Of a DNA stretch of 64,000 bases, positions 1-64,000 are shown in pieces; positions within the stretch are counted from its first letter, which is position 1, and the number at the start of each line of letters is the position of its first letter. The DNA is taken from assembly GCA_027382625.1 (NCBI GenBank), contig JAJKFJ010021246.1, forward strand, positions 1 through 64,000, given 5' to 3'. A model generated the notes under the pieces. The model was given only the letters and a program-made list of their open reading frames with translations, ran no database searches and was not told the DNA's origin. A program made the translations under genes and the position numbers. This DNA comes from Tetmemena sp. SeJ-2015 (lineage: Eukaryota > Ciliophora > Spirotrichea > Sporadotrichida > Oxytrichidae).

Positions 1-1265
1 GGAAATGTAGAAAGAGGCCTTTCAGCAGATTCGGTGACAGCTTCTTCTTCTTTAATAACCTTTATTCCTTTTTTTCTAATTTCCTTTCAATTTATTAATC
101 ATAGCTCTGCTAGATTATGCTTCTGAATTTCTAGCTTTGATTTTTTAGAATACCCTCATCGTTTAAATTCACTTGAACTGGTCTGCCCAAAGGTGATTTA
201 TTGAATCTCAGATTATTTTGGCTCAAGTCTTTTTAGTTACTCAAGCTCTTAAAGTTCAAGCCTTCAGTTTATTGTATGATGATCTTCCTTGGCTTCCTCT
301 CCTCTTGTTATACCAATGTTTGAGTTTGAGCCGGAGTGAGTAAGCGTATTCTTGGTTAAAATGCGGTCTCTGCTAGTTGAACGCTCATCGAACAGATTTT
401 CTGTCTCTTACTCTGACCTATTCCCACCTGTGCTGTTACTAACCTAGCTAAAAATTATTGAATTGCTTTAGTTGACCCTATTTTATCTATTCCCTAAAGC
501 CTAAGAATCTGAGAGATCTATGCTCATCACTTTATGTTCGTACTTATTAGCAGGTTCCTTCTAAACAGAAACGCTACCTCCATTCCTCTGATTTTAAGCA
601 TTGGCTTTAAGATTAGCATAGTCAAGAGTCACAGTTTTAGTAACACCTTGGTATTGCGCCTTCTTGTTGCTGCCATTTGGAGTAGGGTATACTTCGGAAA
701 AGAGCGCTATGAAGACCTTGCTGATTGAAAGGATTAATTTGAGGGAGAGCTCACAATTTGAGATTCCTCAGTTTCTGTGGCTCTGAAATTACTTGCATAG
801 TTTCTTTCTTCTTAATTTTTAACTTGGCTCTTAACTTCCTCTCTTTGCTTTTTAGAGCTAGAGACTTGCTGAACTCCTTTCTAAAGTATTGATGATTAGC
901 TATACCCAAAATATTTTGTTTCTATGGTGCAGTTGCTGTATCTACTGACTAACATTTGAGCTGGCTGACATCATGGAGGTATTTGAAATTTTACTTGAGG
1001 GAGCTTGCTTTGATAAAGAATTACTAGTGGTAGGTTGCTTTTAGTTTGAGGATGAATAACCTTAAAATTTTTGCATTTGGGGAGTAGCACCACTCATCTG
1101 AGACTTCTGTTTTTGCTTTTGAAGGCTTTAAGAACTCTGATTAAGTGAAGTTTGATAGTTATTTTGAGCAAGTGATGATCCAGTCTTTAAGTTGTTCTTT
1201 GTGTTTATATTGGAGGAGTGTTCGTTGGATTCGTTAGATCCTGTTTGATTGTTGCTGCCTTTCAT
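1..1265 (-). CDS. Ser/Asn/Gln-rich protein, 3' end beyond window (interrupted)
   Basis: I do not recognise this protein. It reads on the minus strand with TAA/TAG as Gln. From the ATG at 1265 it is low-complexity S/N/Q/K-rich (for example NNQTGSNESNEHSSN). The frame breaks at two places, each explained by an IES: TTGCTG repeats at 866 and 933, and ATTTG repeats at 675 and 737. After removing both, the frame is clean down to a TGA at 264-266. Beyond that TGA the sequence is coding-like again (reads such as KSPLGRPVQVNLNDEG and KVIKEEEAVTESAERP), so this TGA may sit in a further IES and the gene probably continues off the left edge. Coding-like sequence also extends upstream of 1265 to about 1420, so the true start may be earlier. 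Disordered composition allows no functional call. Confidence 0.55.
680..741 (-). other. IES, 62 bp, pointer ATTTG (CAAAT in gene sense)
   Basis: ATTTG occurs at 675-679 and 737-741. Deleting one copy and the intervening sequence (62 bp, not a multiple of 3) joins ...SSPSN to GSNKKAQYQ in frame on the minus strand. Without the deletion, the frame that is coding on one side is not the frame that is coding on the other. Confidence 0.75.
872..938 (-). other. IES, 67 bp, pointer TTGCTG (CAGCAA in gene sense)
   Basis: TTGCTG is found at 866-871 and 933-938. Removal of 67 bp restores the minus-strand frame, giving ...NVSQQIQQVSSSKKQREE. The excised part is AT-rich and lacks GT-AG ends at the frame-restoring positions, so it is not an intron. 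Confidence 0.75.
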
Positions 1266-1424
1266 TGCTTTATTATCAATAATTTAACTATTGGTATTCT
1301 TTAGACTGTCATTAGAATTCGGCTATGATTGATAAATTACGGGCTATGATGATGAATTATAGCTAATGAAATTAAACTAATCTAAAGAGAATTAAGAAGC
1401 ATCTAAGTATGATCTAACTTCTCT

Positions 1425-4240
1425 TCATTTCTTCTGCTCTATTTCAATCTGAGGTAGAATACACAAGGACTCTGCCTTGTTGATCTTGAAGATGCCTTTC
1501 TGAGGTCCAAACATGCCTGCCATACTAACAGCAAGAGAATTCTTGACTGCTATTCTCTGCACTTTCGAAATGTACTCTTTAGTCAAGAACATTAATATAA
1601 AGAAGTTCAATCTACCTCATATTATTTTAAACTTAGAGTTTCTAGACTGCTCATCAGTGTCAATCAACTTCTGGAGAACGTTTTTGCCATCTATGAACAG
1701 CTACTTCGCCTTATCTGCTAGCTGTTTAGCATCTTTGAGCAGTCTTTCTCAAGATTGGCTCTGTATTCCTCAAAGTTGATGTACTTAGGGAATGGAATCA
1801 CTTGGAAAGGAGCGAACCTCTAATCGTAGGTAGTCTTTTCCACTCCTAGCTTCTCAAGGGGTGTAGGCTTCTCGGGATCTGCAAGTGTGTTAGGAATTAA
1901 TCCTAGCTTGAAACAATAGGCCATAAGAAGGGTCATTCCTCCATAGATAGAGAACAGCCCCTTAAAGAATTCAAACTCGTCGTACACTAACTTCTGAAGC
2001 TGGGTTGACTTGCGGCGACGAGCCTTGAACTGCTCGCTACTTGCATTAAGGTCGGACATATCTATCATGTCCAACTTAAGAATATGAAAAGGACTTAGTA
2101 AAATATTCATTTAGTGTATACTTGACAAGATCTTAATTGAGTCCGTTGATAATAGGTTTGCGGTTGTAAAACAGCATCTAGTATACCATCCTAGTATAGT
2201 TGAACAGCATATACAGTTCATGATTAGCAAAGAGTTCCAACTCCATGCCCTTGTTCAAGAATTCAAGTGCTGTCTTCTGAGTGAGATTGATCACTAAGTT
2301 CAGAGTCACAGTTGAGTTTAAGTTGTGCTGTTAATGAGCCTTGGGCCCTGATAAATAATTCTAATTTAAGATAAGAAGCTGTCAACTTCGCTGGCTTCAT
2401 TCATGAGGATGGACAAATCCTCGAAGTATCGGCCGAGGGATCTTCTCTATCTACTTTGATTTCTGAGACACTTGATGAGTAGCTCCTTGGAAACTATTGC
2501 GTACTTCTGAATGAAATCTAGGAAGACTTAGTTATTCATGTGTGCGGAGGTGGAGGGGAACATTTCGATGATGCCTCTCTTTAAGAAGTCCATCAAGTAG
2601 GTATCCTTCCAGATTAAAAGTTGGGCAGGGTCGGGGAAGATACTCTTCTCCAACAGTAATCTCAATAGTTCTTATTTTAAAACTATAGATTAAGGTTGTA
2701 TTTTTTTTAATTTTAAATGATTTTAGTGAGGAGGGGACTTTTGTAAGAAAAGTCATCAAGCTCTGCAGCTAGGTCTTCAAAATAGACACAGCTTTCGCGC
2801 ATTACCTCCAGCTTACTTATATCCGAACTCATGTCTCTGAAGAAAGCCAAACTCTCATTATCTATTCTAAAGACTTAAACTATTTATTTAGTATCATCCA
2901 TATTCAACTTTGTAAATTTCCTCAAGCTTATAAAAGCAATTTAAACTATAATCAGTTAAATCAATATTTTAAGCTTGTAACAAGTGGGAGGGTGTGGACT
3001 ATTTTAGGATCGAATAATTTTTCAGCCCATAGAGATTCAGTAGCTATCTTTTCTTTCAAAGCAGCTCCAGTCTCAGAGCCGACAAGCTTAGTGAGCGATT
3101 CTAGACTACTGCTCAGAGTCTTTAAGTGCTGCTTGTAGTCGAGCAGAGGATTCTTCTTTTTCTTTTTTGAAGCTCCCTCCTTCTTCTCCTCCTCCTTCGC
3201 CTCCTTAGATGTGAGAAGCGATTTATCCAAGATGTAAACCGTAACCAGCAAATGAATTTTAATTTCCTTAGAAAGTAAGTATTTATAGTGAAGCATGAGG
3301 GATCTGACAAACTTGAGGTGACAAGCAATAGCATCATGAATTGGACTATCCTTGTGAGAAATCAGCTCAGATATTTGCTCATTGATGAGGTGCATGAGTT
3401 CCTTGAGAGTGAGTTGACTATTGCGAGCGAGTGAGGAGGGGAAACTGATGTCCTCGTCTCTCATGCTTTGACTTGTCTTCGCTACTTCATAGAAAGTGTA
3501 GACCAGCACGTGCAGGGCTTCATAGTAGGACTTAATCAATAATACAAACTTTAATAGAATGAGAAATATTAAAAGCTCATTCAGACTTTCAAGATAGGAT
3601 TGCTGTCCAAGTAATCTCTCTAAATTAGGTAGTAGTTGGAGTAAATAGTCTGCTGCACGCTCACATTTTTCTTCTGCCAAGAGGCCATCTGAATAAATGC
3701 CTCATTCAACACTCCTACACAAAATATGTTACAAGTTATAAATCCTAAGGTTTCTTCATTAAGTAAATATGAAGAAAATACAAATTATATTATAAATTAG
3801 TGAGGGGTCTATTAACTATAAGGAGTCCACTTTCAATGGCTTTAGTAGGGTGGAGGAATTCTTTTCTCCTGAGTCTCATGTCCATCTTCTGATCCATAAT
3901 TTCGAAAGCAGACATGGTTTCATTTATGTCAAAGCCGTCCTTAACAATTATAGTAAATCATCAACAATTTGAATAAACTCCTATGCGAGGAATTTGCAAT
4001 CTTCCAATTTTTCAGCAGCTTAGAAAATAAGATCTGTGACATCCTCCAAGTCTTCGCTTTGATCCACATACTTGAGAGGCATTTTCTCCATTTCCTGAAT
4101 TGCCTCGTAGTAGTCTTTTCTGAGTTGACTTGCCTCATTCTTTCAAAATATAACCTCATAAATGAACAAGTGTAGTTATTCTTCTTAGCTTGAGCTTGCT
4201 CCTCTTCCAACTGAGCTTATATCTTTTGAGTTGACTCCAT
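1425..4240 (-). CDS. NAA35: NatC N-acetyltransferase auxiliary subunit NAA35/Mak10 (interrupted)
   Basis: NAA35 (Mak10) is the large scaffolding subunit of the NatC complex, which acetylates N-termini of nascent proteins at the ribosome. The start is the ATG at 4240 (MESTQKIQAQLEEEQ). An N-terminal block at about 3830-3920 reads MSAFEIMDQKMD, the counterpart of the NAA35 signature MSAIEMMDPKMD. The C-terminal part contains YDQRFAPFQVIPFPKYINF, matching the animal YEHRFAPF...YLQF block, followed by KQLADKAKQLFIDGKNVLQ. The stop is TGA at 1425-1427. The gene is split into many short blocks. Two IESs are resolved in detail (11 bp with pointer AAAGA, 54 bp with pointer CTAA) and others are implied by frame changes, for example near 2100 and 2700-2960. 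The catalytic subunits NAA30 and NAA38 are not in the window. Confidence 0.85.
1583..1636 (-). other. IES, 54 bp, pointer TTAG (CTAA in gene sense)
   Basis: TTAG is present at 1579-1582 and 1633-1636. The 54-bp deletion keeps the frame but removes an in-frame TGA from NAA35, giving EQSRNSKEYISKVQR. The need to remove a stop in an otherwise conserved region is the main support; the pointer is only 4 bp. Confidence 0.7.
1737..1747 (-). other. Very small IES, 11 bp, pointer TCTTT (AAAGA in gene sense)
   Basis: TCTTT at 1732-1736 recurs at 1743-1747. Deleting 11 bp turns a frameshifted reading into NLEKDAKQLADKAKQLF, which aligns with the helical segment of NAA35. At 11 bp including the pointer copy it is far too short for a spliceosomal intron. 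Confidence 0.65.
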
Positions 4241-4697
4241 TTACTATCAACAATGTTAATCGGTCTATTATAAAATAATGACACAACCACACAACTTACC
4301 AATTTAGGTAAACAATACAAATTTGAATTTTAATGCTGCGTGATTCAAATTCAAACGTCTAAAACTAAAGCAAGATATAAACATATAGCAAAAGATTTTT
4401 GTAGTTTCTTATAGAGCATAGTTAAGATAAAAGATTTACAGATCAGAGGAAAGAGAAAGAAAGACAATGACTCTTAAAAGAAAGGGAAAGTAAATCTTCT
4501 AATGTTAAATATATTTTCATTCGTTAGACTAAGTTTATATTTTTAAATAATCCTCAAAACCAAGTCTCTATTTGCAGCTATCGCTACCCACGACTGCTGC
4601 AAATTAAAATTATTCTACCACTCTAAATATGAAAATTTTGATATTTGAATTAGGCTAGATATTTATTTATGAACTATTTCATAGCACGTCAGAGTGT

Positions 4698-7088
4698 TCA
4701 GTTTTTATCTTGGATTTCATCGAAGGCTTTCTTGATTTCAGGGATTACTCCTCTGTCTTCAATGGTTGGGGTGACTCTTGGCTCTTTGACTCCATTCATG
4801 CAAAATGAAGAGAGAGTTAGCATTAACATTTGTGTTGCTCTGATTGGAGATGTCTCTGAGCAGATTTCTGAGGATCTTTCCACTTCTAGTCTTGGGAAGT
4901 TTGTTGACGAAGACCACGTATTCCAATTTAGCAAAGGCACCTATCTTCACTCTTACCTCAGCCTGGATACCCTTTGATATCGCAGTTCGATCCTACTTAT
5001 CATCTTAATAAAGAAATATGAACTTCATAATAGTCATCTTGTGCCACTACGAAGTACAATTAAAATTAAATGATCTCTTGGATTGTACGAAAGCGACTGG
5101 GACTTCTCCTTTGAGCTTATTCTCCATGCCAACTACAGCACACTCGGCCACGTCCTTCAAGTCGCACAGCACTTCTTCTATACGACCAGTTGAGATTCTA
5201 TGGCCAGCAGTGTTAATCACATCGTCTGTACGGGTCAGTACATAGATGTACCCATCAGCATCAAATTGACCTGCATCTCCAGTCAGATAGTAGCCAGCAG
5301 GACTTGAAAGATATTTCTCCACATAGGCTTGGTCGTTACCCCATAAGCCGTCCATGTGGCCTGGTGGGCAAGGCAGTTTCACAACAATCACTTAATCATT
5401 GGTTATAATAACATGTTGGTTCAATCTTTCCTGGGGTATCTGGAGTAGTGACAATCTTGTCATCGTCGTCCATAATTTGGATCTCCCAACCGGGGCAAGG
5501 CTTTGTGGCAGAGCCTGGCTTAGTAGGGAAAGTGTCTAGGTTGATGTAGTTGGAAGCCATGGGCCAGCCAGTCTCAGTCTGCCACCAGTTGTCGTTTAGA
5601 TGCTTGTCCGGCAGCAAGTGCTGAAGCCACCTGATAGTGTCTGGGTCGCATCTCTCTCCTGCAAGATGGATACTCTTAAGTCTAGAGAGATCATGTTGCT
5701 TCATGAGCTCACCATGGTAGTCTTCCTTCTTGACTGCTCTCACTCCAGTAGGAGCGATGAAGAGTGACTTGACTTTGTAGTCTTCGCAAATACGCCATAC
5801 CACTCCAGCATTAGGAGTTCCCACAGGCTTACCTTCGTACATGACAGTGGTGCCTCCCCTCACCAAAGGCCCATAGATGATGAAGTTATGGCCCACAATC
5901 CAACCAATGTCAGAGGATCAATTTAACAAAGCTGTCTGTTAGAATTTAAAAAGATGCGAACATAACCTCTTTTCTATGAAGATCGAATATGTTGTTCATC
6001 GCGATTGATAAATTTTAGGAGGCATTTTAAATCGCGTAGTTGTAGGCAGCGAGTTAGCCACCATGACTTCTGTAAATGCCCTTAGGAGCACCAGTGGTTC
6101 CTGAAGTATAAAGTATGAAAAATGGATGATCGCCAGGCACAGGCACGACATCATGACCCTGAGTGACCTTCTCCATTTCCTCGTTGTAGTCCAAATACAA
6201 ACGCTTGTCAATATCCTTCTCTCTGTAGCTTCTCCTCTGCACTATCACTCTCTTAAGCTCGGGCATACCAGATAAAACGCAAGCTCTGTCCACATTATCG
6301 CAGTAGGGGATGATTCTAGAGGGCTCAAGACCAGCTGATGCAGTAATTAATATCTTGGGGTTTGTAGCCTTGATGCGATTGGCCAACTCCTCAGGAGCGA
6401 ATCCTCCAAACACTACTGAGTGAATAGCTCCCAAACGGACGCAGGCATGCATAGCTATGAGAGCTTCTGGGATCATAGGCATGTATATGACGACTGTGTC
6501 TCCCTTACCAACTCAATTCAATTTTGACAAGCACCTTTTATAATAGATCTTATTACTCCATTGTTTGAGAGGACTCTAGCGAACTTTGAAACCTGTTTTT
6601 GGAGTTCATTGTAAGTGAGCTGCCTTGTTCTCTTGGTAAAGGCACTCTCGTAAATGACAGCTAGGTCCTCTCCATGTCCAGCATCAACGTGACGATCTAT
6701 ACAGTTGTAGGAAACGTTTGTGAGGCCACCAGAGAACCATCTGTAGAGAGGAGCCTTTGAGGAGTCAAGTACCTTGTCGTACTTCTGGAACCAATGATTC
6801 ATACAAAGAAAGGAATTTAAATGAGTATCTAAATTATGAATGAATATCTTTTGCCTGATCTTCCCAGAAGTGCTCTCTTGTCGCGGGATCTTCGGAGAGT
6901 CTTTTGTGCTCTGCGTAGCTTCCTTTCTTTATAGTTGAAAAGCTTGCTTTCTAAAGCTGTGATATGGAAGCTCCAGCTTTATGTGATTGAGATTAGAACC
7001 CAGAGGTGATTCAAAATAGAAGATAAAATTTTCAAATTTTCTTGATTATTTGAGTTATCTGTCTGAGTTTTTTAGACTGTTGAAGCAT
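4698..7088 (-). CDS. Short-chain acyl-CoA synthetase, ACSS3/propionyl-CoA synthetase type (interrupted)
   Basis: This enzyme activates a short-chain acid (propionate or acetate) to its CoA ester through an acyl-AMP intermediate (ANL superfamily). Diagnostic blocks in order: HFWEDQAKDIHWFQKYDKV, LYRWFSGGLTNVSYN, the P-loop ILYTSGTTGAPKGIYR, DNWWQTETGWPMASN, GYYLTGDAGQFDADGYI, DVINTAGHRISTGRIEEVL and the C-terminal KLPKTRSGKILR with the catalytic lysine. The words KLPCPPG and GYYLTGDAG favour ACSS3 over ACS1/ACSS2. The likely start is the ATG at 7088 (MLQQSKKLRQITQ), a basic, hydroxylated N-terminus that would suit mitochondrial import; the link to the first conserved block crosses at least one unresolved IES. 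The stop is TGA at 4698-4700. IESs with pointers GATT and TCAT are resolved; another lies near 4760-4850. Confidence 0.88.
5390..5426 (-). other. IES, 37 bp, pointer AATC (GATT in gene sense)
   Basis: AATC lies at 5386-5389 and 5423-5426. Removing 37 bp joins PDTPGKI directly to VVKLPCPPG, which is what ACSS3-type enzymes have at this point. A nested 22-nt GT-AG intron would also restore the frame but would leave an extra EPTL not expected from the family. Confidence 0.75.
6798..6843 (-). other. IES, 46 bp, pointer ATGA (TCAT in gene sense)
   Basis: ATGA at 6794-6797 and 6840-6843 bracket 46 bp whose removal joins HFWEDQAKDIH to WFQKYDKVLD in frame, the conserved N-terminal block of acyl-CoA synthetases. 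A nearby extra ATGA (6836-6839) makes the exact boundary slightly ambiguous. Confidence 0.7.
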
Positions 7089-7451
7089 GATAATTTTGTG
7101 TGAGATTGTAATACGAACTTATTGATTGATAGCAAAACTTTGATATATTTAAATTATATTATCCCTCTATTAAGTATTCTCATGATTTGTCTTGTTATCA
7201 TTCCATCTTAAAATGATTTTTGCAATATTAAGACTAAGAAGATTTAAGCTTAGATATTCTCTGTTAGTTTTGTAATTATAATCTATCTGAAAGATTTCCC
7301 TCGCTTAATTTGTCAATTTTTGAATCATTTTACTCCTTCACAAATGCCTCATTTTAAATCACTTTAGAGAAAGAATAAAAATTTACATCTGTTTAACTTC
7401 TCCTCTTAAGCTGTTCTTAGGAATAAGCAAATTAATAAATTGAATTTAAAG
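7089..7451. other. Divergent intergenic spacer
   Basis: A 363-bp AT-rich gap lies between the minus-strand acyl-CoA synthetase start and the plus-strand ankyrin gene start. I see no coding block conserved enough to call and no recognisable RNA gene. It should contain both promoters and, in a hypotrich, probably chromosome-end formation sites, but no motif is identifiable by eye. Confidence 0.4.
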
Positions 7452-9821
7452 ATGAATTAAGAAGAGAAGTTGAACGTAACAATCGGCCTCAACAGAGAGG
7501 CTTTCTTTGGAGTAGGGGGCATATTTGCAGAGGTGCATGCTGGTCTACTCACATCCATCGTAGAAAGATTCCAAGCAATAGGAGTTAACGATATTCTCTA
7601 ACTAGTTATTCAGAGAGATGAGAATGGAAGAACACCTATCGATCTAGCAGGGTAAGTTAACTTAAGCCATTCTCTAGTAAAGAAGCTATGATTTGAAAAA
7701 ACAGTTGTTAGAAATAAAACACCCTTTAAAGAATTTAAGAATTAACTTAACTCAATTTTAGGTACCTGGGTTTCAAGAACATCTTCCTATACTTGCTGAC
7801 TAATCTGGGCACACCAAGTGATGTTATTCATTAGGAGATTAATGTCAACAACTAAGGACGCAACCTTTATCACTTTCTTTGTTATAAGGGAAACTATGAC
7901 TGCCTCATTTCCATTCTCAACATAGAAAGAGTCTACATGAAAAAGAATCTCTTTGATCAGCTCTATAGGGAGAAGCAACGATACAGATTTAAGAATATGG
8001 ACATCAAGCATGGAAAGTTAGTGTCCACTGTTTTCCATGATAAATTAATGTTATAAATATATCTTAACATAGATGCTGACACAATTAAGCGTCATGAGGA
8101 ATTCAACATCAGGGTTTAGAATTTATTCGAGTAGTATGCAAGAGACTTGATCAATCGCTATCGATCTATCCTGTGTTAGCAAGACTACTATCGCCGCAAC
8201 CCTGTTCATTACGCTGCGATGTCAAAGTTTACAAAGTGCTTCAAATGTTTGGAAGCACTTCTCAATATCGATATTGACTCAGTTGAAGGATATGACTAAT
8301 TCCTCAGCCTGTTCTTTGAGCTTCAACTTCTCGAAGTACAAGAAGAACGCAAGTTTGATCCAAGAAAGTATGTGGGAATCTTGGCTGAGTTTAAGCACTT
8401 AATGAGCCCAGCTGAGTTTAACTCCATTCATAAGGATTTCAAGTTTCAAGTTAAGATGCTGTTGAAGGAGGTACTTGATAAGCAGGATCAGAATTATCAC
8501 TCTCCTCTGCATGTAGCATCTTACTTCGGAGATTTCAAGGCGTCAAGATACATGGTTAAGCTAGGAGCAGATCCCAACTCCCCAGCTTTCTCTGAAAGGC
8601 CACTAGAAGTAGGCAAGGATAAGTTTGTCAGAGGAGTGCTCTAAAACTTAAATGACGCAGCCACTCAAGCAAATGTCAAAGACTTGAAGCACTTAGTCAA
8701 CTGTGGAAATAAAATTGATAGCAAGTTGAGTATTTTCGGAGAAGCCCCTATTCACAAAGCCGTTCTGACTCATGTTGAGAATAAGCTAGCAGCTCTTTCT
8801 ACTATTATCGACTGCAAAGCAGATGTTGATAACATGGACTCTAATGGTTGGACTGCTCTTCATCACGCTGCTCATAATGGAGATTTTGATTCTGCTTAGA
8901 CTTTACTTAACTCTGGGGCCAAGGTTAACTCATACTCAAACCAATAAAAGACACCCTTACACTTTTGTAATGATGGTTTAATTTCAGTCAATTTTTACTT
9001 TGCTGCTATGAACAATCACACACAAATTATTCAGCTTCTGATCTCTAGAAATGGAGAGATCGAATGGATGGACGAGTAAAAGTGTACTCCACTCCATTTA
9101 GCCTGCAAGAAGGGTCATCTCGAAAGTGTTGCACTTCTCCTAAATATGGGAGCAAACATATATGCTCAAGACTTCAGACAGTGGACTCCTCTTCATTATT
9201 TAATCTCTTAACTATGTTCAAATAATTATGGTAGTTATAATGGCTACAGAAAAGTTTGCAATTACCTTCTCAAGTGGGAGGCTGATAAAGACATCCTAAG
9301 AGACATGAAAAATTCTCAAGGAAGAATAGCTCTCAACATTGCTAAAAGCCCTGAAACCAAAAAGGGATTTGCTCGTAAGCTCAATCATTTCGTATTCTTA
9401 AAATTTTACTTACAGACATTTGGAGAGCTTGCAGAGATGGCGACCTAGACTTAGTGAGAATACTAATCAGAGAGGGTCAAAGCTATGATGAGCAGACCTA
9501 GTATCTCAAGAATACTCCTATTCATATTGCTGCCAAGCATGGTCACTAATTATTGAAAATGAGATTTTATTATAAGACTACTTGATTGTGAAGTATTTGA
9601 TGGAAATAGGGGCAGGTCCAGTGGTTTAAAATCGCGATGGCTTAACTGCCTACGACTACGCAAACGAGACTAAGCGTAACCTTGAATTGCAACTTGCCTC
9701 TTCTAAGCACAAGATTGGTGGACCTGGCTTGGACATTGAAAAATCAAAGGTGAAGCTTGATAACCTGAATACCATTCTCCGCAATATAGCAAGATCTGAG
9801 GAGAGAGAATCCACTCAGTGA
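7452..9821 (+). CDS. Ankyrin-repeat protein (interrupted)
   Basis: An ankyrin-repeat protein of about 690 residues after processing; target unknown. It starts at the ATG at 7452 (MNQEEKLNVTIGLNREAFF) and ends at TGA 9819-9821. Repeats are recognisable from about 8480 onward: SPLHVASYFGDFKASRYMVK, GWTALHHAAHNGDFDSAQ, TPLHLACKKGHLESVALLL, WTPLHYLIS and TPIHIAAKHGHYLIVKYLM. The N-terminal third lacks clear repeats. Two GT-AG introns fit (7652-7761, and 9375-9415 with ...TTACAG). Two IESs fit, with pointers ACTTT and ACTA; both fall inside ankyrin helices and their removal restores the TPLHFAAMNN and GHYLIVKYLM consensus. No membrane segment or catalytic domain is seen. Confidence 0.82.
8966..9001 (+). 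other. IES, 36 bp, pointer ACTTT
   Basis: ACTTT at 8961-8965 is repeated at 8997-9001. Excision gives TPLHFAAMNNHTQIIQLL, a textbook ankyrin helix, whereas the uninterrupted reading inserts 12 residues between LHF and AAM. The segment is a multiple of 3 and has no stop, so ORF-based gene finding would miss it. Confidence 0.75.
9549..9580 (+). other. IES, 32 bp, pointer ACTA
   Basis: ACTA at 9545-9548 and 9577-9580. Deleting 32 bp restores the frame and yields AAKHGHYLIVKYLMEIGA, the expected end of an ankyrin repeat. The unprocessed frame runs into TGA just downstream. Confidence 0.75.
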
Positions 9822-9976
9822 ACTTGAAATCATAGTTAACTCATATAACTCCTGGATGAGTCTTTTTGGCTTTAATTTTGCCAGACCTTATATTTGTTTA
9901 AGTTTAACTCTTAAGATTTATAATAAATTAAATTGCTCTAATATCCCGCTCTCCAATATGTTAAATATATTGATAT

Positions 9977-10745
9977 ATGTTGCTGCCTCACTTGGAATCA
10001 TTAAATTCAAAGATTATCATTTTAGCCTCCGCATCAGCAAACAGGAAATAAATACTTGAAAAAGCAGGACTTAAATTTATTCAATCGCCTTCTACTTTTG
10101 AAGAAAATATGCCCCACGCCTAGTTTGACTCTTCAATGCACTATGTCACTAAAAATACAGAAATGAAGTTCCATAACAAGTCTATCATCAAATCATTTAA
10201 AGTTTTCAAATTTATTTAAGTTAGAAGAGTTGAAGTAGACAAACACACCTTGCGATATTTTGATAGCGGCTGATACAATTGTGGCATTTGATGAGAAAGA
10301 GATAATCGAGAAACCATTAGATAAGGAACATGCAAAGTCTATGCTACTGAAATATAACGACTATGAGTTTCATGAGGCACAAACAGCAGTCTATATAGGA
10401 ATTCTTAACCCTCTAACTCATGAGGTAATCCATTCTAAGTCTTGAACTTTGACTTATTTATATAAAGTAATTGTATAATAATATAAGTCTATCCTCGAAA
10501 GAACCAAAGTGTACTTTAACAAATTGAGTGAGGAAGTAGTTGAGTAATATGTGGAAAGTGGAGAGCCTTTTGGAAAGGCAGGTGGCTATGGAATTCAAGG
10601 GTAAGGAGCCACTTTGATAACTAAATTAGATGGGGACTACTACAACGTGTGGGGATTCCCCTTGAGTTCTTTTTGCCAGGCTTTGATTGAAATGACAAAA
10701 GAGACATAGAAGTCTTCTGAAGAAACCAAAAGCAATCAACAATGA
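9977..10745 (+). CDS. Maf-family nucleotide pyrophosphatase (interrupted)
   Basis: Maf proteins hydrolyse non-canonical or modified nucleoside triphosphates (dTTP/UTP or m7GTP, depending on subfamily) to monophosphates. The start is the ATG at 9977 (MLLPHLESLNSKIIILASAS), where LASAS...RK is the conserved Maf N-terminus. The catalytic segment reads DILIAADTIVAFDEKEIIEKP, with the AADT and EKP motifs. The C-terminal part has GKAGGYGIQGQGA and YYNVWGFPLS, both typical. The stop is TGA 10743-10745. Two IESs (pointers ATTTAA and TAAGTCT) interrupt it; after both are removed a continuous frame gives a full-length Maf protein of the usual size, about 230 aa. The next gene may overlap its stop by an ATGA. 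Confidence 0.9.
10201..10219 (+). other. Small IES, 19 bp, pointer ATTTAA
   Basis: ATTTAA at 10195-10200 and 10214-10219. Deleting 19 bp shifts the frame so that SIIKSFKLEELKQTNTPCD leads directly into ILIAADTIV, as in Maf proteins. Confidence 0.8.
10443..10490 (+). other. IES, 48 bp, pointer TAAGTCT
   Basis: The 7-bp repeat TAAGTCT occurs at 10436-10442 and 10484-10490. Excision of 48 bp removes an immediate in-frame TGA and joins EVIHSKS to ILERTKVYFNKLSEE, as expected for Maf. Confidence 0.85.
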
Positions 10746-13147
10746 ATGAATCTGATTTATTAAAAACACTTTAGATGTACAAATATGTGAATTACCTTAT
10801 CGATTAAATCAATTTCGTATTTGAGAGCTAGTTTTTAATAAAAATATTTAGATTCAAAATGACTAGCAAGTTCAAAAATTTCTTCTCCAGGGTAATAGAA
10901 TAAGCATTTCTCTTATAAGAATTCGATATAGATCAAGCAAAAACTAGAGAGTGATTCAGATCTTAAAAGCAAGTCGAAGAGGAAGGTGAAAATAAAATTG
11001 CTGAAGCAGAGGAGACTAAGCAGGAGGCAGTTGGTTAATAAACTCTTTAAAAGGCCAAGAACCTGATAGTTCAGAATCCACCCAGGAAGCAACAGACAAG
11101 ACTCATCAATAAAATTGAGGGCTTCTATCATCTCACTGAGAGGATAATATTCGCTCCATTTCCAGAAATCAAAATCATTGACAAGATAGCAAACTATCTC
11201 AATGATACTCATCCCAATCAATACATCAATCAAGTATAAGACTGTTATTTCTATTAATTTTCGATACATAATCTATAATCTATCTGAGCACAAATACGAC
11301 AACACTGTGTTCAACAACTCAGTAAGCATTTAAAGAAAAATTTAAATTCTTTGTACCTATAGGTGATGGAGTATCTGTTTCCTGGCATGCCATGTCCTCC
11401 TCTAGATGTGATGTTTATGATTTGCACCTCCATGGCCTCTTGGCTGAGCATTGATCAGCAAAACGTGATAGTCTTGCACTGCTAAGGCACCAAAGTAAGT
11501 TACCTGCTGATTTTTAACTCTCTAAAGGGTAGGAGTACTTTGATAGCTGCGTGCTTCATGGCGTTTTACTATCACAAGGAATTCAAAGGGGCTTGGGACA
11601 CACTCAAATTCATCTGCTAGCTCTAAAACCTCAAATAGGAAGATCTTCTCTATCCCTCCTAGATAAGATATCTTAAGTATTTTAACGAAGTACTCAGTGG
11701 CTATATTGTAAGCATGCAATCGTTTATCTAAATTACTAATCTAGCCTCTCAACAAACCACTCATCTTGTAAAGAGTGATAATCAATGGCATCCCAGACAT
11801 TGAATCTACACTCGATAATGATGAAGATGAATAGCACTAGAGCAACGATGAAACACTAGACAAGCTGAGCCCAAACAGCAAGAAGAGAACTTAAATTGCA
11901 ATATGCGCTCCTTATATACAGATCTTCAAGAACGGATAAAGGATATTCCAGAATCTTGAGAAAACGTAAGTTTTGAAGTTAGCTTTGATTGTGTTTCATT
12001 TAGTAAGTTTCCCGAATGCTTCTACAGCCAAGATTTGCTAGAATTTTAATGAGAAACAGTTTTAATATTTTCTAAGACTAGTGCGCAGTTTTTGAAGTAG
12101 GAACTAGGGTAGAGAATGACATTTTGCTACGCTTCAGACACTTTAAATCAAACCAGTCCCGCATTTCCATGTTCAGAGCTACAGTACACACTTCATTTGC
12201 TTCGAATAACGTGATCCGCCTAACCAGAGATGAATTAGATGGAGCAGCCTAGAAAGATATATATCCAGAAGACTTCTTTGTGGACTTGATTTTCACTGAC
12301 GCAAGAAATCAATCCAACTTGCTTATGAGTGGTAGTTTCTCAAAATCAGGAATGAGTCAATAAGAGAATGCTTAAAAATGAATAGTCGTCGCTGTATATA
12401 AATCTATGCTCTTGGAAGCCATGATTTCGAGGAGGAAGAGAAGAAGCTAATGCAGGGTTCCAAAAATGTAGAGAACAAAGACGACTTTTGGATAAGTCTG
12501 AGTCAGCAGTTGTAGGACAGAGACGACGATGAGGAAACAAGAAAGTAGAAGGAGTAGCACTATCTCCATTAGCAAGAACTCAAGAGATTGAGTAAAGTTA
12601 ACGTGCAGTATTATGATGAGCAGCAGGTCAATGAAATAATTTAGCAGCACAAGAAGCTAGCTATGAAGGCGCAGAAGCTCCACGATTCACCTCCTTCTAT
12701 TAAAGCATAGTAGCTCAAAAACTTAAATTGATGAGGAGGTCAAGTAAAGTCAAAAGATGGATGACTAAAGAAGTAGCAATCATAAGGAAAAGAGCAAGAT
12801 AGCTTCAAGTCCTGCATCAGTTGGACCAAATTTAGGAAAGATTCCTACTTAGACTTCAAATGCAACGGATTCCGAAGATAATAACATTGAATTGACTTCA
12901 TAAATTTCAAGTGAAGCCGCACAAAGTGACTCTAATTTTAAGGGTAGCGAAATCGAATCTGAACCCACACCTTAATTCACTTCTCAGTTAACAATCGAGG
13001 AGTCTTATTTAATTAGCTATAACTTTATTAGAGTAGCAGAAGATTCAGTAAATGCTGGAGACAACTCCTGGAGCAGACTAGCTTCCCGATGAAGATGATA
13101 TGGATAACTATCTTGATAATCTAGAAAATGATAGCGACGATGAATGA
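10742..13147 (+). CDS. PTEN-like phosphatase with C2-like domain (interrupted)
   Basis: A PTEN/TPTE-type phosphatase, expected to act on phosphoinositides (inferred from fold). Blocks in order: RLINKIEGFYHLTERIIFAP, then YLNDTHPNQYIIYNLSEHKYD (PTEN has YNLCAERHYD), then the CX5R active site HCQGTKGRST, then TLIAACFMAFYYH. A tensin-type C2 part follows, with APYIQIFKNGQRIFQ and VIRLTRDELDGAAQK...FFVDLIF. The C-terminal third is acidic, Q/S-rich and disordered, ending SDDE and TGA 13145-13147. An intron of 33 nt (11495-11527) splits the active-site loop between TK and GR; other introns and IESs follow. The first ATG at 10742 overlaps the Maf stop; the ATG at 10859 (MTSKFKNFFSR) is an alternative that resembles the basic PTEN N-terminus. 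Confidence 0.8.
11227..11269 (+). other. IES, 43 bp, pointer ATACAT
   Basis: ATACAT at 11221-11226 and 11264-11269. Removing 43 bp gives NQYIIYNLSEHKYDN, the counterpart of the PTEN segment before the catalytic loop. The unprocessed frame ends in TGA a few codons later. Confidence 0.8.
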
Positions 13148-13419
13148 ACTAGCTATATTTTAAAGAAAAAACTCTCATTTACTTGATTTGATTCTTCAAA
13201 AGTAACTTCTTTCTTTCTATCTATAAATACACAAGCTAATCTATTCAATAGAGGAGAGATAATTCAAGATTAAACCAGATTGCATAAAAGGCACTTTCCA
13301 CTTCTGTTTTAAAAATATCTCCAAATTTATCCAAGCCTGCCTTATCACATATTAAATTTTCTAGCTTTTAATATAGCCTTTTTCAAATTTTCACCATTCT
13401 TTTACAGAAATTTGAAGAT

Positions 13420-15373
13420 ATGACTGCTATGGACATCAGCGAAATGATTGGGTATCTTGTTTCTTCTTTGAAATTGATTGTGCTCTCGGGAGTGCTTTAC
13501 TTCCTAGTAACTAGACTCTGGACTACTTACTATCGCTACTGGTACTACACTCGGCAAGGCATAAAATGCTTGAGTTTTCCCATGCCAATCCTCGGAACAA
13601 GTCTCAAGTTGCTGAAAGTTATGAAGGATGACGATCCACTCAAAGAGAATCCTGTCTCTCAATACTTCTAAAATTATTACTAAAAGTTTTAGTCTTAAAT
13701 TAAAAGATTTTTATTTCATCGAGAACTTTAAGCATTTAAGCTAAGAGGAACAGCCAAAAGTGTTTCTTGACTTTAGACGCTACGACGGTTTCGTGGTGTT
13801 CAGAGATCCAGATTGCGTGCAAGAGATCTTTTATGGCAAGGCTTCGCAGTTCATTGATAAAACGCCTCGGTAGAAACACATCTACAAAGATTTCGCTGGC
13901 AAGTCAATCATACTTGACCACACCACCAAAGAACAGCAATAAAAGAGAAAGCACCTGTCTGCTGCCTTCTACAAAGAAAGGATGCAGGCTCTTCTCCACA
14001 CAATCATAGAGATTAGAATATTTCAAGAGTTTATTTCTTATTTTTAGATGACTCTCGCTAGAATGAATGAGATTAGAGAGTGTGTTCAAAAGTCAGAGAA
14101 AGACAATGTGGAATACTAAACTGATCTCTCAGAGATGATCAACGACATCCTTCACAAGAGCGTTGAGATTTGCGTTTTCGGTTTCGTGAATGAGAATAGG
14201 ACCCTCACTTACTATATTAGTTATATCTCTAATTTTTACGAGAACTTGGATGGATCTACCATCGAGCTCAACATTGGATATTTCCTAAAGAGAACATTAA
14301 ATAGTTTAGATCTCATTTATTTAAGTTGATGAACAGTCGGCTAGATCTTTTGGAATATATTTTTATCTTATCTTTATGAGAGTGACAAATCCTTTGAGAT
14401 AATTCACCACCATCTTTGACGAGTCTTTGATTGGAAAGGGAGAGAAAAACGCCAACTACAACAACCAAAAATTCATAGTTTACATGCAAGAAATCATCAA
14501 CTAGAGAAAGGAGGAGCTCAAAAATCCCAACTTCAAGGGCTCAGACTTTCTCTCTCTCATTCTCCAGGATGAGCTTCTCAACTTTATTTTAACAAAGACG
14601 ACGAGTACATATAACAATAGAATTTGCTATTACTAGGATATTAGAAGAACTAATTGATTATAAGTGATGAGTGCAGAGCATTCATGGTTGCTGCCACTCA
14701 AACCACCGCCTCTACCATCACAAATACTCTCTACAGACTAACGATGTAGCCAGCTATAAAGGACAAAGTGCTCTAAGAGTTAAAGACTATCTTCCCTCAA
14801 GCTAAGAGTGCAAGCGATATTAGCTTGGATCAGTGGAAAGAAGAGCTCAGCTACGATAGTCTATCCTCAAAGTGGGGATATCTTGGCCAAGTAATTTATG
14901 AGACACTCAGAATTGACCCACCTCTCAAGTTGCCAATAGCTCTTTACAGTCTTGAAGATATCTAGATTAGGGAGTACAAGATCCTTAAGCACCAGTGTAT
15001 CACTGTCAACATCTTTGATCTCCACAAGAACCCTGAGAAATTGAACAATCATTTTTATTTTTTAAGATATATTGAGGAATGGTTTGAGCCAGAGAGTTTC
15101 ATACCAGAAAGATTCGACTCTGAGAACCCTTACTTCCTCACTCCCCAAGGCAAGAAAAGAAAGGCCATGAGTTTCATTCCCTTCTATGCTGGGAAGAGAA
15201 TTTGTTTGGGCAAGACTTTGGCAGAGAATCTCACTAAATTAGCTATTCCCCTGATTCTCTCTAACTTGGATTTCAGCTTCCCTGACTAGAATATGTACCA
15301 CAAAAAGCCAGTTAATGACTTGATGAGGGAGCCACGATACCCAGTCATTATAAAAGAAAGGAAGTAGCTTTGA
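13420..15373 (+). CDS. Cytochrome P450 (interrupted)
   Basis: A microsomal-type P450 monooxygenase; substrate unknown. The start is the ATG at 13420, followed by a single hydrophobic anchor (YLVSSLKLIVLSGVLYFLV). Then come a C-helix-like block (QKRKHLSAAFYKERMQ), the I-helix with VAATQTTAST, the K-helix ETLRIDPPLKLP carrying ExxR, the PERF-like region FIPERFDSENPYF, and the haem-binding loop FIPFYAGKRICLGKTLAE with the cysteine ligand (F..G.R.C.G). The stop is TGA 15371-15373 after RYPVIIKERKQL. One IES near the N-terminus is resolved (pointer ACTT); further breaks occur around 14010-14050, 14220-14400 and 14590-14680. All signature residues are present, so the processed product should be functional. 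Confidence 0.88.
13668..13728 (+). other. IES, 61 bp, pointer ACTT
   Basis: ACTT at 13664-13667 and 13725-13728. Removing 61 bp joins ENPVSQYF to KHLSQEEQPKVFLDF in one frame. The segment is AT-rich. Confidence 0.65.
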
Positions 15374-15717
15374 GAAGCAACACTAAATTGAAAATATGAT
15401 ATAGAGGAAGTAACTTACCTCAAAATGAGATCTTAATTTCTATCCTCATTTAATCAACATTTAAAGTCAACATCATTAAAGGGATATATGATAGAATAAA
15501 TTTTGAGAGAAACTTTTAACTTTTAGTTGTTCAAGGAAAAATATAGTTAGTATAGTTAGTTTATCAATTTATTTCTTCTTTCCTCTAGAATATCAGTTCT
15601 AGTATCTATCATTTTACATTAACGGCTCAATAAAAAATTAGTAAACAATAATTTGTAAAAAATAATTAACTAAGAGAATTTGTGGGAGAAATTATTCAAA
15701 AGCTTACTTGTTTAAAA

Positions 15718-16883
15718 TTAGGCTTGCATTAAGAAAAACAAAATCTTGTTTAATTGATTTAAATTGCAAATCAAATAAATAGTATTTAAATAAAGCTCAC
15801 TTAGTCCACCTCTACCTCTTCCACCTCTGCCTCTTCCACGGCCTCTACCGCCTCTACCTCTACCTCCTCTTGTGCCTCCTCTCATGGCTGCAAACTCCCT
15901 GCGTGAAATGATCTTCATTTTTCTATTGTGAGCATTAGAGCACTGTCTAAATCCGTAGAATTGAACTGCTGCAATCAGACCACAGACTAGTGTTATCGAC
16001 GTCTATCCACATAACATTATATTAACTTTTGTAAAATACCTCAAAAACTGCAAGCGTGATTTCAACATAGTTTATAATTTAAACCCAATATATAGTGATA
16101 GCGTTCATGACGCAGAAGAGTGCCCACAGAATAGGATGAGCCATCAGACCTCCCCAGAATACCAATTTATCTTGGAAAAGAATTGCCTCATCTAAGAGTA
16201 TATTAAGAACAATTGCTCTTACCTCTAGACTCAAAATGCCACCTCTCATTTCCTGCATTATCAATGATGTACCACCACCGCATCTTAATCAACTTTCTGC
16301 CAACTATATTCTTCACTATCCAGAAGTCCACTGCTGACATCATCAGCACCACGATGTAAGACAAGGCTTTAGCAAATACTATAGGCAGTAGGAAGTAACT
16401 ATAAGCAATATTAAAACTTGATAGAGCAACTATAAATCCTGATAAGGAGATAGATTAATTATGGATGATTATTGAGCAAAACCTTTAATAAGATTTTCGT
16501 CTCGAAATACTTCTCTCTATTTCTGGGTGAGAATCATTTGCTCTTACTTACCAAAGATAAGCACCTGCTTTAAAGAGAAGATAGAGAAGCCACAAGTCTT
16601 GGTTTCCCTTGACCTAGCTCTTTCTTCTTGGTAGGATGCGTGGCTGTGGAGTTCCACCTTCTATATCTTCATCTTCCGCACCTTCATCAGTGGGAGTGGC
16701 TCCGTTCTGCCTTCTTCTTGGGCCATTGCCGCCAGCAGTATTTGCGATTTGAGCACCCACGCCTGGAGCATCATCACCTTCCTCTTCGTTAACTGGTTGC
16801 TTTCTTCTTCTCCTTGTTTAGGGCACTTCTTGGAGCTCCTCTTCTTATGGCTCCTCATTATTGGCTTGCTAGCGCTTAGACAT
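15718..16883 (-). CDS. TVP23-family Golgi membrane protein with RGG-rich tail (interrupted)
   Basis: TVP23 (FAM18) proteins are multi-span membrane proteins of the late Golgi linked to vesicle traffic. The start is the ATG at 16883 (MSKRQQANNEEPQEEEL), followed by an acidic/basic disordered N-terminus. Conserved blocks are DFWIVKNIVGRKLIKMRWWY, IIDNAGNERWHFESR and LVFWGGLMAHPILWALF, matching the TVP23 words DFW.VKN..GR, RWW and W.FESR. A GT-AG intron of about 105 nt lies around 16430-16550. The C-terminus carries a run of Arg/Gly repeats (about 15808-15887), unusual for this family. The 3' end is uncertain: the frame stays open past 15718 to a TGA at 15454, or an IES may hide an earlier stop. 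Confidence 0.8.
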
Positions 16884-17184
16884 TTTATGACTTGCTCCCA
16901 AAATATTATTACTCAATTATATATGCTTAAGGGAGGCTAATTCACAATTATAATTGATAAAAAACCACTTAAAATTGCACCCCACTCTATATATAGAAAT
17001 TTAAATTAACTTAGATTAGAACAGTTTAAGGTCAAATTTTATTTCAAAAATAACTGAGCATCACAGCACAAGAAAGTCTTGAACAGTATATTAATATACA
17101 AATAAGCTACATACAAAAACAGGTGAGTGGGAGTTTCTCACTCTCTCAAAGCATATACAAGTGAGAATAGTGAGCTTTTTAACT

Positions 17185-19938
17185 TCAACTCATGAGCTCC
17201 TCGTTTCCTTAGCCATTTTAGAGGTGAATCGCAACTTGTGTCTCACCGAACTTTTCCTCAATTAGAGTCTTAACTTTCATGGGAGGAAAGCTCTTGTTGA
17301 TTTACACAAACTTTCCTTTCACCTCTTTGATTGAAAGCCAGTCTGGGAACGCTTGCGATAACTCTACTATCATTCGACAAATGTCATCTATAAAGAAATA
17401 TAAGAAAAAACCTAATAACTTACCATTAGAGTGGAAATTTCCTCTCATTGAGTCGTTTAAAGACTTCACAAGGACAGTGAGATTAATCACAGAGATGTTC
17501 TTGAAGTTCATCTGCAGGATAATTTAGTCACTCAGCTTTTTGAGAAGCTCAACCTTCTTTTTGGACTCTTCTCCAATCATGGATTTGTTGAGCATTGACT
17601 ATGCTTGCTTAACTGCATTTTCCTTGGCCTTGATGATCTTCAAAGTTTGAATTGAGATGCCAGTCTTTTTGCTTAGCTCTTGCCAATGCTTTTCCTCCCT
17701 CTCTTGAGTTTACGCTGAAGTATTCTAGGCTTTATTTACATCTTTGCAAGCACTCTTATTCTCCTCTTGCTGCTAAAGATTTCTTGAAGGTGTGTGAGAG
17801 GCTTGAATCATTGCCTTTTGGACAAGGGAGTTTTGGACATTTGACTTGTCCAAAAAGTCTTTGACCGTCTCTGGCCTGCTTCTTGATACTTTCTAGAGCT
17901 CGGCTGAAATATCAGCCATAGGGATGGGTTCAACAGAGTGAGGATCGAACTTGTGATGCCACATTTGCTGAGTAAAAGGATCGAAATCGATGTGATCAAA
18001 TGGATCCCTCAAGTGCTGCTCTGACTACTTGTAGTTAGCAACCCATTTATCATAGCAATGAACTTTGACAAAGTTATACAACCTCTACTTGAATTCGTTG
18101 TGTCTGTGATGAAGGAAGGCTTCATTCATGACTTGGCTTTCATCTTTCTTAATGTCTATGAACAAATTAGGAGGAGCATAGCTGCTAGGTACCTCCCATT
18201 TATAGTTATAGAAATCAGGTGCGATAGTAAGTATCTGCCTGAAATGGCTTATCTCAAATTTTCTCCTGTGGTAACTTTGCTCCATTGATTTTGAAAGCTC
18301 CTCAAATTTCCCTACAGCCTTTCTACACTGCTTCATAAAGTAGATAGAAGTGTCAAGAATTTTCATCATTTCAAGAAGTTCTTTATAATGAGAAGGGAGG
18401 ACGAGATCTTTTTTGACAGAAAGGAGGTCACCATGCTTGAGTTTCATACTTACTTCCTCTCTGGCTAAGTCATTATAGTTTCTAGCCTGAGAAAGATGTT
18501 GAGGCTTTGGGCTAGTCTTTCTCGATGCAAGAGCACATTTTTCATTGAGAACAGAACTCAAAATATTCTATGTGGCTTGAGAAAGTTATGAAATCTGTGA
18601 ATTTGTGGCTGTTTATTGGGAGGATACAAACTTATCAGGGTGATACAGTTTTGGCTCTTAAGAAAGTTTTTCAATCTCTTCAAAGCTCATTTCTTGAATC
18701 AAAGGAGATGGCTTTTTTTGTTGAACCGGCTATTGAGCTACTTTATTGATATCAGGTTGAACCTACTATTGAGCCTAGTGAGATGGAGCCATAGTCTTTT
18801 TCAATATCGCCAAAGTAGAGGCGCTAAAGTTTGAAAGTGAAGGGTTTTGCTTTGTACTGAAACTCTCAGGCTGCTTATCAATGGCAGAAGGGGATTTTGA
18901 GTTTTATCTAGAATGCTTCTTTTTCGATTGGCTCTGGATTTGTTAATCTACTACAGTACTGTTATTCTCTTAGACCTTTAGGTTATAGATCTTTCGTCTG
19001 GAATCTTTTTGCGCATCTTCAACAGTAATTTCAGTGGAGGCTTGAGACTTTTAATTTAACTAAGGCTATTTATCTACCACTTATTGGGAGGAGTCAGAGA
19101 TATCTATAAATTTGAAATTAAACGATAATTATAAAATGGCTTATATATTCAAAATTTTAAAATGAGGATCCTTATACTACTTACCTTAAAGCTTTCTTTT
19201 CTTGGAGACGGCAGAAGTGGCTGCTTCATCTTTCATTTCTACATCTCTATTTTTTGACTTTGAAGAAGCTTAACTCCTGAGCATGGGCTAGTTTTAAACC
19301 CTCTGCTTTGTGTTGTTAGTAGTCATAGTGAAGAGATCTTGCTCTTCAGAGTACTAAGAAGATGAAGAAGATAAGTCAAGCTAATTTTGAGCCACAACTA
19401 ACCCCTTTGGGTTTTACTGTCTCGTCTTAGTTTGAGCTCGTGTGCTTGCTATTGCTCCGTTAGAGGTGTCTGACTCTGAATTGTTGTTTATAGATTGATA
19501 AGACTGGTGAGGAGCTTAAGGTTCTGCAAAACCTCTTTTCGTAGACTTGGATCTAGATGCAAGCCTTTTAGATTCTTGAGTTTTAGGATCAGCTTTCCTA
19601 GCTTTGCTTCTTGCATTGCTCCTTTATACTCTACCCTTCTTTGAAGTAGCAGCAACTTTGACCTCTTCAGGTAAAGTCTTGCCTGCGGAGCTGCTGGAGT
19701 AGGTAGAGTGCTAATCCTCATCTTTGTGTATGGAGATGAGTTTGGCATTTGCCTTGTTGAGAGCCTTGACTCTTGCAACTGCATCTGTGGAGAAGTCGAT
19801 GGGAGTGGCGGACTTTGAGTGGAAAGCACTACTGCTGCCTGCTCCCGTTTTCGAATCGAAGGGACTCGAACCGAATGGCGTTGCTACTTGGGACTTCTTA
19901 GTCTAAGGGAAAGAACTGGTGATGGATCCTTGTTTCAT
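17185..19938 (-). CDS. CDT1: DNA replication licensing factor CDT1 (interrupted)
   Basis: CDT1 helps load the MCM2-7 helicase at origins. The start is the ATG at 19938. The first residues, MKQGSITSSFPQTKK, resemble the PIP-box degron at the N-terminus of animal CDT1 (QxxIxxSF). A long disordered, basic, S/K-rich region follows. The geminin-binding-like domain is visible at 18100-18560: LVLPSHYKELLEMMKILDT, then RRKFEISHFRQILTIAPDFY. The C-terminal winged helix (MCM-binding) is at 17300-17510: DDICRMIVELSQAFPDWLSI, then VKGKFVQINKSFPPMKVKTL. The stop is TGA 17185-17187. A 36-nt GT-AG intron (17388-17423) precedes the last domain; several breaks between 17520 and 18080 and around 18600-19200 indicate further IESs. 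Confidence 0.85.
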
Positions 19939-20816
19939 TGCTCAAATATGCGATAGAGTTTAAACTTGTAGTAGTTTAAGAAGATTGAATGTGCGGGGAT
20001 AGACTTGGGAATGGAAACTGGACGGGAAAGGTGATGATGATGATTTGTTTTTCTTTAAAGTTTAAAGTTTATAATTAATTAGTAACTTAGCAGCTATTAA
20101 TTTATTTCTCTCTTATAAGCGGGGTTCCCCCTCTTTTAAGGGATGCTTGAAACTTCCACTAAATATTCAAACACCAAACAGCTCACTCTTAAAAGAAGCC
20201 AGTTCACTCTTCAGCAATGTAAATAGACAAGCAGCAGCTCTAGGGATGAGAATAGTTGAGGAGACAACAGCATATGAAGGTTAATAGTTATTACTCCCTT
20301 GAGGTAGGTAGTCATCATCATTCTGAAGTCATCGTGAACCAATCATAAAATATTATATTATTGCTCAAATTAAACTTAATTAATTATTATAAAAATAATT
20401 TCAATAATTTCTTTTAATTCAAGAATAAAAGGAGTAAATTAAGGTTAAAATAATTAGGCATTTAATTTTATTCAAAAAGAAACTTTTCTAGCAATACATC
20501 GTCTAAAAGACCGGGTGGGGGGCATAGAAATGTTTTTAATTATTCAGAGATAGGAAAATTAAATATTTAAAACCGTATTTAAATTTTTAATGAATCTAGT
20601 CGCTTGCATCTCAAGTCTTGAAATATATTTAGTTCAGATACTTAGACTATCCGAGAAGGAGGTTTGAAGTTAATTAATTTTTCAATAAGGCGAATCTGAT
20701 TTTAAAACTTTATATTCCAAAGAGTAATTCTTGTTTAAGAGAGATGCTGAACTAAGATTATTTGTGTTTATAATTAGGATACGATTAATTTTTTTACCAA
20801 TTATTCCTCTTCAATT
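19939..20816. other. AT-rich spacer, nothing recognised
   Basis: About 880 bp separate the CDT1 start from the next gene's stop. The sequence is AT-rich with short G- or C-runs (for example near 20115 and 20515). I see no open frame with protein-like composition, no tRNA and no terminal repeats. Confidence 0.4.
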
Positions 20817-23119
20817 TCATTATGGCAATTCGTCTTAATTTATTATTTTAGCTTCTTTTTAAGAAGAAACTATTCCCTCATCATCATCATCATCTTAACT
20901 TTCTTCTTGTATTTTGCTTTCATCATCATTACTAGAAATGCTGCTTCCTATCTGCATCATCTCTTTTAATAGGGTAAAGATAAGGCAAAAACTCATAATT
21001 CTCTTAATGATTGTTTTCAGGAGCTATCTCAGATGGGTTCACACTCATCCTCCATCCCTCATTCACTTTATTCGCATCTGAAGCATTTGCACTTCTGCTC
21101 AGATTATCCTCTTCTTCATACTGGTCGCTTATCTAATCTAATTGGCTTAGATTATGCATCCCACTCAAGCGAGAAATGTTCTTTGTGGTGTGATGCTTGA
21201 AACCACGCTAATTGCTAGTTACAATCATAGACTTCCTATTAGAAATAAGAAAAAAAATCAATCTTAAATATAAAATTAGCTGGAGAGAGAGGAGGCTTTT
21301 TCTATTAGGCTTGTTTTTTCTTTAAAAGAGAGTCTCCACTCTATTATGACTCGCTCTCCTCATCAATAGGCTAATTCCTAGTTTGCTCAGAGACTTCATT
21401 CTCAGATTCATCCACCTTGTTTTAAGACTGGTGAGCTGCAAAAGAAAGACTCATGAAGTTATACCTCTGGCTTGTGGTAGTAACTAGCACTGACTTGTGC
21501 TTATTTGCAATGCTAGAGTTGCTCACTTTCTTTTTCTTTGGTGGCTATTTAGGAGCAGCTACACTGAGTGAATTATCAGTAGCGAGGATTTCTTTGTGTG
21601 CATCCACTTGCGAAGAGGAATTGAATTTTTAGGGAGAGGCATTCGACTGGGAGATTGAATTGGTAAAGAGCACGTTTGTCTTAGAGTCTAATCCGAAACT
21701 AACTACCTAGCTAGCTCTTTTGGCGTGGGCTGCTTATTTTTCAGCTTAAAAGATATCAGGATCCTTTCTATTCTTAAGAGTTTATTATTGATTAAATAGT
21801 AAATAAAGCGAAAGATACTGCAAGATTCCTTGATTATGCATCAGTTAAATACTAAACAGATAGGGATTATCAGTATTAAAAAAACTTAGCTAAAGGGTTC
21901 TCAAATATTTCTTTCAAGATTGTTAAGATGCATAAGTTAAGTGTTATCATATGAGGGATATATTCACCAAATCAGATTCTACTTTAAGATTGCTTTAAGG
22001 AATTTAAATTAACTCATTTTCAAGGGGTTGTTGTGGCCTTAGCGGTCATCGCTCCCATAGGTGAAGGAATAATATTCAACAAATTGCTTGAGTCACCTTA
22101 GAACTATAACGCACCTTCATTATTAAGAGAAATTTAAATTAACTCATTGGGATGGTTATGGACTAGGCATTATCGATTTCATGAATTTCACTCTGCATAG
22201 GGAAGGAAGTCACATTTAATAGTGCAGGCCCGAGTGGAGATAGCGAAATGTAGTTAATAAAATAAATGACACTCATTTGAATAGTTCTAAGATGCGTCCA
22301 TTTTGGAAGTAGTGAAAGCAGGGTCAATCAAGTACTAAACAGGCATGCTTGCACTATATGAACTTTATAGAATGCATAATAGATAGAAATTTAACTTATC
22401 TGCCTGGTCCCTAGAATTAAATGTCTTGATTCCTCTCAGCTCCTTTAGTAATCTATAGTTACTATTCAGCCGCTGCCTTGAGAGAGGCTATTTGATCTTT
22501 TTAGTAACATAGTAAAAAGTAAATGAAATCTTAGTCCAATTCAGTTTGAGAAGAATTCTTTCTAGAGTGAATGTTGCTTACATTTGCAGTGTGATGCTTC
22601 TACTGATTCCTCATCTTGCCTTGGTGATGGCATTTATATTGGTTTCGCTTCCCTCTTGTCGGAGAATAAGGAAGGATTTTATCATCTGCAAGTTCTGAAT
22701 GCAGCTATGGATAGATTTAAAGATAGATGTAATCATATGTTTTTTACATAGACTTGCTTCCCTTGGAGAAAGTTATCAACATTCTAAAGTGAAAAGGGAT
22801 CATCTCTCAGAAGCATTCTTAAAGAATTAAATTATCACAACAGCAAATTTAATCTTTGCTACTGAGTCCTTCTGACTTTCCCTTGTTTGACTTTCAAAGC
22901 TGAAGGAGACAGAGCCATATTAGAGCATTGATAAAGCTATGATAGCTTGTACTTAGACTTCTGAAAGACTGAGGAGGAATTGTTCTGGCTTTCTGGTTGA
23001 TTATTGGAATCAGGGTGGAATTATTAAATCATCATAGAGGCGCCCTCGCTCTTATTCAAAAGTGAATCACTTCCACTCAGAAAATCGTTTCTTCCTTGAA
23101 TTATCTCTTTCTGAGACAT
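20817..23119 (-). CDS. Disordered Ser/Asn/Gln-rich protein, unknown (interrupted)
   Basis: I do not recognise this protein. It starts at the ATG at 23119 (MSQKEIIQGRNDFLSGSDSL) and ends at TGA 20817-20819 after an acidic stretch (SQDDDDDEGIVSSQKEA). In between are open blocks in shifting frames: 21270-21780 reads KVSNSSIANKHKSVLVTTTS and 20930-21240 reads SQLDQISDQYEEEDNLSRS. Frame changes at about 20935, 21240-21290, 21790 and 22830 imply IESs that I could not resolve one by one. Part of it (about 22000-22260) looks like a diverged tandem duplication with an 18-bp identical core. Charged low-complexity content suggests a scaffold or nuclear protein, but no domain is visible. Confidence 0.5.
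22001..22148 (-). repeat. Diverged tandem duplication with identical 18-bp core
   Basis: The 18-mer at 22001-22018 (AATTTAAATTAACTCATT) recurs at 22131-22148, 130 bp apart. On the minus strand the sequence preceding each core encodes related words: ALLNVTSFPMQSEI and NLLNIIPSPMGAMT. This fits a 130-bp tandem duplication within the coding region. It could instead be a long IES pointer; the coding-like content between the copies argues against that. Confidence 0.45.
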
Positions 23120-23700
23120 TATAATAATAAAGTGTTTTAAATGAAAAGCTTTTAAGATCACATTAGGTTTGCTGATCCAAATATACTATGCGAGATGTAG
23201 AATATAAAAAATGTTAGCTGAGTAAAATTTATCAAATCTCAAAGAGTCAATTTCATTCTGTCTTAGATGATCACCTACTATATCTTATTCATTGATAAGC
23301 TATGTCTAATGATGAACAAGCTAGGATTTATTAATTTTGGGAAGGAATGGGTTAGGACTCGGCTGATGATGATAAAAAGGAAATGGAGTTTTTACACTCC
23401 CCATCGGAGACTATGTAACACTTTCAAATCCTGGGCCTGCAGTCATAGAGGAAATAGAGCTTTTATGCATCTAAAACTCAAATATAATAGAGTGTAAAAA
23501 ATAAATAAATTTCCTTTATAAACTTCAAGTCGTGGGTAATCTTAGGGATTTGTAAATCATTAGAGGTATTTTTATTATTTTATTACAAAAGTTGATTTTA
23601 TTCAACAAGATTTTGATGATCTTTGAAGGCTATTTATTATAAACTTTGATTTTGATTATTCTAACCTATAAGACTTTAATTAAATATTGAATGTATCTTA
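23120..23700. other. Spacer, nothing recognised
   Basis: AT-rich sequence between the start of the disordered-protein gene and the LINE-like stretch. A short plus-strand open segment (23267-23497) has no recognisable similarity. Confidence 0.35.
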
Positions 23701-26100
23701 CTTTGCTCTTAGTCAATGATTGCTGGTCTATTCTAGCTGGGAATTTTAATGCTCTCTGAGATTATCAATCCAGAATTCCTAGTACTCTTAACCTACTGAT
23801 TGTGGTGAATGTGAGACTTGATAACCTTGGTCTCTGAGTTTTACTTTGGGTTGCTGCTCTCTACAGTTTACTCCTCTTAAATCTGCTCTTTCTGATTTTG
23901 CTTACCCTCCAAGTTTAAACAGTAATTTTTAAACTCTAGGATACCAATATTTTATGATAGTTCAGCTGCTCAATGTGATAGTTTAGTTTCTATATCCTGG
24001 TGGTGAAGTTAAGCTTATCTTCGAGAATTTAAGGATGTTGAGAGTCGGTTGCACTATCTCTCTCAGAGTTTTAATTTTGAGTTTTACTCTTATTGTCGTG
24101 CTGAATGTTGCCAGTAGAGATGTTTATAATTTACGAGTCTGATTCACCTACACTGTAAAATAATTATCAGTGTAAATGAATTATACTAAAGCACTGTGTC
24201 TGTAATTTTGATTCATAATGTTATGAGTAGTTAAGTTGAATCTTCGGTTCTATTCTTAAACTGGGTTTAATTGGTGTGAGCTTAGGGGATCTTCAATCAC
24301 TCCCCCTTCTTAAACTCTCAGAACAGATTTTGAACCCTTCTTCCTGGCTGAGTTTATTTATTGCTGAAGTCTGCTCAAAGGAACACCAATTCTTTGCTAG
24401 TGATCCAAGGGATTTAGATTTGAACTACTCACCAATTATGTTTTGTTCATCTGAGAACTGGGACTAAATTATATTTTTAGATTTTAATATTAGTTTGACT
24501 GAGGGGAACTAGAGGAGCATTAGCAGAGGAGGCAAGTTTATTGATAGGACTTTCACTTTCAACAATCAGCTAATTAGCATCAGTTGGAACGAAGCTGCAG
24601 TTTGGAGACTGCTTATAAATCTATATCTGCCAAATCAAATTTTAAATCTGCAATTAAAATCTTCTTTAGTTTCTGTCCTTGAAATCCTCTCCTTTGATAG
24701 GCTAGCTAATTTGAGATGAACTGCAGTTCTAATCTTTCTTTTTCAATCTGCTTCCTCCACTCCTCCAACTTCACTGGGTATTAAAATGAAAAATTTTAAT
24801 GAATTTCAAAATATCTCATTTAGGGTATTTAGAAGGATCATTTTGAAACTTGTAGATAGACTTCTATAATGCTCCACCTGACTCTCTCTGATTTCTCAAA
24901 AGCCTTTCTGTGCTCTTCCTAATCTATTCATTTTAAAGTAAGCCTGTATAGGCCTCCATCTTTTGAGCTTTGACAATATCTGGCATAGGTACCTAAGGAA
25001 GTTGTCCCTCCTCTTCCTCTTACTACTCTCCCTCATTAATAGATTGAACCTATTACTCATTGTCTTTGGTAAGGGAGTTAAAGACCTCACCCTCACCACT
25101 TCCCCCTTCTTGCTCCATAAGTTCTTGCTAGTTTTAATAGAACTGCTGATAAACTTTGAACTTCTTCCTCAAGAATTGTCTTCTTCTTGGTTATTTATTT
25201 CACAGTCTTTAAACCTCTGGGGAGGGAGTACGACGTGACGAAGTATTAGTTGTATTGTTCAGGCTCTGGATATCCAGTAGCAAGTGGATTCTCTTAGGTA
25301 ATGTTTGGATTAATAACAATATAGAAGATAGAAAGCATATTATGAAAAGTGATTCTAGTTGCCGAAGATTTGATAGAAGACTTTGCTAGAGGTATTTTAC
25401 TGAGTGACTATGACCTTTGGATGAACTTGCTGCTTTATGAATGAGTCATTTACCTAGATCATATCTCCTCCAGTTTGCAAGTGCTTCGCCTCACTGCTGC
25501 TCAAGTTATTCTTTTGAAACGAACTCCTGTTTAAAGTATGTCATTTAATCTTTAGTGAATAAAGTCAATTATCTTTAATTTGAAGTAAGATTGTTCTCAA
25601 GCCCACTATAGCTAAGATTAAGCATTTTCTAGCCATTAAGTCGGGTGGGCGAGTTCTTTTAAGTCTGTGACTGCTTCAAATATTTAGGCTTGTATTCTTC
25701 CTTTTAGGGCGTCTTGAATATTATGCTAGCTAGGGAATGGAGGGATATTCTTATGACTGACTTGTGGATTAGGCTAGAGCTTTTTAAGTTACTTTGATAG
25801 CAGAGCTGCTCTATTCTCTGCTCTATAGCAATCAAGATAAAAAAATTAGGTTCTTTGAATTATAAAGGGAACTCGCATGAACCTGGGATCTAGCTTGTAC
25901 TTTGGTGAATTATTCAAGGGCGAGGAATATTCACTAGAGCGGGAGACAAGCGAAAACTTTTTACCTTAGATGGCATACCTGCTATTGTAAATGTAACTTC
26001 CACTGGATTTATCAAGCAGTCCTTCGCCTGAGGAGACAGGTGAGAGGTTCTAGTTTCTATGATTTAAAGGGGCTAGCAAATGAACCTAATCAATATAATG
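23700..26100 (+). mobile_element. Decayed non-LTR retrotransposon (LINE-like) remnant
   Basis: Plus-strand fragments in the order expected of a LINE ORF2 are visible but broken by stops and frame changes. At about 23710 the reading CWSILAGNFNAL resembles the endonuclease motif GDFN. At about 24960 SFDNIWHRYLRKLSLLF resembles the reverse-transcriptase segment FD..WH..L..KL. At about 25660 DCFKYLGLYSSF resembles the YLG motif after the RT catalytic site. The YADD box itself was not found. Spacing (about 1.25 kb from EN to RT, 0.7 kb to YLG) fits. An open segment at 24276-24720 between them is unassigned. No ends, poly-A tail or target duplication could be defined. The composition differs from neighbouring genes, which use Gln codons heavily. 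Confidence 0.45.
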
Positions 26101-26162
26101 CATTCTTAAGTAGTGAAGTTAAAATATTTTCAACTAATCTATAGACTTCTCACTCTTGATAT

Positions 26163-27358
26163 TCAAGAATTCAATAGGCGAGGCCTAGACTCTCGTTCTT
26201 ACCTAATTAAAGGTGTCTTAGCAGTTGAGGAAGCGAAGTCTATGTTACTCTAACTCAAATCATCAATCATGCTATTGGCTTCTCCTCCCTGGGACGTACC
26301 TTCTCTTATTAAGGGAGAGGGAATAATTTTATGCACTTGCTAAGAGTTCAGTCCAGTAGATTTGTGAACCTTTGAAGACACATTTTCACCTGAACTCGAA
26401 CCTCCAACCGCCTTATCATGAGCTAATGAATATAAAAGTTTAACTTTTAACTTCAAAGCTTTCTTAGAGTGTTGTCCTTAAGATGACTTAAAGTGAAACC
26501 TCTTGCTTTGAAATCATTAACAGCGGGTATAGGCTAGGGCGAGCTAAGCTCAAGAGGAGTAAGTAACTAGGGAGAGAACCTTCTGTTATATCTACTCACC
26601 TCTTTCTGCAGATCATTCATGTTAGAGTATAGCTAAGAGGGTACCTTATAAGATTTGTCATTCTACATAGCCATCTTTCGAGAGAGAATTCCTAAGTAGC
26701 CCTCCACAACTCCTAAATATTTGACTGTGTAAGAGGGTAAATTATCATTGGAGTTAGCAGATAAACCTAGCCCTAAAATTTTACTTGCAAGTTTCCCGAT
26801 TAATTCAAGTCATTAGAAGTTAAGTCAGAAGTGCCTGGAGGTCTAGATTTTAATTAGATGGAGTTGAAGCACCAATACTTTTCAGCTAATTGAAGTCAAT
26901 GTTGAGATAGTCGCAAAGTTCAGCCAGTAGCTTCTCCCGCTTAGAAGGACGGTTTTAAAGGCTGCCATATAAAGGCAAATTTCTAAAGTTAGTTGCTCTG
27001 TGATCCAAGCCTTTTTTAATCTCTTTCAAGTTATTCTAGTCTTATAAACTTAGATGGTCACCAATAATTCTGGAGGAGGCATTTTATCTGTCATTAACGT
27101 GAGAGGAGGAAGGAGGATATTTGTTAGACTAGCCAGGACTAACTGAAGGCTCAGAATTGGAATTAACTGGAGAGTCTCTCTCGAAATTTCGACCAGGGGA
27201 AGCAGCGTGGGAAGGGGTGGGCTCTTAATTCTGATTAGCAAAGAGTTGACTATTGCTGTCTCCAGTGTCAGAGTTACTCTGACTGTGCTTCAGAACTGGA
27301 TCAAGTTTATAGTCTTATGTGGAGTGGTTATTGATTTATTCCATTATAATACATCCAT
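26163..27358 (-). CDS. Unknown Ser/Asn-rich protein (interrupted)
   Basis: I do not recognise this protein. A probable start is the ATG at 27358 (MDVLQWNKSITTPHK), with the next block in another frame (LDPVLKHSQSNSDTGDSNSQ). A more ordered central part reads KREKLLAELCDYLNIDFNQL and VKYLGVVEGYLGILSRKMA, and a later part QKEVSRYNRRFSPQLLTPLE. It ends at TGA 26163-26165 after SRPRLLNS. Frame changes at about 27310, 26800 and 26470 mark unresolved IESs. The alternating Ser/Asn-rich and hydrophobic blocks suggest one small folded region in a disordered protein. Confidence 0.5.
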
Positions 27359-27735
27359 TATTGCAAAATTATTTAAAATATGTAAGCAAATTCAAATGGA
27401 TTCCGTTTGATGCAGAAATTCTCATTTTTCACAAGCCAAAATCCTTTTATTGATTATAAAATAATGTAAGACATCTTCTCATCATAATTTATCATTAATT
27501 TAGAATTAATTTAACTCGGGTGATAAGAAAAATTGGAAAAATTTACTCATTTGATATTTCACTTTCTCTCTTGGACATATTTGAAAGTGTAGGGATTATA
27601 TTTGGGAAGATAAAATTACTAAAAATAACCAATTATCGATAAGTTAAGGATCCCAGAGTGGGTACTCTTAAACCGATCTCAACTTAATCTAATTAATTAA
27701 TTTAACAATAGGTCTAACCACAATACCCCAAACTT

Positions 27736-28928
27736 ATGTCCACTCAACAAAACTATCCAGCTTCCACTACTGAGAAGCTCACCAACGCTGCAAGAGGAAC
27801 TGCAGCCAACATTGCAGACAAAGCTCTCAATCGTTTATAAGTATTAACGACTATCCTTCGTATTTTAAAGCTGCTTATGGTGCAGAGAATCTGGCTCAAA
27901 AGATGGCGCCCACTACCACCACGTAATAGTAATCAAATGAAAAATGGATTTGAATGTATTGTAAGGACTGAGCTACGGCGTGGGCCCTAGTTACCTTGGT
28001 GGTGGGGCCCCCATGACTCAGGAATAAATGTATCAGTATCATAACCTCTATCATAGGCAAGGAGCAACAAGCGTTCCCATGGCTACAGCTGCCACCACAG
28101 TCAAATAGCAGTACGTCAGTATTCTCAAATATTTCTATGAAAAACCTTATTGACTACTTGTAAAACCCATTTTTATAACGAGCCCTCGAGTGTTTGAGAG
28201 CCACATGCACACCCAGAGTCAAGGTGCTCCAATAATCGAGCGTACTTACGAGAAGGTGCCCACTGTCATCCGCCATGATGAGAAGGCAGTTTTTGAGTCG
28301 CACACGGTGCCTACCTCAAGTGGAGAAGAACGTTCTTCCTGTGAAGGTGGAGACCCACATCAGCCAGCCCATCATCAAGGAACACCACAAGGACATCATC
28401 CATGAGCACCACCAGAACGTAGTGCACGAGCACCATAAGAATATAATCCACGAACAACACCAGAACGTGATTCACGAGCATCCCCTAGCCCATTATACAC
28501 AAGGAGGAAATTCGTGAGATTCACTAGCCAGTGATTCATGAGACTCACAAAGAGATCATCCACGATATTTCCAAGCCCTTCATCCACGAAAAGCACCAAG
28601 AGGTCATTCACACTTAATCACATACTGATTGTAGTTTCAATCGCTTGCTTAAATTGAGGAGCAATTCAAAGGGCCTATAGTTCATGAGGAGTTCTAAAAG
28701 CCCGTGGTTCATGAATCATACACGCAGCCAATCATTGAGAGGAAGATTGAGCCTACCATAGTCTAGAAGGAGGAGGTACTCTTGACCGCCACCAAGCCAG
28801 TAGTTAGCACTTAGTTCGTCGCTCAACACTCTTCTCACAAATGCCTCAATCATAAGATACTTGGCTGCAGAGACTGCACCACTTGTGCAGAGTGCGAAAG
28901 ACTCAGACACAGACCCATGGGCAAATGA
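27736..28928 (+). CDS. His/Glu-repeat protein with cysteine-containing C-terminus (interrupted)
   Basis: The start is the ATG at 27736 (MSTQQNYPASTTEKLTNAAR), the stop TGA 28926-28928. The central region (about 28330-28620) is a set of imperfect 8-12-residue repeats of the type IIHEHHQNVVHEHH, and the repeats continue as IVHEEFQKPVVHES and IIERKIEPTIVQKEE. A tail KCLNHKILGCRDCTTCAEC holds regularly spaced Cys residues. Valine/isoleucine plus charged repeats recall alveolin-type cortical proteins of alveolates, but the canonical EKIVEVP words are absent and His is unusually frequent, so this is only a suggestion. At least four interruptions are present (about 27835-27865, 27930-27970, 28105-28180, 28610-28660), one of them a likely GT-AG intron. 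Confidence 0.6.
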
Positions 28929-29089
28929 GAACAAGTATTCATTTGAAGGGAGGCAAGCCTTCTGATTTAATATTCTGAAGAATTTAAAAGAAAATTGAGA
29001 ATTTTTTTTGCTTAAAATACATGCTCTGAAGGCTGTTCTCTTGACATTATATTACGTTTTAAATTTAAGACATTATTTATTTTAAATGT

Positions 29090-29349
29090 GGCACTTAACA
29101 GCTCTATTGTCAAGTTCAACAACATTAGCAAAGACTATATTGAACTTAAGTAGCACTCAGACACCATTGAGAACGTGAAAGTCAAGATTCAGGACAAAGA
29201 AGGTATCTCACTTGCTCAACAATGACTCATCTGCGCTGGAAAGTTTGACTTAAAATGGAACAATTTGAGTACTGAACACTTTTGGCAAAATAATCCTCAT
29301 TCTTAAAACAAGTGGTGCATTTACTCAACCTACGATTACTACAACTTGA
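29090..29349 (+). pseudogene. Ubiquitin-like ORF with in-frame TGA and altered C-terminus
   Basis: The reading [20 protein letters not shown] followed by TGA and LICAGKFDLK aligns over its whole length with ubiquitin ([29 protein letters not shown]). The TGA replaces the Arg codon after QQ by one base. After a frame change the end reads KIILILKTSGAFTQPTITTT then TGA at 29347-29349, in place of HLVLRLRGG; the conjugating Gly-Gly is missing. No convincing ATG precedes it. It may be a decayed copy, or a diverged ubiquitin-like gene with IESs I could not resolve. In germline DNA a TGA alone does not prove a pseudogene. Confidence 0.6.
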
Positions 29350-29391
29350 AGGAGGAACTCTACTACTTTAAAACAAAATCAAAATATGCAA

Positions 29392-29748
29392 ATGTACGAG
29401 ATCTTCATCTAAAAGTTGGACAAAAAGAATTTTAAGAACTACTACATTCCTCCCGCCTACACGTTCCATTAAATTTAAATAGCTTAATTTATATACCGAA
29501 TTATTAATATATATCTCTCTCTTTCAGTGTTCATCTTGCTTTATCTTAGTTATGACAACCTTCTATTAAACATTAAATTCTGGGGTATACTAGAAATGAA
29601 GAAGACTCTCTAAGTCAACTGCTGATAGAAGTCTTTGGATTTTGATGAATTTGATTCCTTAACTTAAATTTAAAGCTGTCTTGTAAGTGAAAATGAAGAC
29701 TATGATTAGAGATATAAGAAAATTGTAGTAAGGTTTGGAGAGAAATTG
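29392..29748 (+). other. Short unassigned open segments
   Basis: An ATG at 29392 opens MYEIFIQKLDKKNFKNYYIP and stays open to TGA near 29626, with a Leu-rich stretch (VFILLYLSYDNLLL). A second open piece in another frame follows to about 29740. They may be blocks of one small gene or fragments; there is no recognisable similarity. Confidence 0.25.
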
Positions 29749-32700
29749 TCACCTGTTGAATTTATTGGCATCGAGCTTCTCTCCAGCTTGTCTCTGTCTG
29801 CTCTTAATCGAAAGTAGTGGACTTTTCTCTATTCTAAGTGAGAGCTCAAGTAGCTCCTCTTTGATCTACTCGAAATTCATTATTTCTTTCACCTTCTCAG
29901 CAGCATTTAAAGATAAGTGAATACCAATTATGATAGCATATCTCTCTTCTGATGTATATTTTCCACTTGAAGCATACTTATCCTTTATCAACCTAATTAT
30001 TCTTTATGGAAGCTTGATAAAAAGAGAAAACAAAAAATGAGTTTGATAGCCTTTCATCATCCTGACCAAGTTGATAGCTCTATCTCTTTGACACCTGATT
30101 AGCTCCTCCAAGTCTTACACGTTGATCCTCTAATAAGCCTTCTTAAAGTAAGTTACGTTCCCTCTATCAAGACACAAAAGCAGACAGTAAAGAGAGTAAG
30201 GCCTCTCACTCAGCAACTCAGTGATAAGTTGCAGATTTGAGTCCTCCTAATTCTGTTATAGTGCTTTCTCAACTATGGATCTTTTTTAGGGAATTTTGAT
30301 GTGACTTTCATTAGCTTAATTGAGAGCCAACTCCTCAAAATAAGTCCTGTTAATCTGATCTGAGTGTCTAATCGCTCTGTAGAGTCTGGTATTTGGAGAG
30401 CTCGAGTTTGAACGAATCTCATTTTCATTAGTAAGGATTTCAATTCCTCCTTAGCTCAAGATGCTTCTATTGGCAGCTCCTGAAGCAACTGGCTGATTTT
30501 TCTGATAAGGAACAATCCCACTCTGCTTGCTGTCACCTCTCATATCCATGCTGAACCTATTTGTCCTCGCTTTCTACAAAATGGATTGACTGAAACTTTG
30601 AGGCCCAACTTGCCCTTAGCTTCCTTCTTGTGCACCTCCATTTTGAATAGCTGCTTCCCTGATTGGTGAGAACCCCCACCTAGCAAGCTCTAGTTATTAA
30701 GTAAAAGTCCTTTATTGATATTGTTCACTTGGTAGCCGATGTATTACAACTCTTAGAGGAAGAGAAGTCGCTTCTCAAATGGTAAGCTCTTAATTATGTA
30801 AACTGAGGTAGGCAGGTAAAGGTAGAAGGAGAGCAGCTCCTCCTTCTGTACTCGGAACAAAGTCTCAATTAGATACTTCAAATCCTATTCATTGAACAGA
30901 TACCCATGGTGCTCCCAAAAGTATCTCAGCATCGCATCACAGCTATCAACTTAAATTAATAGAGTAAGTATAAAACCTATCCTCATTCACTGGTGCTTTA
31001 TTTCTATTAGATTTTCTGGAATTTGAGGGTAAATCTTCTCTTTGGTTAAGACTCTGTTTAAAGCACTCTAAAATGAAGTAGAGAGGAGATTAGAAGGGGT
31101 CGAATTAGAGGTTTTACTAGGAGTTCTATCTCTTGAGTTTTCTTCTTTGTGACCTGGAGCTCTAACACTCTATGAAATATTTACTTTGAGGTTTTCATGT
31201 AAGTAACGCACTACTTAAAGCTGCTTAAAGAATATTGCGAGATGAAGAGGATTCCACTCCTTCACTAAGTCCTCATCCATAAGTGAAAGCTGTGACTCCT
31301 GAGGCATCGGTAGATGTGGTGGCTAGCTCACCTAATCATTTCTAGAGCTTCTTCAAATTATTCACATAATCAAATTTCAGTTCAAATGAAATCAAAGTGA
31401 GGCACAACAATTCCTTCTCTGTCTTTAATTTAAGCAATCTCCGCAATAAGGCCGTGCTCAACTATCTTGTTTATCTTCTTGCATTTTAATAAAAGCAACT
31501 TTAACACTTTATCTTCTTGAGGTCTCCTATTCTTGCAGCCTCTGAGAAGTTCATCATGAACAAACTTAGTTTCAATTACAATCTTGCCAGTCCCTTTCGC
31601 AATGCTTCTTATCAGCGTTTCCAAGATCTTAAGCTTCACTACTCAACTCTCCTTCTTTACCCTTGATTTCCCCCTCATCTCTTTCACTATGCTCATAACT
31701 CTCCTAAATGTCGCTGCCTCCACTGAAGCCACCTATACCACCTCTTGTCTATAGCTTGCCCTACTTGCCAATGGGAGGAGACTGCTGAAGTGACTGGTTC
31801 TTAAGAGAATCGAACACCCACTGGAACAACTCTCCATTCTGATAAATCTAATGGTGGTTTGCATTGTGTAGACACACATCAAGCAAGTCCTTCACCAAGT
31901 ATTCTCTCTTCAACAGAATGTAAAGGTACTGGCAAGAAAAGTGCTTAGATGTTGCAAGTGCATCGTCAATGAATAAACAATATATAGCAGTATTTAAATG
32001 AAAGGTGAAACAGAGAAATAGGTGTCTCTATCGAACTTGTCAAACAGGATCTTTTCTAGGTAGAATACTTGCTCCTCGAAAGACAGAGCTAGGATGATCT
32101 GTCTGAAGGCTTTTCCTTTTAAGACTATGGCCAATGCGTCCAAGAAATCGTTGTTGTAGAGACTGTCTATCAATTAGTCCAAGTCAGTTACGTCCCATAA
32201 GTAATTTAAAATTATCCTGTATTACTCTACCTTTATATTTAATAGAGATCATTCCAAAGATAATCGAGCATTTAGTTATCTGAATTTTAAATTGCTAGAG
32301 TCAATGCAAGTATTGAGTTGTAGGTGTAGTAGCCCGGGTCAGTTGCTTATTAGAGAGATTTGATCATCACCCCGTCCAACTCTGACTTGAAAAGAGGCTC
32401 TCTCAAGCACACGCTCTAAACTCCAAAGATAAGATTAAACTTTCCATCCTTAAAGATAATATTTTAGCTGCAACCATAGTCTCAATCATATATTTCACTA
32501 GTTCAAGCAGCTTATTAGGATTCGCCACTGCATAGAGAAGCGGGTTCCACATTGAAGTGTTTAGCCTCTCGCCATCCACGAACACCTCGTAGCTCTCACT
32601 TCTATATCTGATTTATTCTAGCACGATAGGATGCGTCTTGAGTTTTGATTACAAATACTTTATCACCTCTTTCGAATTCTTAGCTTTAATGATCATTGGA

Positions 32701-32895
32701 ATCAGCTCTGTACATATAAATAGGATAATAGAAGTATGAATTCTATATATGATCTGATCCAATGAGCACCTGATCCCATTTCTCCTCTTGATTCTTTTCA
32801 TAGCGCATGTCCATGAAGTTAAAGTCAATGTGGGAGAAGGGGTTCTTGGAAATGACAGAGAGCTGCCTGTTGTTAGTGTCGCAGCATGCACCCAT
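29749..32895 (-). CDS. Ankyrin-repeat protein with N-myristoylation-type start (interrupted)
   Basis: The start is the ATG at 32895 giving MGACCDTNNRQLSVISK: Gly2 plus Cys4/Cys5 is a classical dual acylation signal, so membrane attachment is inferred. Ankyrin-like units are visible: WNPLLYAVANPNKLLELVKY at about 32540 and EWNPLHLAIFFKQLQVVRYL at about 31240, with less regular helical pairs such as LDALAIVLKGKAFRQIILAL and LLLCLDRGNVTYFKKAYQR. A Gly/Ser-rich linker (GGIGGFSGGSDIQ) and a Ser-rich disordered part separate repeat groups. The stop is TGA 29749-29751. Multiple IESs are implied by frame changes (about 32700-32750, 32400-32460, 32230-32270, 31290-31420, 30950-31000). The gene begins only 10 bp downstream of the preceding GTPase gene's apparent stop, so a fused gene with a hidden IES is possible. 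Confidence 0.65.
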
Positions 32896-32905
32896 TTCTC
32901 ACTTG

Positions 32906-35381
32906 TCAATGAATATGGTTACTTAAAATTTTAAACTTATAACTAAAATAAAAATTACTATAAAAACTCAAACTGCCTTCTAATAATGCTTTAATTGTTC
33001 TCATAATAAAATAAGTGTAGTTCTAATCGAAGTTCTTCATCAGAAAATAGAGCACTTCTGAAAATTCTTCTTGTCCAGCACCAATTGTGTGTGCACATAA
33101 GAATCTGACTAAAGCAAGCACTCGTGCAAAAGCCTAAGTGCCTTGTAAAAAATACTTTACATTTAAATTGTAGTCAATTCGAAACTGCTGCTCTTCCTCT
33201 TAATCTTAGCCAGCGCCTGTAAGTTTATAGTTCTCAATGAAATGAACACTTGAGCGAGGCACACCGAGGTTTAGAGCTACTCTCTCTATCTTCAAATCCA
33301 AAACATCCCTTAGTCTCTGTTCTTACTCCATCAGATTCATCTATATTTAGAAAATGAATTTATCAATAAAATCTTGGAAGCCCTTCTGACTGGAGAGTTT
33401 TTGAAGGTTCCCGGCTTCGATTGGTAATCATGAGTGTTCTCAGGCTAGTAGCATCCATTACTGATCTTAGATTCTTCATGCTTCTCAAACCTTCCCGATT
33501 CGTATAAGACAGCCTGCTCATGTGGTATCACCCCTCCCCCAGAAGTTCCTCTGTTGAACTCGCTTTCAAATTCCTCTTACTGGAATTCCTTTATGAGTTA
33601 CTCCTCAAGCTTATCAGCGTTTGTAAGAACTATCTAAGGGTAGACGTACTTTCTCTGTCTGCAACGCTGCAGCACTTCTCTGTAGAATAAAGTTTCTTCC
33701 TCTGAGGCTGGAACCTCCTCTTAAGCCCCGTCAAACACCAGAATTTAAGTAACCGAATAATTTAAAATTATTGAGTGTGGCTTTCTCTTAACAGTCTTAC
33801 TCTCTTAAGTGATGTCGTGAGGGAACAATTCCTGATCCTTCTTCCAAAACTCCCAAAGTTTTAAAGCGTTTCTATGGTCCCTTTACTCTATTTGAACTTT
33901 GTTTTTGGCCTTGCCCCTCAGCAATAGAGTAACTTTTATTTAAAAAAGTATATATTGAAAAATGTTTGTGTTACTTGCTCAAGTTCTCTTTCATCAAATC
34001 TGTTTTAGCCTTGGTATCGTGCACTATAATTGCACTTGAGTATGCTAATTATTCAGTGTTTACTTTTTAAGCTTCAACTCCCTTTTGGTCCTCTCTTACT
34101 AGCATCTCCACTCTATTCTTTACTTCCTGCTCAATTTATTTGCGAGGAGACTACCCTCCACTTGACTTTTAAGTGGCTGCTTTCTATCCCTGATTCTTTT
34201 TGTAAACCGTTTTACTCTTTGAATCCTTTACCTAAGGCTTTTTTTTCTTGGTCTCAAGGAGACTGTTCATGATAGACTCAGCCTGAGATGCGTTCAAATC
34301 CTAGTTGAGCAAGGATTGCATCAGTTTAATAAATTTATATCCTGATTAAAAAAGGCTATTATAAATTGTAAAGTGTAAGCTTATAAATTGATTAACTATG
34401 CTGTAGTATTTAAATAAAGATTTCATTAAAATCAATTTCTAAATTATTTAGTTCTTTAGGCTATGAGAGTGAACGCTTAAGCTTGATGGAGTTATTCTCT
34501 CCACTTGGAGGTGAAGCTTAGTCGGCTTGCTGTGAGAACTATACCTGCTTTTAGGTTGGGTTAATGCTAATAAAGCATAATAAAGAGTGGAGCAACTATT
34601 TATTATAGTGCTGTTTCTTTTCTTGAGGAGATTAGCTTTCTGAGAAAAAGTTTCCTCTCTTGCTTTGAGAGTAAAGTCCAAAAGCCCCCAGTCCTTGCTT
34701 CTTCCCAGGCATGTGAAAAGTTCATTAAGTAAAAAATATTAACTATAACCATTTAATAGTTTCTAGTGTGGTAGGTCTCCCTAGCTGAGATGATTCTTGT
34801 CTCCCTTGATCTTAGCAAGGGCTGAGTCTTTGCCCTTATCCGAGTTCGCTTTTTAAGTAAGATTGCGGTGAACTGAGTGGTTCCAGCTCCCTCCTCCTAG
34901 TTTACTACTTCTTTGTACTTGGCATCCTTAATGCTGATACTCTTCTTCACGTGAGGCGGGAGATGTCGCACATCATACAGAGACCGATATAAGGTTTTGA
35001 TCAGAGAGCTTTTTCCACTACCCGACGGACCTAAAATAAATATCGACTTATTTCTAGAGAGATAGAATTAAATAAGTATGTCGGCATGATTTGGGATCTA
35101 AATAAGCATAAATATTGTATAAGAAAGTAGAAATCTGCTTGTGGACCTTTGGATTGCGAGTGAGTTGTGGCTTCTCAAAGCCCACCACCTCATACTCCAT
35201 AATTCGCTCTCTCAAATCCTAAATCTGCCTCTTTATCATCTAATATTATACACATCAGTTAAAAGGTTATAATAATCTACTCGATAGAAGGGACCGTAAA
35301 CCGAGAGGCCTAAAATAAATTGCTTGTGCCTATATTGCCACTTTCACGAGTTGCGAAAGGTCTGCTGCTTGAGTCAACCAT
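32906..35381 (-). CDS. P-loop GTPase, large (interrupted)
   Basis: A GTP-binding protein of unknown family. The start is the ATG at 35381 (MVDSSSRPFATRESGNIGTS). The G1 loop reads ILGPSGSGKSSLIKTLYRSL at about 35020, followed by a switch-like GAGTTQFTAILLK. A probable G4 motif is TNAD in YPQIVLTNADKLEEQL at about 33610, preceded by the strand-like ILVFDGAQEE, which may occupy the G3 position. The C-terminal part is helical and charged, ending near TGA 32906-32908. The G-domain is split by about 0.75 kb (roughly 33990-34740) that I cannot read as part of the protein. Order of motifs and the GTT suggest a GBP/IRG- or septin-like GTPase rather than a kinase, but P-loop ATPases cannot be excluded. 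Confidence 0.6.
33990..34740. other. Large insertion inside the GTPase gene
   Basis: Between the GTPase blocks before about 34740 and after about 33940 lies sequence without matching minus-strand continuity. It holds two open pieces: 34030-34272 plus (Leu/Pro-rich, e.g. FKWLLSIPDSFCKPF) and 34448-34681 minus. It may be one long IES, possibly carrying a transposon fragment; no pointers or terminal repeats were found. Confidence 0.35.
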
Positions 35382-35587
35382 ATTTAGTTGTATTAATTTG
35401 GTTTACAGTCTATCTTACAAATGATAGATAGATTTTACTTTAATTAAATAACCCTCATACTTTTATTATTCTAGAAATCAAACTTTTAGATTAACACTTA
35501 TATACACTCTAAGTTAAGTCTTTTAAACTATATTTGAAAACTAACCAATTAAGTAAGTAAAATATCATTGACTATCGTAAAAATAAC

Positions 35588-38500
35588 TCACTAGAGGCTT
35601 TAGTTTTTATTCCTAATGGATTGGTATTACTATTATTGCTAATTGATAGTCTGCTTTATTTTGAACCTCTTGTTGTTGCGAGGAAAACTAAGGTCTCTAC
35701 CTAACCCCTTAAGCACGCTGCTTTATCGTAGTAGCTTTTTCTCATTACTCCCTCCTCGTCTGCAACCCCACCACTTTAATTATATTAAATGTAGGCCAAG
35801 TGCTACCTTGAGAGATTGTTAGCGGTAAAATCTGAAACTGAATGAGAACTGTTAGAAGACTCGTTCTGCTTAGAGAGTGACAGCAAAGAATAAGGCAAGT
35901 TACTATAATTAAGCGATAGTAAATTAAAGTGCAAGTTGTGGCAGAAGAGTATAAGGATTATCTTTGCTTTGATGATTAGTGTGATGCGAAAACGTCTAAG
36001 AGTTGTTGCTATTGAAGATCCTAATCTTAAATCTGACATTGTCTAATTCCTTCTTCGTCAAATTATACAAACTCTTTTAATTCTATCTCAATGGTTAATC
36101 CAATGGTAGTTCTTAATTCTGCTTTTAAGAAATCTTCGAAGCATTTGGATCCTTGACCAAGATTTGCGGACTAATTAAAGAACTTTTGAGAGTCTCATTC
36201 GATATCATGCTTTGATTTTTCTTTTGCAACTACAAAGGTGAATCCGTGCTTTATTTGAGCACCTTGAGTTCCTCAAGTTTGAGCTGTGCTTTGAGATTTC
36301 TCTCCTCCTAGATGTGGCTTATGATTCCAAGCTCTCTCAAAACCTCATTCTAATTGCGCATAGCCAGCTGTTTATATCGTGACATGCTGTTGATACTACG
36401 AAACTTTTTACTGAAGAGATGCTTATGAGGAGAGCTGAGGATTTGAGCCCCACTCGCCAGCATAGAGCTATTTACTTAGATACCGCTCTACCCTAGCTTA
36501 GAAGAGTTCTTTGCTAATGAAGTATTGAGTTCCTCCTTGGATTAATTCCTTGCGGGAGAATGAATTTACTCCTCATGTTGCGGGCTTTCTCTGCTTCTGG
36601 AGCGTTAAACACTGGACTCATCCTCATAAATGTCCCCAGCGTTTATGTGCTGATTGATGATGAGGGAAGCTGCATTCTTTGAGATAGACTCAGTGAGCTT
36701 ATCATTTAGGCTTTGCAGTTTACTCCTAAAGATAGTACCTTTGTGAAAGAGCGTCTCTTTGTCATTCTTTTGTGTTTCAGTGGACTCAAGGTGCTTGAAA
36801 ATATTTTTTGCGTAGATCAGGGACTGCTCTTGATCATACCTGTGTCCATAAAGTTATTCGGCAGCGCGAGAAAGATTCTTAATGTGCTCAGATTGTTTAA
36901 CCTACTGACTCTCCTATTAAAAACGCACAATATGATAAGTAATTATACTTTTAATATTCTAGAGTAACTTTATAGGGTTTCTAGAACTTCTTTTTTAGAA
37001 TTGAATCAGTTTAAAGTGTATTCAGAGTCACAAAGTCACTACTCTGAGATACCAATCTTGAAATTGACTTCCCATTTCCTAACCTGGAGGCAACTAAGTG
37101 CTATTTCTCGCTCAACTTGCTTCCATATTCTTTCTCAAATTCGTTTTGATGCGTGACACACTCATCTATAGCGAAATTCTATTTCAAGTTTATAAGTCTG
37201 TTAGAGGACTTGTCAACTCTCAAAAGCCTCAAGGCTGAATCATTATCGCCTCTAAACGAGTAGTCATTTTGCTAAGTGCTGGATCTCTGAAGCCTTTTAA
37301 GTTAAGAGTTGTTATTCTAATTTTAAAAGGAGGTTTAGAAGCCATACTCATCAAAGGACGATTGATTGAGAAGCTGCTTATTAGATTGATCTTGGTAGCT
37401 TTTTATCTCAATTGACTGGTTGCTTATTTTTGTCACCTTCAACAAAACTATTGAAGCCTTTCAATGCATTACGTTAGTTTCTAGACTGCTTCTTTACATA
37501 AAAATGTAAGTTATGAAAATTAAATGATTCTTGAGCTGATACCTCTGCAGCTATTAAACTTAGGCTTCCTTTATATGCTTGATGACAGTGGACATACTCA
37601 CATTACTTTACAGATCTACTATCGCTTTCCTTTAAGTGTTAATAAAATCATTCCAATCCACTAGTTAGCTGTTGCTTTGCGCTTGTTCTATTTGCTTCTT
37701 AATTAAGAAAGTAAGTCTCTATCTCTCCTGCTCATCTTGTATTATCATCTCCTGTTTAGGAACAGCTGATTTATATTTTCCATAACCATATTTATAATAG
37801 CCAAAAATAGTTTAAAGAGTTAGTATTTACTAGTGGGTGAATCTCTAGATTCTTTCATAGCAAGAGAGAATCTGGAGGGGCTGTTATCAGTTATATCATC
37901 TCTAAAGCTGATGTCTCCTCTTTTAATTTACCCTTAAGGCTGAAAGCTAAGGTTGGTAATTGACTGAATGTGAGTTGAAACGCTTGGCTAGACTCCACCA
38001 TAAGAAACATCGTCTTAAGTTTGCTCTCTTTGTTTGAAGTTGCTATCATTCTCTTTTCTAGTCTTGCTCTATTTAACTTGTGCGGCTTGCTATTAATTTA
38101 TATCTGAATAGCTTTAATCAACATTTTAGTTGGTGCTTGGGTATTCTCGTTATTGAAGCTGTTACTAAGGCTTAAGTTTATTGTGTCTAAATTTGGAATC
38201 GTTTATAAGAGAGTGTTGCTTGTTCTGAGTATGCTAATTTATGATAGTCTGACTTAACCTCAAAATGATATATGTAAGATGGACTAGATTGGATTTGAGG
38301 AAGGTCCTTAGATTGACGGTTAGTGTCTGGATTTTAGATTAGTGGCTCGTTCTACTAACGATTAGTGAGATTGAGTGGCTAGCTCATAATGGGTGGCAAA
38401 TTCTGATTATTATTGTTGAATCTGTATCCGAAAGTCATATCTCCTGCTTTTCTTTCCTAACCAGCTTCCTTTCTCTTCTACATTTCTATTTAACTGTGGT

Positions 38501-38648
38501 TGCCATTATTTTCATATTTAGACTGCTTGTTTTCTTAAGAAATGGGATTTTTAACTAATTAAACAGCTTGCTCCTTCTACTCAATATTGCTATTGTAGTT
38601 TATCTATCCCATTTCACTTCGGGATCCATCGCTCTGCTCTACATTCAT
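35588..38648 (-). CDS. Coiled-coil, Gln/Ser/Asn-rich protein, unknown (interrupted)
   Basis: The start is the ATG at 38648 (MNVEQSDGSRSEMGQINYNS). The N-terminal third is disordered and Gln/Asn-rich. The central part is predicted helical: MIIQDEQERQRLTFLIKKQI, then STVIKHIKEAQVQQLQRYQL, and later LREL...HIQEERNLKAQLKLEEL, typical of coiled coils. A conserved-looking word SAPSRFSLAMKE-like segment (about 37880) and DECVTHQNEFEKEYGSKLSE occur between. The frame can be followed to TGA 35588-35590, but the last 400 bp could lie in another frame. At least five frame changes show IESs. Function unknown; a cytoskeletal or basal-body role would fit the coiled coils but is speculation. Confidence 0.55.
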
Positions 38649-38749
38649 TTTGTTAGATTAAATTATAACTCATATTTGATTGCAATAATACGATCATGAT
38701 GATCACTCTGAATAAACTGAAATAAATAATTTAAAGACAAAATATTTAA

Positions 38750-41700
38750 ATGAAAAAGAGCAAGAATAATGCACTCGCAGCGGGATTAGGCCTCAACTTT
38801 GGAGGAGAGACGCTGATGGGTGATGACTCCTCAAATCCTTTGGGCTCTGACACGGACCAAAGAATAATTGCAGAGAAGAGGATCCATGATGAGATAGCCA
38901 AGGGTTCTCAGAGGCTGGTGCTTGAAAATTTCAAACTACAAGATTTGGCTTTCATGAGTGGCATACAGTGGGATGGACTTATAGAAATCGACCTCCATAA
39001 GAACAATCAATGCAAATATTTATAGTCTTACTTTTTAAGAACTACTTGTCGTCCATTGATGTGCTAAACTAGTTTAGAAACCTAAGAGTGATTAAGGCGA
39101 GTGACAACTACATCTAGGAGATTAATCTCAACTTGTAAAGACTGGAAGATCTTGATCTCCACAACAACTACATCACCAAATTCTAAATCCTTAAAGTTAA
39201 GTGCACATCATTTTAATTCCCTTTGCTGCATTCGTTGCCAAAGATTTAGAAGCTTAACTTGAACGCAAATTAAATTAGTGACTTCAGAGTTGAACTCAAG
39301 CCACCCTCTTCTTTATCACTCCAGTACCTAGATATCGGAGGCAACCAATTAGACTTTGGAGGAGGCCCAGGTGGAGGAGGCATGATTGGAGGGGCTTAAG
39401 GAAATTCAAAAATTAATTAATGATCTCTCACTTTCATTTTTACATAAATAACTACGAGTTCTATGAGTTCGTGGAGAAACTAAAGAAGCTGAAGAACTTG
39501 AAAGCTCTGGTGCTGTCTAACAATCCATTCGTAGATGAGAAGAAGTTCGACTAGATAGTTTCTTAGATGCCCTCCCTGGAGATGTTTAACTTTGAGCGAG
39601 CTGATGAATATCGTAAGCAGGTTATGGAGGAGGACAAGAAGGGTGCGAAAGACTTCGGCCGCAAAAATGACAAGAAGAAACAGAAGGGGAAGCAGAAGAT
39701 AGACAAGGCGTAAGCTATTAAAGTACTCTCTTTAAAACTATGGTAGGATGTTTTACTTCCCGACACTGGAGTTACTATGTCATAACTTGGAGGCAGCTAA
39801 CAGCCACCCATCACATGCTCTGGATCATCTGAAAGATCTGGCTCAAGATGTAGACAAGATAACTGAGCACCTAGAGATGATAGACGAGTATTTTGCAAAA
39901 GGCAAGGACGAAATAGAAGTGGTAAGACTTATATTAATTTGCTCACTTGCTTTTTTAGAATGACCTGATTCAGGACTTCATGCAGAACGCTCAATTGCTG
40001 ATAGATAACCACTTTGAGTTGCAGAACATCATGCTAACTATACTCTCTAAGCTTTCCATCATCAAGTTCTATGATTTTGGAATCAGTTGCTTCAACACTC
40101 TCAAAGATTCAAAATCCCACTTTAAGTAGTTAGGGTTTTAGATTTGATGGTGGCTGGCAGAGAAATGGAGGAGAGAGTAATCGATGTGCTTAAAAGAGAA
40201 GTCATCAACAAACTGCAGTAGTAGAATCCTGAGATGATTCCTGCTTCTTTGTTAAGAGGATTGCATGAACTTGTAAAACTTACTGGCAAGGCAGAGATGC
40301 TTATGGGTCTCTATGAGAATTTCTTCCCTTCTTGGTTGAGAACTCTCCTCGACAGAATCAATTCCTTCAGAAGAATTGGTTCTACTTTCGAAGACAACGC
40401 TCACTTTGACTCCATCATCGCTCTAATCAGTGTCTCACTCAAGAACTGCCGCTCAAATGTCCAGATTGCAGTAAGAAGGATCTGATACCACTGATAGTGG
40501 AGATCTTGGATGAGAGCACTTGGGAGCAAGAGCGCTACATCAATTTGCTTAGGATAGTGGAGTACATGTGCCTCTAAGGTGATGGTGCTGCTAATAAGTT
40601 TGTGGACAAGGCTGTTCACAATAACATCATGAAGAACATAAGACAGAGTATGCATGTCTACAAAAAGAACAATGACTTGAAGGATGAGGACTCTAAGGAT
40701 ACCGAAGAAAAGGTGAAGCTGAAGTATCTGACAGTGGCAGCAGAGATAGATGCTCTGGGTGGACTGCTGGAGGCTGACAGGAATAAGCGACAGTCGATCA
40801 TCAACGACAATCTGCTGGAGGAGATGCTTCAAATTACCTCTCACTATAAGACAGATCCAGTGTTGCTGACTTCACTCTGTAAGTTCGCCAGACAGCTGTT
40901 CTCTAGGGAGGAGATGAAGAACAATTAGCATCTGCTTGAGCCTAAAATAAAGAAGATGCAGAATCTGGTGCAGCTTATCCCTTATCTTGGACTCAAGAAG
41001 TATGAGGATCTTCTGAAAATGGTTTCATATAGAAAATTAATTGCTCTTATATTATCTGGTCACTATTAATTTAGAATATAAATGGCTCGAAGGTACTATG
41101 ACCCAACTAGTTTCGCAGATAAGGAGAAGCCAACTCAACTGCAGCACTTGGATGATGTAGTGGTGCAGGAGCTTTTCATAGCCATCATTAATCTCATAAA
41201 CTTCTTCTGCGAGGAAGCAGAGCGAGTGGGCTCCTCTCCCATCTTCGAAGAGGTATCTCAGTCTCTGAATGAGGCAAGCAGAGAAGCCGCTCTTTTCAAT
41301 TTATAATAACCAGTCAATTTTATAATATCTGAGTAATTGCTTAGAAGTTCCAAACGATGATGTGAAGTTAGCAGTGGTGGAATGCTTGAACAACGTGCCA
41401 CTTTCTGAGTTCGATACTGAAGAGATAGCTACCATCATTCGACTACTTGGCAGCTACAAGAATATCGGAGCTGGTAAGACAGAATATGTACTGGCTAAGA
41501 TCTTTTGGATTATGATGAAGCTAACTAAGGACAAGGAGAGTGACTCTGGCAATAACTTTAGAATTAAGTTCGGAGAGAAGGCTATCACTGAAGCCTTAGA
41601 CATACTCATCAGAAATCAAATGAGAGTTGTTGAGGACCCTGAAGAAGAGATGGAGAAGCTAGCTTCAATTTAATTACAGAGAATATATATTAAGCTTTGA

Positions 41701-44700
41701 GCATATCGTGTGTACACTTTCTAAAATTCACATCCATCAATCCTGACTTGAAGAAATACATGAGCAGCAGACATGATGAATTCAAGCAAGCTCTTTATGC
41801 TGATGAGTAATCATCATTAGAAAATTCTGAATGGTTTTACCAATTTGATTTTAGTTATGAATGCACGAGCTTTGAACTATCAAAATATCCTATCGAACTG
41901 GAAGAAACTTGGCTTGGTCGTTCGATGGATGTGCTCATTTATGCTGTGACAGGAGTAGACTCGATTTCTCCCTACAACTATGTATCGTTTAGGTTGCTGC
42001 AAAGGATGGCAGACATACTCATGAACAAAGTAGACATAGATGTGATAGACCCCTTCCACCCAGGCGTGGATATAGTCTCTCATCTGAGAAACCACTACAG
42101 AGAGAAACTTAGAAAGCGCAAGTAGTCTGAGCGCACCTACTGGGAAGATCCACCTGAGGAATTCCTGGCTAAGATGCAGAGTAGCTCTCATGCCAAGGGC
42201 GGAGTATAAGGTGGGGGAGGGGACTAGTTCAACACCTTCTTCTAGCAGCACTACTTATTCACTTCCAATAACGGAATTCCACTTATCAGGATGTTCTTGA
42301 CTAAGAAGGTTCCTGAGTACGAGCAATGGCTAAAGAAAGAGTACTCTGAGGGATATGATGCAGCTAGGCTAAAGTTAGAGAAGCAATTACTTGAAAGGAA
42401 GACAAAGTATGAACTCAAGGAGCATGAGAAGCAAAGAGTAGAAGAGGAAAGGAAAGCCAAGGGGATCATTATTGCTAAAAATATAGATCATTACATTCAA
42501 TTATACTTGAAATTAAGCTTATAATAAGACTAGAAAGGATGGTAAGGATCAAGATTAGGATGAAGATGAATAAGGAATAAATATCCTCAGAATGGCTTTG
42601 CAGCAAGAGGAACTAGGTGGTACCTATGAGAATAGTGAGGCAAAGCAACAGGATCATTTTAATTAGAATGCCAAGACTGCCAAATCAATGAACGCAGAGA
42701 ACATCAAGAAGAGAGACTATAAAGTCGGAGTTTAGAATATTAAGATGCGTTCGCTTTGCATAGCTGCTTATTTGAGATGCCTTTTTGCAGCTCATTAAAT
42801 AAAAAAAGTGAGATAAATAATTTTAAAGCAATTGAGTATGCTCCGAACTAAGACTTGAAGTTCGAAGCTATTAGAAATTTGAAAGATGAGTTTGTACTTA
42901 GAAACATCACTCATTTAAAAATTGACAAGATTTATATTTAATTAAGATAAACTCAACTTTGCGATACTACCGGTTGGTTTGAAGCAAACATAGGTGCTAA
43001 GTATTTGAGAGTAGTTCGTCATATAATTAGAGTGCCTTATCACGAACCCTAAGAAGAGTTCAAGCACCTGCAACTCTATGAAATAATTTGCGTTGTGGTG
43101 AGGAAGATTCTAAACCTCCTCATGATTAAAATCAAGAATGAGCAGTAAAAAGCTCTAACCAATGAGGATAAAGTGCTCATTTACGAGCTCTCAGCAACTT
43201 GCAGGCTCATCTCAGAGCAGAGCTCTCTGTTCAGATGGTCTAACATGGAGGTCAAGCAGATAGGCTCTCACTAAAGAACTAGAAGGACTCCTCAAGAGAA
43301 ACTTCTAGACATTTAACTCTCAAGTCTGTTCCCATCACAATCAATCCTCACCTTCATAGCCATTATCTTCAGAGACATGAGCTTCGCCTACAAGATTTTC
43401 GACTAGGATGGGTCGTCTCAAAGCCAATCTTCAAGCGATTAGACTGATCTGTCGCAGTTTCAGCTGCCCTTCATAAAGTTAAAGAACGATCAGGCAAGAG
43501 AGCAGATAAAACTGTTCTTCGGAGATTACCTCAGCAAATGCAAAGACTACAAATATGACATCCTAGAGGCCTTCATGAAAGGAGTAGTCTTCGAGAAAAA
43601 GAAGCTAAGAGAGAGTTATCTATAGGAGATACTCAAAGCACTTTAAGACTCTGCTTACAAGTCAGCTATTGAAGACTATAATAAACTAATTCTATATCTC
43701 TTCACAAATTATAAGACTATCTTTATCAAAAGAAACTAGGGTTTGAGCTAGATCACAAAGAGAGAATAAATTACCTCGACTGGGTTGATTGTTCATTCGA
43801 TGGCAGCTAAACTTTTAAGCCCAAACTTTTGATCTTCACTAATAAAGGGATCCATATTATGAAATCCTCAGGTAGCAAACCTTGTAGTGTGTGCTCTCCT
43901 GAGAGCTTATGCCCTGAGGGACCAAAGTCTGAGTTTAAATTCAAGTATGATAAGATCATGGACGTAGTTCTCTTCCCTAATATTCCGCAGAAGATCATGA
44001 TGGTGCTTTAGCTAGGAGGAGGACTTATGAAGAAAGAGTAGACACTTAATGTCTGTATAAACGTTCCTTCTCTTTCGAGCGCTACTGACTTTACTTCATA
44101 AAAATTCAAGTCTATAACTATTTTTAACTTTTTCATTCTTGAAAGATATCTTGATATCTCAACAAAGCAACGTAATAGAGGATTGGGCGTTGCATGGAGC
44201 TGTAATGTATAACGTAGGTGCAGAGCAAAAGATAAGATGCGCTTCTATTGTGAGTCATAACCCAACTAGAGGTCTTCTGAGCTCACTGTGGGGTGAGGAG
44301 CAAGTGATCTACAATTCAACCTTGCTTGTGCTGACTGAGAAGCAAATAGTGCTTCTGAAGGAGAACTGGAATAGATGGTTTTGTATTGATGACGATGAAA
44401 AGATTGAACTTATTATTGCTAAGATGCTTCATTAAAGTGGAGGAGATAGAGGCAATGGCGACCACTCAATCATAAATGAAATTTTATCTTAGTATATAGA
44501 ATGAGTGCTTTATAAACTTGGATGGGTAGTCTATGGCTCAAAAGCAAGAAGAAAACAGGATTAAGCAGTCACTGCAAGGAATGCTAAGTGTATCTGCGAG
44601 GAGATATCTAGAGGAGATAAGTGACCTGCATGTCCACAAGGGCAAAGATCCTGTAGTGGAGATAGCATTTGGAGGCAGCAAAGTCGAAAAGATTATTTTC

Positions 44701-44787
44701 TAGTGCGACTATTCAAGACAGCTCTTCATTGAGCACACAAAAAATTATAGACATTTATAGTTTCATTTATATATTGTGAGCAGTTGA
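38750..44787 (+). CDS. Long leucine-rich-repeat and helical-repeat protein (interrupted)
   Basis: One of the longest genes here, about 1,800 residues after processing. The start is the ATG at 38750 (MKKSKNNALAAGLGLNFGGE). An SDS22-type LRR domain follows: DVLNQFRNLRVIKASDNYIQ, LQRLEDLDLHNNYI, PKIQKLNLNANQISDF and LKALVLSNNPFVDEKKF with its cap PSLEMFNFERADEY. A lysine-rich linker leads into a long helical, armadillo-like region from 39750 to 43750 (for example LLEADRNKRQSIINDNLLEE, DPVLLTSLCKFARQLFSREE). The last part (43800-44787) has strand-rich words such as KLLIFTNKGIHIMK and SKVEKIIFQCDYSRQLFI that could form PH-like folds. The stop is TGA 44785-44787. A GT-AG intron (39922-39958) and an IES (pointer AAGAAC) are resolved; many more breaks exist. 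It is assumed to be one gene because no start or stop intervenes that cannot be an IES effect. Confidence 0.65.
39005..39042 (+). other. IES, 38 bp, pointer AAGAAC
   Basis: AAGAAC at 38999-39004 and 39037-39042. Removing 38 bp gives EIDLHKNYLSSIDVLNQFRN, a continuous leucine-rich repeat, in place of a frame that hits TGA 20 codons later. Confidence 0.85.
39922..39958 (+). other. GT-AG intron, 37 nt
   Basis: The sequence begins GTAAGACT and ends CTTTTTTAG; removal gives KDEIEVNDLIQDFMQNAQ in frame. It is included as a contrast to the IESs: it has splice consensus and a pyrimidine-rich 3' end but no flanking direct repeat. Confidence 0.7.
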
Positions 44788-45030
44788 TTTTCATAAAGAG
44801 CGGGGGAGATAAAATGAATCCCTTTGATAGAGATAGATCCCAAATGTGAAAATAGTGATTATAGATCTAATTATACACTTAACTGACATTTAATTTCTAA
44901 ATCTCAAATTTAAATCTTAACATAGGAAAAAAACTAACTAGTAAATCTCTGAGAATATTGTTTTCTCGCAAAGATTAAACTTTAATTGTCAATATTCTGG
45001 AATATAATGTGCTGTTAGAATAATATTTAG

Positions 45031-45300
45031 CAAATGAGCAGCGATTAAGAAGAAGTTGAGACAATTTAATAGTTACAAGAGATGACTGAAGTTAACGATC
45101 TCTATCTTGAAAGCACTATCAACTACAACTTATAAAATTTTGAGATTTTTAATTATAGGAAGTATACGGTACGAATAGATGATCATCTAATAAATGAAAA
45201 ATAGATGCGACTTTTGAAATAGTTGATCAACAGTAGTTTATTTGATTAGAATTAGATTAATTTCATTATTTTTAAATAAAAATACATAATGGCAAAATGT
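45031..45300 (+). other. Isolated open segment beginning with ATG
   Basis: MSSDQEEVETIQQLQEMTEV opens at about 45031 and stays open until it enters the palindromic element. Composition (Gln, Glu) is like the genes around it. It contains the left copy of the 22-bp inverted repeat (45147-45168). It could be a first coding block of the following ligase gene, a block of a scrambled gene, or a fragment. Confidence 0.3.
45147..45168. repeat. Left copy of 22-bp inverted repeat
   Basis: TTTTAATTATAGGAAGTATA plus CG, exact reverse complement of 46429-46450. Similarity extends inward past a few-base gap (GATGATCATCTA on the left, GATCATCTAAT on the right). No target duplication is visible outside. Confidence 0.7.
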
Positions 45301-45307
45301 GTAATCT

Positions 45308-45932
45308 CAAATCTCGGGGGGGGGCCTTTCCTCGACAGTAAAATTTTATAATGAAAAAAAGAAAGTAAAAAAAATGTTTCTAGGATAATTTTCGCTCCTA
45401 AATCTGATTCTTCCAATTAAAGAGGCCTATTCGAACATCTAAGGCCTCAAATTTTCATTCTAATTCAGTCAGCTTGAGGTCAGCTGCACCTAAATAAAAT
45501 CTATATTTTTAGCTAATTTTTCGCTATTGTAAAATAAATTTAAAGCGCTGTTTTGAAATAGAGTAATATTTTTACATAACCCAAATTTAATTCATGAAAA
45601 AGGGCTAATGCTACAACTTTTCAGCTCTACTTCTTTGGGCTTATAGCTAAAGCATGTTATGTTTTAAAAAAATATCACTCTATTTCAAAACAGCGCTTTA
45701 AATTTATTTTACAATAGCGAAAAATTAGCTAAAAATATAGATTTTATTTAGGTGCAGCTGACCTCAAGCTGACTGAGATAGAATGAAAATTTGAGGCCTT
45801 AGATGTTTGAATAGGCCTCTATAATTGGAAGAATCAGATTCGGGAGCGAAAATTATCCTAGAAACATTTTTTTTACTTTCTTTTTTTCATTATAAAATTT
45901 TACTGTCGAGGAAAGGCCCCACCCCAAATCTC
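45308..45932. mobile_element. Palindromic MITE with 8-bp target duplication
   Basis: The element (45316-45924, 609 bp) is an almost perfect inverted repeat: the left arm (45316 to about 45585) matches the reverse complement of the right arm (about 45655-45924) with only a few mismatches, leaving a loop of about 70 bp. The termini are G-rich, GGGGGGGGGCCTTTCCTCGA on the left and the complement with GGGGTGGGG on the right. CAAATCTC flanks both sides (45308-45315 and 45925-45932), consistent with an 8-bp target-site duplication, as made by hAT or Merlin transposases. It encodes no protein, so it would need a transposase in trans. The arms' near identity suggests a young insertion or gene conversion between arms. 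Confidence 0.85.
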
Positions 45933-46232
45933 TTTTACCTCTGAACTGTTTCTACGCTTCATCATACTAAAGACAGAGAGGTAAGTAAACCTTTTCGCTT
46001 ATTATCATATTTTGGATTTATTATAAAAGATTAGCCATAAATATCACTAATTTTCATAAGGTAAATGATAATAATCTGATCTTATTAGTACGCTACAATG
46101 TGAAATGGGGACTGCTCGATGCTACATAAAAAATCTCCTCCACGCTTTGAAAATGAGTACAAGGGTGCAAACTTTTTTTAAAGCGGAGAATGAATGCCTC
46201 TTAAATCTAGTAAGACATTTGTTCTGGAGCTA

Positions 46233-49200
46233 ATGATCAACTTAGGGCCAAAAGGAGAGCTGTGTGGAAAGATAAAACACTAGCAGATGGTTACAGTGTC
46301 AAACAACAATTGCTTAAAGTATTAAAAAACAAAATATAAACCTGAAGAAATAAGTTTTAAAAGGAGTTCAGCTTCAAATAGCTCACATAATTCAATTTAT
46401 ATTTTATTTACGTCAACGATCATCTAATCGTATACTTCCTATAATTAAAACCAAGTGGATGAAGAAACTTATTATAGCCAAAAACAATTCTAAACTCCAC
46501 CAAGTGAACTGTCAAACTAGAAAGTGGAGTAAAGTAAAGTTGATCACCTTACATAAAACGTTAGAAATGAAATGAAATAAAAGCCACCCTCAAGGGCGCA
46601 GGAAAGAAGCCAAAAGAGATAGAGCTCTTTGCCTTATATAGCAAAGGGCAATAGTCATTCAAGCCTCAACTTGGCAACTCCAAATAAAAATTAACTGTCT
46701 TTTTTCAATTTTCAAAAGTAATGATTATATGTATATATAGTGTCTCAGAGTTCTATAAAGCAGAGGGATATATCTAATGAGAGTAAAAACAGAGAATAAT
46801 CAAACAACTCTAGCATCCAAAGCTTGACTTTGAACTCAAAAATAGCTTTTTAGGCTGCTCAAAAGCATCACTTCGCTCAATCTAACTTGAAAAATAGCTT
46901 ATAGAAAGGAACTGATGCTTAGAAGGCTACTTCTATTTCAACTAAGAATGCTAATTATAATTATACAATTCATTAAAGTTTTTATTGTAATCTTCCTTAT
47001 TAAAACAGTAACTCTTCTCTGTAGGCAACTTCGAAAAGGAAAAGTCTTAAAAAAATTGGAGGTTCAGTTTTTTAAAGCATTATCATTATTATTACATTAA
47101 AGAGGATAGTCGGTGTCTCTGCAGATGGATTAATCGCACAAGTTTATAGGATAGGATGAGACGAATGCGCAATCGATCTACGGACTTCCATCTCACAATC
47201 GAAGAATCCCTCCTTCCAAAGACGAATTGGATTTAAACTAACATCCTACATATTAAATACAGCTAGATCATGAAGGATAAGTATATGATAATTCAATTCA
47301 TAATGCCTAGAATTAAAACTCTTCTTAAATTTCTTAAGATCAATCATCCTCACCACCCACATAAAACCAAAGCCAAGAACCTTAAAAACATAAAATGCAG
47401 CAAATCTTTATCAATAAAAGGGATAGTCAGAAGAAATAATAATTCACCACTGCCATTAACTATAAGAAAGATCTAAATGGGCTTATATACATTGAAAAAG
47501 GCAGCTTAAATCTGCAAAACATATCCAGACAAGAAGCGAACTCAAATTTTGAAAAATAATCTAAAAGCAAGGAAAAGGATACCAACACCAACTAAATTAA
47601 TAGAGAGAATAAAAAGAAGAATCTGCAAGCAGCAATAACTAGAGATAGTTTGCTTTAAACCAAATTTTAGGTTGTAGCAATAATCTTTAATAAGAGATAA
47701 CTTAGGATGTCAAGGCTCGTTCTATGCCTCAGAGTGCAGCAGATTATATAATATTTTATTATGTTTGAAGATTATACAAGGAAAATGAGTAAAGACTTAT
47801 CACAAGGTAGCCAATTAGAAAGAGAGGAAGATGAAATCTCAATTCATCAGTAGATTATACATGAAGAAACTAATTAAGCCAGTGAGTTCTACATTTCTAA
47901 AGATGACGGCGGGAATAGAGCTGGACTGAAGAAAGCAAGAGGCAAGGATGGTCAGATAGATGAATGGTTAAAGTCAACAGAGTAGTAAGAGATACGCTTC
48001 TAAAGAACATTCGAAATAGCAGGCATCAACTTTTACTCATTCCTCGTAATACATTTAGGGCATCTATATGAACTAACTCTATCAAGCTAAGCTCTTTAGC
48101 AAAACGGGACTAAATTAGAACCATTAAAAATAAGGTTCTTTAGTTGCGTCCAGCACAATCTACTAGCCTCATTTTGAAGGAAAATACTAGAAGTAACTCC
48201 ATCATCAAGCTTAAAATCTTAAACTTGAGAAGAGGAACATAAAAGTTCATAGTAATTAGAGTGAAGCACTCAATTTTCCAGATGATAAAGATCACTGGGT
48301 TTAAGAAGATGATGATAATGATACTTCCAATTTAAACGTGAAAAAGTCATCTAACCAAGAGTAGAGCTTGAAGACTAATTAAGCTATTGCAATTCAACAA
48401 TTCTATCAAGACAAATAGAAAAAGAGGTAGACTTTACAATTCACTGATAAAGGTGTTAGTAAATTTCTTACACCTGGCCCATAGATCAGAAAGCTCTAAA
48501 GATTCAACTAAATCGTAGAGCCACTTACTCTCATGTCTTCATTATTTTATCTAGTGGAGGCTTTTTTTATTTTAGGGAGAAAATTGCAAACTTAAAATCT
48601 GTGGCTGACTCTGGGATACAAACTTAAAAGCCAGCATAGATTATAAACTCTGAGAAACTTATTCAGATTCAATCCTAGTTTGACCTGAGGCTTTTGTCTC
48701 GTGAGACTTACCTCTAGGAAAGAAATCTTTAGAAATTTATTATGTATTGATGATATTGAAGAACTTTATTTTCCGAAAATAGTAGCTAAAGTATTCACCA
48801 ATTTATAGATTGACTTTATGTCTTCACAGACTGAGAAAAGATAGAGGTAAACTGGCCAAGAATTTTTAAAGTTCGCAAGAGATATCTCTTAAAACTCCCA
48901 AGGGGCTTTCTAGACATATACCTAGATGAATCTAACAAGCAAAAATAACCAGTTCAAGTTAGTTCCACTCATCAAATAGCAACAGCAGTAGCAACAGACG
49001 ATGCAAAAGTTTCCAATTCCAATTTAAAGTTCAGATATAGATGCAAAGAGTTTAAGAATAGAGCATATCTTTTAAATGCAAAAGACTTAATTTCAAGAGC
49101 ACGCATAGAAAGATCTTTTCAATCGATTGGCAAACTCATCTATACTAGGCCAAAATTAGCACTATTAGAAGTAATATAGAGTAAGTTATCCTTAGATTTA

Positions 49201-51564
49201 CCAATTGCTTTATAGTTTTAAATTATGCCAGGCAATAACTCTCAACTAGTGAGACGAGTAATTATGCAAAGTGAGAGATCCTTATTTTATTTTCAGATTA
49301 AGTTTTATTAACTTTTATTTACTTATACTGGAATGAGATAGACAATCAAACCTCTTCTCATTTCCATTTTAGATGGGCCCCTGTCTCAAAACAGTTAAAC
49401 TTTGAACGTCTTAGCTTCAACATCACTCAAATGGTAAACCATTTAGAGGGCCATCATGAGATATCTAAAAAGCACGAGCTTTTCAAAAATTTGAAGACTC
49501 TTTGCGATGGTAAGCTTTAGATAAGGGATTGTATTATATCCTTATAGATATGAATCAAAATGTGTTCTTCTTCACCCCTTTAACTTTCTTTGTGAAGATC
49601 AACTCCGAGAAAGTTATGCAAAGCTTGAAGCAGCAGCTCCAATTCTTTAAGACTATATACTTCTTGTTAGACGAGTTCAAGTCTCAATTTGAAACAACTG
49701 GAGAATCTCTTGGCTAAAAATCTGATAATCTGAATCCGGACACTCATATATAGGATCTTTCATAGTAAAGCAAGCTATAGGTGAATGAAGTTCATCGCTA
49801 CACATCTAAAAAGAAAGTTGCTATGTTCCAAGCAACTCAGTCAAACCTCTATAACGCGAATCTTCCCTCACATTTCCCCTTAGCAGGCTCACTTTATTAG
49901 GAGTACTTCTAATCTTAAGTTGGGAAAGAAGCTCTAATGATATCTCGTGACTTCAAGACAGGAGATTTAATAATGCCTGAGAGTCACTTCAGAGGCAAGA
50001 ATGTTTGGATCCTAAAGCCAACGAGTATGAACAGAGGCAAAGGTATACATGTCATCGGCAATTTTAAAAAGCTCAAGAGACTTATAAGAGATTACTGTAA
50101 AGGGAGAGAAATAGAAAGCCCTGAAAAGAAGCAAAAGATGCAAGATAAAGAGGTGGAAATTTAGGAACCAGATGGTTTCGGGCAGATAAATCCTAATTCA
50201 AAAAAGAGAGGCAAGTTAAATCAGATGATGTCGCAGCTAAACAGTAACCATATTTAGACTTCTTCGCTTCCCTTGCATGGCTATGGACAGACTAAGGATT
50301 AAGGGCATGTCATCAAGCATAACAACTTCATAATTTAGAAATACATCGAAGAACCCTTGTTGATTAACAAGAGGAAGTTTGATATTAGAGTGTGGATCCT
50401 TGTGACTCAAGAGCAAGAAGTATTCTTCTTTAAGTAAAAAAGTTCTTTCTTTGCTTAAATAATTTGCTATAGAGAAGGGTACTTGAGAACTTCAAGCAGT
50501 GAATACACAACTGATAAGAAAGCCTTAGAGAACGATTATATTCATTTGACAAATAATGCAGTTTAGAAAAATGCACCTAACTATGGGGATTTTGAGGATG
50601 GCAATCAGCTCTCTTTCCCCTATTTTAGAGACTATGTCTCCTCACATTATGCAGACAAAAATATCAACTTTGAGAAGGACATTATCCAGAAAATGAAGTA
50701 CTATGCTGCACTCGCGGTTGAATCTGTAAGCATAGAGAATTTTATCTTGTTTTGCTTAGGTGAGACGCAAGTTAAATCCCAACAAGAGAAAATAATTACT
50801 TAACTATAATTAAATTTCATGAAAATAATGCTTTGAATTATTTGGCTTCGATTACATCATCGACAAAGATTTCAACGTATGGCTGATAGAGGCAAATACT
50901 AACCCTTGCATTGAAGAAAGTTCCTCAATTTTAAAGGTCCTCATTCCAAGAATGATCAACGATATGCTTAAATTGACTATTGATAAGATCTACCCTAAAC
51001 CAGATACTTTTCCCTAACATGACTTTAAAATTTTATGGTGCTTTGTAACATTTCTATAAATGATTTGAATGCTTAAATTCGGCAAGAGTTCAAAGGGATA
51101 TCAGAGAAGAATAAACTCCTGCAAAAATTATTATCCAAGCCTAAGGAAGGAGGAGTTGTTTAAAGTGAAAACTCTAATCCTATCAACTCGCAACCACTTA
51201 AAAGCAAGAGTACATAAGTAACACAGAACTCTTAAAATCCAATGCATCAGAGTTTAGACTTTAAGAGTCCAAACGATTAAACCAAAGTATTCACGACTTC
51301 GACTCTTTAGTCAAGCACCAGTATGCAAAAGACCATGGTATCTTCAAATAATCACAAAAGGTAGAGTGAGAAACAAGAAAGTGAGGTAAAGAAGACTAAT
51401 AAAGCAAGAAAATCAAATCCAGAAAAGAATCAAGCTTCTTAATTTAATTAAGAAGGATAGTAGTAGTTTGAGAAATTCCACGTCTAAGGCTATACTGATG
51501 AAGAAAATATGTGGTAAGTTAGAAATTTATGGCTGACTTTCATTTTAGGGAGAAATACCTTTGA
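46233..51564 (+). CDS. Tubulin-tyrosine-ligase-like (TTLL) protein (interrupted)
   Basis: TTLL enzymes add Glu or Gly side chains (or Tyr) to tubulin tails, key for cilia. A likely start is the ATG at 46233 (MINLGPKGELCGKIKHQQMV), opening a long disordered N-terminal half rich in Gln, Ser and Lys. The catalytic ATP-grasp domain lies at 49900-51020: NVWILKPTSMNRGKGIHVI, IIQKYIEEPLLINKRKFDIR, VWILVTQEQEVFFFK, HLTNNAVQKNAPNYG and DKDFNVWLIEANTNPCIEES. All TTLL signature blocks are present. A basic, disordered tail follows to TGA 51562-51564, the last codons being added by a 35-nt GT-AG intron. Another intron (GTAAGC...CTTAG, about 50727-50759) precedes the IES with pointer GAAAATAAT. Which modification it performs (glutamylase or glycylase) cannot be told by eye. 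Confidence 0.85.
46429..46450. repeat. Right copy of 22-bp inverted repeat
   Basis: Exact reverse complement of 45147-45168. It lies in the open 5' part of the TTLL gene, where it would encode SYTSYNQN. Terminal repeat of a larger element or an inverted pointer are the two explanations considered. Confidence 0.7.
50797..50829 (+). other. IES, 33 bp, pointer GAAAATAAT (9 bp)
   Basis: The 9-bp repeat lies at 50788-50796 and 50821-50829. Removing 33 bp deletes an in-frame TGA and joins RRKLNPNKRKQ to CFELFGFDYIIDKDFNVWLI, exactly the TTLL consensus (CFELYGFDFMIDKD in animals). It is the longest clear pointer in the window. Confidence 0.9.
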
Positions 51565-51687
51565 ATTTACCATTTTGTGGAGTTTATAAAAATTTAATTA
51601 TAGTGAAAGCAGAACTTATAACTGTACCTATATTTTCGAGGTGAAATTTACGTTTTATTACACTATAGCAAATAGAAAACTCTGGCG

Positions 51688-54195
51688 TCATACTGTGTTT
51701 GTAAGGATGATATCTCTCGCTCTCAATTATTGTTGATGTTATACTTTATAAAATTGTTATTCATAGTGAAGGGAGAGCTCGATGATCTGCTCTTCTTAAT
51801 TGCGTTTGGCATTAATTGCTTATTATAAATTGGAAGTGTAGATAAAAATTGAAATCATTATAACGTTTTCTTCAATTACTTTATTGTTATCTGTCTGTAA
51901 GACAAGACCATTTGCTTAACTGCTTTATGAACTAATGCCAATTCCTTGCTTCAACAATGCTTATTAGAGAATACTTCCAGTCTTCGCAGGCGAGTAATCA
52001 GCTGTCGAGAGTTAATTGAATATTTGTCCTGAGCTAGTGCTACTCTGTTGCTTGTAGAAGTCTGGCATCGTTCCAAGATCATTCGAACTCAGGCGCTTTG
52101 AAACATCACCCAACTCGTTTCTCTCAACTTCTAATAAATAATTCTTAATATTCTAAATAAGTTGATAATTTGTATGTAAATCAATCCTTTCAGATTCGAA
52201 ATCTTGCTAGTCAAATCCTTGGATCATCGTAGCTTTCAGAAAAGCAGGTATTTACTCATCATTGTCAAGTGATTTAGTTTAATACGGCACGTGCGAATTT
52301 AGATTATTTGCGAAATGAATATCTATACTACTCTTGTAAGCTTGAAGTTCATCTATTTCTTTTCTTAGTTTGTTAACTTCATATTCATGATGACGATTGC
52401 TTATCATTTATTACTGGATGTATCTCATGTACTTTTAGTTTGTCTCTTTTAATTCAACAACTAAATAAGCGAAATAAGTACACTCTTCATTTTAAAATTC
52501 TTGCACCTCCTCTTCTAGGGCATTAACTCTCATCTAAAGTCTGGTGATTTAATCACTTTAAGAATTTAGAAGAGAGCTGTTTCCACTGACATTAGTGCTT
52601 CTATTAGTCTCTCCAGTATTTAATCTTGCTTGCAAACTGCTCATTTCGAGGAACTTAATTATGTTCTAAGCCTCTTGAAGGTCAAGTTATTACTACTACT
52701 ACTGCTGCTACTATTAAGAGAAGCTCTTTTATTGTGAGCTGTTTCCATTCCCTTGGTTCTACTAAGTCTATTAACTAATAGATTGCTTCAGTACAGGTAG
52801 AAGTTGTTGAAAAACCTTCATGATGTTTTCAGACTCTTTGCGAGTCTAGTCAAGTTTACTCTTGAAACGATCTTCAGTCTCGTTTAGCAAAGTTTAAAGC
52901 TTGCGGTTTTCTTCCTTCAACTTGCGTACTTTATCTTTTGTGTGGGCAAGGTTGCTTCCACCATCGAAATCTGGCTAGGAGATCTTGAAATCTGAGGTTT
53001 ATTGAAGGGTTGATAGGATCTGTTAGTTGATGACAATCTAGGTGTTTTGAGATTAAGGAGGGTGATGTGGCACAACTGTCAGGCCTGTAACTCCACTATT
53101 TTAGGCCACTTATATGACGTTGTAGGCATCTTGAATATTCTTAGTGAGATCAATTCGTGTTGTGATCGCTCCACCAGATGGATTCTAAGATGAAGTGATG
53201 TTCTAAGAGTGAGAAGAGAGGATTTGAGTAGGCCCTTAATTTGGAGGAAGGATATTACTGCTGCCCTAATTGTTGAGATTATGATTGCCCGATCCTTGTC
53301 CGCTTGAATTTGGCATCGTTTAAGACTGAAGACCCATTCCGCCGTTGTGACCCCCAATAGCTTGGGAATTGAGGCTTACAGCTGGTATTTTAGATGTAGA
53401 GCTGACTGATTTCTTATGGCTGAGAGTTGAGGGATTTTAAGCAACTGGGCCTCCATGAATACTTCCATGATTTCTGGTCGAGCCATTAATCATTGTACTC
53501 TACTTGGGATTGCCAAGACGGATAGGTGAAATGCTAGGGATATTTATCTTATTCTAAAGCTACTGTGAATAACTCATTGCCTAGCTCAGATTACTTCCTT
53601 GATTCAACTATGAGGAAAGCTGCTGAGTGCTTAACTGATTACTTTACTAGATATTGTAGTGTGGCCGAGCAGAGAGTGAAGTCTGTTGCTATTGCTGATT
53701 TAGTAGCTGAGTGTGTTTGCTGTTTATAATGGCGATCCGAGAGCCTTTAATAAATGAGCCTCCACTTGGTTAATTGCTTCCAACTGTAAGACTAGTTAAA
53801 TAAAGTTTACACTATAACATTAGACCATCATGATCTCTATGACTTTGACTTCCGTTGAGATGAGCGAAGCTTCCCATCTGCTTTCTGTCTGGAGTAGCCC
53901 CACCATTATAGGCTACTCCTGCGTTCCCTTAAGCCTACTCTTGATTTGAGAAGCCATTATTGTTATTGTTATAAGCAGTGAATTGATTTTAATTGGAGGA
54001 CAGCTGTTGTGCAACTTGCTATTGTTGTTAAAATGATCCTTTAGAAAATGAATTAGGCCTGTTATGGTGTGCTTGCTGCTGAATTTACTATGCTAAAGAT
54101 GCAGGTTGGGCTTGTGGATGCATCTAGTTGGAATTTGAATGTGAATGCTGCTGTTGGTTGAGAGATGATATCTGTGAATGTCGCTTGGTGCTCAT
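51688..54195 (-). CDS. Gln/Asn/Ser-rich protein with C-terminal coiled coil, uninterrupted
   Basis: A single open frame of 835 codons when TAA/TAG are read as Gln: ATG at 54195, TGA at 51688-51690, no frame break. The N-terminal two thirds are prion-like, rich in Gln, Asn, Ser and Gly (MSTKRHSQISSLNQQQHSHS at the start). A coiled coil follows: KDKVRKLKEENRKLQTLLNE, then after a Gln run LQMRVNALEEEVQEFQNEE, and KLRKEIDELQAYK. Roughly one codon in six is TAA/TAG/CAA/CAG. It converges on the TTLL gene with a 123-bp gap between stops. No IES and no intron are needed, in contrast to almost all genes to its left. No family recognised; possible RNA-granule or scaffold role is a guess from composition. 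Confidence 0.75.
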
Positions 54196-54451
54196 TAATC
54201 AAATTTCTCAGTAACTACTATTATTCGATTTAAAAAGATTGAGAGCAAACAGGAGGGAGATTAAAACTTATTATCGAAGAAGAGGAAGAGATCTTGCAAT
54301 TGAAAGTCGATAAACTTATCTGGACTACTACGAGAATAATAATAGATAATTGATATATTAATTGTCTTAAATCGGAGATGAAGGAAAGTAGGAGGAATAT
54401 AAATTAGATGATTAAGAGAGAGAAAGATATATAAACTTATTAGAGACAAAG

Positions 54452-55294
54452 ATGAGAAAGTTTGAGAATCTTGAATACACGATTACAGACGATAAAGTCG
54501 CAGTAATTAAGCTCAACAGAGTGAAGAAAATGAATGCACTCACTTTTGAGATGTTCATAGAAATAGAGCAGTGCGTTAATTACATAACTCTTGAGCAAAC
54601 TGAAAAGGAGGTGAGAGCTATAGTCCTTACTCACAATGGTAAAAACTTCACCGCTGGATTAGATTTGCAAGCTGCTGCCTCAATCACTACAAAGAATACT
54701 GCTTCTGATGATAATGACCCTGCAAGAGTTGCCCTCAATACTCAAATATATGTAGGCAAGTTACAAAATGCAGTTTCAGCGTTTGAGAAGGCAAGAGTGC
54801 CCGTTGTTGCAGCCATAAGTGGCTATGCTGTAGGTGCTGGAGTGGATATCGCAACAGCCTGCGATATCAGAGTCTGCTCTAAGGATGTAAAGTTCACCAT
54901 CAAAGAAGTTGACATCGGTCTCTGTGCTGATATTGGAACTATGCAGCGTTTCTAGAAAGTGGTCGGAAACGATTCATTCTTCAGAGAGCTGGCCTTCACC
55001 GGAAGGTACTTTTATGCTGAGGAGGCTCTTCAACAAGGCTTAGTGAGCTACGTTACTGAATGCCAAGAATCCTGCTTTAAAAAGGCTTATGAGATCGCTG
55101 CCTTAATTGCCACTAAATCTCCAGTAGCTGTCAATGTGATTAAGCAAAGTGCTAACTACAGCAGAGACCATAAGGTGCAGGAGGGTCTCGATCACATCCT
55201 CTTACTTAACATGTCGGCTCTTCAGACCAAGGACACTTAGCTTTCAGTCATGGCAAGCATGTCAAAGCAAAAGGCTGAGTTCCCTAAGTTGTGA
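54452..55294 (+). CDS. ECH1: Delta3,5-delta2,4-dienoyl-CoA isomerase (ECH1-like), uninterrupted
   Basis: An enoyl-CoA hydratase/isomerase superfamily member of 280 residues. ECH1 isomerises 3,5-dienoyl-CoA to 2,4-dienoyl-CoA in beta-oxidation of odd-position unsaturated fatty acids. ATG at 54452 (MRKFENLEYTITDDKVAVIK); TGA 55292-55294. Oxyanion-hole segments are KNFTAGLDLQAAAS and VAAISGYAVGAGVDIATACD. EVDIGLCADIGTMQRF matches the ECH1 word EVDVGLAADVGTLQRLP, including the acidic residue specific to this isomerase, and is followed by FFRELAFTGRYFYAEEALQQ. One in-frame TAG (Gln) lies directly after GTMQRF. The C-terminus ends PKL, a weak candidate for a peroxisomal signal; no obvious mitochondrial leader. 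No IES. Confidence 0.92.
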
Positions 55295-55461
55295 GAGCCT
55301 TTGATTTCGATACGTTGATAAAGTCCTATGACGCAAGTGATACGACTATGATGATTTAGCTATTATTTTCTTAATCTCTTCTAATAGAACTTGCTTTGGA
55401 TGATGTGAAGAGACTATAATCTTTTAGAGAGCAAATTTGAATTAAAAATTATACATATACT

Positions 55462-56727
55462 ATGTTGAATAAGCAAACAGCTTCAGAATTAAGTTAACAA
55501 ACTGGATAGATCAAACAAGAAGAGAAGATGTTTTCAATTTAGAGTCCTGATGGTAACCATTTCTTATAATTAATCACTGCTAGATTATGACGATAACTTC
55601 AAGATCCAGTCTAACAATTTTGAAGAAAAGCCTTTCATAATGAAGAGCGTCAAAAAGTGCAATAAGAAATTTTAGTGGAAATACTGGGGTCCTAGAATAG
55701 CCATAGTAGCTGTCATCTTAGCTCTTGTAATTTACTGTGTCGCTGACAACAAACGTGTTAAACGAGGATTCCTTGTCTTCCTAGACTGGGTAAGTAAAAA
55801 TCATAGCCTGACTTAAATTTACTTTAGATAAGGGAGCATAACGTAGCGGCGCCTTTTATACTTATAGTAACTTATTTTCTCACGACCTGATTATGATACC
55901 CAACACTTTCATTCAAATTTTATCTCTCATTTTTGTATTCATGAACATTTGCATCGGTGTAGTCTTTCAGTAGACTTATCAATAGACCTGGAGTGAGTAT
56001 ATCTTTAACTTTTAACCATAATTATATTTATATACTCATATCTTTAAAAGATTTAACCACCATAATAGAGGCGATGCTAATTGGACTTGGAACAGCCTAC
56101 AGCGGAGCAATAATGGGATCAGTTTCAGCTATGCTTTTGGGGCGTTTTGTATTCAGAGAAGCTTTGTAAGGCAAAGCAAAGAAGTACAAGTTATTCAGAG
56201 CTATAGACAAGGCAGTTGAAACTGAAGTAAGTTAATAACCAGCTAACAAGGAAAGATTCTATTTACTAAGATACATCTTATAGGGAAAGAAACTAGTCTT
56301 CCTTTTGAGATTATGCCCAATCGTTCCTTTCTCAGTGTTCAACTATCTCTTCGGTCTGACTAGCATCAGAGTACTTGACTTCTATATGGGAGGTTTCGGG
56401 ATGTTACCAGGGTAGGTTTTCTATCTTTTCTTGGGGACTACTATTTCCAACTTGGCTGATGCAGCTGACGGGAATTTCGAGACTGGTTGGTTTCAGATTT
56501 TTATGATGGTAGTTGGGACGCTACTGGGACTAGGTGCTATAATTTACATCACTAGAGTGACTAAGCGCTACTTAAATAGCAGCATGATTGATTTAGACCA
56601 GCTGAAAGACGATAACTCAGATTCATCTTCGTAAGGGGGAGATTAGGAAAGCGCAAATAGAAATAAGTAAGTTACCATAAAATTTCAATCATCCAAAAAA
56701 AAAGGGGTTTGGTCATCACTCATCTGA
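55462..56727 (+). CDS. VTT-domain (SNARE-associated Golgi / DedA-like) membrane protein
   Basis: A multi-span membrane protein of the TMEM41/TMEM64/DedA superfamily (VTT domain), whose eukaryotic members act as lipid scramblases or in ER/Golgi membrane organisation. Start ATG at 55462 (MLNKQTASELSQQTGQIKQE); a first hydrophobic helix IAIVAVILALVIYCVA; then the VTT core: LIMIPNTFIQILSLIFVF, AYSGAIMGSVSAMLLGRFVF, LRLCPIVPFSVFNYLFGLTS and FYMGGFGMLPGQVFYLFLGT, with a last helix IFMMVVGTLLGLGAIIYI. The tail is charged and Ser-rich; TGA 56725-56727. Interruptions all look like GT-AG introns (GTAAGTAA at 55790, GTGAGTAT near 55994, GTAAGTTA near 56228); one near 55555 could be intron or IES. Confidence 0.85.
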
Positions 56728-56983
56728 AAATTATATCCAAAGTGAGAAGCTTCATAATGTGATTTTGATAGTGAGGTATAGCTTGAGAGACGCAGAGAAG
56801 TTTTTGAGTGAGATAGGAATCTTTACAATCAAACCTCTTTTAATCCACAGAAATATTAATAAAGTTCAACTAAAATTATCTCTAATTATCAAAATGTTAT
56901 AAATTAATGATATTTGGGACACACATTAAGAATTGAACTAATCTATCGTATACTCTAAAGAATCATGTGTTAAATTAAATTAT

Positions 56984-57522
56984 ATGCAAAATTAGATTGA
57001 TAATCTGATCGGGTTATCTAGATTTGAAAAGAACTCGATTGTAAAATTAAGACACAATATGAAAATATAAGAACCTAGAAATTAAGGTAACTAGAATTTG
57101 GGGTTGGAAGACATAGATGATGGAGAGAAGAGACAGATGAAGGCTCAAATGATGAAGAAGATATCAATTTAGATTCCCCTACATAATTTATAATATCATA
57201 TTTGGCTTAGAAAATTAAATAACTTGATACTGAAGAAAATTTAAATAGCTCCCAATACAGCTTTAACTAGTAATAGATAGATCTAGAGTTTGCAACCCAC
57301 CTACATCAAAGAGCGTCTCTTCTAATCTACTTTTGCGAAAACAGAGTTCATAGTGAAAACTCCCTCCACTACTGTAAATATGATGTCTATCTTCAAATCT
57401 CTATTTTAAAAAATTAACCTGATTTCAAGGTATACTCTTAATCTCTCAACTAATACACGCTTTCGAAATATTTGAATTCGAAAAGAGAAGAGTATAATAG
57501 CAGCGTGAATTATGATATGTGA
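56984..57522 (+). CDS. Hypothetical small protein (weak)
   Basis: An open frame of about 150 codons (TAA/TAG as Gln) ends at TGA 57520-57522: ETDEGSNDEEDINLDSPTQF, then SYLAQKIKQLDTEENLNSSQ and LHQRASLLIYFCENRVHSEN. A possible first block starts at ATG 56984 (MQNQIDNLIGLSRFEKNSIV) in another frame; the two join if about 5 bp at the tandem AGAGA near 57120 are removed. Composition is protein-like, but I recognise no family and it lies directly upstream of the HSP90 promoter, so it may be spurious. Confidence 0.3.
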
Positions 57523-57784
57523 ATTTTTCTTGATATTTCTAGAGAGTGGGTTAATAATGATTAATGACACTAAGCGCCCCCTCATTTCAAATTCTTACTT
57601 CCCTATCCTCATCTCTGCTTAAGCATAAACACACTCTATTATATATTCTCTCACTATCTCTAAGCTATTTCGATAGAGATTCTTCACCCATTTCAGTTGA
57701 TGTTAAAGTTATAAGTTTTATTCAGTTTGATATTTTCGGTTTGCGATGGCAGAAATTTGTGGTAAGCTGTAAGTGAGTAGCTGG

Positions 57785-57797
57785 GAACATTCTAGAA
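57785..57797 (+). promoter_or_regulatory. Heat-shock element (GAAnnTTCnnGAA)
   Basis: GAACATTCTAGAA is a perfect three-unit heat-shock element 122 bp upstream of the HSP90 start codon. A second pair, TTCTAGAA at 57866-57873, lies 45 bp upstream of the ATG, with partial units around it. HSF binding is inferred from the consensus. Confidence 0.75.
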
Positions 57798-57918
57798 ATG
57801 ACATTAGTGAGTTATATTAATATGGAATTGCTGAGTGTTTATAATTTAAAACTAGAAAGATACCCTTCTAGAACACTCTACGAACTACTACCAAGTCAGT
57901 CACCCATCACACATAACC

Positions 57919-60015
57919 ATGTCTGAAGAAGTTTTTGCTTTCAATGCTGATATCCAGCAGCTGATGTCCCTCATCATCAACACCTTCTACTCCAACAAGG
58001 AGATCTTCTTGAGAGAACTCATCTCAAACGCATCTGATGCCCTCGACAAGATCCGCTACAGATCCATCACCGAGCCAGAGCAGCTAGAGACCGAGCCCAA
58101 CCTCGGAATCAAGATCATCCCCGACAAGAGCAACAGCACCCTCACCGTCTGGGACACCGGTATCGGTATGAGCAAGGCTGAGCTCATCAACAACCTCGGA
58201 ACCATCGCCAAGTCAGGAACCAAGGCATTCATGGAGGCCATCTCCGCTGGTGCAGACATCAGCATGATCGGTCAGTTCGGAGTCGGTTTCTACTCCGCCT
58301 ATCTCGTTGCCGAGAAGGTCACCGTCATCACCAAGAGCAACGATGACGAGCAATACAGATGGGAGTCCAACGCTGGCGGTACTTTCACCGTCGTCAAGGA
58401 TGAGGGCGAGAGAATCACCCGTGGAACCAAGATCATCCTCCACCTCAAGGAAGACCAGATGGAGAACATTGAGGAGAGAAAGCTCAAGGATCTCGTTAAG
58501 AAGCACTCCGAGTTCATCGGTTTCCCCATCGAGCTCTACGTTGAGAAGTCCCAGGACAAGGAAGTCACCGAGTCAGACGACGAGGAGGACAAGAAGGAAG
58601 AGGACAACAAGGACGACGAGCCCAAGATCGAGGAGGAGAAGAAGAAGGACAAGAAGAAGAAGAAGATAAAGGAAGTCACCCACGAGTACGAGCAGCTCAA
58701 CAAGACCAAGCCCATCTGGATGAGAAAGCCCGAGGATATCACCAAGGACGAGTACTCCAGCTTCTACAAGGGTCTCTCCAACGATTGGGAAGATCACCTC
58801 GCCGTGAAGCACTTCTCAGTCGAGGGTCAACTCGAGTTCAAGGCTCTCCTCTTCGTTCCCAAGAGAGCACCCTTCGATCTCTTCGAGACCAAGAAGAAGA
58901 AGAACAACATCAAGCTCTACGTTAGAAGAGTCTTCATCATGGACGACTGCGAGGAGCTCATCCCCGAGTGGCTCGGCTTCGTGAAGGGAGTCGTCGACTC
59001 TGAGGATCTTCCCCTGAACATCTCCAGAGAGACCCTCCAGCAGAACAAGATTCTCAAGGTCATAAAGAAGAACATCGTCAAGAAGTGCTTGGAGATGTTC
59101 GCTGAAATCCAGGAGAACCAGGAGGACTACAAGAAGTTCTACGAGCAATTCTCCAAGAACCTCAAGCTCGGAATCCACGAGGACACCACCAACAGAACCA
59201 AGATTGCTGACCTCCTCAGATTCCACACCTCCAAGTCTGGCGAGGAGCTCATCTCCTTCAAGGACTACATCGCCAGAATGAAGGAAGGCCAGAAGGACAT
59301 CTTCTACATCACTGGTGAGTCCCGCGCAGCAGTCGCCAACTCTCCCTTCCTTGAGGCACTCAAGAAGAGAGGCTTGGAAGTGCTCTACTTGGTCGACCCC
59401 ATCGATGAGTACATGGTCCAACAGCTCAAGGACTACGACGGAAAGAAGCTCAAGTCTTGCACCAAGGAAGGACTCGACCTCGAGGAGACTGAGGAAGAGA
59501 AGAAGCAGCAGGAAGAGGAGAAGGCCAAGTTCGAACCCCTCTGCAAGCTCATCAAGGACGTCCTCGGAGACAAGGTCGAGAAGGTCGTCGTCTCTACCAG
59601 AATCGACGAGTCACCCTGCGTGCTCGTTACTGGAGAGCACGGCTGGACCGCCAACATGGAGAGAATCATGAAGGCCCAAGCCCTCAGAGACTCATCCATG
59701 ACCTCCTACATGATCTCCAAGAAGACCATGGAAATCAACCCTCGCAACCCCATCATCCAGGAACTCAGAGGAAAGGCTGAGGTCGATCAAAGCGACAAGA
59801 CCGTTAAGGACCTCATCTGGCTCCTTTTCGAGACCTCCCTCCTGACCTCAGGATTCTCCCTTGACGAGGCCAACACCTTCGCCAACAGAATCCACAGAAT
59901 GATCAAGCTTGGTCTCTCCATCTTCGAAGATGACAAGCAAGAGGACGACGACCTCCCACCCCTCCAGGAGTCTTCTGACGTCGTTGTTGACAACAAGATG
60001 GAAGAGGTCGACTGA
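57919..60015 (+). CDS. HSP90: Cytosolic HSP90, uninterrupted
   Basis: Complete 698-residue cytosolic HSP90 chaperone. ATG 57919, TGA 60013-60015. N-terminal ATPase: [55 protein letters not shown] charged linker (about residues 214-255) separates it from the middle domain with [39 protein letters not shown]. The C-terminus ends KMEEVD, the TPR co-chaperone docking motif of cytosolic forms (MEEVD). There is no IES and no intron, and it contains no TAA/TAG Gln codons. Codon use is strongly biased to C/G third positions (AAG, CTC, ATC, GAG), unlike neighbours and consistent with high expression. Two heat-shock elements lie just upstream. Confidence 0.97.
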
Positions 60016-60400
60016 TCACGGTAGCAGCGCTAATAATTTATGGTTTTTTAGATTGTGAGTACTATAGTCATTTAAAGTAAAATCTAGCTAGATATTATAT
60101 ATAAAGTGCACTCTTAATTACCTAACAAGTCATTTGTTCACACACTAATCTCCTATAATGATGCATTTAAATCCTTACTCACTTCTAAAGTATAATTTCT
60201 GAGAGAATAAGATACGCTGGAGTAGAAACTATTAGGAGATCAAATTCATAAATGAGCACGGCGTGATCGTCATCATACACACACTAGTTTCTCTAAATTT
60301 CTAGAATCAGTAGCTATTAGCTAAGATTTATATCTTTAGTAGGGCACTTCATTAAATTAGTTGCTTGCTTGCACAGCATTTCACATTTTCACTACTAAGT
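60016..60400. other. Convergent spacer
   Basis: AT-rich sequence between the HSP90 stop and the stop of the minus-strand membrane-protein gene. No coding block, RNA gene or repeat is recognised. Confidence 0.4.
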
Positions 60401-60971
60401 TCAATCGTTCTTCTTGTCGGCCTTTGGCTTCTGAGGATCAACTTCATTAAGTTCTTGGGTTAGGAGACGCTGCTTGACAGAGATGCTGATCATGAGCTTG
60501 GAGCCTAGCCACAAGGCAGTGACGATCATGCATTGGTATTTGTAGGACTGCATCGACCACAGACTCTGGTGTCTGAATTATCGCTGCTCTGCAGTCTCGG
60601 TCAGCTATTGATGAGGGTTCTCCAAGTGGTACTTTGATGTCTGACCTAGGAAGAGCAGAGTCAGGAAGAAGAACACAGTTGCAATGATGGTTGAGGTTTG
60701 GACTTTCCCCAGGGGGTTAGTTGCTTTCTTAGGGTCGGACTCCTTCTTTATTCCACAATCTTTGTTCTCAATCCAAATTAATTTAGAAGAAATTAAAAAC
60801 AGAATGATAAATTTTGAGAGGTTTGGGTGAGAGAATGTAGACCAGTTGGTATAGAGCCGAGAGGATAATGAAGAAGACGAAGACTGTGCTAAAGGTGTCG
60901 AGTCCTGAGGGCAGAATGAACTAGAGGGGCTCTTAGTCATGGTGCTCGCCGTGATGGTGGTCACTTGTCAT
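60401..60971 (-). CDS. Small two-TM membrane protein, unknown (interrupted)
   Basis: Start ATG at 60971 (MTSDHHHGEHHDQEPLQFIL), with a His-rich N-terminus. A first hydrophobic segment, FSTVFVFFIILSALYQLVYI, precedes a break at about 60770-60790 (intron or IES). The second part reads PLGKVQTSTIIATVFFFLTL, a second membrane helix, then LWSMQSYKYQCMIVTALWLG, possibly a third, and a Lys/Asp-rich tail ending KADKKND before TGA 60401-60403. About 165 residues. I recognise no family. Confidence 0.6.
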
Positions 60972-61132
60972 TTCTGATAGTTTATTATTTCACTAATACG
61001 TGTAAAATCAATTCAATCTTTAGCTCTTGTATCTCTAATTACAGTGAGAGTTATCTCAAGAAATGAAATTTCAAAAATTCTCTCTCTCTCCTTCCATACT
61101 ATATTGCTATGGTTCATAGACTTATATCTATT

Positions 61133-62795
61133 TCAGTGCTTATAACTGCTGCTAGTATTGCTGTTATTGTAATCGAGGTTGTTCTTGATGTTTACCAGAT
61201 TCTTTCTCTGTTCTATAAGTGCGCCATCCACCTCCCCTATACTCGAAAGCAGTCTCTTACTGTCGGCCTTTTTCTTCCCAAAGTGAAGAGCCTTTTCAAT
61301 CTTAAAATACATAATACACACCATGATAACTACTTAATTTCATACTATTATCTGCTTTATATTTTGCAGCTCGAGTTCTAAGTTCCTCTTCTCGAATGCT
61401 ACTTTCCCATCTCTCCCATACAAGCTATATACAAATTAGATCATCACATAACAAAATATACTTACTCTATGCGTTTGGAAAACTCAGGCTCTCTCTTGTT
61501 GATCTTAGTCTCTTAGAGGAAGTAATCCTGCTGATTCAGTTTAGCCATCATGCCCTTGATGTGTTCAAGTGTACCCTTGGAGATGCTCTTTTTACTCATC
61601 TTCTCCTCAAAGCCCTCCTTGAATATCTTGTCCTCTAACTTTTGCTTTTCCTCTGCCTTCATTTCGAAGAGCGTCTTCCTCGGCTGAGTAGAGGTGGAGT
61701 TCATATTGGTGGTGTTAACCACACTCATTATGTTGCTATTAGAGGCATAGACTGTGCTGTTGTCCTCGACTGAGTTAGCTGTGTTGTTAGGAACGTAAAG
61801 TTGATAATTCGAAGGCGAGGAAAAGGCTTGAGTAAGTTAGGGAGATTAGTACTTCAAGAGCTCATGTTCGGAATCTGAACCTGAGAAATCAAAGGAGTCT
61901 AAATCCTCCTTCTCCTCATCGTTTCGATCTTTCTTCAGACGGAGATTATGAGATTTCTTGAAGGCACTGGCTGCATTTTGTAGCTGTTGCAGCTGATTTA
62001 GAGTTTAGTTCAAACCGTTTGCGTTTAGTGACTGCTGGGATTGGTAAGTGTGCAGCCTAATCTGCTAAATCCTGTCATCGAATTCCCTCTGCAAGCGGTT
62101 GTTTTTCTTAAGGTCCATTATCTCCTTGATAGTCAGTCTCCGTTTCATGGGAGAGCAATCCATCATATCTCCTCCAGCTTATCAATATAATCAAAAATCA
62201 TATAAGAGTGTGTATTCAAATTACATCTAAAGCTTATGGCTTTGATTTCTGATCTGAGACGAGATACTTCTTAAACTTCTTCTTTTATTGGTTCCACTCC
62301 CTTATTCTTTTGACGGCCTTGTACATTTACTTAATTTTGAGGATGATGTCAAGAGACTGATGCCTCGTCCTCGTTACCAAATTCAGTAGTAACTGTGCTT
62401 CTCTTCCCTTGAAGAAATTATTTACAAAGAGATGATGATGAAGGGGAATAATATTTTGCTTGAAGTGCTTGCGCTCTGGCTCCTTCTGAAGAACGAAGAA
62501 TGCATCAGAGCAGTCTATCATGAACTCAAATTTAGTTGAAGACATTTAAACTTATGAGAATAGAACTCCTGCATAAGGAACACAGCTTTCACATTTTCAT
62601 CGAAGGCAGTGGTCTCATCCTAGATTAGCACATCATCAAGTTCTTCTAGATATTGCAAGTCACACACCCCGATCTGCTGAGGAAACTCCTTGAATTCTAT
62701 AAACAAAGTAATAAGCATCAGAATTTGCGAAAATAAGCTGCTTTCAATATTTTTCAACCCCCTTTATAAAATTAAGAGACTAGTTATATCATCAT
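61133..62795 (-). CDS. Coiled-coil protein, unknown (interrupted)
   Basis: A probable start is the ATG at 62795 (MMIQLVSQFYKGEFKEFPQQ), joined over an intron ending TTTATAG at about 62702 to GVCDLQYLEELDDVLIQDE. Removal of a 20-bp segment near 62550 (pointer TTT) gives EFYSHKFEFMIDCSDAFFVL, and removal of the IES at 62183-62237 joins LVSDQKSKPQ to AGGDMMDCSPMKRRLTIKE. The middle is Ser/Asn-rich and acidic (EKEDLDSFDFSGSDSEHELL). The C-terminal part has long charged helices: FEMKAEEKQKLEDKIFKEGF, then after an intron KIEKALHFGKKKADSKRLLS and RKNLVNIKNNLDYNN. The stop is TGA 61133-61135. The last helix is reminiscent of SNARE-type heptads (KNLVNIKNNL), but no C-terminal anchor follows, so that idea is weak. 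Confidence 0.6.
62183..62237 (-). other. IES, 55 bp, pointer AGCTTAT (ATAAGCT in gene sense)
   Basis: The 7-bp repeat lies at 62176-62182 and 62231-62237. Deleting 55 bp removes a TGA and shifts the frame so that two minus-strand open blocks, otherwise looking like separate genes, become one. Confidence 0.8.
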
Positions 62796-62849
62796 CCATC
62801 CTTCTCGATATTTTCCTATCTGTTAACCCTTGCTTAGATATCTTTCCAG

Positions 62850-64000
62850 AACGACAGATATCTTTTGGATTCAGAAATCCTGAAAAGGGACCCCAAAGAC
62901 TCCACTATCCTCGATCCATCTGTTATTAATGCTATCAAGCTTCAAATTGTAACAACACATTCTTTTCATCTTCCTTTTAGAGTATCTGTGATGCGAATCT
63001 GTCCTTATCATACCCATCTGCACTTAAGAAGAAAACCTTATCTCAGCAAAGTCATACTGAAATGAACACTCTCTCTTCCCCTTTCCTCGAGCTCTCGTTT
63101 AAGATGGAGTTGACAATTCGATTAGTGAAGGTAATGTTCCTAGATGAGAGTAGCTTAAGATCTAACTTCGAGGAAATGAGACTTCTCAAAATACCCTCTA
63201 TGCATACTTGTCTTCCTCTGACTGAGAGCTTTTACACGAATAAGTACCAACCCAAGCCAGATTAAATAGTTGTCCATGACATCAGCAATGACAAGTTTGA
63301 GGTAGCTAAGAAAGCAGACTTCATGGTTTCTCAGCCTTTTGAAAAGCCTTGTCAGAGTTTAGAAATCGCGCTTTTATAGTATAGAACGATTCTGAGGGAG
63401 TAAGTGAAAGTGCTTCACGAAAAGTAACTTGGATCTATGAATCTAACTTTCTTTGAGCTCGTTCATTTATCTACTATAAGAGAGAACTTTGATGAAGATG
63501 ACTTCACTTCAGAGTTTAGTCAAGCTTTACGCGAAGGAAGGCAAATAATGATGGCTAACGCCCAATAGAGAGGAGGAGGGGCATAGACAGAGAAGCCTTC
63601 GTTTGGAGGAGGTTTCAAGTCTGCTGCTAATTTCAACTGCTAAACTTCAGTGACTACAGCCAGTGAAAAATCTGAGGACTCAAACCACGGAAGTGTTAAA
63701 TCCTCTACGAAGCAATCACCTAAACTTGAGTCCTTAAATGGATTTTCAGTTTTACCTTCATTAAGCGATCGCTTGCGAGACCTGCTAAACGTTTTGGACT
63801 ATATAGAGCTCAATAGTGAAGAAGCCAATTATTTTGGTAAGAAATGCGGTATCAGCGATAAGTTCAAAGCCTTTAGACAGAACCCTCGGCTGAAAGACTT
63901 CAACAGAGTGGTACAGAAATTCATAGCCTCTCAGATTCGTTACATAAGAGAACGCCAATTTTAACACCAGAATTCGATCAGCTCTACACACTCATTTGCA
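62850..64000 (+). CDS. Unknown protein, 5' start unresolved, cut by right window edge
   Basis: The first readable exon begins after TATCTTTCCAG at 62849 with NDRYLLDSEILKRDPKDSTI. A 33-nt GT-AG intron (GTAACAAC...CTTTTAG, about 62949-62981) joins it to SICDANLSLSYPSALKKKTL. From there the frame is open to the window end without a break: ELSFKMELTIRLVKVMFLDE, KPCQSLEIALLQYRTILREQ, a Gly-rich loop (RGGGAQTEKPSFGGGF), a Ser/Lys linker, and SLSDRLRDLLNVLDYIELNS followed by QNPRLKDFNRVVQKFIASQI. No family recognised. Divergent from the minus-strand coiled-coil gene. Confidence 0.6.

Follow-up and report, generated by a model that had tools for sequence, protein, structure and literature searches.

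The window, by which we mean the whole stretch of 64,000 nucleotides analyzed here, lies within contig C2325 of a 146.2-Mb assembly that comprises 5213 contigs. It holds genes for an ACSS3 / propionyl-CoA synthetase, a cytochrome P450, a CDT1-like protein, enoyl-CoA hydratase (ECH) and HSP90, together with mobile-like elements and repeats (Table 1). The gene families named in an earlier sequence-only reading of this DNA were largely recovered, with Pfam matches for NAA35, ankyrin, Maf, P450 and TTL, a protein search for ACSS3 and a sub-threshold score for LRR; PTEN, which had also been named, gave no Pfam match in the regions and frames scanned, part of these regions on both strands. No Pfam match at E 0.01 was obtained in any of the six frames along the 8.6 kb between positions 19800 and 28400, a region that is possibly germline-limited.

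Table 1. Features of the window. IESs are candidate internal eliminated sequences; the pointer is the short direct repeat at their borders, and controls are other deletion lengths from the same start interval.
Feature	Position	Strand	Description
ACSS3 / propionyl-CoA synthetase gene	4698..7000	-	8 pointer-flanked segments, TGA stop; outer limits approximate
IES 1	6798..6843	-	46 bp, pointer TCATT; 5-bp repeat reached by 1/96 control lengths
IES 2	6515..6558	-	44 bp, pointer GAGT; 4 bp reached by 4/94 controls; NNGVGKGDTVV restored
IES 3	6004..6036	-	33 bp, pointer CGCGAT; 6 bp in 1/83 controls
IES 4	5919..5955	-	37 bp, pointer ATC; 3 bp in 13/87 controls (weak alone); MFASSDIGW restored
IES 5	5390..5426	-	37 bp, pointer GATTG; 5 bp in 1/87 controls; GKIVVKLP restored
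IES 6	5054..5091	-	38 bp, pointer TTCGTA; linker, length left loose by homology alone, 1-bp run
IES 7	5007..5040	-	34 bp, pointer AAGATGA; linker, length left loose by homology alone, 1-bp run
IES 8	4797..4830	-	34 bp, pointer AATG; linker, ambiguous placement, homology-only run 1 bp
P450 IES	15034..15072	+	39 bp, 85% AT, pointer TGAG
CDT1-like gene	17185..19941	-	single 918-aa ORF, 40 TAA/TAG codons read through
~625-bp repeat with inverted ends	28971..29595 (L036-L046)	.	carries ubiquitin-like fragment
Element insertion site in ORF	42924..42946	+	C617 allele has 937-bp element between CTTAT repeats; window form without element
Element with 22-bp perfect terminal inverted repeats	45147..46450	.	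absent from allele C617
Enoyl-CoA hydratase (ECH) gene	54083..55294	+	single 403-aa ORF
HSP90 gene	57835..60015	+	uninterrupted 726-aa ORF

The HSP90 gene serves as a taxonomic marker, and its product is 93% identical to HSP90 of Stylonychia lemnae with 94% of the query covered. Like the CDT1-like and ECH genes, it is a single stop-to-stop ORF, and the three are counter-examples to the earlier claim that most genes of the window are interrupted and its ORFs are blocks, which stands for ACSS3 and P450. Reading through TAA and TAG is also seen in the best actin match, which contains three such codons. The residue specified at TAA/TAG, expected to be glutamine, could be read at very few sites, namely two aligned codons in ACSS3 and none in HSP90, with mixed columns in actin. 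On visual inspection the reading frame is broken in the genes for NAA35, ankyrin, Maf, P450, DUF846, LRR and VTT, of which P450 is the one whose exact junction was tested.

The ACSS3 gene was identified by protein search, in which the hand-joined protein matched thousands of relatives. Profile alignment shows its segments to be collinear on one strand and, with respect to 120 relatives, to be separated by eight extra segments of 33-46 bp, each of which can be read with a perfect direct repeat of 3-7 bp at its borders. The extra segments contain 68-79% AT, as against 52% in the ACSS3 coding segments. When all eight are removed, the longest piece of 313 aa gives way to one ORF of 669 aa that ends in TGA, and whose translation shares 70% identity with P0122 (463 aa, residues 192-658) and 54% with P0121 (residues 32-660). 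The open frame by itself is a weak argument, in that 30 of the 256 possible subsets of removals give an ORF of at least 600 aa and the only segments common to all of them are IESs 2, 4 and 5; the others rest on homology, including IES 3, which is in frame, has no in-frame TGA and is revealed by homology only. Segment lengths are fixed by homology in five of the eight cases. The remaining three lie in loose linkers, and their junctions (TTCGTA, AAGATGA and AATG) were placed partly by means of the repeats, a step that depends on the hypothesis. Two elements of a first reading by hand, a TCT pointer at 5.92 kb and an intron at 6.52 kb, gave way to the homology-fixed ATC and GAGT, respectively.

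In the P450 gene, alignment to P450s of the PDB reveals a 13-residue insertion between NP and W. The segment is in frame without an in-frame TGA, so homology alone shows it, and its 4-bp repeat is reached by 8 of 89 control lengths. A paralog of ACSS3 on contig C586 has segments of its own, with CAT, ATGCT and TTTG repeats. The three of its segments that were compared (CAT, CATCAGT and ATGCT) are present, with both repeat copies, in C586 and in its allele C2045, and these two contigs align over 15.7 kb with no indel above 12 bp.

We further analyzed the repeats at junctions placed blind to them: the eight of ACSS3 and one of P450 in the window, and five of the ACSS3 paralog. For the ACSS3 junctions, a spliced alignment ignorant of repeats and splice signals placed a profile of 120 relatives on the raw DNA. 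The deletion length was set by the alignment, with at least five ungapped flanking codons on each side of the jump; the longest perfect repeat permitted by near-optimal junctions was then scored, and up to 120 other deletion lengths from the same start interval served as the control, the results being joined by Fisher's combination. At nine of the 14 junctions, the segment lies between perfect repeats of 3-6 bp; one of the nine, the TTTG junction of the paralog, adjoins an alignment gap, and its length is less sure. The repeat runs are 5, 4, 6, 3, 5, 1, 1 and 1 in the window ACSS3, 3, 0, 2, 5 and 4 in the paralog, and 4 in P450, and the five junctions with runs of 0-2 (three in the window, two in the paralog) are placements in loose regions. 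The comparison of repeats at the breaks with this control gave a combined p of 8e-5 for the 14 junctions, a value to be taken as a guide rather than an exact probability because junctions within the same gene have neighbouring sequence in common. A stricter version with 12 flanking codons gave p = 0.0017 (six junctions).

No signal was obtained when codon usage was the only guide. In a hidden Markov model run over the whole window, with jumps restricted to repeats, true repeats were not preferred over shifted offsets, the true score being reached by 32, 23 and 9 of 44 shifted controls for repeat lengths of 4, 5 and 6. We read this result as a lack of power, because codon bias is slight and repeats often arise by chance; the pointer pattern is therefore established for genes with homology and not for the window as a whole. 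The earlier count of 15 bracketed places in 10 genes came without coordinates, so junctions were rebuilt by homology, in the window for the eight segments of ACSS3 and the one of P450; PTEN, one of the genes counted, was not found in the scans.

Ordinary spliceosomal introns, removed from RNA, would likewise be short, AT-rich and located within genes, and hypotrich genes do carry introns, given as 1.1 per gene in Tetmemena and 1.7 per gene in Oxytricha (PMC9797194). However, with all equivalent placements checked, a GT-AG placement was found for none of the eight ACSS3 segments, nor for the P450 segment, and introns do not characteristically have perfect, site-specific repeats at their borders. 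We consider this explanation very improbable.

C4A4 is the telomere unit of hypotrichs. The 20-base sequence C4A4C4A4C4 occurs 67 times in the assembly and, as an exact match, forms the start of C298, C586, C672, C739, C770, C1030, C1301, C4311 and C4966 and the end of C334 and C508; a control with the reversed pattern is uninformative here, as the sequence reads the same backwards. In the window, C4A4C4 has no match with up to one mismatch. For all four telomere-ended contigs examined (C586, C334, C298 and C508), a match to another contig stops where the telomere begins, and in three of the four this partner continues beyond the telomere site, as read directly in C2045 and seen from the coordinates of C3499 and C1815. 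At these sites, telomeres were apparently added to macronuclear chromosomes.

Telomere-ended C586 still holds the segments of the ACSS3 paralog. In C334, a gene that we take to be RFC1-like contains two IES-like segments, recognized by eye between CGAGC and AGACT repeats, that are not of the GT-AG type and reach to within 705 and 139 bases of the telomere. The plainest account of contigs with both a telomere and IESs is that the short-read assembly fused the end of a macronuclear chromosome with germline sequence. It is unlikely that C586 and C334 are real molecules; if they were, breakage and telomere addition could precede the excision of IESs at some loci, or some somatic chromosomes could retain their IESs. 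According to a PCR study that covered Stylonychia and Oxytricha, conventional IESs are usually removed first (PMC2394655). An internal C4A4 array lies on the minus strand at C2828:3805-4156, perhaps a germline telomere or a telomere-bearing element.

In euglenids, nonconventional introns are flanked by short direct repeats, and introns of this kind, spliced from RNA, would fit both the repeats and the absence of GT-AG borders. The HSP90 gene, however, puts the genome in the hypotrichs, and C4A4 ends at sites that are internal to longer contigs suggest that the somatic genome is fragmented, which leaves such introns scarcely probable.

Allelic contigs correspond to 33.0-48.7 kb of the window (C617), to 31.9-41.8 kb (C4338, with 10 kb compared) and to 0.1-4.3 kb (C2307), parts other than the ACSS3 and P450 genes, and the nine tested IESs fall outside them. 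They are 92.8-97.5% identical to the window, and the only indels of at least 8 bp are two in C617, of 17 and 25 bp, together with two large elements. The haplotypes are about 6% apart, with C617 and C4338 differing at 514 of 8776 sites. At 506 of the 514 differing sites, the window matches one or the other, in 162 alternating runs, and it has 26 private differences in the 8776 columns. The window is a collapsed mosaic of two haplotypes; the three versions of 33-42 kb, which at first suggested more than two, fit such a mosaic. No IES-free copy of window 1-60000 was found among the best candidates examined in the assembly.

Reading frames broken by pseudogene decay or assembly errors might be expected in an assembly that is mixed, with bacterial-looking contigs and collapsed haplotypes. 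Yet the breaks are inserts of 33-46 bp with perfect repeats, not random indels, in a protein that is otherwise conserved. The segments of the paralog are present in two separate contigs, and elsewhere in the window the allelic contigs differ by the few larger indels given above. We give this explanation very little credence. Excision bounded by TA, of the Paramecium or Euplotes type, is hardly conceivable, for although one of the eight ACSS3 pointers, TTCGTA, contains TA, the other seven lack it at the junction, in keeping with the repeats varying from site to site that the sequence-only reading had described as not TA-bounded, and Euplotes is reported to reassign UGA (PMC9797194), whereas the long ORFs here read through TAA and TAG.

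With a probability of about 0.92, we interpret the window as hypotrich micronuclear (germline) DNA that contains pointer-flanked IESs. That it is unprocessed DNA of this kind had been proposed before, and the HSP90 affinity, the C4A4C4A4C4 contig ends and the pointer-IES pattern in two window genes and one paralog argue for it at the level of sequence. Genes would be cut into macronuclear-destined segments by short AT-rich IESs, each lying between two copies of a pointer that is different at each site. During development of a new macronucleus, the IES would be excised from the DNA together with one copy of the repeat, and the chromosome would be fragmented and its ends capped with C4A4 telomeres. 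Excision at the DNA level, rather than from RNA, is anticipated, as is a machinery that guides it; such IES guiding machinery is known from Oxytricha.

The IESs of Paramecium are also short AT-rich segments within genes, with a strict TA boundary that is not seen in the ACSS3 segments here. Spirotrich IESs are removed from DNA in Euplotes woodruffi, E. vannus and E. crassus; Euplotes differs in its use of UGA for cysteine and in the TA pointers conserved in E. vannus and E. crassus (PMC9797194), whereas ACSS3 here stops at TGA and has pointers that are not TA. In its short variable pointers and short nonscrambled coding IESs, the window resembles the germline of the hypotrichs Stylonychia lemnae, Oxytricha trifallax and Tetmemena sp. 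(PMC9797194, PMC2394655). C4A4 telomeres are a further feature shared by these hypotrichs and the present assembly, and among the genes analyzed here none was identified as scrambled. In actin I of S. lemnae, nonscrambled pointers include CACAT, TCGTT and AAGA, with IESs of 64, 23 and 49 bp, respectively (PMC2394655), the same size as those of the window. Pointers that vary, IESs that are short and not scrambled, and germline assemblies of hypotrichs have thus all been described before (PMC9797194, PMC2394655). The comparative germline paper treats three spirotrich species, and the hypotrich germline assemblies reported there are of 237 and 496 Mb (PMC9797194), as compared with the 146 Mb of this assembly. 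In an open-access PMC full-text search, no paper on the assembly was recognized by its title or the start of its abstract. Published hypotrich germline assemblies seem few, and the present one, in which two haplotypes are represented, would extend their number. Genes called from six-frame translation come out wrong on contigs of this kind, even where an IES is in frame and free of stops.

The two haplotypes also allow the gain of IESs between alleles to be watched, for instance in the element of C617 that lies within an ORF. This element (reverse complement of about 9923-10860) is haplotype-specific and transposon-like, with short imperfect inverted ends recognized by eye. Its removal with one copy of CTTAT restores the frame of the ORF, which is open in the window. 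The coding sequence just 3' of the site is covered by a distant homolog with 26% identity, and a protein search with the gene at 38.7-43.7 kb gave one match, with 22% identity. Judged by its sequence, the element would be an IES present in one haplotype only, and its excision is presumed. Within the element that has terminal inverted repeats, a nested palindromic element of about 610 bp (45316-45925) matches at least 33 other contigs at 88-93% among the best candidates. The ~625-bp repeat is matched 37 more times in the genome, with identities of 68-97% and in many cases over part of its length. Its ubiquitin-like fragment gave a Pfam E value of 2e-5, just below the cut-off, and is readable in 7 of the 11 copies examined.

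The contigs checked are all longer than 10 kb; 14 of them (C204 to C1537) are sorted by size and the others are not, and the assembly appears to be merged. COX1 was matched three times, on contigs of bacterial appearance in both composition and protein, and contaminants are probably present. HSP90 has four further matches at 96-97% on contigs of 2.35-2.65 kb, a size that would suit nanochromosomes. At C2882:10796 (L070), the start of an 18S rRNA is followed by sequence that, by eye, diverges, perhaps a degenerate germline copy of the rDNA.
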